This document shows, piece after piece, positions 1 to 27,405 of a stretch of 27,405 nt of DNA. Position 1 is the first letter of the stretch. Every line of letters starts with the position of its first letter. The notes under the pieces were generated by a model, which worked only from the letters and a program-made list of their open reading frames with translations, was not told the DNA's origin and searched no databases. A program made the position numbers and the translations under genes. Where the stretch lies: IMG/VR virus record IMGVR_UViG_3300042350_003533, positions 1 through 27,405 of that record, one strand, 5' to 3'. Source of the stretch: a virus.

Positions 1-1
1 T

Positions 2-67
2 CGCTGTAGATTTAATATAAACTATGATAATATGAGACTTACTGAAACTGATGACATAACACATTAA
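2..67 (+). CDS. Possible 3' end of an upstream gene (partial)
   Basis: Frame 2 is open from the window edge to a TAA at 65-67, giving about 21 residues ending in MRLTETDDITH. It would stop 7 bases before the next start, which fits the tight packing here. The other two forward frames stop at 9 and 20, so the upstream gene could equally end there. No function can be read from so short a tail. Confidence 0.3.
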   Translation, partial: RCRFNINYDNMRLTETDDITH

Positions 68-74
68 AATAATT

Positions 75-509
75 ATGCAACACGATAAAATCTTCAACAA
101 TTCATACGGCGAACAAGATCCGTCTGAAAACCGAATATCGTTTAATGTTTCCAATACATACGGCGATGATATGGATCATGATGATAAGATGCACTATAAG
201 ATGCTCTTTACAAAAATTGATTCTCTTATTCGTGGAAGCGAATTTGAACATCTTAATATGGTCACAAAAGATGGCGTGATTAAGAAATTAAATAAAGTTC
301 AAATTAATAAGATATACTTTTATGTTATTGAACATTTAGGATCTGCCTATACAAGGATTGATCTATTCAGTGTCATATCAGATTATTTTGATGTTTTTCC
401 TAATAAGTTTTATAACTCATTATCAAATAAATTTAAGGATGAGCTAATTAAAGAACTAGACGATAAGTACAATATTTTAGAAAAACGAAAGATAAGAAAA
501 CTTTTTTAA
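75..509 (+). CDS. Hypothetical protein upstream of gp47
   Basis: A 144-residue acidic-then-basic protein that I do not recognise. The first 40 residues are rich in Asn, Asp and Ser and look disordered. The rest is hydrophobic/charged and probably helical, ending in the basic tail EKRKIRKLF. There is no signal peptide or membrane segment. Its stop codon is one base before the gp47 ATG (TAATATG), so it is probably co-transcribed and translationally coupled with the 47-46 recombination genes. A link to DNA metabolism is only guilt by association. Confidence 0.75.
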   Translation: MQHDKIFNNSYGEQDPSENRISFNVSNTYGDDMDHDDKMHYKMLFTKIDSLIRGSEFEHLNMVTKDGVIKKLNKVQINKIYFYVIEHLGSAYTRIDLFSVISDYFDVFPNKFYNSLSNKFKDELIKELDDKYNILEKRKIRKLF

Positions 510-510
510 T

Positions 511-1602
511 ATGAGTAGAATTTGGATGATTAGTGATACCCACCTTGGATGTAGATCAAATTCTGTTCTTTGGCTTAGTATCATTGAAGATTACTTTTTT
601 AACTTTTTCATACCTCTTGTTAAAAAGGAGTATAAGAAAGGAGATGTACTATTTCATTTAGGCGATGTTTTTGATAACCGCCAAAGTTTAAATCTTGCTG
701 CACAGGATTTAGGCATACGAGTTTTTGAAGAACTATCAAAGATATTTCCAGAGGTTCATATCATTGTAGGTAACCATGATATTATGAGAAAGAACTCAAA
801 TGATATTGCATCGGTTGACTGCCTTAAATATATTCCAAATGTTACTGTTCACAAAGAACCTAAGATACTTGAATATGATGGAGTTTCATGTTTACTTATG
901 CCTTGGAGAAGAAATGCAGAACATGAAAAGGAAACCTTAGCATCTATAAAGAAAAAGGTTGACTATATGTTTTGCCATACTGAAACACAAGGAGTACAAA
1001 CCAGTCCTAGTACTAAACATCTCCATGAAGGCGGAAATGATTTAAGTACATTTAAAAGATTTAAGAGAGTTTATTCTGGTCATATTCATTACAGACAAGA
1101 AAAGGAAAACTTTATTCTTGTTGGTAATCCATATCAAATGACAAGATCTGACCGTGGAAATACCAAAGGAATTTATCTGCTAGATCTTAAGACTGGTAAT
1201 CATGAATTTATCCAGAATGAGAGATCACCTATCTTTATTCGGTATTATATAAATGATATTCTAGAGAGGCGTATGGAGGATATACTTAATGAAATTAAAG
1301 ATAATTTTGTTGATATTAATATTCCATCTAACGTTTTAGGAAAGTATAACATTAATAAGTTTATGGATTTTCTTGATGGATATGCCAAGAAACTTGAACC
1401 TAAAATATATGACGAAGAAAACCCAATTGAATTAGATGACGATGTACAGTCTTCTGATTTTACTGGTGAATTTAATTTAATGACAATTGCTGCTGATTTT
1501 ATAAATGGTCTTAATTATGACGATGACTTAAAAGAAAGACTTATTAAATCAGTATCTGACTTATATAAACAAACACTAACACCTTCTTATGAGGATTCTT
1601 AA
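511..1602 (+). CDS. 47: Recombination endonuclease subunit, gp47-like (Mre11/SbcD family)
   Basis: 363 residues (T4 gp47 is about 340). The metallophosphoesterase motifs are all present in order: SDTHLG at 8-13, GDVFDNR at 51-57, GNHD at 87-90, a His in CHTE at 156, and GHIH at 190-193. These ligate two metal ions in the Mre11/SbcD nuclease. In T4, gp47 pairs with the ATPase gp46 to resect DNA ends for recombination-dependent replication. The next gene is that partner and overlaps this one by 14 bases. An acidic linker (about 290-320) precedes the C-terminal part, where Mre11 proteins contact the ATPase. No late-type promoter precedes it, which fits early/middle expression. Confidence 0.93.
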   Translation: MSRIWMISDTHLGCRSNSVLWLSIIEDYFFNFFIPLVKKEYKKGDVLFHLGDVFDNRQSLNLAAQDLGIRVFEELSKIFPEVHIIVGNHDIMRKNSNDIASVDCLKYIPNVTVHKEPKILEYDGVSCLLMPWRRNAEHEKETLASIKKKVDYMFCHTETQGVQTSPSTKHLHEGGNDLSTFKRFKRVYSGHIHYRQEKENFILVGNPYQMTRSDRGNTKGIYLLDLKTGNHEFIQNERSPIFIRYYINDILERRMEDILNEIKDNFVDINIPSNVLGKYNINKFMDFLDGYAKKLEPKIYDEENPIELDDDVQSSDFTGEFNLMTIAADFINGLNYDDDLKERLIKSVSDLYKQTLTPSYEDS

Positions 1603-3256
1603 GGTAGAATTTAGAAATTTTGCAAGTTATGGAAATAGAACTCAAGTAATTGAGTTTGATAAAGAGCAGAGCGATCTCTATCTGGTTCTTGGCGGAAATG
1701 GAGCCGGTAAAAGTACATTAGCTAAAGTTATAACATTTCTATGTTATGGTAGGGTTGAAGGAGCTAACCTACGTGATCTTCCTAACCGTGTAAATAATAA
1801 TCTTTGGGGTAAAATTTGGTTGGAAAGTAAAGGTAATCAAATTGAAATTGAAAGAGGAGTTTTACCAGGTATCTTTAATGTATCAATAAACGGTACAGAT
1901 TATGATGTTGCTGGTAAATCAAATCTACAAGAATTTTTGGAGACAGAGATTTATGAAATACCTTACCATGTATTTAAGAATGTTATTATCTTATCGGTTA
2001 ATGATTTTAAGTCATTTATTACCATGTCTCCGTTTGATAAGAAACAGATCATTGATAGGATCTTTGGTTTCTCTGTAATCAATCAGATGCGAGAATTGGT
2101 AAAGAATAAGAGAAAGATTATTATTGATGAGATCCGAACATTTGATGATGAGATCCGAACATTGGAAGAATCAATACAATCTGTCTTATTAAAGATAGAG
2201 CAGTATGAAGAAGCATCAAAAGAAAAGGATGCATCTAAAGTTGCCGAACTCAAGAAAAAGTTAGTTGATCTTAATGAAACTAGAAAAAAGTTAAAGGAGG
2301 CAAACGATAAGACTAGGATTAAGATTGATGATAATGATAAAAAGTATAAAGTTAAATCATCGAAAGAATCTGAAATTAAGTCAGAGATTAATGCCGTTAA
2401 AAAAGGATTAGAACTTTATCAAAATAATACATGCCCAACATGTAACTCTCCATTGGATTCTGAATTTCATCAACATATTAAAAAGGAAAAAGAAGATCTT
2501 TTAGAAACCTTAAATGCAAAGTATGAAAAGATCCAGTCTGAGGTTACTCAAATAGATGATGCTCTAACTGCGCTAAGGGAACAGGGTAAACAAATTCATG
2601 TAAAAGTTGGTCAACTTGAAACAACAATGAGTACTCTTAAGAATGAACTTATAGAATTAGCAGAAAAGGATGATGAATCATCTGGTCATCTTAAGGAATT
2701 GATAAAGGAATTTAAAGAAAAGAAAGAAGAAAAGGGAAATGTAAAACTTAAGAGCGAAGGTGAAGACTATTACTTAAGTATACTTGAAAATCTTATGGGA
2801 GATGATGGCATTAAGAATCTTGCTGTTAGATCAATTCTTCCATCTTTCAATAATAATATTCTTGTAATGGCCAAAGAAATGGGAATACCTTTTGGCATTA
2901 GGTTTGATGATAAGTTTAATTGTACCATTCATCATTTAGGTCAAGAGATAAGTCCTAAGACTTTAAGTACAGGTGAAAAGAAAAAGGTGGACTTTGTAAT
3001 TATCATGGCTTTAATTAAAATGATTAAAGTTAGATTCTCTAGTCTTAATATTCTATTCCTGGATGAAATCTTTTCTTCAATTGATTCTGATGGTGTTTAT
3101 CATATTATAAATATACTTCATGAAACTATCCAAGAGATAGGTCTTAATACCTTTGTAATTAACCACACCGTTCTACCTAGCGAATATTTTGACAAGAAAC
3201 TTGAAATCACTAAAGATGCTGGCTTTTCTGAGTTTACAATTGAAAGCATTAAATAA
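1589..3256 (+). CDS. 46: Recombination endonuclease ATPase subunit, gp46-like (Rad50/SbcC family)
   Basis: 555 residues, close to T4 gp46 (560). Walker A GGNGAGKST is at 35-43 (Lys41), followed by a Q-loop region, a long charged coiled coil, a CPTC zinc hook (Cys282, Cys285), a second coiled coil, the ABC signature LSTGE at 459-463, and Walker B with catalytic DE at 492-493. This is a complete Rad50-type SMC ATPase. It acts with gp47 on double-strand ends. The start overlaps the gp47 3' end by 14 bases, indicating coupling and equal expression. The hook and both ATPase halves are intact, so it should be functional. Confidence 0.94.
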   Translation: MRILKVEFRNFASYGNRTQVIEFDKEQSDLYLVLGGNGAGKSTLAKVITFLCYGRVEGANLRDLPNRVNNNLWGKIWLESKGNQIEIERGVLPGIFNVSINGTDYDVAGKSNLQEFLETEIYEIPYHVFKNVIILSVNDFKSFITMSPFDKKQIIDRIFGFSVINQMRELVKNKRKIIIDEIRTFDDEIRTLEESIQSVLLKIEQYEEASKEKDASKVAELKKKLVDLNETRKKLKEANDKTRIKIDDNDKKYKVKSSKESEIKSEINAVKKGLELYQNNTCPTCNSPLDSEFHQHIKKEKEDLLETLNAKYEKIQSEVTQIDDALTALREQGKQIHVKVGQLETTMSTLKNELIELAEKDDESSGHLKELIKEFKEKKEEKGNVKLKSEGEDYYLSILENLMGDDGIKNLAVRSILPSFNNNILVMAKEMGIPFGIRFDDKFNCTIHHLGQEISPKTLSTGEKKKVDFVIIMALIKMIKVRFSSLNILFLDEIFSSIDSDGVYHIINILHETIQEIGLNTFVINHTVLPSEYFDKKLEITKDAGFSEFTIESIK

Positions 3257-3259
3257 ATA
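3250..3259 (+). promoter_or_regulatory. Possible weak late promoter (gp15-like gene)
   Basis: TAAATAAATA contains AATAAATA, one mismatch from the T4 late -10 box TATAAATA. It overlaps the gp46 stop codon and lies 21 bases before the ATG at 3281, the same spacing as the better copies at 4281 and 14497. It lacks the TATATAAA core of the strong copies. Confidence 0.4.
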
Positions 3260-3280
3260 TACTGAAAATAATCGTTTCTA

Positions 3281-4261
3281 ATGTCAGCATATAATCAGGA
3301 GTTCAACAAGGATAATACCATTTTAAGATATGTAATGGTTGCTACTCTTGCAGAATTAAGAAATAAGGTTTACTATTATAACCAAATAGATGAGGATACT
3401 CTACAAAAAATAAATATCCCATTCTATTACTCAGTTACAGGTAATGAAAGATTCTTAATGGATAATTTCATATATGATGCAGCTGCTGATGGTAAAGCTT
3501 ATGGCGATTATGAAGTTGTACCTCGTGGCGTTTTACAGCTTAGTTCAATATCAATAGATTCTGGCAGTCAAACAAATAAATTTGTAAGAGGCGAATTTGT
3601 AAGAGAGTGGAATGGTCTGTTAAAAACATTTTCATTAGAGACTAACTTTCTTCCTTTAACTATGACATTTAGCATAACTGTTATATGTTCAAATAACCTT
3701 GAGATGTTAAAGGCAACTGAATCAATCTTAAGTAAGCTTTATAAGACTACATTATTTAATGTTGATTTAGGCATAATGAGAATCCAGGCAAGTATGGCTG
3801 TACCTGAAGATTTTAGTCAGGATAGACTTTTTGAATTTGCATTAAATGACAAGAAAGAATTTAATGTAACATTTGACCTTGAGGTTAAATCATTCGTTCC
3901 TGTTTTTGAAAATGGTATTCTTCTTAATGAAATTGCTGAATTAACTAGAGCTGCTATGGAATCTAATCCTAATGCAGAAGGTGTAGGTCTATTTAGATGT
4001 GGAGCTGATGGTAATGTAGGAATCTACTTTGGTGGAGTATTCCAGAAGTTTGAGTATACCGTTGATAATCTTGCAAAGGTTGCTCCAGAAAGTATCATAT
4101 CAAATCAACAATATGTTAATCCTAATGATATTAATAGAGGAGGACCTTACATAGAGTCTGAAACTACCTCGGCTGGGTTTAATCCAGATACGAAAAAATA
4201 CACCGATACGGAGACTGAGGCAAGTAAAGAATATAGAAATGCACAGGACGATGAAGGATAA
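3281..4261 (+). CDS. 15: Tail sheath stabilizer / tail completion protein, gp15-like
   Basis: 326 residues (T4 gp15 is about 272). From memory of T4 gp15 I see collinear similarity. An N-terminal aromatic/Arg segment runs into a strand with the INIPFYYS pattern (gp15 has IRVPITYAS). A central TMTFSITVICSNN segment is followed by a helix ending in ILSKLY (gp15: IYELSIFTRYEDD then EQILPYF). A late FNVTFDLEVKSFVPVF strand matches gp15 LTFEVNGWMYPPV. Gp15 caps the tail after sheath assembly and joins it to the neck. The extra C-terminal 90 residues, rich in Asn, Thr and Glu, are probably flexible. In T4, gene 15 sits beside 16; here it follows gene 46. Confidence 0.72.
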   Translation: MSAYNQEFNKDNTILRYVMVATLAELRNKVYYYNQIDEDTLQKINIPFYYSVTGNERFLMDNFIYDAAADGKAYGDYEVVPRGVLQLSSISIDSGSQTNKFVRGEFVREWNGLLKTFSLETNFLPLTMTFSITVICSNNLEMLKATESILSKLYKTTLFNVDLGIMRIQASMAVPEDFSQDRLFEFALNDKKEFNVTFDLEVKSFVPVFENGILLNEIAELTRAAMESNPNAEGVGLFRCGADGNVGIYFGGVFQKFEYTVDNLAKVAPESIISNQQYVNPNDINRGGPYIESETTSAGFNPDTKKYTDTETEASKEYRNAQDDEG

Positions 4262-4280
4262 TAACTTTAGGATCTTAGAA

Positions 4281-4288
4281 TATATAAA
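4281..4288 (+). promoter_or_regulatory. T4-type late promoter -10 box
   Basis: TATATAAA in the context GAATATATAAAAC, 21 bases before the ATG at 4310. It is the same element found before most virion genes in this window and contains TATAAA of the T4 late consensus TATAAATA. No -35 box is needed for gp55-directed initiation in T4. Confidence 0.75.
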
Positions 4289-4309
4289 ACAAATAAAAAA
4301 TCATCAAAT

Positions 4310-6139
4310 ATGAGTAAAGCAGTTAATGAAGGACAAACTCAAGTCTATTCGGATGGTAGTATTGAACCGCAATATGGTATAAATACTGATGCGCCATATC
4401 TTAATAACCCACCAAAGCAATTACTTGATCTTATTGCAGCTTTTTATAAAAGCGGTAAATCAGATAGTCAAGTTTTAGCAATCTTGGTAGGTATGGGAAC
4501 ACCGCAACAATTGGCATTATCTGGTATTAATGCATTTAAAGCCGCTACTCAGATGTATACAACTGAAAACAATCAAAAAAATCATAACAATATGAAATTT
4601 ACACTTGTAGGCTTATACGAAAATGTAATGAAAGCCATTAATGCATTAAATGAAATGGGAGAAGACAAATCAAGAGTTTCTTATTCTGCTAAAAATGCTC
4701 TTGGTATTTTAGAATCTTCTTTAGGATATTTTCCAATGAGATTCTCGAGCGGAGGTATTTCAATAATTAGCGAAGACATTGAAAATAATGTTAACCCAGC
4801 TCTTAAATATAAGATTGCAAAAACTCTTCATAGAGATCTTTCTTCTTCTGAATGGTTAAACCCAGTTAGAGAATTAAGAAGTTACATTATGGCTTCATAT
4901 GATTCTTCTAAATGGTCATTTAGAATTGCTGAGGCTATTGAAAGAACATCTGCACAAAAAGGTAAACTTTATGAAGGTTTAACTAATCAGTTAGAATCTC
5001 TTTTAAAAGAATCATCTGAAGATATTAAATCTAAGTTTACTTCAATTGCCGTAAAGAATCCTTGGTCTGCTGAATGTAAGAACATTCTAAACGAAATGGC
5101 TTCTTCTGATAAAAAGGCATATTCTAATAATGGAGGTAAGATTGGAAAGATCCTTTCTCCTGTATTAGAATCTGAAGAAGGATTAACATTCCACTTACAT
5201 GGAAAGAATTATATCTTTAATGAAGGCAAGATTTCTGAAACTGAAGTAAAGGATTCACGTTTCTTCGATGTTTTAGAAGGATTAAAAATGTTTAAACTTG
5301 ATGGTAGTTCATTAGTTACTTTTTCTGAAAATGGAAAAACTTTAGAATATAACATTGAAGAAGGTACATTAAGCTTAGGTGGTGTTGATCTTACTAATGC
5401 AAGTATTGTAGAATTAAAAGAATCTTTAATTGCAACTAGATTCTTTGGATATAGAGATCAGTGGAAAACTGATAATGTATGTAAATTCTTTGAGAATGTA
5501 GATCTTTTACACGAAATGGATAATTTCACTGGAATTACATCTACTGAATTCTTAAATCTTTTCTTAACCGTTATTGCTGTTGAGGAAGGCGTTTGGGTTA
5601 ATAAGGTTAACTTAGGAATGCAAATCAATGAAATGAAATTTTATTCATCAGCAACTGAGGTTGTCAAAATGATTAAAGAATTTATTAACTATGATGCATC
5701 TTCTATCTTATCTGAAAGATTAGTTGCTGAAGGAAATCAAAAAGCTATTACTGATAAGAAGAGAAATGAAATTAATGATAGGATCTCTTTCTTGGAAGAA
5801 AAGAAAGGTAGTATTACCGAAGCAATTAATAAATTAGGTAACTCTGAAGAATTACAAGAAGCCTTAAAACTTATCAATACTGAAATTACTAAATTTGAAA
5901 AGGAACTTCAGGAAACTTATTCAATAGTTGAAAAAAAAACTAAAAACCAATACCTAGATAATGGTTTTGTAGAGGCAACAATTGAAAACCCAGTATCAGG
6001 ATTTAAAGTAGATACTCAGGTTTATGTTAATGCTGAAGAATATGCTTCTTTAGGAGATAATGATTTATTAACATTCGTAGATCCTAAAAACGATAAAGAA
6101 CATATCGCTAAGAAAAAAGATCTTAAAGTTAAGCTCTAA
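4310..6139 (+). CDS. Large hypothetical protein, probable virion or assembly protein
   Basis: 609 residues with no family I can name. The N-terminal 90 residues contain LLDLIAAFYKSGKSDSQ and a Gly/Ala-rich helical stretch. The middle (about 290-380) looks like short beta strands (LHGKNYIFNEG, LVTFSENGKTLEY). A helical region follows, and a charged coiled coil occupies roughly residues 473-543. The C-terminal 60 residues look like a small beta domain with Lys-rich end (KKKDLKVKL). There is no signal peptide or membrane segment. A strong late promoter precedes it and a terminator follows, so it is a late single-gene unit after gp15-like. That expression pattern supports a structural or morphogenetic role, but this is inference. 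Confidence 0.8.
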   Translation: MSKAVNEGQTQVYSDGSIEPQYGINTDAPYLNNPPKQLLDLIAAFYKSGKSDSQVLAILVGMGTPQQLALSGINAFKAATQMYTTENNQKNHNNMKFTLVGLYENVMKAINALNEMGEDKSRVSYSAKNALGILESSLGYFPMRFSSGGISIISEDIENNVNPALKYKIAKTLHRDLSSSEWLNPVRELRSYIMASYDSSKWSFRIAEAIERTSAQKGKLYEGLTNQLESLLKESSEDIKSKFTSIAVKNPWSAECKNILNEMASSDKKAYSNNGGKIGKILSPVLESEEGLTFHLHGKNYIFNEGKISETEVKDSRFFDVLEGLKMFKLDGSSLVTFSENGKTLEYNIEEGTLSLGGVDLTNASIVELKESLIATRFFGYRDQWKTDNVCKFFENVDLLHEMDNFTGITSTEFLNLFLTVIAVEEGVWVNKVNLGMQINEMKFYSSATEVVKMIKEFINYDASSILSERLVAEGNQKAITDKKRNEINDRISFLEEKKGSITEAINKLGNSEELQEALKLINTEITKFEKELQETYSIVEKKTKNQYLDNGFVEATIENPVSGFKVDTQVYVNAEEYASLGDNDLLTFVDPKNDKEHIAKKKDLKVKL

Positions 6140-6155
6140 TTCTTAAAACTCATAT

Positions 6156-6188
6156 AAAAAGCTGACAGGTAAACTGTCGGCTTTTTTT
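6156..6188 (+). terminator. Rho-independent terminator
   Basis: A 9-bp stem AGCTGACAG / CTGTCGGCT (one G-U pair) with loop GTAAA is followed by seven T residues. An A-run before the stem could pair with the T-tract. It lies 17 bases after the 609-residue gene and separates it from the gp55-like gene. Confidence 0.85.
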
Positions 6189-6191
6189 GCA

Positions 6192-6199
6192 TATAATAA
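6192..6199 (+). promoter_or_regulatory. Possible weak promoter upstream of the gp55-like gene
   Basis: TATAATAA, 16 bases before the ATG at 6216 and just past a terminator. It differs from the TATATAAA late box and is closer to a generic TATAAT -10. A promoter is needed here because the terminator isolates the gene, but its type cannot be decided from sequence. Confidence 0.35.
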
Positions 6200-6215
6200 A
6201 AAAATAGTTCAGGTT

Positions 6216-6581
6216 ATGCCGAGAAAAAGGAATTACTTAAATAATAGAGATCTTTTAGATGAAATACGTAAATCAAAAGAACTTGATGAATTAACACCAA
6301 AGGCTCTAGAGTTCTTAATGTTATTAGCAGATAAATGTTCTACTAAACTTACCTATAGAGATCCTGCCGATAGAGAAGACTGTATTGCTTTTGCCTATAT
6401 GGATCTTTATCGTTATTGGAGAAACTTTGATCCAGAAAAAAGTGAAAATGCATTTGCATATTTTACTGAAATTGCAAAACGAGGTTTTGCAAAAGGCTGG
6501 AACAAATTACATCCTAAGAAGTATGCAGGTACCGTATCAATTGACGGTAGTGCAGATAGCGAAGGGATTTATACAATCTAG
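6216..6581 (+). CDS. 55: Late-transcription sigma factor, gp55-like (short form)
   Basis: 121 residues, against about 185 for T4 gp55. The N-terminus (NYLNNRDLLDEI) resembles T4 gp55 (YNYVNNKELLQAI). Residues about 51-98 read as sigma region 2: DREDCIAFAYMDLYRYWRNFDPE, then an aromatic helix AFAYFTEIAKRGF. These correspond to core-RNAP binding and -10 recognition. No region 4 is present, as in gp55. The short tail ends SEGIYTI and could be a reduced clamp-binding motif, since T4 gp55 ends with a hydrophobic/acidic motif that binds gp45; that is inference. The many TATATAAA boxes in this window are its expected targets. Followed by gp4 after 10 bases. Confidence 0.78.
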   Translation: MPRKRNYLNNRDLLDEIRKSKELDELTPKALEFLMLLADKCSTKLTYRDPADREDCIAFAYMDLYRYWRNFDPEKSENAFAYFTEIAKRGFAKGWNKLHPKKYAGTVSIDGSADSEGIYTI

Positions 6582-6591
6582 TATAATACCT

Positions 6592-7068
6592 ATGAGTATA
6601 AAAAATGTCAAACCAACAGTAAAGTCAGGATTTAAACAAGGTTATTATAAACCGCATCACCCTGAAAAGTATATAGGTCCTGCACCTATCATATATAGAA
6701 GTTCGTGGGAAAGAAAATTTTGTCATTGGTGTGATCATAATGAAAATGTAATTAGTTGGGTATCTGAACCGTTTGCAATTAAATACTTTAATGTTTTAGA
6801 CAAAAAGTTTCATAACTATTATCCAGACTTTTATGTTAAGATGGATAAGGATGGAATCATTGAGGAGTATGTAGTTGAAATAAAACCAAAAGAACAGTTA
6901 AGAAAACCAAACCCTCCTAAAGTTAAGACCAAAAAAGCAATTGAAAACTTTAAATATGTTTATGAAATGTATGTAAAGAATCTATGTAAAGCTGATGCTC
7001 TTAATAAGGCTGCGGCCCAAAGAAATTTTAAGGTTATGTTATTAACTGAAGATTCAAACCTTTTCTAA
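6592..7068 (+). CDS. 4: Head completion protein, gp4-like (PD-(D/E)XK-like motif)
   Basis: 158 residues from the ATG at 6592, close to T4 gp4 (about 150; also called gp50/65). The longer open frame from 6385 lies inside the gp55 gene and is rejected. Similarity to remembered T4 gp4 runs through the centre: IYRSSWERKFCHWCDHN (T4 TYRSNWEKFFFEWLDKN), an ISWVSEPFAIKYF segment (T4 IAWGSETAVIPYF), YYPDFYVKM (T4 YFMDIWMKD), VVEIKPKEQ (T4 FIEIKPKKE), and the LLTED near the end (T4 ILTED). Asp79, Glu96 and Lys98 fit the PD...(D/E)XK nuclease core, so a DNA-end or connector role in filled heads is plausible. It follows gp55-like closely and ends 1 base before the next gene. Confidence 0.88.
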   Translation: MSIKNVKPTVKSGFKQGYYKPHHPEKYIGPAPIIYRSSWERKFCHWCDHNENVISWVSEPFAIKYFNVLDKKFHNYYPDFYVKMDKDGIIEEYVVEIKPKEQLRKPNPPKVKTKKAIENFKYVYEMYVKNLCKADALNKAAAQRNFKVMLLTEDSNLF

Positions 7069-7069
7069 G

Positions 7070-7645
7070 ATGATTATAGGGAATTTTACAGATGATTTAG
7101 ATTTATACATTGCAGAGAATAAAGGGCAGGCTCGTGCTTCTAAAGCATCCTCTAATGATTTATTAGCAGCAGGAATAAAAGGCACAGGAGTATTGGATCA
7201 AGGAAGAATGTATACTTTTAGATACTTTACTGAAGATGAAGACTTTTATGATACGTTTCCTATTGTAATTGGTTTAGGTGCGGTACCTGGGTCAAGAACT
7301 AATCAACTTGGTATTAATTTACATTACCTACCGTATGATGCAAGAATACCTTTTATTGAGGATATCATAAAATCATTTGGATCTTTCTTTAAATCTCAAT
7401 TTAATTTTGCTGGAGAAATAGCAAAACAATCATACAATAAAAATTTTACTTATGAGGCTGTTAAAAAATCATTAGGTAGAAAATATAACTTAACATATGC
7501 AATTAGACAGTACAGGTTAGATCGAATGAAGGATCCTAAAATCATAGGATATGAAGATTGGTATATGGGTGCGGTTAATGATGATAACAATTTCTTCGGT
7601 GGAGATATTAATCAGGCGCAAGCATTATATTACAAGAATATATAA
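7070..7645 (+). CDS. Hypothetical protein, probable virion component
   Basis: 191 residues. The recognisable part is about residues 45-95: MYTFRYF, then YDTFPIVIGLG, then LGINLHYLPYDARIPF. I have an impression of a similar Tyr/Phe-Pro and GLNLHYLP signature in unassigned proteins of other T4-like phages, but cannot name the family with confidence. The C-terminal half is basic and Tyr-rich (KYNLTYAIRQYRLDRMKD). In T4, gene 4 is followed by gene 53, but this protein does not look like gp53. It starts 1 base after gp4, and its stop codon overlaps the late promoter of the portal gene. Confidence 0.8.
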   Translation: MIIGNFTDDLDLYIAENKGQARASKASSNDLLAAGIKGTGVLDQGRMYTFRYFTEDEDFYDTFPIVIGLGAVPGSRTNQLGINLHYLPYDARIPFIEDIIKSFGSFFKSQFNFAGEIAKQSYNKNFTYEAVKKSLGRKYNLTYAIRQYRLDRMKDPKIIGYEDWYMGAVNDDNNFFGGDINQAQALYYKNI

Positions 7646-7646
7646 A
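7639..7646 (+). promoter_or_regulatory. T4-type late promoter -10 box (portal)
   Basis: TATATAAA in GAATATATAAAAC, 18 bases before the portal ATG. It overlaps the final codons and stop of the preceding gene, so the upstream reading frame ends in NI to accommodate the box. Confidence 0.75.
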
Positions 7647-7664
7647 ACATAATAACTACAGAAT

Positions 7665-9314
7665 ATGGCAGGATTTACAAACAGGCGAGGTCCTCTGACG
7701 GATTCCAACCCGGTAAGAAAGATTCTTAAGGATCTTTCCAATCTAGGTATGGCATACGATGATATGATCATTCGTAATTCCAGAGCAGTAGGATTTACCG
7801 AAAATGCTATGGGATATACAATGAATCCTATGGGATCTGATGCAGACGATATGTATGCTGCATTTGCCGCGTTATCCTTAACTGATACAAGTCTTAAAAA
7901 GAATATTTCATTCTTTGATAAAGACTATGAAAAGAAAAGAGAACAACTTAGAACATTTGCCGTTCAGGATGAAATTGAAGATATCCTAGATGTTATTACA
8001 GATGAAGCAATAGTTTTTGATAAAAGTAATTACTTTGCATATGCAGAGTTTAATGGAGAAATTAGTAATTCTATAGAAGAAGAGATCGGAGATATCTATA
8101 ATAATATCTATAGTTACTTTGGCTTTAACGATGCAGTACAACCTTGGAATTATTTCCGTAAATGGTTGGTTGATGGATATCTTGCATTTGAGATTGTTTA
8201 TAATGATAAGCAAACTGAGATCATTGGATTTAAAGAACTTGATCCAATATCATTAATGCCTGGTCTTGATACTGAAACTGGTAAAAAGATGTGGGTTCAG
8301 TATAAAGGCGGTGGACCAAAGGAAAGAAAACTTTGGGATTCTCAAATCATTTACCTTTCATATTCTCAGGTTAATTCACCACAAAGGATATCATACGTAG
8401 AAAGACTTATTCGTTCCTTTAACCTATTAAGAATTATGGAAACTACCAGAATTATTTGGTCAGTTTCAAATGCGTCATTCAAAACACAATTTATTATCCC
8501 AGTTGGTGGTAAATCTAAAACGAGAGCAAAACAATCTCTTGCACAGTTAATGAATTCATACCGTGAAGTAGTAGACTTTAATTACGAGAGCGGTGAAATT
8601 CAAACTAACGGTAAACCAATGATGCCGTTTAATAAAGAATACTGGTTACCATCTAAAGATGGTGAACAACCTGAAATTAGTACTATCGGTGGAGATGGTC
8701 CTGATCTAGGGGATACTGAAGCACTTAAATACTTTGCTGATAAATTAAAGCTTGCATCAAAGATTCCATTTTCACGATTTGATAAGGAAGGTGGAAATAC
8801 TTATGATATGGAAGCAAGCGGTATGTTAAGAGATGAAATTAAGTTTTCTAAATTTATTGATCGTTTAAGATCAATCTTCCAGGAAATTCTTATTAAGCCT
8901 GCATATCTTCAAATGTGTCTTAACCACCCAGAACTTAAAAACGATGTGGCCTTTAAGGCTGGTTTGGCATTAAGATATATTAAGGATAATGTGTTTGAAG
9001 AAATGAAAGAAATGGAACTTCAAACAAAAAGAGTTGACTTTATTGGTAATATGAAAACTCAATTAAGTACAATGGATGAAAATATGACAGAAATACCATA
9101 TTTTGATCTAGGATGGCTAATTAAGAGATATGGTGGATTTACTCAGGATGATCTAAAAGCAAATGAAAGAGCTAAAGAACGTTCTGACTTAAAGGCACAA
9201 GGGTACACTGAAGAGGATATCGAAAAGATTCTGTTAGGTGCCGACAAAAAACTTTTTAAACCAGAAAAGGATGCAGGTGGCATTGAAGAGGATCCACTGG
9301 CGGGTTTAGGATAA
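7665..9314 (+). CDS. 20: Portal vertex protein, gp20-like
   Basis: 549 residues (T4 gp20 is 524). Diagnostic similarity to T4 gp20 lies in the second half: an EYWLPSKDGE segment at 325-334 (T4 EDYWLQRRDGK), then the GGDGPDLGDTEALKYF region (T4 LPGADNTGNMEDIRWF), KIPFSRF (T4 RVPLSRI), and a helix beginning MLRDEIKFSKFI (T4 ITRDELTFAKFI). The dodecameric portal initiates prohead assembly, forms the DNA channel and docks the terminase. The C-terminal tail is acidic and Gly-rich, as in T4. It is preceded by a strong late box and followed by the protease-scaffold and capsid genes, the same 20-21-(22)-23 order as in T4. Confidence 0.93.
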   Translation: MAGFTNRRGPLTDSNPVRKILKDLSNLGMAYDDMIIRNSRAVGFTENAMGYTMNPMGSDADDMYAAFAALSLTDTSLKKNISFFDKDYEKKREQLRTFAVQDEIEDILDVITDEAIVFDKSNYFAYAEFNGEISNSIEEEIGDIYNNIYSYFGFNDAVQPWNYFRKWLVDGYLAFEIVYNDKQTEIIGFKELDPISLMPGLDTETGKKMWVQYKGGGPKERKLWDSQIIYLSYSQVNSPQRISYVERLIRSFNLLRIMETTRIIWSVSNASFKTQFIIPVGGKSKTRAKQSLAQLMNSYREVVDFNYESGEIQTNGKPMMPFNKEYWLPSKDGEQPEISTIGGDGPDLGDTEALKYFADKLKLASKIPFSRFDKEGGNTYDMEASGMLRDEIKFSKFIDRLRSIFQEILIKPAYLQMCLNHPELKNDVAFKAGLALRYIKDNVFEEMKEMELQTKRVDFIGNMKTQLSTMDENMTEIPYFDLGWLIKRYGGFTQDDLKANERAKERSDLKAQGYTEEDIEKILLGADKKLFKPEKDAGGIEEDPLAGLG

Positions 9315-9333
9315 AAACTTTATAAGTTGATAA

Positions 9334-9341
9334 TATATAAA
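9334..9341 (+). promoter_or_regulatory. T4-type late promoter -10 box (protease-scaffold)
   Basis: TATATAAA followed by T (TAATATATAAATC), 18 bases before the ATG at 9360. Seven of the eight bases TATAAATA are matched within it. Confidence 0.78.
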
Positions 9342-9359
9342 TCAAATAACAAGTAGAAG

Positions 9360-11093
9360 ATGTCAGGAAAAAAACTATTAATTCTTGAGAGATCACAATC
9401 TAATCTATCGTTTAAGACAGATGATGATGGTGCAGTCGTATTAGAAGGCGTTTTTACAGAATTTGGAGTTCGTAATAAGAACAATAGAATATATGAGGAA
9501 AAAGAAGTTTTACCTCATATTAATGAACTTCAAGAAAAGGTAAAGACAAATAAGCTTTTAGGCGAATTGGATCACCCAAAAGATTTTGATATTAGCCTCT
9601 CTAATGTATCACATGTAGTAGAATCTTTAAAATATGATTCTGAAAATAAACAAGTTATTGGAAGAATTCGTTTACTTAATACTACTAAAGGTAAGGAAGC
9701 CCAAGCTTTAATTAAAGATGGTATTCCTCTTCATATTTCAAGCCGTGCTGCTGGAACCGTTGATGAAAGCGGAAAGGTAAAGATTAAGAAATTCTTTACT
9801 TATGATCTTGTAGCAGATCCTGGATTTGAAAATGCAGAACTTGCAAGAGTTAATGAATCTTATGGATTCGATGACGACAATACTTTATTCATTTACGAAA
9901 TGGAAGAAATTAAAAATACAGAAGATAAAAAAGAACCAACAATGGAAAATCAAAATTTTGTAACCGTTGAGGATTTTCAAAAATACACTGAGTACGTTCA
10001 AGGTGTATTGAATAACGTTAAAGAATCCGCCAATTCAGATAATTCTGAAATCGTTGAGAAACTTATTAAATACAGCGAACATATTGCAGAAAAGGTAAAT
10101 CAGTTAAATGATTATGCTGAGTATCTTTCTGAAAACCTAGATAAGAGTATTTCTTATTCTGACTATTTAGCAGAAAATGTAAATAAGATTAAGAGTTACA
10201 CTAGTTATTTAGCTGAAGAATTAGATAACTCTATTCAGTATGCTGAACATGTTGCTGAAAAAGCCGATAAGGGAATCCAATATACAAACTATTTAGGAGA
10301 AAACCTTGAAAAAGGAATTGAATATTCTGAATATGTTGCTGAAAAGGTTGATCAAAATATTGCATATTCTAATTATTTAGCAGAAGGTTTATCAAGGAGC
10401 ATTAAATATTCTGAATACATCGCTGAAAATGTAAACGGTGTTTCTGGAACTGCTATTAATGAATCATCTGTTTCTGAAGAAGAAGGCGTTTGCGAAAAAT
10501 GTGAAAAGGTTCACGAAGGAACATGTGAATCTTACTCTGAAGAAACTAAGTCTAATAAGAAAGAATATAAAGATTCAATTGAAGAAGCATTAAATAAATT
10601 AATTGCAAAAGCTGAAGCAAAAACAAAAGTTGTATCAGAAATGCACTTTATGAACTTCCTTTCTGAGTCTAAGAAAAATGAATTCTCTTCTCTATCTGAA
10701 GAAAAACAACAAATGATTGTTGAATCAATGAATGTAAAACCAATTATGTCAACCGTACAGGCTGAAAACATTTGGGAATCATGCTTTATTGAAAAGAAGA
10801 GAGAATTAAACTTTATCAGCGATATGCCTGAAAAGTATACTGCAAAATGGGAAGCTCTATCAGAATCTCGTAAAGCTCAAATCATTGCAGAATCTAAGTT
10901 CTATACATTAAGTACTCCTTATGCAATTAATAATTTCTGGTCAACTAGAGATTTAAGACCATCTCAGGTTGAATTAGAACAAATTAATGAGAGTAAGACT
11001 GCTGCTGAGGCTACCACCCAAAAAGAACCGTTAGTAAATGAATCATTTGCTGCTGATCTAATCAGTAAGGTTAAGTTCAATATCGGTAGATAA
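9360..11093 (+). CDS. 21: Prohead protease (gp21-like) fused to a scaffold/core region (gp22-like)
   Basis: 577 residues, against 212 for T4 gp21. Residues 1-165 are the protease: GVRNKNNRIY near 36-45, catalytic His72 in LGELDHP, Ser127 or Ser128 in ISSRA, and DLVADPGFENA at 149-159. After an acidic linker the rest looks like scaffold: Glu/Ser/Lys-rich and helical. Residues 238-359 hold about nine 14-residue repeats of the form Y-x-x-Y-hydrophobic-A-E. A C378-x2-C-x3-H-x3-C389 cluster follows, then a helical C-terminal region. (I/V)NES motifs at 164-167, 366-369, 542-545 and 558-561 look like cleavage sites for the protease itself. In T4, protease and scaffold are separate adjacent genes. 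Met195 (9942) could be an internal start for a free scaffold. Confidence 0.88.
   Translation: MSGKKLLILERSQSNLSFKTDDDGAVVLEGVFTEFGVRNKNNRIYEEKEVLPHINELQEKVKTNKLLGELDHPKDFDISLSNVSHVVESLKYDSENKQVIGRIRLLNTTKGKEAQALIKDGIPLHISSRAAGTVDESGKVKIKKFFTYDLVADPGFENAELARVNESYGFDDDNTLFIYEMEEIKNTEDKKEPTMENQNFVTVEDFQKYTEYVQGVLNNVKESANSDNSEIVEKLIKYSEHIAEKVNQLNDYAEYLSENLDKSISYSDYLAENVNKIKSYTSYLAEELDNSIQYAEHVAEKADKGIQYTNYLGENLEKGIEYSEYVAEKVDQNIAYSNYLAEGLSRSIKYSEYIAENVNGVSGTAINESSVSEEEGVCEKCEKVHEGTCESYSEETKSNKKEYKDSIEEALNKLIAKAEAKTKVVSEMHFMNFLSESKKNEFSSLSEEKQQMIVESMNVKPIMSTVQAENIWESCFIEKKRELNFISDMPEKYTAKWEALSESRKAQIIAESKFYTLSTPYAINNFWSTRDLRPSQVELEQINESKTAAEATTQKEPLVNESFAADLISKVKFNIGR
10071..10436 (+). repeat. Tandem 14-residue (42-base) coding repeat in the scaffold region
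   Basis: Eight full copies and one partial copy of a 42-base unit in frame, residues 238-359 of the protease-scaffold protein. Consensus: Tyr1, Ser/Ala2, Tyr/His4, Leu/Val/Ile5, Ala6, Glu7, Leu/Val9, Asp/Asn10, Ile13. Examples are YSEYVAEKVDQNIA and YTNYLGENLEKGIE. Bases have diverged while the protein pattern is kept. Fourteen residues equal two heptads, so a regular helix or coiled coil is likely. A degenerate copy (YTEYVQGVLNNVKE) occurs earlier. Confidence 0.92.
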
Positions 11094-11109
11094 AACTAAA
11101 GAACTATAA

Positions 11110-11119
11110 TATATAAATA
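11110..11119 (+). promoter_or_regulatory. T4-type late promoter, best match (major capsid)
   Basis: TATATAAATA contains the full T4 late consensus TATAAATA at 11112-11119. It lies 71 bases before the capsid ATG at 11191, so the transcript should have a long A-rich leader, unlike the 12-28 base spacing of most other copies. The best promoter belongs to the most abundant virion protein. Confidence 0.85.
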
Positions 11120-11190
11120 ACAAATCTAATAGCTAAGAAGCAAAGAGCTACAGATTGATTAATAAAACAAACAAAAAAACAAAAAACAAA

Positions 11191-12909
11191 ATGTATTCAA
11201 ATCATTTAATTAATGAGGCTGAAGTACAAAAGACGTGGGCACCTATCATTGAGGAGGCTACTGGTATCACTGAGAAGTCTAAGTTATCTTGGATGTCTAA
11301 GTATTGCCACTACCACAATCTTAATGAAAGTGTTTACAATACTGTACACCTCAATCCAAACATGAACGTTCAGTCAATGGGCGCTCCTACTTTCCCTGGA
11401 GATCCTACCTCACTGAACGCATTCTATTCACAGGCCCCAGGTTCTGGTGATAGACCATTCTCTTTGTTGCCACTTGCTATGCAGGTTGCTGCTCAGACTG
11501 TAGGTCTTGATCTTGTACCTGTAGTTCCAATGCAAGGTCCTATGGGAGTTCTTACTTACCTAGACTTCGTATATGGTGGTGGTCGTACATCTCAAGCAGG
11601 TGGAATTAACGGTAACTCTGCTCCGTTAATGATCAAAGTTCCTCTAACTGTTGCTACAGGTGGAGACTTAGCGGCAAATGACCTTATCTATGTTGGTACT
11701 GGTTCATTCGGTGCATACGAATTAACTTACGTTGGTAAGTCTCGTATCGACGGATATCCAATCTTCCGCGTAAGAGGTAAAGGTACTGATGTTGCTCAAG
11801 GAACTGATCCTTATGCACAAGGTGAAGAAGGTTACCAACCAATCTACGTATCAATTACTTCTAGTACTGATGGTTATTCTGATGATCCTTTATCAGTAAT
11901 TCGCGTTAACTTTGACGGGGCTCCTGAATTAGTTAAAGCATTAGAAGACCATATCGTTGGTTTCTCTGGTAATGCCTTTGCTGAAAACAACCCTGCATCT
12001 GGTACACCTACTTTTGGTGCAGAAGCAATCAATGGTGTTGATCCTTATCAAAGAGGAGATGGCGAATCTACGCCTGATAACATCATGGGTCTATCATTGT
12101 TCAACAAATCAGTTGCTGCTAAAACTTATCAAGTTGCTGCCGCTGTTACTCGTGAGCAAGTACAAGACCTTAAGCAATTCGGTATCGATGCAGTTGCTCA
12201 AGTAGAAGCTGTATTGGTTAATGAATTAACTCAATCTATTAACAAGTATATCTTGGATAGAATCTTCAAGAATGGTGTAACTAACGCTTACCAAGTATCT
12301 CAAGTTGATGGTACTGTTCTTTCAGCTGCCTTCACTACAGGTGCTACTGGTGCTGTTGTTATTCCTCTTGGAACTGACAATACTGGCATTAACCGCTCTG
12401 TAACTGTTACTTCAGTATCAGTTGGTGGTGGTGGCGAAACTCAAGGTACATTGCAACGTAGAATCCTTACTAAGATTCTTGCTGCTTCTAACTTGATCGC
12501 TACTCGTGGCCGTAGAGGACCTGCTACTTTCGCTGTAACTGGCGGTAAGATGGCATCTGCTCTTCAGGACATCGCTGGATTCGTTGCTTATCCTCTTTCA
12601 AATACTGTTAACCAAGCTGGTGGTTCTCTTTACCCAATCGGAGCTATCGCAGGTGTTACTGTATATGTAGATCCAAACAGAGACTTTAACGATGTTAAGA
12701 TCGCTGTAGGTCGTAAAGGTGATGGTAACTCTCCTGGTTTAGTATTCATGCCTTACTTAATGGCTGAATCTGTTGAGACAATCGCAGAAGGAACTATGGC
12801 TCCTAAGATCGCGGTTAAATCTAGATTCGACTTAGTAGACGCTGGATTCCACCCACAAACTATGTACTATGTATTGAACTTCAACTTCAACGGAGTTGAT
12901 ATCATCTAA
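11191..12909 (+). CDS. 23: Major capsid protein, gp23-like
   Basis: 572 residues from the ATG at 11191, chosen over the in-frame TTG at 11155 because an A-rich leader directly precedes the ATG, as at other starts here. T4 gp23 is 521 residues. Matching features include an N-terminal QKTWAPIIEEATG segment (T4 NKWKPLLEGEG), the LLPLAMQVAAQTVGLDLVPVVPM region (T4 MVRRAIPNLIAFDICGVQPM), GPMGVLTYLDFVYG (T4 SPTGQVFALRAVYG), and a C-terminal IAGVTVYVDPN strand. The segment LNE at 44-46 followed by Ser fits the T4 protease rule (L/I)xE, so a propeptide of about 46 residues may be removed. The gene uses more C-ending codons (AAC, ATC, TTC) and CGT than its neighbours, a sign of high expression. It ends in a strong terminator. 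Confidence 0.93.
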   Translation: MYSNHLINEAEVQKTWAPIIEEATGITEKSKLSWMSKYCHYHNLNESVYNTVHLNPNMNVQSMGAPTFPGDPTSLNAFYSQAPGSGDRPFSLLPLAMQVAAQTVGLDLVPVVPMQGPMGVLTYLDFVYGGGRTSQAGGINGNSAPLMIKVPLTVATGGDLAANDLIYVGTGSFGAYELTYVGKSRIDGYPIFRVRGKGTDVAQGTDPYAQGEEGYQPIYVSITSSTDGYSDDPLSVIRVNFDGAPELVKALEDHIVGFSGNAFAENNPASGTPTFGAEAINGVDPYQRGDGESTPDNIMGLSLFNKSVAAKTYQVAAAVTREQVQDLKQFGIDAVAQVEAVLVNELTQSINKYILDRIFKNGVTNAYQVSQVDGTVLSAAFTTGATGAVVIPLGTDNTGINRSVTVTSVSVGGGGETQGTLQRRILTKILAASNLIATRGRRGPATFAVTGGKMASALQDIAGFVAYPLSNTVNQAGGSLYPIGAIAGVTVYVDPNRDFNDVKIAVGRKGDGNSPGLVFMPYLMAESVETIAEGTMAPKIAVKSRFDLVDAGFHPQTMYYVLNFNFNGVDII

Positions 12910-12931
12910 TAAATAGTAATCATACTGTTTG

Positions 12932-12960
12932 AAAAGGTCCGCTTCGGCGGACCTTTTTTT
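12932..12960 (+). terminator. UUCG-tetraloop terminator after the capsid gene
   Basis: Stem AAAAGGTCCGC / GCGGACCTTTT closed over a C(UUCG)G tetraloop, ending in seven T residues. It starts 23 bases after the capsid stop. Ideal rho-independent terminator form. Confidence 0.95.
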
Positions 12961-12968
12961 GTCTTAAA

Positions 12969-12976
12969 TATATAAA
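12969..12976 (+). promoter_or_regulatory. T4-type late promoter -10 box
   Basis: TATATAAA in AAATATATAAAAA, 15 bases before the ATG at 12992 and only 8 bases past the T-tract of the capsid terminator. Confidence 0.75.
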
Positions 12977-12991
12977 AAAACAAAATAAGAT

Positions 12992-13240
12992 ATGTCACAA
13001 GGAGTTTACCGTGCAGCTGTACTTTACAATTTTAGCAGAAATGAATATGTTCTAATAGATCCTCAAACAGGTGGAGGAGATCCTAGTCAAGTAACATGGA
13101 CTTGGGTATCTAATCCTAACCTTGCTACTAAATGGGTTAATGTTTTAGAATTACAATACTACTTAACCGATACACCTCTTGGAGATCCTACACAAAATAC
13201 ATATCCTTGGGAGGTTCAGTGGTTTTATTTTGCGACATAA
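12992..13240 (+). CDS. Small single-module protein, possible capsid accessory
   Basis: 82 residues that form one copy of the module repeated three times in the next gene: a strand with EYVLI at 18-22, the segment NPNLATKW at 41-48, and an aromatic end YPWEVQWFYF at 71-80. It is rich in Trp, Tyr and Asn and probably a small beta fold. No signal peptide is present. It has its own late box and directly follows the capsid gene, a position compatible with a head decoration or fibre-associated protein. The family is unknown to me. Confidence 0.78.
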   Translation: MSQGVYRAAVLYNFSRNEYVLIDPQTGGGDPSQVTWTWVSNPNLATKWVNVLELQYYLTDTPLGDPTQNTYPWEVQWFYFAT

Positions 13241-13269
13241 TTAAGTCTAAAAAAACTTAGCCATAAAGA

Positions 13270-13277
13270 TATATAAA
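13270..13277 (+). promoter_or_regulatory. T4-type late promoter -10 box
   Basis: TATATAAA in AGATATATAAAAATA, 15 bases before the ATG at 13293, in a 52-base gap between the two module-bearing genes. Confidence 0.72.
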
Positions 13278-13292
13278 AATAAAAATTAGACT

Positions 13293-14432
13293 ATGGCAAT
13301 TTCAAGATCATTTATCTTAAAAGGAAACGACGCAGGTCGATTCTTAATTGTTCAAACTGCTGGTGAACCTACAGCTGATACCAGCGATGATAGGACCGTT
13401 GCTACTAGATATCCAAACCTAGCAACATTTGACGGTCAGGTAGCATCTACCTATTGGTACCCTAATCAGTGGGGTGACGAAAGTAAAACTCTTCTAGATG
13501 CTGCATACGGATATGAAATCCGTGATAAATATTTTAGTGATGCTGCCGGCACTCCTATACTAGGCGCAGTTAATTCACCCAACGTTGCCGCCGGCCAAAG
13601 AACTGGAAATAGCTATGATCGTTCACAGATTATATTTTCAGAAGATATGGGAGCATATATTTATGTTTCTAACACTGGAGATCCTGTAGGTTCATGGGAC
13701 GTTTACATTACTTCTAACCCATATGAGGCAACTCGTTTTGATAACTTGGTACCGGTACAAAACTGGTTAACTACCACAATATGGGGTAATGTTAACTATG
13801 GTTATCGTATTATTCAGTATGCTTTCACAAAAGGCCCAACCGTACCTCCATTAATAGCGCCATCTGTGATTTTCACTTTTGATAAAACTATTGATAGGGC
13901 TTATGTATGCTTTAATGCTCAGCAAAGCCAATATCTTTATGTTGCAAATCCGCTGGATCCTATTCCTTCTATGACACTATCATATGTTAATAATCCATGG
14001 GAAGCTACTCGTTTTGACGATCTTACTGACTTTGCGGCTATTGTTAATGGTCGTCCAGATTTCTTTGGATCTGCATTTAGAGGCGGCTGGGAAAACTATC
14101 AATACTTCTTTACACAATCACAAAATGCACCAACACCTAATGACTTTGATACCTTCTTTAGTACGGATGAATGTGGATATATTGGTGGATCACCAGGAAT
14201 CAATTTCATCAATAAAACTGCTGAGAAATTCTGTTTTTCATGGGAAGAGTTTTATGCCACGATATGGTATAAAGTATTTGGTAATCCTGGACTCTATTTT
14301 GATAATTCTAAATGTTTCAAAGCATGGTTTGAAGTACAAGATCATAAAAAACTCGAGTCATGGCTTTATGAACTTTGGCGTGTATCTTCATGTGGAGGGG
14401 AAGTTCCAATTGAACCAATTCCAATTGGCTAA
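13293..14432 (+). CDS. Three-module repeat protein, possible decoration or fibre protein
   Basis: 379 residues. Three copies of a roughly 70-residue module are visible. Copy 1 has RFLIV at 16-20, ATRYPNL at 37-43 and YGYEI at 72-76. Copy 2 has AYIYV at 121-125, NPYEATRFDNL at 142-152 and YGYRIIQYAF at 169-178. Copy 3 has QYLYV at 213-217, NPWEATRFDDL at 234-244 and ENYQYFF at 267-273. The 82-residue neighbour is a fourth copy. The remaining 100 residues form a different, Cys-containing Trp/Tyr/Phe-rich domain (ECGYIGG ... WYKVFGNPGLYF), ending in a Pro/Ile tail. Late promoter before, UUCG terminator after. The position beside the capsid gene suggests an exposed head or fibre protein; this is inference. 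Confidence 0.85.
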   Translation: MAISRSFILKGNDAGRFLIVQTAGEPTADTSDDRTVATRYPNLATFDGQVASTYWYPNQWGDESKTLLDAAYGYEIRDKYFSDAAGTPILGAVNSPNVAAGQRTGNSYDRSQIIFSEDMGAYIYVSNTGDPVGSWDVYITSNPYEATRFDNLVPVQNWLTTTIWGNVNYGYRIIQYAFTKGPTVPPLIAPSVIFTFDKTIDRAYVCFNAQQSQYLYVANPLDPIPSMTLSYVNNPWEATRFDDLTDFAAIVNGRPDFFGSAFRGGWENYQYFFTQSQNAPTPNDFDTFFSTDECGYIGGSPGINFINKTAEKFCFSWEEFYATIWYKVFGNPGLYFDNSKCFKAWFEVQDHKKLESWLYELWRVSSCGGEVPIEPIPIG

Positions 14433-14451
14433 TCCAATAATTTACTTAACT

Positions 14452-14479
14452 AAAAGGTCTACTTCGGTAGACCTTTTTT
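14452..14479 (+). terminator. UUCG-tetraloop terminator
   Basis: Stem AAAAGGTCTAC / GTAGACCTTTT over a C(UUCG)G loop with six T residues, 19 bases after the 379-residue gene. Nearly identical in design to the capsid terminator at 12932, with a compensated 3-bp difference at the top of the stem. Confidence 0.94.
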
Positions 14480-14496
14480 GTCTTTAGTCTCTTGAA

Positions 14497-14504
14497 TATA
14501 TAAA
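14497..14504 (+). promoter_or_regulatory. T4-type late promoter -10 box
   Basis: TATATAAA followed by T in GAATATATAAATT, 21 bases before the ATG at 14526 and 17 bases past the preceding terminator. Confidence 0.76.
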
Positions 14505-14525
14505 TTACTAAAAATAATATCCTAA

Positions 14526-15656
14526 ATGAAAGAATTAGTAAACTTTGAACATTTTAGAATTATAAAAGAAGCTGAGGTTAGACTAGAGGCTCACTTAGAT
14601 TCTATAGTTGAGCAGGCAATTAATGAAGCCACTCCAAAACAGGCACAGACTAGAGCAGGTGCTCTTTTTCAGAATCCTGTAAAATTTATGAAGATTAAGA
14701 ATAATGCCAAGAAGTATCAACAGGCATTAGTTCAGAAGGCTCTTAATAATGTAGACTACGAAAAGAAAAAGCAAGCCGCTGGTGGAGAAGTAGATAAAGA
14801 TAAAATGGAGGTTCTTAAACAGGCAAATGCTGCAAAGAACCAGGCACTCGCCGATAAAGCTTCTGCTATTTCTGACCGTATGACTACGCTTGCAACTAGC
14901 CCAGGTCTTCAGGCTGTTAAATCTCTTGCAATTTCAAAGGCTAAAGTTGCTGCTGCTGAAACTGCTCTTAAAGCTGCTGATGCTGAAGAGACTAAGCAAC
15001 TTAAGATCCAAATAAAGAAACTTAATGCTCAAGCTGCAAAGGCCGAAGCAGATATTAAAGATTATGAAAAACAAGCTGAGCCTGCAGCAGAAGCACCAGC
15101 AGAAGCACCTCAGCAACAGGAGGAGCCTAAGGTAAAGGCAGAACCTTCCACTGAAGCAGACACCAAAGCATTGGAAGATGCTAAGGCAGCAATTTCTGCA
15201 GCTAAAGCTAATTATGATCAGGTTAAAGACGGTGATGATGAAGGTGCAAAAATTGACGCCAAGATTAAGTTTAAGCAGGCACAACAGAAAAAAGCTAAGC
15301 TTGAAGGTAATGATGAACTTTATCAAGGTCTAGGTGATGATATTGGCGAATTAATGACCCAGAAGCAGAAACTTAGTAAAGAACCTACCGAAACTAAAAC
15401 TGAAGCTACACCTGATCCTCTTGATAAAGAAATAGCAGATCAGGAAGATAAGATAGCTGCAATTAAGAATACGGCAAAAGATAAAAACAGTCCTCTTGCA
15501 AACCCTGAGGTTTTAGCAAAAGCTCTTGAACCAGAAGAAAATAAATTAAAAGAACTTAAAGATAAAAAGTCTGGTAAAAAAGAAGAATCTGCTGGTTATA
15601 TCGGAGAATCATTTACTGATAAGTTTAGACGACTAATGAAAGACGTTAATGTATAA
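14526..15656 (+). CDS. Charged Ala/Lys/Glu-rich coiled-coil protein, candidate prohead core protein
   Basis: 376 residues, dominated by Ala, Lys, Glu, Asp and Gln. Long helices or coiled coils cover most of the chain, broken by a Pro/Ala/Glu linker near 180-210 (AEAPAEAPQQQ). There are no Cys residues or membrane segments. INEA at 32-35 and IGES at 359-362 resemble the candidate protease sites in the capsid and scaffold proteins. The last 15 residues, beginning SFTDKF, resemble the 16-residue tail SFAADL of the protease-scaffold protein. Composition, late promoter and these sites suggest a core or internal head protein like T4 gp22, gp67, gp68 or the IPs. No sequence family is recognised, so this is inference. 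Confidence 0.8.
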   Translation: MKELVNFEHFRIIKEAEVRLEAHLDSIVEQAINEATPKQAQTRAGALFQNPVKFMKIKNNAKKYQQALVQKALNNVDYEKKKQAAGGEVDKDKMEVLKQANAAKNQALADKASAISDRMTTLATSPGLQAVKSLAISKAKVAAAETALKAADAEETKQLKIQIKKLNAQAAKAEADIKDYEKQAEPAAEAPAEAPQQQEEPKVKAEPSTEADTKALEDAKAAISAAKANYDQVKDGDDEGAKIDAKIKFKQAQQKKAKLEGNDELYQGLGDDIGELMTQKQKLSKEPTETKTEATPDPLDKEIADQEDKIAAIKNTAKDKNSPLANPEVLAKALEPEENKLKELKDKKSGKKEESAGYIGESFTDKFRRLMKDVNV

Positions 15657-16140
15657 AGTTCGTAAGATAAACTTTGGATGGTATAGAAGGCGGCATGGTA
15701 TTCTTTTAGAAAATCTGCCGCCTTCAAAGCAAAGATTCATGGTAGAGAATGATTACCTAAAATGGTTAGATGCAGATACTCAAGCATTTGAGATCATATT
15801 TAAGGTAGAGGATATGAATGATCATGAAAAGAATCCTAACAAGATTCTTTGGAATCCTTTTCGTGAAACTTTTACCACAATTAAAGAAGTTGAATCTGAC
15901 TCAAATGTTATGGATTGGAATTGCGCAATCTGTGACGTGGAGATTAAGTCAAGAATGGATTCAAAAAAGATAGAAAACTTTGTTTGTAAAAGATGTTCTG
16001 AGGCTCATAACTCACGGAATAAAAGGGTTGATCAAAGAGTAATAGATTCCTCTGTTAAATTTACTAAACACTGTAAATCTCTTCTAAAAGGTGAACAAAG
16101 GGAGTTTATAAACTATATTAAGAGATCATTTAAGGGATAG
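15649..16140 (+). CDS. Hypothetical zinc-ribbon protein
   Basis: 163 residues, basic. Two CxxC knuckles (Cys92/Cys95 and Cys113/Cys116), about 17 residues apart, can bind one zinc as a ribbon. The N-terminus is strongly basic (KVRKINFGWYRRRHG). The C-terminus is basic and helical, ending KRSFKG. It overlaps the previous gene by 8 bases and the minus-strand gene by 15 bases tail to tail. A nucleic-acid or protein-binding role is plausible from the zinc ribbon and charge. I do not recognise the family. Confidence 0.75.
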   Translation: MYKVRKINFGWYRRRHGILLENLPPSKQRFMVENDYLKWLDADTQAFEIIFKVEDMNDHEKNPNKILWNPFRETFTTIKEVESDSNVMDWNCAICDVEIKSRMDSKKIENFVCKRCSEAHNSRNKRVDQRVIDSSVKFTKHCKSLLKGEQREFINYIKRSFKG

Positions 16141-16935
16141 AGCTTTATCTAAAGTAATCCTCGGCCAAACGGTTAGCAAACTTTTAGGAGAAGCATTATA
16201 AACCTCAACACCCTTTTGTTTAAGAAGATCTGCAATAACTCTAAACCCTGGTATAAACTGGTCTCTATAAATATTATCACCAGTAACAGGAACTGGATAT
16301 CCATTATGATGATGGCTTACCTTTCCATCATTACCCATATCATATCCTAACAATACAATTCTTTTTGCGCCTAAATGATATGCTAGGTTGATAGCAGCAT
16401 ATCCGCTGTTATTTCCATGTGCAAGAGTATCCTTTGATTCCTCAAGACCAAATTTATTTCCTCTTTTAAGAATCTTAATATCACCTATGTATGATGGATG
16501 ATCTCTTATTGTAAATTTTAGACCTTTGAAATCATCTATCTCTTTTTTCATCCATGAGTAAACTCGGGAATCTGTCCAATAGAGAACCTGTGCACTAGGA
16601 TACGATACCAAAGATTTGTTAATTGCTATAACCTTTTTACCATGTAATGAAGTCCAGTTAAAATCTCTAAGAGAAGGTCCACCACCAATAATAAAAACCG
16701 TTTCCCCTGACCACATTTGATCAACCTTACCAACTGCTCTTCTTGTAGGTTGACCTACCGCATTCATGGTTAAGTTTCTTTTTTGTACAACTGGTATGTT
16801 GTCCGGGCTTACGATTATTCTACCTAACTTTTCATCAGATGAACCTTTCTTTACAACAGTTGGTGGCATGCCGCGGTTTTCTTTAATGATAGGTACTCTT
16901 CTGTCATTACCTAGTATTTTCCTTACTCTTCTCAT
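16126..16935 (-). CDS. DUF115 / MptE-like Rossmann protein, putative glycosyltransferase-like
   Basis: 269 residues, the only minus-strand gene here. After a basic, Pro-rich N-terminal extension of about 75 residues comes VFIIGGGPSL (about 80-89), a nucleotide-binding loop typical of DUF115/MptE-like proteins. Then KKVIAINKS, a YWTD segment at 119-122, SGYAAINLAYHLGAKRIVLLGYDM at about 177-200 and a His-rich HHHNGYP. In that superfamily members are pterin diphosphokinases or are linked to sugar transfer and flagellin glycosylation; the phage substrate is unknown. It faces the zinc-ribbon gene with a 15-base overlap and diverges from gp44 across 80 bases. It may be an independently regulated accessory gene, possibly for modifying a virion or cell-surface glycan. 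Confidence 0.8.
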   Translation of the reverse strand: MRRVRKILGNDRRVPIIKENRGMPPTVVKKGSSDEKLGRIIVSPDNIPVVQKRNLTMNAVGQPTRRAVGKVDQMWSGETVFIIGGGPSLRDFNWTSLHGKKVIAINKSLVSYPSAQVLYWTDSRVYSWMKKEIDDFKGLKFTIRDHPSYIGDIKILKRGNKFGLEESKDTLAHGNNSGYAAINLAYHLGAKRIVLLGYDMGNDGKVSHHHNGYPVPVTGDNIYRDQFIPGFRVIADLLKQKGVEVYNASPKSLLTVWPRITLDKALSLK

Positions 16936-16992
16936 GTAGGTCTTATATGATTTTTTTATTTATCCTTGGTAAAACTATCACACGAGTTTGCA

Positions 16993-17000
16993 TATAAAAA
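16993..17000 (+). promoter_or_regulatory. Possible promoter upstream of gp44
   Basis: TATAAAAA in CATATAAAAATA, 15 bases before the ATG at 17016, in the divergent 80-base gap. It departs from TATATAAA, so it may be an early or middle promoter or a degenerate late box. The minus-strand gene must also have its promoter in this gap; I see only AT-rich sequence for it. Confidence 0.35.
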
Positions 17001-17015
17001 TAAACTATATCTTAT

Positions 17016-17978
17016 ATGAGGAATGTACAAAATATTCTTTTAACTGAAAAGTATCGGCCACAGAGTTTAGATGATCTTATTACACCTAAAAGAGTAGGTG
17101 ATAAGTTATCAAAGGGAGTTTATCAGCATCTTCTTTTACATGGTAGTCCTGGTACTGGAAAAACCTCTGCAGCCAAAGCATTGGTTAAACATTTCAAACA
17201 TCCATATCTTTACATTAATGCATCAACTGATACATCTGTAGATATTGTTAGAAATCGTATTACTGACTTCTGTGCTAATCGTTCAATTATGGACGAGCCT
17301 GGAAAACTTAAGGTAATTATTCTTGATGAGATTGATGGAGTATCTGATCAATTCTTTAAAGCTCTTCGTGCTACTATGGATCAATTTGCATCTAATGCAA
17401 GATTCATTGCAACTTGTAATTACATTAATAAAGTACCTGATCCAATTCAGTCAAGATTTGAAATGATTGATTTTGATTTTACTAAGGAAGAAGAAACAGA
17501 AATCATGAAGGGTTACATTATGAGAATTCTTCAAATCTGTAAAGAAGAAGGAATTGGTATTGATAAGCATGCAGCGGTTGAATTAGTAAAAAGAAAATTT
17601 CCGGATCTTCGTAATATGCTTAACCAATTACAAGGCTTTAAGTCTCAAGGTAAAGAAGTAATTACGGTTGAAGATATTAAGAAGTTTAGTTCTGTTTACA
17701 AGGATGTATATGATCTTATCATAGATAACACCGATCCTGTAAAAAACTATCAGTATATGTTATCCAATTATGCAAATAGAGTAGATGATGTCTTATCTTC
17801 TTTAGGTGCAGAATTTATTGAATACATACAACAAGAAAGGACTTCATACATACAATTTATACCACAAGTAATTGTGACGGTATCAAAATATCAATCACAA
17901 AGACAGTTAGTTATTGATCCTGCGGTTTCTATGCTCGCATGTATCTATGAACTGCAGTCAATATTAAATGGCGCATAA
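17016..17978 (+). CDS. 44: Sliding-clamp loader large subunit, gp44-like (RFC-type AAA+)
   Basis: 320 residues, equal to T4 gp44 (319). N-terminal LTEKYRPQSLDDLI is the clamp-loader box II. Walker A GSPGTGKTS is at 43-51, Walker B DEID at 104-107, sensor 1 ATCNY at 132-136, and the SRF at 146-148 takes the place of the SRC arginine finger. It opens the gp45 clamp and loads it on primer-template with gp62, whose likely gene is further down. The clamp also activates late transcription in T4, so this gene links replication to gp55. No gp45 or gp43 gene is in the window. Confidence 0.94.
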   Translation: MRNVQNILLTEKYRPQSLDDLITPKRVGDKLSKGVYQHLLLHGSPGTGKTSAAKALVKHFKHPYLYINASTDTSVDIVRNRITDFCANRSIMDEPGKLKVIILDEIDGVSDQFFKALRATMDQFASNARFIATCNYINKVPDPIQSRFEMIDFDFTKEEETEIMKGYIMRILQICKEEGIGIDKHAAVELVKRKFPDLRNMLNQLQGFKSQGKEVITVEDIKKFSSVYKDVYDLIIDNTDPVKNYQYMLSNYANRVDDVLSSLGAEFIEYIQQERTSYIQFIPQVIVTVSKYQSQRQLVIDPAVSMLACIYELQSILNGA

Positions 17979-17979
17979 T

Positions 17980-18144
17980 ATGTCTGATAACTTATTAAAT
18001 GAACTAATTAAGAGATATCCTAATCATTTTGCATTAGGTGAAGCAGTTAAAAGGTTTTGGGAATTTAAGAGAGAAAGATCCAATAAATCTCTAGACGAGA
18101 TTGAAAAAGAATTTCTTATCATAAACTTTCAGTTTAATCCTTAA
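17980..18144 (+). CDS. Small hypothetical protein (54 aa)
   Basis: Short ORF starting ATG at 17980, one base after the gp44 stop (TAATATG), ending TAA at 18142-18144. The product MSDNLLNELIKRYPNH... is helical with a basic FWEFKRERSNKS segment and ends FQFNP. It fills most of the 197-base gap between gp44 and RNase H. The coupled start and codon use like its neighbours support it as real. It is far too short for gp62 (about 187 residues in T4). Function unknown. Confidence 0.6.
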   Translation: MSDNLLNELIKRYPNHFALGEAVKRFWEFKRERSNKSLDEIEKEFLIINFQFNP

Positions 18145-18157
18145 CCTGTTATTATTT

Positions 18158-18164
18158 TATAAAT
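18158..18164 (+). promoter_or_regulatory. Possible promoter upstream of RNase H
   Basis: TATAAAT followed by TATAAAAC in an AT-rich 32-base gap before the ATG at 18177. It partly resembles the late box but lacks TATATAAA, so the class is uncertain. Confidence 0.3.
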
Positions 18165-18176
18165 TATAAAACATAG

Positions 18177-19391
18177 ATGAAAAAGACAGGTAGACACACA
18201 TTCGTTGTGGACGGAAATTATTTTCTGTTCAGAACATTATATGTCTTGCCTCGTCAGGGTAAGTCTAAAGAATTACTAGGTTCAGCCGAAGAAGCACAAT
18301 CTTTTATGGTAAAGCTCGCAACTGACTTTGCATACCAGGTTAGGTTATTTGAAGGACTTATTGATAAAATTGTATGGACAGTAGATTCACGTTCATGGCG
18401 TAAAGACTTTTATCCTGAGGCAGACTATAAAGGAAATCGTAAACAAGATTCCACTATTAACTGGGAAAACTTTTCTAAAGTATCCGAAGACTTTATTTCA
18501 TTCCTGGTTCGCCAGGGTGTAATCGTATCCAAAATTGATGGTGCCGAAGGTGATGACCTAATGTATGCATGGAATACAGAATCATTGGCAAATAACAAAT
18601 CAGTAATTATGTTTACTGGTGATAGGGATCTTGTTCAATTGGTTAACACTAATGGAAATACTCATACTATTCTATTTTCACCGGCTCACAAAAAATTGTA
18701 TACATATCAAGGATTCTCTGAATGGATGAATACTGAAACCGATGAATCATCTACTGACATCTTTGATTTAATGAAGGTTTCAGTTTCACCAGAAAATCAA
18801 TCTAAGAAACTATTACAAATTCTTGTTAAAAAGAAAAAGGTTGATATCATCGAGGTTGATCCAGAAGAGTTTAGATTTAGAAAGGTTTTAACTGGTGATG
18901 CCGGTGATAATGTTACTCCTGCATACTGGTATGTATCAAAGGATCGTAGGTATGGTATCAGTGAAAAGAAGGCAGAAGAAATCGTATCTGAATTCAAACA
19001 AAAACATGGTACCCTTTCTCATATGTATCTCTATAATGAAGAGTTCATTACCGATTTGGCAAACATCACTATTAGGGTTATGAAGGCTAAACATATGACC
19101 CGCGAACAGATCATATCCAATATAAAGTCTAATGTAAACCTAATGGTTCTTTCTTCGGAATCAATCCCAGAAGGTATCCTAGACGAAATGTTTCGCTCTA
19201 TAGAGACAAAGATTAATCTGAATGTTCTTAATATAAATGGTGTTTCCTCAATGAAAGCTATTTTGGAAAATACTTCTTATAAGGCAGAAGATACTTCAAT
19301 CGCAGTCTCATCCAAGATATTTAAGGATGATGAAGAGGACGGCGATTTTTCATTCATTACCGACCGTAAACAAAAAGGAAAGATATTTTAA
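18177..19391 (+). CDS. rnh: RNase H / 5'-3' exonuclease of the FEN family, T4 Rnh-like
   Basis: 404 residues, longer than T4 RNase H (305). Acidic metal-binding residues occur in family order: Asp12 in VVDGNY, Asp70 in VDSRSW, then EGDD at 124-127, GDRD at 148-151 and TGDAGDN at 239-245. The helix-3-turn-helix follows with KKAEEIVSEF. It removes RNA primers and flaps on the lagging strand. An insertion around residues 175-235, rich in Lys (VKKKKVD), is not typical and adds length, and the acidic then basic tail (DDEEDGDFSF ... KQKGKIF) may bind partners such as ssDNA-binding protein. Upstream gp44 and downstream gp62-like place it in the replication block. Confidence 0.9.
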   Translation: MKKTGRHTFVVDGNYFLFRTLYVLPRQGKSKELLGSAEEAQSFMVKLATDFAYQVRLFEGLIDKIVWTVDSRSWRKDFYPEADYKGNRKQDSTINWENFSKVSEDFISFLVRQGVIVSKIDGAEGDDLMYAWNTESLANNKSVIMFTGDRDLVQLVNTNGNTHTILFSPAHKKLYTYQGFSEWMNTETDESSTDIFDLMKVSVSPENQSKKLLQILVKKKKVDIIEVDPEEFRFRKVLTGDAGDNVTPAYWYVSKDRRYGISEKKAEEIVSEFKQKHGTLSHMYLYNEEFITDLANITIRVMKAKHMTREQIISNIKSNVNLMVLSSESIPEGILDEMFRSIETKINLNVLNINGVSSMKAILENTSYKAEDTSIAVSSKIFKDDEEDGDFSFITDRKQKGKIF

Positions 19392-19394
19392 GTT

Positions 19395-19685
19395 ATGACA
19401 CCTAAACTGGAAAAGAGAATAGACGATGCTATGATGGAATGTTATCGTCGCTTGTTTGCTCAATCAACTCCTACTGGAGATTTTGATAAAATGTTTGAAG
19501 AAGCAGAGATAAATGAATTTCATCAAAAAGTAATTCCATTCATGGACTATGAATTGGAAGAGAGTAAATGGGAGCCTATTTTTCTGGATATCATTAAAGA
19601 ATTTAAGATTCCTAAAAGATATGATGGTATGTTTAGAAGAAGTATTTTATTAGGATGTTCTCCTAAAACAAAAATGGGTTGCTAA
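19395..19685 (+). CDS. Small hypothetical protein in the replication block
   Basis: 96 residues, mostly helical and acidic in the first two thirds (DKMFEEAEINEF), then a basic end with IPKRYDGMFRRSILLG and a Cys pair (CSPKTKMGC). It starts 3 bases after RNase H, so it is translated from the same message. I do not recognise a family. It has no clear resemblance to T4 gp33 or UvsY. Association with replication is by location only. Confidence 0.75.
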   Translation: MTPKLEKRIDDAMMECYRRLFAQSTPTGDFDKMFEEAEINEFHQKVIPFMDYELEESKWEPIFLDIIKEFKIPKRYDGMFRRSILLGCSPKTKMGC

Positions 19686-19705
19686 CCTATAATAAAAAAT
19701 AGGAT

Positions 19706-20122
19706 ATGCAATTATTTGACTATATAAAAGTTTTATTTGGTAAGGATGCTCAATGGGATAAAGTTTCTAGTTATGATAAGTCTAGAAATTCCTTTATGAC
19801 AAATCGTTTTATGAGTATTAAATTTCCTATTCAGGCAAATCTATTTAATACTCTTAAAATTGATCCAGTAGGTCAAGCAGAAGCATGGAGAATGGTTGCT
19901 TCAAAATTTAATAAAGTGCCAGGTTTCATTTATACTAAAGTAAAGAAACAAGAAAAAGAAAAACAGTGGACACCAGATCCTAAGGCTGTTGAACTTTATA
20001 TGAAATTTAATGAAATAGGTCATAGAGAGTTTAAAGAATGCTTAAAATATAACCCATCAGAAGTCCGAACCGCGATAGATATATTAGAAAAACAGATGGG
20101 AAATGATGTTAATCGACAATAA
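19706..20122 (+). CDS. 62: Probable sliding-clamp loader small subunit, gp62-like
   Basis: 138 residues (T4 gp62 is 187). The pattern matches gp62 proteins as I remember them: NRFMSIKFPIQANLFN (T4 [22 protein letters not shown]), a short helix, then MVASKFNKVPGFIYTK (T4 LMAAVPRGKRYGKWAK), then a C-terminal EVRTAIDILEKQ helix like the AR-A-x-x-IL ending in other T4-like gp62 proteins. It would complete the gp44/62 loader, though T4 has the two genes adjacent and here four kb of start-to-end distance includes RNase H and two small genes. Remote similarity only. Overlaps the next gene by 17-20 bases. Confidence 0.62.
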   Translation: MQLFDYIKVLFGKDAQWDKVSSYDKSRNSFMTNRFMSIKFPIQANLFNTLKIDPVGQAEAWRMVASKFNKVPGFIYTKVKKQEKEKQWTPDPKAVELYMKFNEIGHREFKECLKYNPSEVRTAIDILEKQMGNDVNRQ

Positions 20123-20774
20123 ATTTGAGTTAGGTATTCCTACGCACATTTACTTCACACTTTATAAGTTTGATCACATTGATAGTATTATCATATCAAG
20201 GGTAATAAAGGAGTGTAAAAACTCGAATACTTCTGATGATGAAAATCTATTCACTGTTGATGTGGATTCTTTTGTGTCTGCAATCAAAGGAAATAAAAGA
20301 TTAGAAAAAGAAATCACAAAAGCTGAAGCAGATGGTCTTTCATCTATACCTGGACATAAACCAAATTCAGTTACATTTCTTTGGTCAATTATTGACAGAC
20401 TTGAAAACTTAGAGTGGTTAACCTTTTCAGTTTCTTATGATAAGAAATTTAGTAGAGTTGTTAAGGTTAACAATAAAGAAATTATGAGCTTCTATTTTAA
20501 GATAGAAGAAGGTATTTTTGACTTAACTCAAGTATTTGGTAGAAGCCAATTAGATATCATTAATAAAAAGATAATTGAGTATAAGATTATGCCAAATAAG
20601 TATCTGGAAAGATCTGGGTATTTTTACATGCAAGCTTCTTTATTATTTGAGATATTAGGCCAACTTGAAATTGATGGCACCCTTAGTACATTTGATCTTC
20701 TTGATCATATTGATCAAAAATTGGAAGAAGATGATCCTGTTCTTTTAGTGAAGACAGACTATACTCCTTATTAA
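20106..20774 (+). CDS. Hypothetical protein after gp62-like
   Basis: 222 residues from the second of two adjacent ATGs (20103 and 20106; either possible). It starts inside the gp62-like gene. Composition is mixed alpha/beta with a Lys-rich region near 65-80, a WSIIDRLENLEWLTFSVSYDKKFSR segment, and an acidic C-terminus DQKLEEDDPVLLVKTDYTPY. No metal-binding or NTP-binding motif is visible, and there is no signal or membrane segment. No late box precedes it, so it belongs to the replication transcription unit. Function unknown. Confidence 0.75.
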   Translation: MLIDNKFELGIPTHIYFTLYKFDHIDSIIISRVIKECKNSNTSDDENLFTVDVDSFVSAIKGNKRLEKEITKAEADGLSSIPGHKPNSVTFLWSIIDRLENLEWLTFSVSYDKKFSRVVKVNNKEIMSFYFKIEEGIFDLTQVFGRSQLDIINKKIIEYKIMPNKYLERSGYFYMQASLLFEILGQLEIDGTLSTFDLLDHIDQKLEEDDPVLLVKTDYTPY

Positions 20775-20778
20775 GGAA

Positions 20779-20786
20779 TATATAAA
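20779..20786 (+). promoter_or_regulatory. T4-type late promoter -10 box
   Basis: TATATAAA in GGAATATATAAAC, 12 bases before the ATG at 20799. It marks the return from replication genes to virion genes and probably serves both the membrane protein and the neck/LamG gene 3 bases beyond it. Confidence 0.75.
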
Positions 20787-20798
20787 CAAAAAGGTCTT

Positions 20799-21227
20799 AT
20801 GAAAAGTTTTTTAAGGAGATGTTGCGAGTCTAAGCGCGAATGTGTAACATATTTAATCGTATTTTTATGGTTAGCGGTTGGAGTTACTGCAACATATTTT
20901 GAAACTGATTTTACAGCGTTAGCTGCATATTTTGTTTCCCTAACAGGTTTCGTTGCTTCATATATTTTTGGTGAAAGTGTTCGTAAAAGTAAAAATTCAT
21001 CAATATTTTTACCAGGTCCTAACAGTAGAAGAGAAGTTATGATGTATGTTACAATAGCTCTCTGGTTAACAGTAGGAGTTTGGGTAATTGTACAGAAAGC
21101 TGATCTTATTGGTGTAAGTGCATATTTTGCTGCTTTAACCCCATTTGTAGGTTCATATATTTTAGGTGAAACATTTAAGAAAGAAGTAACTATTATCGAA
21201 GACGATATAGAACAAATAAATTCATAA
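20799..21227 (+). CDS. Small membrane protein with duplicated two-helix unit, holin-like candidate
   Basis: 142 residues with four probable membrane helices in two similar halves 65 residues apart: LWLAVGV at 23-29 and LWLTVGV at 88-94, AAYF at 42-45 and SAYF at 107-110, FVASYIFGES at 51-60 and FVGSYILGET at 116-125. The N-terminus has RRCCESKREC. A basic loop (65-80) joins the halves and the tail is acidic (EDDIEQINS). It should sit in the inner membrane with the loop and both ends probably in the cytoplasm. Size, late expression and lack of enzymatic motifs make a holin or other lysis/envelope protein conceivable, but no lysin is nearby. AAAGG 5 bases before the ATG is one of the few SD-like sites in the window. 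Confidence 0.82.
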   Translation: MKSFLRRCCESKRECVTYLIVFLWLAVGVTATYFETDFTALAAYFVSLTGFVASYIFGESVRKSKNSSIFLPGPNSRREVMMYVTIALWLTVGVWVIVQKADLIGVSAYFAALTPFVGSYILGETFKKEVTIIEDDIEQINS

Positions 21228-21230
21228 TAA

Positions 21231-23189
21231 ATGGCCGTCGTAGGAACAACAACAAACGAGAATGGCGATGCTATTTTAATAAGTCTCCAAGAACCTTACA
21301 AAAATGTTGTAGAGGTAATAAGTTATAGTGATCAAACAGAAGGAGAAACTACATCATGTTATTTTACTAAATCTTTTAGATGGGGTATAGATGGAGTTAC
21401 ATATTCTGATTGGATTCCCTTAACAAATGTGAATCTAGAGGCTTTATTAGTTAACCCAATTAATCCATTTTGGGTGCAGTATAAGTATGAACAGGTGGGC
21501 GATGGCACACTAGAATTTAAGTCTATCTCACTAGAAATAGTTACAGACGGTGGAGTTATTTGTAAAGTTCCACAAATAAATTGTTGTGATAGTGGATCAT
21601 TATCAGGAGCTCAAAACTTAGTTATTGACTGTTGCGGTTCTTCTTGGAATCCTTATGATCTTTCTAGAGCTGCACAAATGTATACACAACTATCATCTGT
21701 TGCATCTAACCTATTTGGGTTTTGTGTTAAGTACTTTAAGACATCTGCCGATCAAAGAAGCCGAGATGTTATCCTAAAGGAGTATTCTTTATTTAATGTA
21801 ATCGCATCTGCTGAGGTAAAGATTATGTTTCCTAATAATGAATTACCTACACAAGAGATTCAATTCAATCCTCTTATGATGGATTTTCCTGTACAATTTG
21901 AAGTACATATAGTAAAGTCTTCGTTTGAACAGGTATTTGGTGTTGGAGCAAAACCACAAATGAGAGACTACTTATATCTGCAGCCTTACCTAAATAGTAT
22001 TTATGAGGTTGATGCAGTAGCAGAACCAGATGACTTTTTATATACCAGTTCATATTGGAGAGTAAGCCTTGTTCCTTATCAACAAAGAACAGCCGTTCTT
22101 TATCCTGATAAAAACATTGAAGATGAAAAGGATGCATTGGTTAGTAGCATTGAGAGTAAGTTTGGCGAAGAAGCAAATAATGAATATGATGACGTTGTAA
22201 AACCTAATCAATATAACACAATAGGAACACAATGTAATGATTATGTTAGAAGAATTCTTGATAAGAAACTTATAATTAAAGAAGAGAATGTTTACAACAG
22301 ATGGACAATAATTTCAAAATATAATTATAAGTTATCATCTATGACAACTGGTACTGAAGCTATAGAATACAGATATAACAAAGGTTGGGGACTTAATGAT
22401 GATAGAGCATTTACATTTTGGATTAGACCTACTTATACAAATCCAATTGGTCCAAACGTAGCAATTACAGGAATATCAAATAGTAGCGGTAAAGTAAAAC
22501 TAAATACTTCAGGTCTACCGATATATGCTAATGCATTAAATGTTGGGGATTGGGTAAATGTTGCAGGAACTGCATCATATAATGGTTTACATAAAATTAT
22601 TGCAGTAGGTGCAACCAGTATTGATATTGATACACCTTATATTAATAACACTACTCAAGGTACTCCAAGATTTAATAGAGAGGCTAGCAATAATTTCATG
22701 ATTTATGAAAACTCTCTAATACCTCCAACTGACTATGTATCTTTTACCTATACCCCAAATTGGTTTATAATTAAGATAGGAGATACCTACTTTAAGTATA
22801 ACCTAAATGCGCAAGGATTAACTTTATTACATGATAATTGGTATGCATTTGTTATTAATATAAATAGCATTGCACAGCAGATAAGTTTATTTGGTTATAA
22901 CACAGTTAAAGATACGGGTGCAATTAATCCTGAAAATACATCACAGTTAAATCAGATATTTGTTGAAACTAAGTTATATACACCGATAGCAATTCCTGAT
23001 TCTAATTCATGGAAACTATTAGGATCCAATACTGACATAACAAATATTCGTATTTGGAGTAAACCTATTGAGGAAGAATTACAAGAATTGATTTTATCAC
23101 AATATGTTGTTAAGGATACTCACTTAACACTTCTGTTAGATAATGCTGCACCTCAGCTATTACTTAACAGACAACTCGACTCACGTTAA
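21231..23189 (+). CDS. Neck protein gp14-like domain fused to a LamG-like C-terminal domain
   Basis: 652 residues. Residues 1-105 look like a beta-sandwich (FRWGIDGVTYSDWIPL). Two Cys pairs follow (118-119, 134-135). Residues about 160-285 resemble T4 gp14 from memory: VKYFKTSADQRSRDVILKE (T4 CYYVPREYVSPDLIFGED) and RDYLYLQPYLNSIYEVDAVAEPDDF (T4 [24 protein letters not shown]). Residues about 390-610 look like a concanavalin/LamG fold: FTFWIRP, HDNWYAFVINI, SLFGYN, ITNIRIWSKP, with a small Gly/Asn beta insertion near 425-485. T4 gp14 is only 256 residues. It lies just before gene 16, where T4 has 13-14-15, which supports a neck role. The LamG part may bind a glycan or another fibre. Confidence 0.75.
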   Translation: MAVVGTTTNENGDAILISLQEPYKNVVEVISYSDQTEGETTSCYFTKSFRWGIDGVTYSDWIPLTNVNLEALLVNPINPFWVQYKYEQVGDGTLEFKSISLEIVTDGGVICKVPQINCCDSGSLSGAQNLVIDCCGSSWNPYDLSRAAQMYTQLSSVASNLFGFCVKYFKTSADQRSRDVILKEYSLFNVIASAEVKIMFPNNELPTQEIQFNPLMMDFPVQFEVHIVKSSFEQVFGVGAKPQMRDYLYLQPYLNSIYEVDAVAEPDDFLYTSSYWRVSLVPYQQRTAVLYPDKNIEDEKDALVSSIESKFGEEANNEYDDVVKPNQYNTIGTQCNDYVRRILDKKLIIKEENVYNRWTIISKYNYKLSSMTTGTEAIEYRYNKGWGLNDDRAFTFWIRPTYTNPIGPNVAITGISNSSGKVKLNTSGLPIYANALNVGDWVNVAGTASYNGLHKIIAVGATSIDIDTPYINNTTQGTPRFNREASNNFMIYENSLIPPTDYVSFTYTPNWFIIKIGDTYFKYNLNAQGLTLLHDNWYAFVININSIAQQISLFGYNTVKDTGAINPENTSQLNQIFVETKLYTPIAIPDSNSWKLLGSNTDITNIRIWSKPIEEELQELILSQYVVKDTHLTLLLDNAAPQLLLNRQLDSR

Positions 23190-23196
23190 CATAGAA

Positions 23197-23204
23197 TATA
23201 TAAT
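23197..23204 (+). promoter_or_regulatory. T4-type late promoter -10 box (terminase operon)
   Basis: TATATAAT in GAATATATAATC, one base off TATATAAA, 15 bases before the ATG at 23220. It would drive the overlapping small terminase, co-chaperonin and large terminase genes. Confidence 0.62.
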
Positions 23205-23219
23205 CTAAATTAAGGATTA

Positions 23220-23837
23220 ATGAAAGAAGAATCTAAACATAAATTTAGAGATAGCCTCGGTGACTTATTAAGTGATTTGCCAGATGAGGTACCGGGTTTA
23301 GAAGATACCCCACAATTACCAAGAGTTAAGGCAGAAGGAACACAGGCTGTTGCATTACAAACTGCAAAGAATAAAGCGCAGAGAGTAATGAATAATCTTC
23401 TTAAGTTTTATTTAAGTGAAGAGATTATTGAGGAGCACGAGTACATTAAAGTAAAAGCAGAACTTGATGAGTATGCATTAGGAATGCTTATACGTCAAAT
23501 GCAAAATAGTGAATCTGCTATTTCAACATTAATGGATACTATAAACGAAGGTGATGTATCTCCACGAATGTTTGAAGTACTTAGCGATCTTCAAAGAACA
23601 TTATTAGATATCATAAAAAGTCAAACCATGTATATGGTTGCAATTGAAGAAAATGCCAAAAAGCTTTCTAGGGATATTGATGTCTATCATGGTGGATCTA
23701 ATGATAACGGTTCTCAAAAGAAATCAACTACAACGGGTCTTAAGGCAAGAGGAACCAAAGATCTTATGAGAGCATTACAAGATAGTATTAATGAAGAAGA
23801 TATACAAGATGTCGATGCAAATCAAGATGAAGAATAA
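23220..23837 (+). CDS. 16: Terminase small subunit, gp16-like
   Basis: 205 residues (T4 gp16 is 164). N-terminal DLLSDLPDEVPGLEDTPQLP resembles T4 gp16 LLDISDLPGIDGEE. The central helices include GDVSPRMFEVLSDLQ (T4 NADSPRHMEVFATLM) followed by a long helix with IEENAKKLSRD. The C-terminus TKDLMRALQDSINEE matches T4 PTELMDEIGDAYEAQE. This oligomeric subunit selects DNA and stimulates the gp17 ATPase. It overlaps the co-chaperonin gene by 11 bases. AAGGA upstream of the ATG is a weak SD-like site. Confidence 0.82.
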   Translation: MKEESKHKFRDSLGDLLSDLPDEVPGLEDTPQLPRVKAEGTQAVALQTAKNKAQRVMNNLLKFYLSEEIIEEHEYIKVKAELDEYALGMLIRQMQNSESAISTLMDTINEGDVSPRMFEVLSDLQRTLLDIIKSQTMYMVAIEENAKKLSRDIDVYHGGSNDNGSQKKSTTTGLKARGTKDLMRALQDSINEEDIQDVDANQDEE

Positions 23838-24081
23838 CTATGTTCTTACAAAAGAGATCATAGAAGAAAAAATAAGCGAGGGCGGTATCATATTACCTAC
23901 CGAAAAGTACAATCGTAAATGTGTTATTATTAAATCTAATACTGACATTTTACCAGAAGGATGTACTGTTATAAAAACAATTGGCAAAGGTACGATGTTC
24001 AAAATAAATGGAGAAGAATATGAAGCTCTCCATGAAAATGATATCTTAGCCATAATAGAAGAAGATGGCACAGAAACCTAG
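23827..24081 (+). CDS. GroES-like co-chaperonin (functional counterpart of gp31)
   Basis: 84 residues from the ATG at 23827 (upstream in-frame ATGs at 23791, 23809 and 23815 would add residues that lie before the usual GroES start). The fold signature is clear: NYVLTKE at the N-terminus, the mobile loop with SEGGIILP at 17-24, a central PEGCTVI turn, INGEEYEALHENDILAIIEE at the end. That last segment matches bacterial GroES (YEVLIMSESDILAIVE type) better than T4 gp31. Gp31 works with host GroEL to fold gp23, and the same use is likely here. It sits between, and overlaps, both terminase genes (11 and 17 bases), an unusual location. The roof region is short compared with GroES (97 residues). 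Confidence 0.8.
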   Translation: MKNNYVLTKEIIEEKISEGGIILPTEKYNRKCVIIKSNTDILPEGCTVIKTIGKGTMFKINGEEYEALHENDILAIIEEDGTET

Positions 24082-25882
24082 AGCAGAAAGCGCAGGCTTT
24101 GAATTTAAAGTAGGGGCAGCTGAAGAATCCTTTTCATGGACTTCAGAAAAGGTAGAGCAACTTATGCTTGCTTTAGAAGAAGGGTATAAACCTAAAGCAA
24201 CACCTTTTTATGAAGGTAATCCAAACCTAAGAAAAGGCAACATAGTTTTTAATTATACACCACACGAGATTAGAGAAATCAAAAAGTGTGCTACTGATAT
24301 CGTATATTTTGCAAATACTTATTGTACTGTAATGACCGATTTTGGTTTACAGACTATTAAGTTAAGAGGATATCAAGAGGAAATGTTAAGGCAGTTCCAA
24401 GCAGAACGATTTAATGTATGTTTAGCATCTCGTCAGATTGGTAAAACGATTTGTTCATCAATCTTTATCGCCTGGTATTCATTATTCAATTATGATAAGA
24501 ATTCTCTCGTTCTTTCAAATAAGGGTGCTACTACGAGAGAAATCATTGATAAAGGTAAAACAATTCTTGAACACCTACCGTTCTTTTTAAAGCCAGGTGT
24601 AATTAAATGGGATGTATTCAATTCTAAATTTGATAATGGCTGTCGTATTATTGGTCAAACAACCACTAAGAAAGCGGCTATCGGTTTTACCATTCACTTA
24701 CTGTTCATGGATGAGTTTGCACATATTCCTCAAAACTTTGTGGAAACCTTTTATGAAAACGTTTATCCTACTGTATCTGCTTCATCAAATTCAAAAGTAA
24801 TTATTACAAGTACACCGAACGGCTTTAATAAATTTTATGACATTTATTCGGCTTCAGAGAAAGGGTTAAATGAATACTCACCGTTTAGAGTTGATTGGTG
24901 GGATGTACCTGGCAGAGATGAGGCATGGATGCAACAAGAAGTTGCTAACCTCGGTTCAGAAGAAGCATTTAACAGACAATACGGAAATCAATTTATTGCC
25001 AGCTCTTCTCTATTATTGGGTGCCGATAGTCTTAAAAAGCTTCAACAAAATCAAAAAGAATTTGTTCATAAAGAAGTTCCTGAATTTGAAGAAGAAAATG
25101 TTTCTTACGATGGCCTAGTATGGGATCCAACATTTGAGTTAGACGAAATTGAGGAAGATACGAATTACTGGCTATTCTCTATTGATATAGCTGAAGGAAA
25201 CGGCGGTGACTATTCAATAATCAATATCTTTAAGATTGAAATTATGGATGAACCTGATTGGAAAAAGATAACATCGCCAGGTTCATTCGTTGACTTTTTT
25301 AGAATAAGACAAATTGGTAGGTTTAGAAGTAATGAACACACAATAGAAGAATTTGCAAAAGCAGTTTACATTTTAGCGTTTGATATGTTTCATTCAGAAA
25401 ACGTTAAGATGATTATTGAGTGGAATATGTTTGGTGGAGAATTGATTAAAAGACTTGAAACTGTATTTCCACAAAGAAATGAATTTGATGAAGAGATGAT
25501 AGTTAAGTTTAAACATCGTATAGATGCAAAAACAAAAAACTTTGGTCTTAAGGTTAAAAAAGATAATAAACCAATCTTTTGTCAAAATTTCAAAAAGTAC
25601 ATAACACAGAACAGAATTGTTATTAAAGATAAGAAAACTGTCTATGAAGCATCTACATTTGGTAAGATGCCAAATGGATCATATGCAGGCCAATTAGGTC
25701 ATGATGATCTTATTATGACAAGCATAAATAGTTCCGAATTTTTCTTTACTTTGGACTTCTCCGACTTTGTTGAAGAGATCTATGATACTGTAGATGATTC
25801 ACTTCAGGCAAAGATTGATGAGATCTTAGATAAAGATTCAAAAGGAGGAAATCTTAATTACGATATTTATGATCTTGTGTAG
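24065..25882 (+). CDS. 17: Terminase large subunit, gp17-like (packaging ATPase and nuclease)
   Basis: 605 residues, equal to T4 gp17 (610). The adenine-binding motif GYQEEML precedes Walker A ASRQIGKT at 121-128. Walker B LLFMDE has Asp216 and catalytic Glu217, and the coupling motif TSTPNG follows. The RNase H-like nuclease has Asp374 in SIDIAEG, Glu452 in IIEWN and GHDD at 545-548. It pumps DNA into the prohead through the portal and cuts the concatemer. All catalytic residues are present. It begins inside the co-chaperonin gene and ends 56 bases before the tail sheath gene, matching the T4 17-18 order. Confidence 0.95.
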   Translation: MAQKPRAESAGFEFKVGAAEESFSWTSEKVEQLMLALEEGYKPKATPFYEGNPNLRKGNIVFNYTPHEIREIKKCATDIVYFANTYCTVMTDFGLQTIKLRGYQEEMLRQFQAERFNVCLASRQIGKTICSSIFIAWYSLFNYDKNSLVLSNKGATTREIIDKGKTILEHLPFFLKPGVIKWDVFNSKFDNGCRIIGQTTTKKAAIGFTIHLLFMDEFAHIPQNFVETFYENVYPTVSASSNSKVIITSTPNGFNKFYDIYSASEKGLNEYSPFRVDWWDVPGRDEAWMQQEVANLGSEEAFNRQYGNQFIASSSLLLGADSLKKLQQNQKEFVHKEVPEFEEENVSYDGLVWDPTFELDEIEEDTNYWLFSIDIAEGNGGDYSIINIFKIEIMDEPDWKKITSPGSFVDFFRIRQIGRFRSNEHTIEEFAKAVYILAFDMFHSENVKMIIEWNMFGGELIKRLETVFPQRNEFDEEMIVKFKHRIDAKTKNFGLKVKKDNKPIFCQNFKKYITQNRIVIKDKKTVYEASTFGKMPNGSYAGQLGHDDLIMTSINSSEFFFTLDFSDFVEEIYDTVDDSLQAKIDEILDKDSKGGNLNYDIYDLV

Positions 25883-25902
25883 AAAAGTAGCTATGCCGTG
25901 GA

Positions 25903-25910
25903 TATATAAA
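25903..25910 (+). promoter_or_regulatory. T4-type late promoter -10 box (tail sheath)
   Basis: TATATAAA in GGATATATAAAAAAAG, 28 bases before the tail sheath ATG, in the 56-base gap after gene 17. The leader is almost purely A and T. Confidence 0.76.
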
Positions 25911-25938
25911 AAAAGCAATAAAAAAAATATAATACAAG

Positions 25939-27405
25939 ATGGCACTAGATCCAAAAATCGCTTCTCTTAAGGCTGCAGGTACTTACCGCTTTGAATTTGA
26001 CAAGAGTCAGGTTGTTAGCATTCCTGCAAACCAAACAAGATTAATTGTTGGTTTTTCTAAGAAAGGTCCTTTTAATACACCAGTTTTTGTACCAGATACT
26101 GCATTCTTTAAGCAGGTATTTGGAGACATTGATAGGAATCTTGAAAGAAAAGATTCTTATTTTCACAGAAGCTGTTTAGCTGCATTAGAAAGAGGTCCAA
26201 TTTTAGCTCTTAACCTTTTAGCATTAGACTCTGATGATAATGTAGACTACATTAAGTTAGGTACAGCTGCTACACCAGAAGCACAAGATAACGCAGGTGA
26301 TTCTGCTGAATACCAAAAATTTTATAACAGAGATAAATTCTTTTATCCTGACTCTGATGCATTCCTAGATAATGTTGGAGCAAACAGAAACACATTAAGC
26401 TCTTTATCTACAAATGATCTTTTGGATTTTGTTAATTTAGGTCAAAATCCAGTTTCTATCATTGTTAGAAAAGCAGCAAATGACAATGTATCAAGTTTCA
26501 ATGTTACTGTTGAAGAATGGTACGGAACTGCAAACGTTCCAGGTTTCTTAAATAAAGACAGTTTAATTTCTGACTTTATGGTAGATGTATTTGTTATTGA
26601 AGGTAACTTTGGTGGTAACTTCGGTTCTGCTACACCTTATGAGAGATTTACAGCTGACCCAACATTCCAACAATACTTTGATCCTACTAAAGGTATTCAA
26701 AGAAAGAAATTTGCATCTGATACAACAGATACTAAATTGGAAGAGTTCTTTAATGAATCTGAAGTTAACCTAATTGCAACTTATACTGCATGTTTAATTC
26801 CTGATTTTGTTGATCTACTTGGAAATAACTTATTCATTGAAAAATTAATCAATGCTGATTCTGCTACGACTGGTTTATTCTGTGCTGTTAATGAAGATCT
26901 ATTTAGCGGAGATTTTCTTATTGACGGTGTAAAAGGTGGTATTGACCTAATCGGACATAACATTGAATATACTCAGGCAACTGGTATTCAGGATGATGTT
27001 AATTTCCTTTCTTATAGTGGATCAATTGTATCTGACCTTGAATATGCAAGAGCTGCCCAATCGGTAAACACTGCAACAATTGCAACTGGTGATATTGTAT
27101 CTGTTAATACTTTAACTGGCGGAAACATTCAAATTTCAATCATAGGTTCTACTGGAAATCCTTTATATGATGCATTTGTAGGTATGGCTCCTAATACAGC
27201 CAATACTGTAGGATCATATATTAAAGGAGCAATTAGTTCTAAGTTTGTACCAGTTCTTTCAGTGAATGTAACAAGTACTGTGGTAACTGTTGTTTTATCT
27301 GGGGCTGGTGGTATTGTGGCTGGAGATTTTCCAACTACATTAGGTACTACATATACTTATGTAAATGAAGAAGATTTAGGATTTACTGTTCATGAATTTG
27401 AAACT
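25939..27405 (+). CDS. 18: Contractile tail sheath protein, gp18-like (3' end beyond the window)
   Basis: 489 codons, open to the window edge (T4 gp18 is 659 residues), so the C-terminal part is missing. The N-terminus is typical of phage sheath proteins: RLIVGFSKKGPFNTPVFV, then FFKQVFGDIDRN, then SYFHRSCLAALERGPILALNLL. A domain of strands and loops follows, including FMVDVFVIEGNFG at about 213-225 and LIATYTACLIPDF. A Gly/Thr-rich insertion at about 385-475 (STGNPLYDAFVG ... SGAGGIVAGDF) looks like a surface-exposed domain. The sheath polymerises around the tube and contracts on infection. The order 16-(31)-17-18 follows T4. Confidence 0.9.
   Translation, partial: MALDPKIASLKAAGTYRFEFDKSQVVSIPANQTRLIVGFSKKGPFNTPVFVPDTAFFKQVFGDIDRNLERKDSYFHRSCLAALERGPILALNLLALDSDDNVDYIKLGTAATPEAQDNAGDSAEYQKFYNRDKFFYPDSDAFLDNVGANRNTLSSLSTNDLLDFVNLGQNPVSIIVRKAANDNVSSFNVTVEEWYGTANVPGFLNKDSLISDFMVDVFVIEGNFGGNFGSATPYERFTADPTFQQYFDPTKGIQRKKFASDTTDTKLEEFFNESEVNLIATYTACLIPDFVDLLGNNLFIEKLINADSATTGLFCAVNEDLFSGDFLIDGVKGGIDLIGHNIEYTQATGIQDDVNFLSYSGSIVSDLEYARAAQSVNTATIATGDIVSVNTLTGGNIQISIIGSTGNPLYDAFVGMAPNTANTVGSYIKGAISSKFVPVLSVNVTSTVVTVVLSGAGGIVAGDFPTTLGTTYTYVNEEDLGFTVHEFET

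Follow-up and report, generated by a model that had tools for sequence, protein, structure and literature searches.

A variant of the T4-type late promoter predicted in a huge Bacteroidota-type phage

Introduction

The late promoters of bacteriophage T4 (TATAAATA) lack a −35 element and are followed by AT-rich DNA downstream (PMC2988020). Position −13 is loose among the T4-like phages, and Aeromonas phage Aeh1 carries the shifted late consensus CTAAATA, altered at −12 (PMC1524935). In the late sigma factor gp55 of T4, a helix-loop-helix region that follows region 2 is required (PMC7892883). In Bacteroidota the promoter consensus is TTTG / TAnnTTTG, and translation is initiated without Shine-Dalgarno sites, the known signals being single As at −3 and −6 (PMC6847099).

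Here we analysed a stretch of 27,405 nt, referred to as the window, with a GC content of 33% (positions 1–27,405 of IMG/VR record IMGVR_UViG_3300042350_003533), from a huge phage of the Bacteroidota type. An initial annotation had proposed a late regulon whose consensus departs slightly from that of T4. This proposal is supported by conservation, strand bias, gene association and a gp55 homologue, after correction of the register of the box, the status of the site at 1562, the promoter class of the replication genes and the content of the regulon.

Materials and Methods

Orthologous sites were compared among IMG/VR relatives, counting non-redundant upstream sequences, and in the 462-kb relative LR756500, for which expectation-maximization (EM) motif search was confined to intergenic upstream DNA. 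The association between promoter class and gene class was examined by Fisher's test on a small table assembled by hand.

Results

Register and frequency of the late box

The late element of the window is RATATATA(AW), present in 10 copies, all intergenic and on the plus strand (Table 1). The start of the RATATATA core lies 22–38 nt before the ATG, except for the capsid gene (83 nt). The initial annotation had taken the 8-mer TATATAAA as the unit, with nine exact sites (4281, 7639, 9334, 11110, 12969, 13270, 14497, 20779 and 25903) and a one-off copy at 23197, which reads TATATAAT. All of these sites are real, but the list was incomplete, as four further exact copies exist at 1246, 1562, 19721 and, on the minus strand, 22037. 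The spacing of 12–28 nt from box end to ATG also holds, except that the capsid gap is 73 nt, not 71 nt.

The register of the 8-mer was wrong. The equivalent of T4 positions −13 to −6 is RATATATA, which starts two bases earlier, so that the difference from TATAAATA becomes A to T at −9 plus T to R at −13. Orthologous upstreams of gene 23220 carry RATATATA in 13/13 cases and TATATAAA in 0/13, while those of gp46 carry TATATAAA in 10/16 and RATATATA in 0/16, ruling out TATATAAA as the unit. The copy at 1562 is a coding copy inside gp47, its end 19 nt from the gp46 ATG, and the RATATATA core is never present at this site in relatives.

Chance TATA strings in AT-rich intergenic DNA, selected by eye, would agree with the modest excess of the bare 8-mer, some copies of which are coding: 13 were seen against 5.6 ± 2.5 in shuffles (about 2.3-fold), and 2 of 100 shuffles reached 13. 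In contrast, RATATATAAW was found 10 times (the nine listed sites and 23197) against 1.9 expected, with as many in none of 100 shuffles; this count, the strand bias and the 98–100% conservation within diverged upstreams already refute an origin by chance. RATATATA was present in 10 of 26 upstream stretches of 90 nt (null mean 0.9, maximum 5 in 3000 draws). Scoring the extended form, together with this upstream null, makes 23197 a full member and excludes 1562. The canonical T4 consensus TATAAATA stays at chance level, with 5 occurrences in the window against 5.7 expected.

A −35 element was sought by information content over positions −60 to −5 relative to the core, giving 0.0–0.2 bits per position for 53 LR756500 sites and 50 sites in relatives. 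Closer to the core, weak signals for C (0.4) at position −4 and G (0.7) at position −1 occur in the relatives but not in LR756500. Downstream of the box, AA is conserved where −1/+1 would fall. Recognition by the host primary sigma rather than gp55, with the boxes as host-type or generic AT-rich promoters, would suit the TATA-like sequence and the low GC content of the window, but is improbable: no upstream element accompanies the late boxes, matches to the sigma-70 pattern are at chance level, TTTG / TAnnTTTG is absent at the boxes, and LR756500 has a separate TTATTATATTTA class, similar to the Bacteroidota consensus, at other genes.

Table 1. Predicted promoter elements and associated features of the window
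Feature	Position	Strand	Remarks
Late box AATATATAAA	4279..4288	+	31 nt from core start to ATG of gene 4310 (609 aa); RATATATA in 16/16 non-redundant orthologous upstreams
gp55-like late sigma gene	6216..6581	+	121 aa; sigma region 2 and conserved disordered tail; phrog_234, 1.6e-15
Late box AATATATAAA	7637..7646	+	upstream of gene 7665 (portal, gp20); overlaps the stop codon of the preceding gene; 15/15 orthologues
Late box AATATATAAA	9332..9341	+	before prohead protease/scaffold gene 9360; 19/20 orthologues
Late box AATATATAAA	11108..11117	+	83 nt upstream of major capsid gene ATG 11191
Nested RNA hairpin, capsid mRNA leader	11123..11156	+	loop AAGAAG[CA]AAA; conserved
Terminator-like hairpin	12931..12958	+	precedes late box at 12967
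Late box AATATATAAA	12967..12976	+	directly after terminator-like hairpin, before gene 12992 (82 aa); 4/4 orthologues
Late box GATATATAAA	13268..13277	+	before gene 13293 (379 aa); 2/2 orthologues
Terminator-like hairpin	14452..14477	+	precedes late box at 14495
Late box AATATATAAA	14495..14504	+	directly after terminator-like hairpin, before gene 14526 (376 aa); 7/12 orthologues
AAAC upstream element	16972..16975	+	19 nt before middle-type box
Middle-type box CATATAAAAATAAA	16991..17004	+	upstream of gene 17016 (gp44, clamp loader); CATATAAAA in 20/23 non-redundant orthologues
Late box AATATATAAA	20777..20786	+	before gene 20799 (142 aa, membrane-type); 12/12 orthologues
Late box AATATATAAT	23195..23204	+	before gene 23220 (205 aa); one-off copy of the initial annotation; RATATATA in 13/13 orthologues
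Late box GATATATAAA	25901..25910	+	upstream of gene 25939 (tail sheath); box shared with G001, G002 and LR756500

Conservation and target genes

Equal frequency of the motif before replication genes had been named in the initial annotation as evidence against a late regulon. At orthologous sites in the IMG/VR relatives, 75 of 76 non-redundant sequences upstream of five genes carried RATATATA, against 0/96 upstream of gp46, gp47, gp44, rnh and gp55. The late-box columns are 98–100% identical across orthologous upstreams, compared with 51–80% for the 5' flanks. In relatives with genes in one direction, the strand bias of the box was 13:0, 13:0, 11:0, 9:0, 7:0, 7:0 and 8:0, and in one relative recorded in reverse it was 1:6. 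In LR756500, the leading EM motif was taATATATAA, found before 66 genes at a median of 26 nt from the ATG; by RATATATA itself, 65 genes were detected against 4.5 expected.

The genes behind late boxes include those for portal, protease, capsid, sheath and baseplate wedge, as well as the tail sheath stabiliser gene and a terminase piece; no replication gene tested is among them. The regulon also takes in homing endonucleases and a glycosyltransferase and is not confined to virion genes. The claim that each box in the window precedes a known or probable virion gene stands for portal, protease/scaffold, capsid and sheath, but not for the remaining 6 of the 10 boxed genes (4310, 12992, 13293, 14526, 20799 and 23220), for which family searches gave no match indicating virion function. 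In a small table made by hand, late box and middle class (see below) differed by gene type with Fisher p 0.007 for the window plus G002, and 0.0014 with LR756500 included. Besides these six boxed genes lacking an assigned function, two observations count against the assignment as late promoters: ATATATA is present within 140 nt upstream of the capsid gene in only 15/46 relatives, and neither the terminase nor, in the window clade, the tail sheath stabiliser has its own late box, and such late genes must be read through.

The 73-nt gap between the capsid late box and the ATG contains a covarying hairpin (fold z −2.78). Its inner pairs 1–4 are formed in each of 34 distinct leaders, and compensatory changes are seen in them. 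An Rfam search of this hairpin gave no match.

A different element before replication genes

Middle promoters of T4 consist of a MotA box and a −10 element. In the window, gp44 had been described as having only a weak box or none, but this was mistaken, since a strong, conserved and different element, CATATAAAAATAAA, precedes the gene. AAAC is located 19–20 nt upstream in 14/14 non-redundant middle boxes. By sequence, the replication genes carry their own bipartite predicted promoter class, AAAC-N15-CATATAAAAATAAA, distinct from the late box. It resembles T4 middle promoters in being bipartite and in preceding replication genes, but its upstream element is AAAC, not a MotA box. No copy of CATATAAAAATAAA was found in LR756500.

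The presence of this second class bears on whether the late box could be a translation-initiation element. In Bacteroidota, where Shine-Dalgarno sites are missing and A-rich leaders are favoured, an AT-rich stretch before the ATG could serve ribosome binding, and the boxes do lie 22–38 nt before most ATGs in A-rich leaders. Replication genes are also translated, however, yet they carry the different element and no late box. Moreover, the box itself is fixed although its distance to the ATG spans 22–83 nt, two boxes come directly after terminators, and the signals described for Bacteroidota consist of one A each at −3 and −6 rather than an 8-mer (PMC6847099). A role in translation initiation is thus very unlikely.

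The gp55-like sigma factor

The gp55-like gene reported at 6216 was borne out by its phrog_234 match (Table 1) and by an AF2 model closest to T4 gp55: among 350,542 PDB chains, the best Foldseek match was 7d7c_F (T4 gp55 open complex; TM 0.71, E 0.014). The Pfam Sigma70_r2 match was just under the cut-off. The promoter-pocket residues N13, Y97 and T99 of T4 gp55 correspond to N10, Y82 and T84 in the window and are invariant in 37 homologues. Unlike T4 gp55, the protein of 121 residues lacks the helix-loop-helix after region 2, both in the alignment and in the model; this counts against the late-promoter assignment. The region is likewise missing in gp55 of LR756500, Lak, PAU and PTm1.

The C-terminal tail is conserved and disordered (D..GIYTI), and its likeness to the clamp-binding tail of T4 gp55 is only suggestive. 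A clamp-binding tail common to gp55 and the DNA polymerase was considered; it is suggestive at most, and no claim is made. By eye, the PAU gp55 tail FDMIFNESV resembles LDFLYEAND of T4. A search for the sliding clamp gp45 with PF02916 gave no match, as did the control.

Variation at −9 among lineages

Within the frame ATA-N-ATA, T4, cyanophages, Melnitz and Lak have A at −9; the window clade, LR756500, LR756501/2/4 and probably pT24 have T. Putative late boxes were found here in Sphingomonas phage PAU and Tenacibaculum phage PTm1, which share with the window clade a short gp55 and ATA-N-ATA before portal, protease, capsid and sheath genes, but differ in having C at −9 (TATACATA). Those found in Lak megaphage Lak-A1, with a related capsid, a short gp55 and a purine common before the core, differ from the window clade in having A at −9 (RATAAATA), as in T4. 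The late consensus of the T4-like phage Aeh1 is shifted as well, but at −12, a position that the window clade keeps while altering −9.

All phages examined that have A at −9 carry L at the gp55 residue of T4 position 54; elsewhere this residue is C, S, V, T, M, I or Y. A prediction from this residue was fixed before further phages were examined, and it held for Melnitz (L), which has ATAAATA. In MA9V-2 (I), −9 is a mixture of A, C and T, and pT24 (Y), outside the prediction, has ATATATA before some late genes. In MaF61, with an interrupted gp55, no ATA-N-ATA class was found, and Cr30 and phiN3 gave no clear late-box class. Across few independent lineages, the prediction therefore had one clear success and no clear failure. 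A change of the −9 contact residue H95 (T4 numbering) to F was rejected as the cause, because cyanophage S-PM2 has F yet carries ATAAATA. We tentatively suggest, at somewhat less than even chance, that late-promoter specificity in the T4 superfamily drifts mainly at −9 within a fixed ATA-N-ATA, with pocket residue 54 of gp55 varying alongside. If true, natural gp55 variants would be a readable code for one promoter base.

Discussion

The boxes described here are very probably T4-kind late promoters of a huge Bacteroidota-type phage, predicted to be read by its gp55-like sigma. Sequence, position, conservation, strand bias, gene association, and the homology and predicted fold of the sigma are the direct basis; from these we infer that the sigma recognises the box and that transcription is late, and likewise the position of the start and any link to a sliding clamp. 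Like T4 late promoters, the boxes are single −10-like 8-mers with ATA-N-ATA, AT-rich DNA downstream and a position before virion genes; unlike them, they carry T instead of A at −9 and a purine instead of T at −13. Given ATA-N-ATA with T at −9, the conservation at orthologous sites, the lack of a −35 element and the gp55-like fold, the predicted consensus is, as judged from sequence, a new variant of the T4-type late promoter.

In the proposed mechanism, the promoter would consist of the single −10-like element RATATATA (T4 −13 to −6) without a −35 element, followed by an A-rich melting region, and transcription is predicted to start about 13 nt downstream of the first box position. Bound to the core RNA polymerase of the host, the minimal gp55-like sigma would read the single-stranded non-template strand of the box. 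A−12 and A−8 would sit in the two deep pockets retained from T4 (Y97 and T99, kept as window Y82 and T84), with T in place of A at −9.

A predicted late regulon thereby becomes available for a clade of huge phages that is both widespread and uncultured, so that many unknown genes could be sorted from DNA only into virion/late and replication/middle sets. In combination with the solved structure of T4 gp55 on its promoter, the lineage-specific base at −9 makes the joint evolution of sigma and promoter directly testable with natural proteins.

The putative late box in the window

The T4-type block of this 27,405-base IMG/VR virus record runs from SbcD/SbcC (gp47/46) through the tail sheath stabiliser, gp55, head closure, DNA end protector, portal, protease/scaffold, capsid, unknowns, gp44, RNase H/exonuclease and terminase to the tail sheath. 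The capsid protein shares 56% identity with that of LR756500, an uncultured huge phage of 462 kb, and 30-38% with those of Lak, other huge phages of 630-735 kb, PTm1 and PAU. The phages above 634 kb in this capsid-matched set have been described as Bacteroidetes-infecting Mahaphages (PMC7162821), and we infer a Bacteroidota-type host.

The ten box coordinates of the initial annotation were all correct on recount, and its list of TATATAAA lacked four further copies, one of them 19 nt ahead of the gp46 ATG. Extension of the site to RATATATAAW parted the signal from noise: this form occurs ten times (1.9 expected; 0 of 100 shuffles reach ten), on the plus strand only and exclusively in front of genes, the gene starts being those of a simple ORF caller and the gene classes coming from PHROGs/Pfam matches that some of the genes have.

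Features located in the window
Feature	Position	Strand	Remarks
TATATAAA copy at gp46	1562-1569		inside gp47, ahead of the gp46 ATG
Head-closure gene	6592-7068		phrog_218 (2.3e-41); adjoins the 3' side of gp55; without its own late box
Nested RNA hairpin (predicted)	11123-11156		major capsid mRNA leader; loop AAGAAG[CA]AAA
Sialyltransferase-like gene	16129-16935	minus	phrog_4603; sole minus-strand gene in the block; divergent from gp44
Putative bipartite middle-type promoter	16972-17004		AAAC-N15-CATATAAAAATAAA, ahead of gp44
GroES/gp31-like co-chaperonin gene	23791-24078		Pfam Cpn10 (5e-8), phrog_3188; overlaps the end of a 205-aa late gene

Conservation upstream of orthologues

Orthologue upstreams were taken from loci that searches with the portal and capsid had returned, and were treated as non-redundant when at least 8 of 60 bases differed. 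RATATATA was present ahead of gene 4310 (16/16), the portal (15/15), protease (19/20), genes 20799 (12/12) and 23220 (13/13) and two further genes (4/4 and 2/2), most counts coming from related genomes rather than independent events. It was absent from the upstream sets of gp46, gp47, gp44, rnh, gp55, terminase, 15649 and 20103. Identity within the box was 98-100%, against 51-80% in the 5' flank. At the box site, relatives of 23220 carry AATATATAAT or AATATATATT, which makes RATATATA, rather than TATATAAA, the conserved unit. At gp46, 10 of 16 relatives have TATATAAA and none has RATATATA; this copy is probably kept through protein-coding constraint.

The capsid box lies 73 nt ahead of the ATG because the leader holds the nested hairpin. 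Inner pairs 1-4 are formed in all 34 distinct capsid leaders, with compensatory exchanges (T-A, C-G, G-C, A-T), and the outer pairs alternate between AATCT/AGATT and AATCG/CGATT. Pairs 1, 2 and 4 exceed every shuffle, a significance overstated by the relatedness of the leaders. No Rfam family matched the hairpin.

Register and the -9 base

The T4-like character of the consensus held, while the register in which TATATAAA had been aligned with the T4 consensus TATAAATA did not: a two-base upstream shift aligns RATATATA. ATA-N-ATA is then common to both, and only -13 and -9 differ. As the -13 T is already loose among T4-like phages (PMC1524935), -9 is the real change. By the same count of sites near starts versus antisense, ATAAATA was found in S-PM2, the positive control (16 vs 0), Melnitz and Lak, and ATACATA in PAU (36 vs 2) and PTm1 (26 vs 7), where it precedes 4/11 of the structural genes and 0/25 of those for replication (p 0.006). 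ATATATA lies ahead of late genes in LR756501/2/4. In PAU, the late-type motif is TATACATAT; about 55-60 genes there have another abundant motif upstream, TAGTATAATA, which AACTGAAACTT sometimes precedes.

The gp55-like protein (121 aa) matches phrog_234, and the best PDB fold match of its predicted structure (pLDDT 77.5) is T4 gp55 in the promoter open complex. T4 pocket residues N13, Y97 and T99 are conserved as N10, Y82 and T84; the T4 helix-loop-helix and linker are absent, and the C-terminal end is a conserved, disordered D..GIYTI tail. In the T4 cryo-EM structure A-12, A-9 and A-8 sit in pockets, that of -9 being shallow (PMC7892883); the invariant box bases of this comparison are -12 and -8, the pair that T4 gp55 holds in deep pockets. 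L54 is the only pocket residue segregating with -9: leucine occupies this position in all -9 A phages examined, assigned by published consensus (T4, RB43, a KVP40-like phage) or by counts (S-PM2, Melnitz, Lak), and other residues occupy it in the remaining phages. H95 was rejected as a determinant, showing no segregation with -9. That residue 54 may be associated with the -9 base is offered as a hypothesis, the comparison being post hoc, drawn from few independent lineages and followed by a mostly uninformative test.

A putative second promoter class

The gp44 upstream, initially described as having weak signals or none, carries CATATAAAAATAAA, kept as CATATAAAA in 20 of 23 orthologues. AAAC stands 19-20 nt upstream of this box in 14/14 non-redundant sites, and the natural reading of the motif is a putative middle-type promoter of replication and nucleotide-metabolism genes. 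In the relative G002 it precedes genes 8, 9, 26, 29, 47, 66, 72, 104, 109 and 140, including NTP pyrophosphohydrolase, both DNA polymerase halves, UvsX, topoisomerase II, thymidylate kinase, a thioredoxin-domain protein, gp44, a dehydrogenase and one 'minor coat protein' family match. The polymerase there is split into two far-apart genes (9 and 26), each with its own putative middle-type promoter. No gene carried both boxes.

The middle-type box is absent from LR756500. A third class in that genome, TTATTATATTTA / aaaCTTTnTTATTATATTTAca (about 52 genes, mostly of unknown function), resembles the Bacteroidota -7 element TAnnTTTG and is possibly early.

Putative late promoters across related genomes

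In six relatives (70-140 kb) and in LR756500, the most enriched pre-gene 9-mers include ATATATAAA or AATATATAA, and in LR756500 such a 9-mer ranks first (37 genes vs 3.7 expected; 4 antisense). Box-seeded EM on LR756500 intergenic upstreams gave taATATATAAtaaAA in 66 genes, at a median of 26 nt from the ATG. The first position is a purine, and counting from the first box base, two As at positions 12 and 13 are strongly kept, where -1 and +1 of the predicted start would fall; no -35 signal was found around the box. The box in LR756500 stands ahead of genes for baseplate wedge, a terminase piece, capsid, protease, sheath and tail sheath stabiliser, among others, and also of several homing endonuclease genes. 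No earlier report of this consensus was found in the literature searched, most subscription journals lying outside its coverage. Structural genes were reported not to form a single transcribed operon in huge phages of Bacteroidetes that carry a comparable conserved block and may be of another clade (PMC9723584), a pattern that would fit many separate late promoters.

Follow-up and report, generated by a model that had tools for sequence, protein, structure and literature searches.

The question raised by this locus is how a phage with T4-type head genes could encode its prohead protease and its scaffold as a single polypeptide and still supply enough of the latter. T4 has two genes for these functions, and its proheads contain 576 gp22 to 72 gp21, or ~8 per protease (PMC9026906), so that a fusion needs a means of making extra scaffold. 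We analyzed a 27,405-base stretch of viral DNA (the window), for which the original prediction had proposed that protease and scaffold are joined in one polypeptide and that no separate gene 22 lies between genes 21 and 23. Both proposals are borne out: the protein is a single 577-residue open reading frame that is maintained in relatives, its extension occupies the gene 22 position directly before the gp23-type capsid gene, and among the open reading frames of the window no gene lies between the two, the likely capsid ATG being 97 nt past the fused-gene stop (Table 1). On balance, we consider it probable that a T4 gp21-type protease is fused here to a scaffold, that a nested start gives two products and that cleavage at [LIV]-x-E motifs occurs on maturation. 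The element upstream of the fused gene, TATATAAA, recurs ahead of roughly half of the genes in the window, which also encodes a gp55-like late sigma factor at 6216-6581; these elements are likely T4-type late promoters.

Table 1 Features of the fused gene and its neighbours (window coordinates)
Feature	Coordinates	Strand	Basis
Portal protein, gp20 type	7665..9314	+	Portal_T4 2.5e-73; upstream of fused gene
Likely late promoter of fused gene, TATATAAA	9334..9341	+	T4 late-promoter-like; putative
Fused prohead protease and scaffold, 577 aa	9360..11093	+	Uninterrupted ATG-to-stop frame, also in relatives
S77 protease domain, gp21 type, residues 1-166	9360..9857	+	Profile, sequence and structure-model matches
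Catalytic His72	9573..9575	+	Opposite mutated His of 5jbl; invariant in 39 diverse relatives
Catalytic Ser127	9738..9740	+	Opposite mutated Ser of 5jbl; invariant in 39 diverse relatives
VNE166/S167, predicted protease-releasing cleavage site	9849..9860	+	Invariant in window family; cleavage predicted
Codons 187-194, probable translation initiation region	9918..9941	+	Strongest synonymous constraint of the gene
Proposed scaffold-only product, 383 aa, from internal ATG codon 195	9942..11093	+	Putative product
Nine 14-residue (42-nt) repeats, residues 238-363, each with [LIV]-[AGS]-E	10071..10448	+	Sequence
C-terminal module, residues 489-532, MPxxYxxxWxxLSE...FWxTRxL	10824..10955	+	Common to fused family
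VNE561/S562, predicted site before C-terminal helix	11034..11045	+	N560 and E561 invariant in window family; cleavage predicted
Major capsid protein, gp23 type	11191..12909	+	Gp23 5.7e-30; ATG corrected to 11191
LNE46/S47, predicted capsid-protein maturation site	11320..11331	+	Sequence motif; cleavage predicted

We looked among relatives for signs of a sequencing error joining two frames and found none. The close relatives (the window family) comprise 80 IMG/VR loci of 69-100% identity, all of which have one long frame except a broken copy (L023) and a locus that ends at the contig end (L031). The fused frame is also present in 80 loci related to huge phages of 630-735 kb (the huge clade), where it is mostly ~700 aa long and is cut short in 3 cases. 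The same single frame recurs in annotated isolates and in ~160 related loci, which come from many samples, and we can for practical purposes exclude that genes 21 and 22 were joined by misassembly or a frameshift error.

By its sequence, the N-terminal part is a member of peptidase family S77. Pfam Peptidase_S77 (T4 gp21) matches residues 24-138 (5.9e-14, 52.5 bits against a curated cut-off of 27), and phrog_207 'head maturation protease' spans residues 8-480 at 1e-38. The sole PDB sequence match of the fused protein is the T4 gp21 crystal sequence 5jbl, which has Ala at both catalytic positions; in the phmmer alignment His72 and Ser127 lie opposite these residues. The gp21-like domain of the original prediction is supported by all three matches, and of the residues that it named, His72 and Ser127/128, the catalytic positions fall on His72 and Ser127, not on Ser128. 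No lambda C-type protease profile scored above its cut-off against the protein; only those of S77/S80 did. The AlphaFold model has a low pLDDT, 51 with close relatives only and 56 in a second run, so nothing but its gp21 fold match (best structural match 5jbl, Foldseek 3e-6) rests on it.

The fused arrangement is not peculiar to the phage of the window. Annotated single coding sequences are found in PTm1, pT24, MA9V-2 (1207 aa), RHph_TM21B, Ab1-TPeters, IME392 and LIS04, and Tenacibaculum, Chryseobacterium, Lak, Rhizobium, Acinetobacter, E. coli and Listeria phages are represented among the single-CDS fusions. Genes 21 and 22 are split, or a scaffold-sized ORF stands at the position of gene 22, in T4, C48C1, RaK2, Paride, CP81, Atu_ph04, Kaldavass, Vibrio 2.275.O and PAU; the cyanophages are split. 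A search for related loci returned one locus each with the PTm1 and Lak-C1 queries and none with RHph. On the protease tree the fused/split label needs at least two changes, with PAU split within a fused clade and LIS04 and RHph on long branches of unsure placement. A single fusion event in Bacteroidota phages only, as read from a first tree, was ruled out by the split PAU and the fused LIS04 and RHph. The name 'prohead core scaffolding protein and protease' was discarded as evidence of fusion, as it is also carried by plain gp21 of ~210 aa, for example in RaK2, Berthold and PspYZU05.

Some of these relatives have features of their own. In Lak-B5 (L186) and a Lak relative (L310), translation with table 11 meets in-frame stops in the fused gene, presumably TAG codons; in Lak-C1 the gene is open. 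In PAU, three successive proteins (gp152-154, L311 4244-5828) start with MKT[LI]xxLYEA, two of them with MKTIxxLYEAKLNEA, and these starts resemble the T4 capsid-targeting sequence; gp152, annotated as scaffold, lacks a cleavage motif, and gp155 is more scaffold-like. The MA9V-2 protease gene (L174 2911-6534) carries [LIV]NE[SA] motifs throughout, with [LIV]-small-E-[SAG] occurring 15 times against 1.8 expected, and its counterpart in MA9V-1 measures 4,044 bp; the MA9V-2 gene possibly encodes a multi-product core polyprotein.

The protease domain is followed by ~400 residues that are mostly helical and partly disordered by prediction (low-confidence model). The description of these residues as scaffold-like holds as regards composition and predicted helix and does not extend to homology with gp22. 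Profile-profile comparison by hhalign gave no T4 gp22 homology of the scaffold half (no E-value better than 0.01, no probability above 4%) and ruled out a by-eye resemblance of the C-terminal region to T4 gp22 (LSES...LTESQKEK); phrog_237, the gp22 family, has no match in the fused protein. Position, composition and motifs nevertheless mark the back half as the putative scaffold. By hhalign, its C-terminal module matches PTm1/pT24 at 2e-7 to 2e-6 and Lak at ~4e-4, and MA9V-2 weakly. A separate gp22 homologue was also sought with phrog_237 in the large or complete records of fused relatives and was not found in records of 225-636 kb, including those of 462, 540 and 636 kb. Both positive controls of this search, T4 and C48C1, were matched; because the scaffold half itself is not gp22-homologous, the search could miss a divergent scaffold elsewhere, and any gp22 search in the window's own record is bounded by its 27,405 bases.

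T4 gp21 cleaves after the Glu of L/I-X-E (PMC9026906). The motif [LIV]-small-E occurs 18 times in the scaffold half against 3.6 expected, a fivefold enrichment (z 8.2) that is confined to gap 1, plus gap 7 as an echo of the repeat, and no other protein of the window is enriched above z 2.8. With the repeats located by Tyr1 and Tyr/His4 only, the window family retains the P1 Glu in 434/443 units and the huge clade in 624/624, and every unit of both has L, I or V at P3. Similar enrichment is present in the scaffold halves of PTm1, MA9V-2 and pT24, the sequences of which are unrelated, and in the separate scaffolds (gp22) of T4 and RaK2; it was not found in RHph, Atu_ph04 and CP81. Outside the repeats, the protease-domain end carries [LI]NES in 57/57 distinct proteins of the huge clade, and the capsid site reads LNESV in 72/72 window-family loci and INENA in 60 huge-clade loci. 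Each of these is a predicted cleavage site, judged by its motif.

How the repeats function can be read in two ways. We tentatively suggest that the scaffold is a self-destruct array of 9-13 helical units, each bearing the cleavage motif of the protease to which it is fused. In that case a single polypeptide would determine how long the core rod is and how large the exiting peptides are (~14 residues), and the number of units, 9 in the window family versus mostly 11-12 in the relatives of 630-735 kb phages, might be a ruler of head size. Alternatively, and we hold this with similar reserve, the repeats may form a structural coiled-coil rod in which Glu serves packing or salt bridges, with cuts at a few [LI]NE/S sites only. 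A rod agrees with the prediction of the repeats as a single long helix (AlphaFold, low confidence), with the fair conservation of all repeat positions and with P1' of the window repeats, which is mostly Asn, Lys or Glu, unlike the Ser or Ala of other candidate sites. It accords less well with the second Glu of the repeat, which is retained in 294/443 window-family units only, or with the sharing of the motif enrichment by scaffolds of unrelated sequence, and the huge-clade capsid site itself carries Asn at P1'.

The original prediction held that fusion would tie the copy numbers of protease and scaffold together unless an internal start is used. The tie probably does not exist, as several indirect lines point to a conserved start at codon 195. 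The window family has ATG at this codon, which sits at the boundary between protease and scaffold, and keeps the Met although the linker before it is variable; an equivalent Met occurs in 80/80 huge-phage loci. Just before it, the excess of synonymous identity reaches 0.34-0.45 in the window family versus a mean or median of 0.06-0.11, as scored in 8-codon windows without phylogenetic correction, and the peak ranks fourth in the smallest subset. The context of codon 195 is the best among the 8 internal in-frame ATGs of the gene, ranks 5th of 166 in the window and exceeds the median for gene starts (n = 25); Lys, Asn, Asp and Glu are abundant in the linker, so an A-rich start context could arise from composition alone. 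Shine-Dalgarno sequences precede just 2/25 window genes, as expected for a Bacteroidota phage (host inferred from relatives), and their scarcity makes this criterion uninformative for codon 195. In three fused phages of Proteobacteria, RHph, Ab1-TPeters and IME392, GGAG, GAGG or AGGAG lies 6-8 nt before the equivalent ATG, which in each is the sole in-frame start past codon 100 with an AGGA/GGAG/GAGG core (counting the weaker AAGG as well adds two matches in RHph and one in IME392); the background rates are 0.159, 0.041 and 0.082, with a product of ~5e-4. In the huge clade the strongest regional constraint lies 15-22 codons further upstream, on TTTAGGATATATGAA. This sequence precedes the internal ATG by ~40-65 nt and is nearly unchanged across the clade (L228-L307); it includes the rare-looking codons AGG and ATA, is one base off a TATATA core and may act as a promoter within the gene or as some other RNA/DNA signal.

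The gene is thus probably nested, encoding the fused protease-scaffold and the scaffold alone. If so, the full-length fusion would be the minor product, carrying the protease into the core, and the scaffold-only protein from codon 195 would be the major one and make up most of the core, the two coassembling through their common helical region. Once the shell is complete, the protease would be activated and cut after the Glu in [LIV]-x-E, releasing itself at VNE166/S167, trimming the capsid protein at LNE46/S47 and digesting the repeats at [LIV]-[AGS]-E to short peptides able to exit the head. For these steps there is precedent in T4 or lambda, from which we extend them to this phage by analogy. 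No fused 21/22 with an internal start is described in the literature searched, most subscription journals lying outside it.

Two other accounts of how the scaffold is supplied have to be weighed against a nested start. There may be no internal start, so that full-length protein alone is made, with a protease on every scaffold subunit and its activity restrained until the shell closes; P2 gpO does have a protease domain on each scaffold subunit. Such an account, which we regard as rather unlikely, fits the single open frame, the lack of a TATATAAA promoter before codon 195 and PTm1, in which the boundary Met is absent; together with LIS04, which has no Shine-Dalgarno at its boundary ATG, PTm1 indicates that an internal start is not universal. 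Full-length protein alone would leave unaccounted for the conservation, start-like context and synonymous constraint at codon 195, the Shine-Dalgarno sequences of the three Proteobacteria phages and the ~8 scaffolds that T4 requires per protease (PMC9026906). The true scaffold could also be the product of another gene, such as ORF 14526-15656 or ORF 4310-6139, with the extension a minor core protein. This we consider improbable: the extension already fills the gene 22 position, the phage collection, LR756500 included, contains no relative of ORF 14526-15656, and ORF 4310-6139 appears globular and has one relative. In favor of such a scaffold, ORF 4310-6139 shows enrichment of the motif (z 4.9) once P2 is left free, as [LIV]-x-E, and ORF 14526-15656 is Lys/Ala-rich with INE/A and IGE/S sites.

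ORF 14526-15656 (376 aa) follows the capsid gene, its INE/A lying near the N-terminus and its IGE/S near the C-terminus, and both are conserved in some relatives; it is possibly a protein of the head interior or core that carries a propeptide for capsid targeting. The relative of ORF 4310-6139 (609 aa) is in LR756500, ~5 kb upstream of the protease gene there.

The other fused phages resemble the window in having an S77 protease followed by a long scaffold-like region in one frame, and a capsid gene adjoins the fusion wherever neighbours were read; they differ in scaffold sequences and repeats, and the C-terminal module is clearly common only with PTm1/pT24. With T4 gp21/gp22 the window gene shares the protease family, the interval between portal and capsid genes and an L/I-X-E-type motif in the scaffold, but the scaffold parts have no detected sequence homology. 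The scaffold Nu3 of lambda is also produced alone, in the same frame. Herpesvirus UL26/UL26.5 likewise combines an N-terminal protease and a C-terminal scaffold in one gene. We know of no 14-residue repeat array in UL26/UL26.5, P2 gpO or Mu I/Z, which, in addition, lack a T4-type gene neighbourhood. Protease and scaffold share one gene in lambda C/Nu3 and, N- to C-terminal, in P2 and Mu (PMC8508860), and S77 proteases are relatives of those of herpesviruses (PMC9026906). The lambda protease belongs to family S49 (PMC10695390), not S77, and its second product is known by experiment, whereas here it is deduced. The proposed resemblance to the lambdoid arrangement, with an N-terminal protease running in frame into a C-terminal scaffold, is therefore upheld as a functional analogy: the window gene probably works like lambda C/Nu3, with T4-type parts and no homology.

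The window gene is a clear candidate for this arrangement in jumbo and huge phages with T4-type heads, and its repeat array makes both the dismantling of the scaffold and a link between array length and head size testable. Should the nested start prove real, phages of the T4 type would have reached the protease-scaffold solution of lambda and the herpesviruses with components that are partly unrelated.
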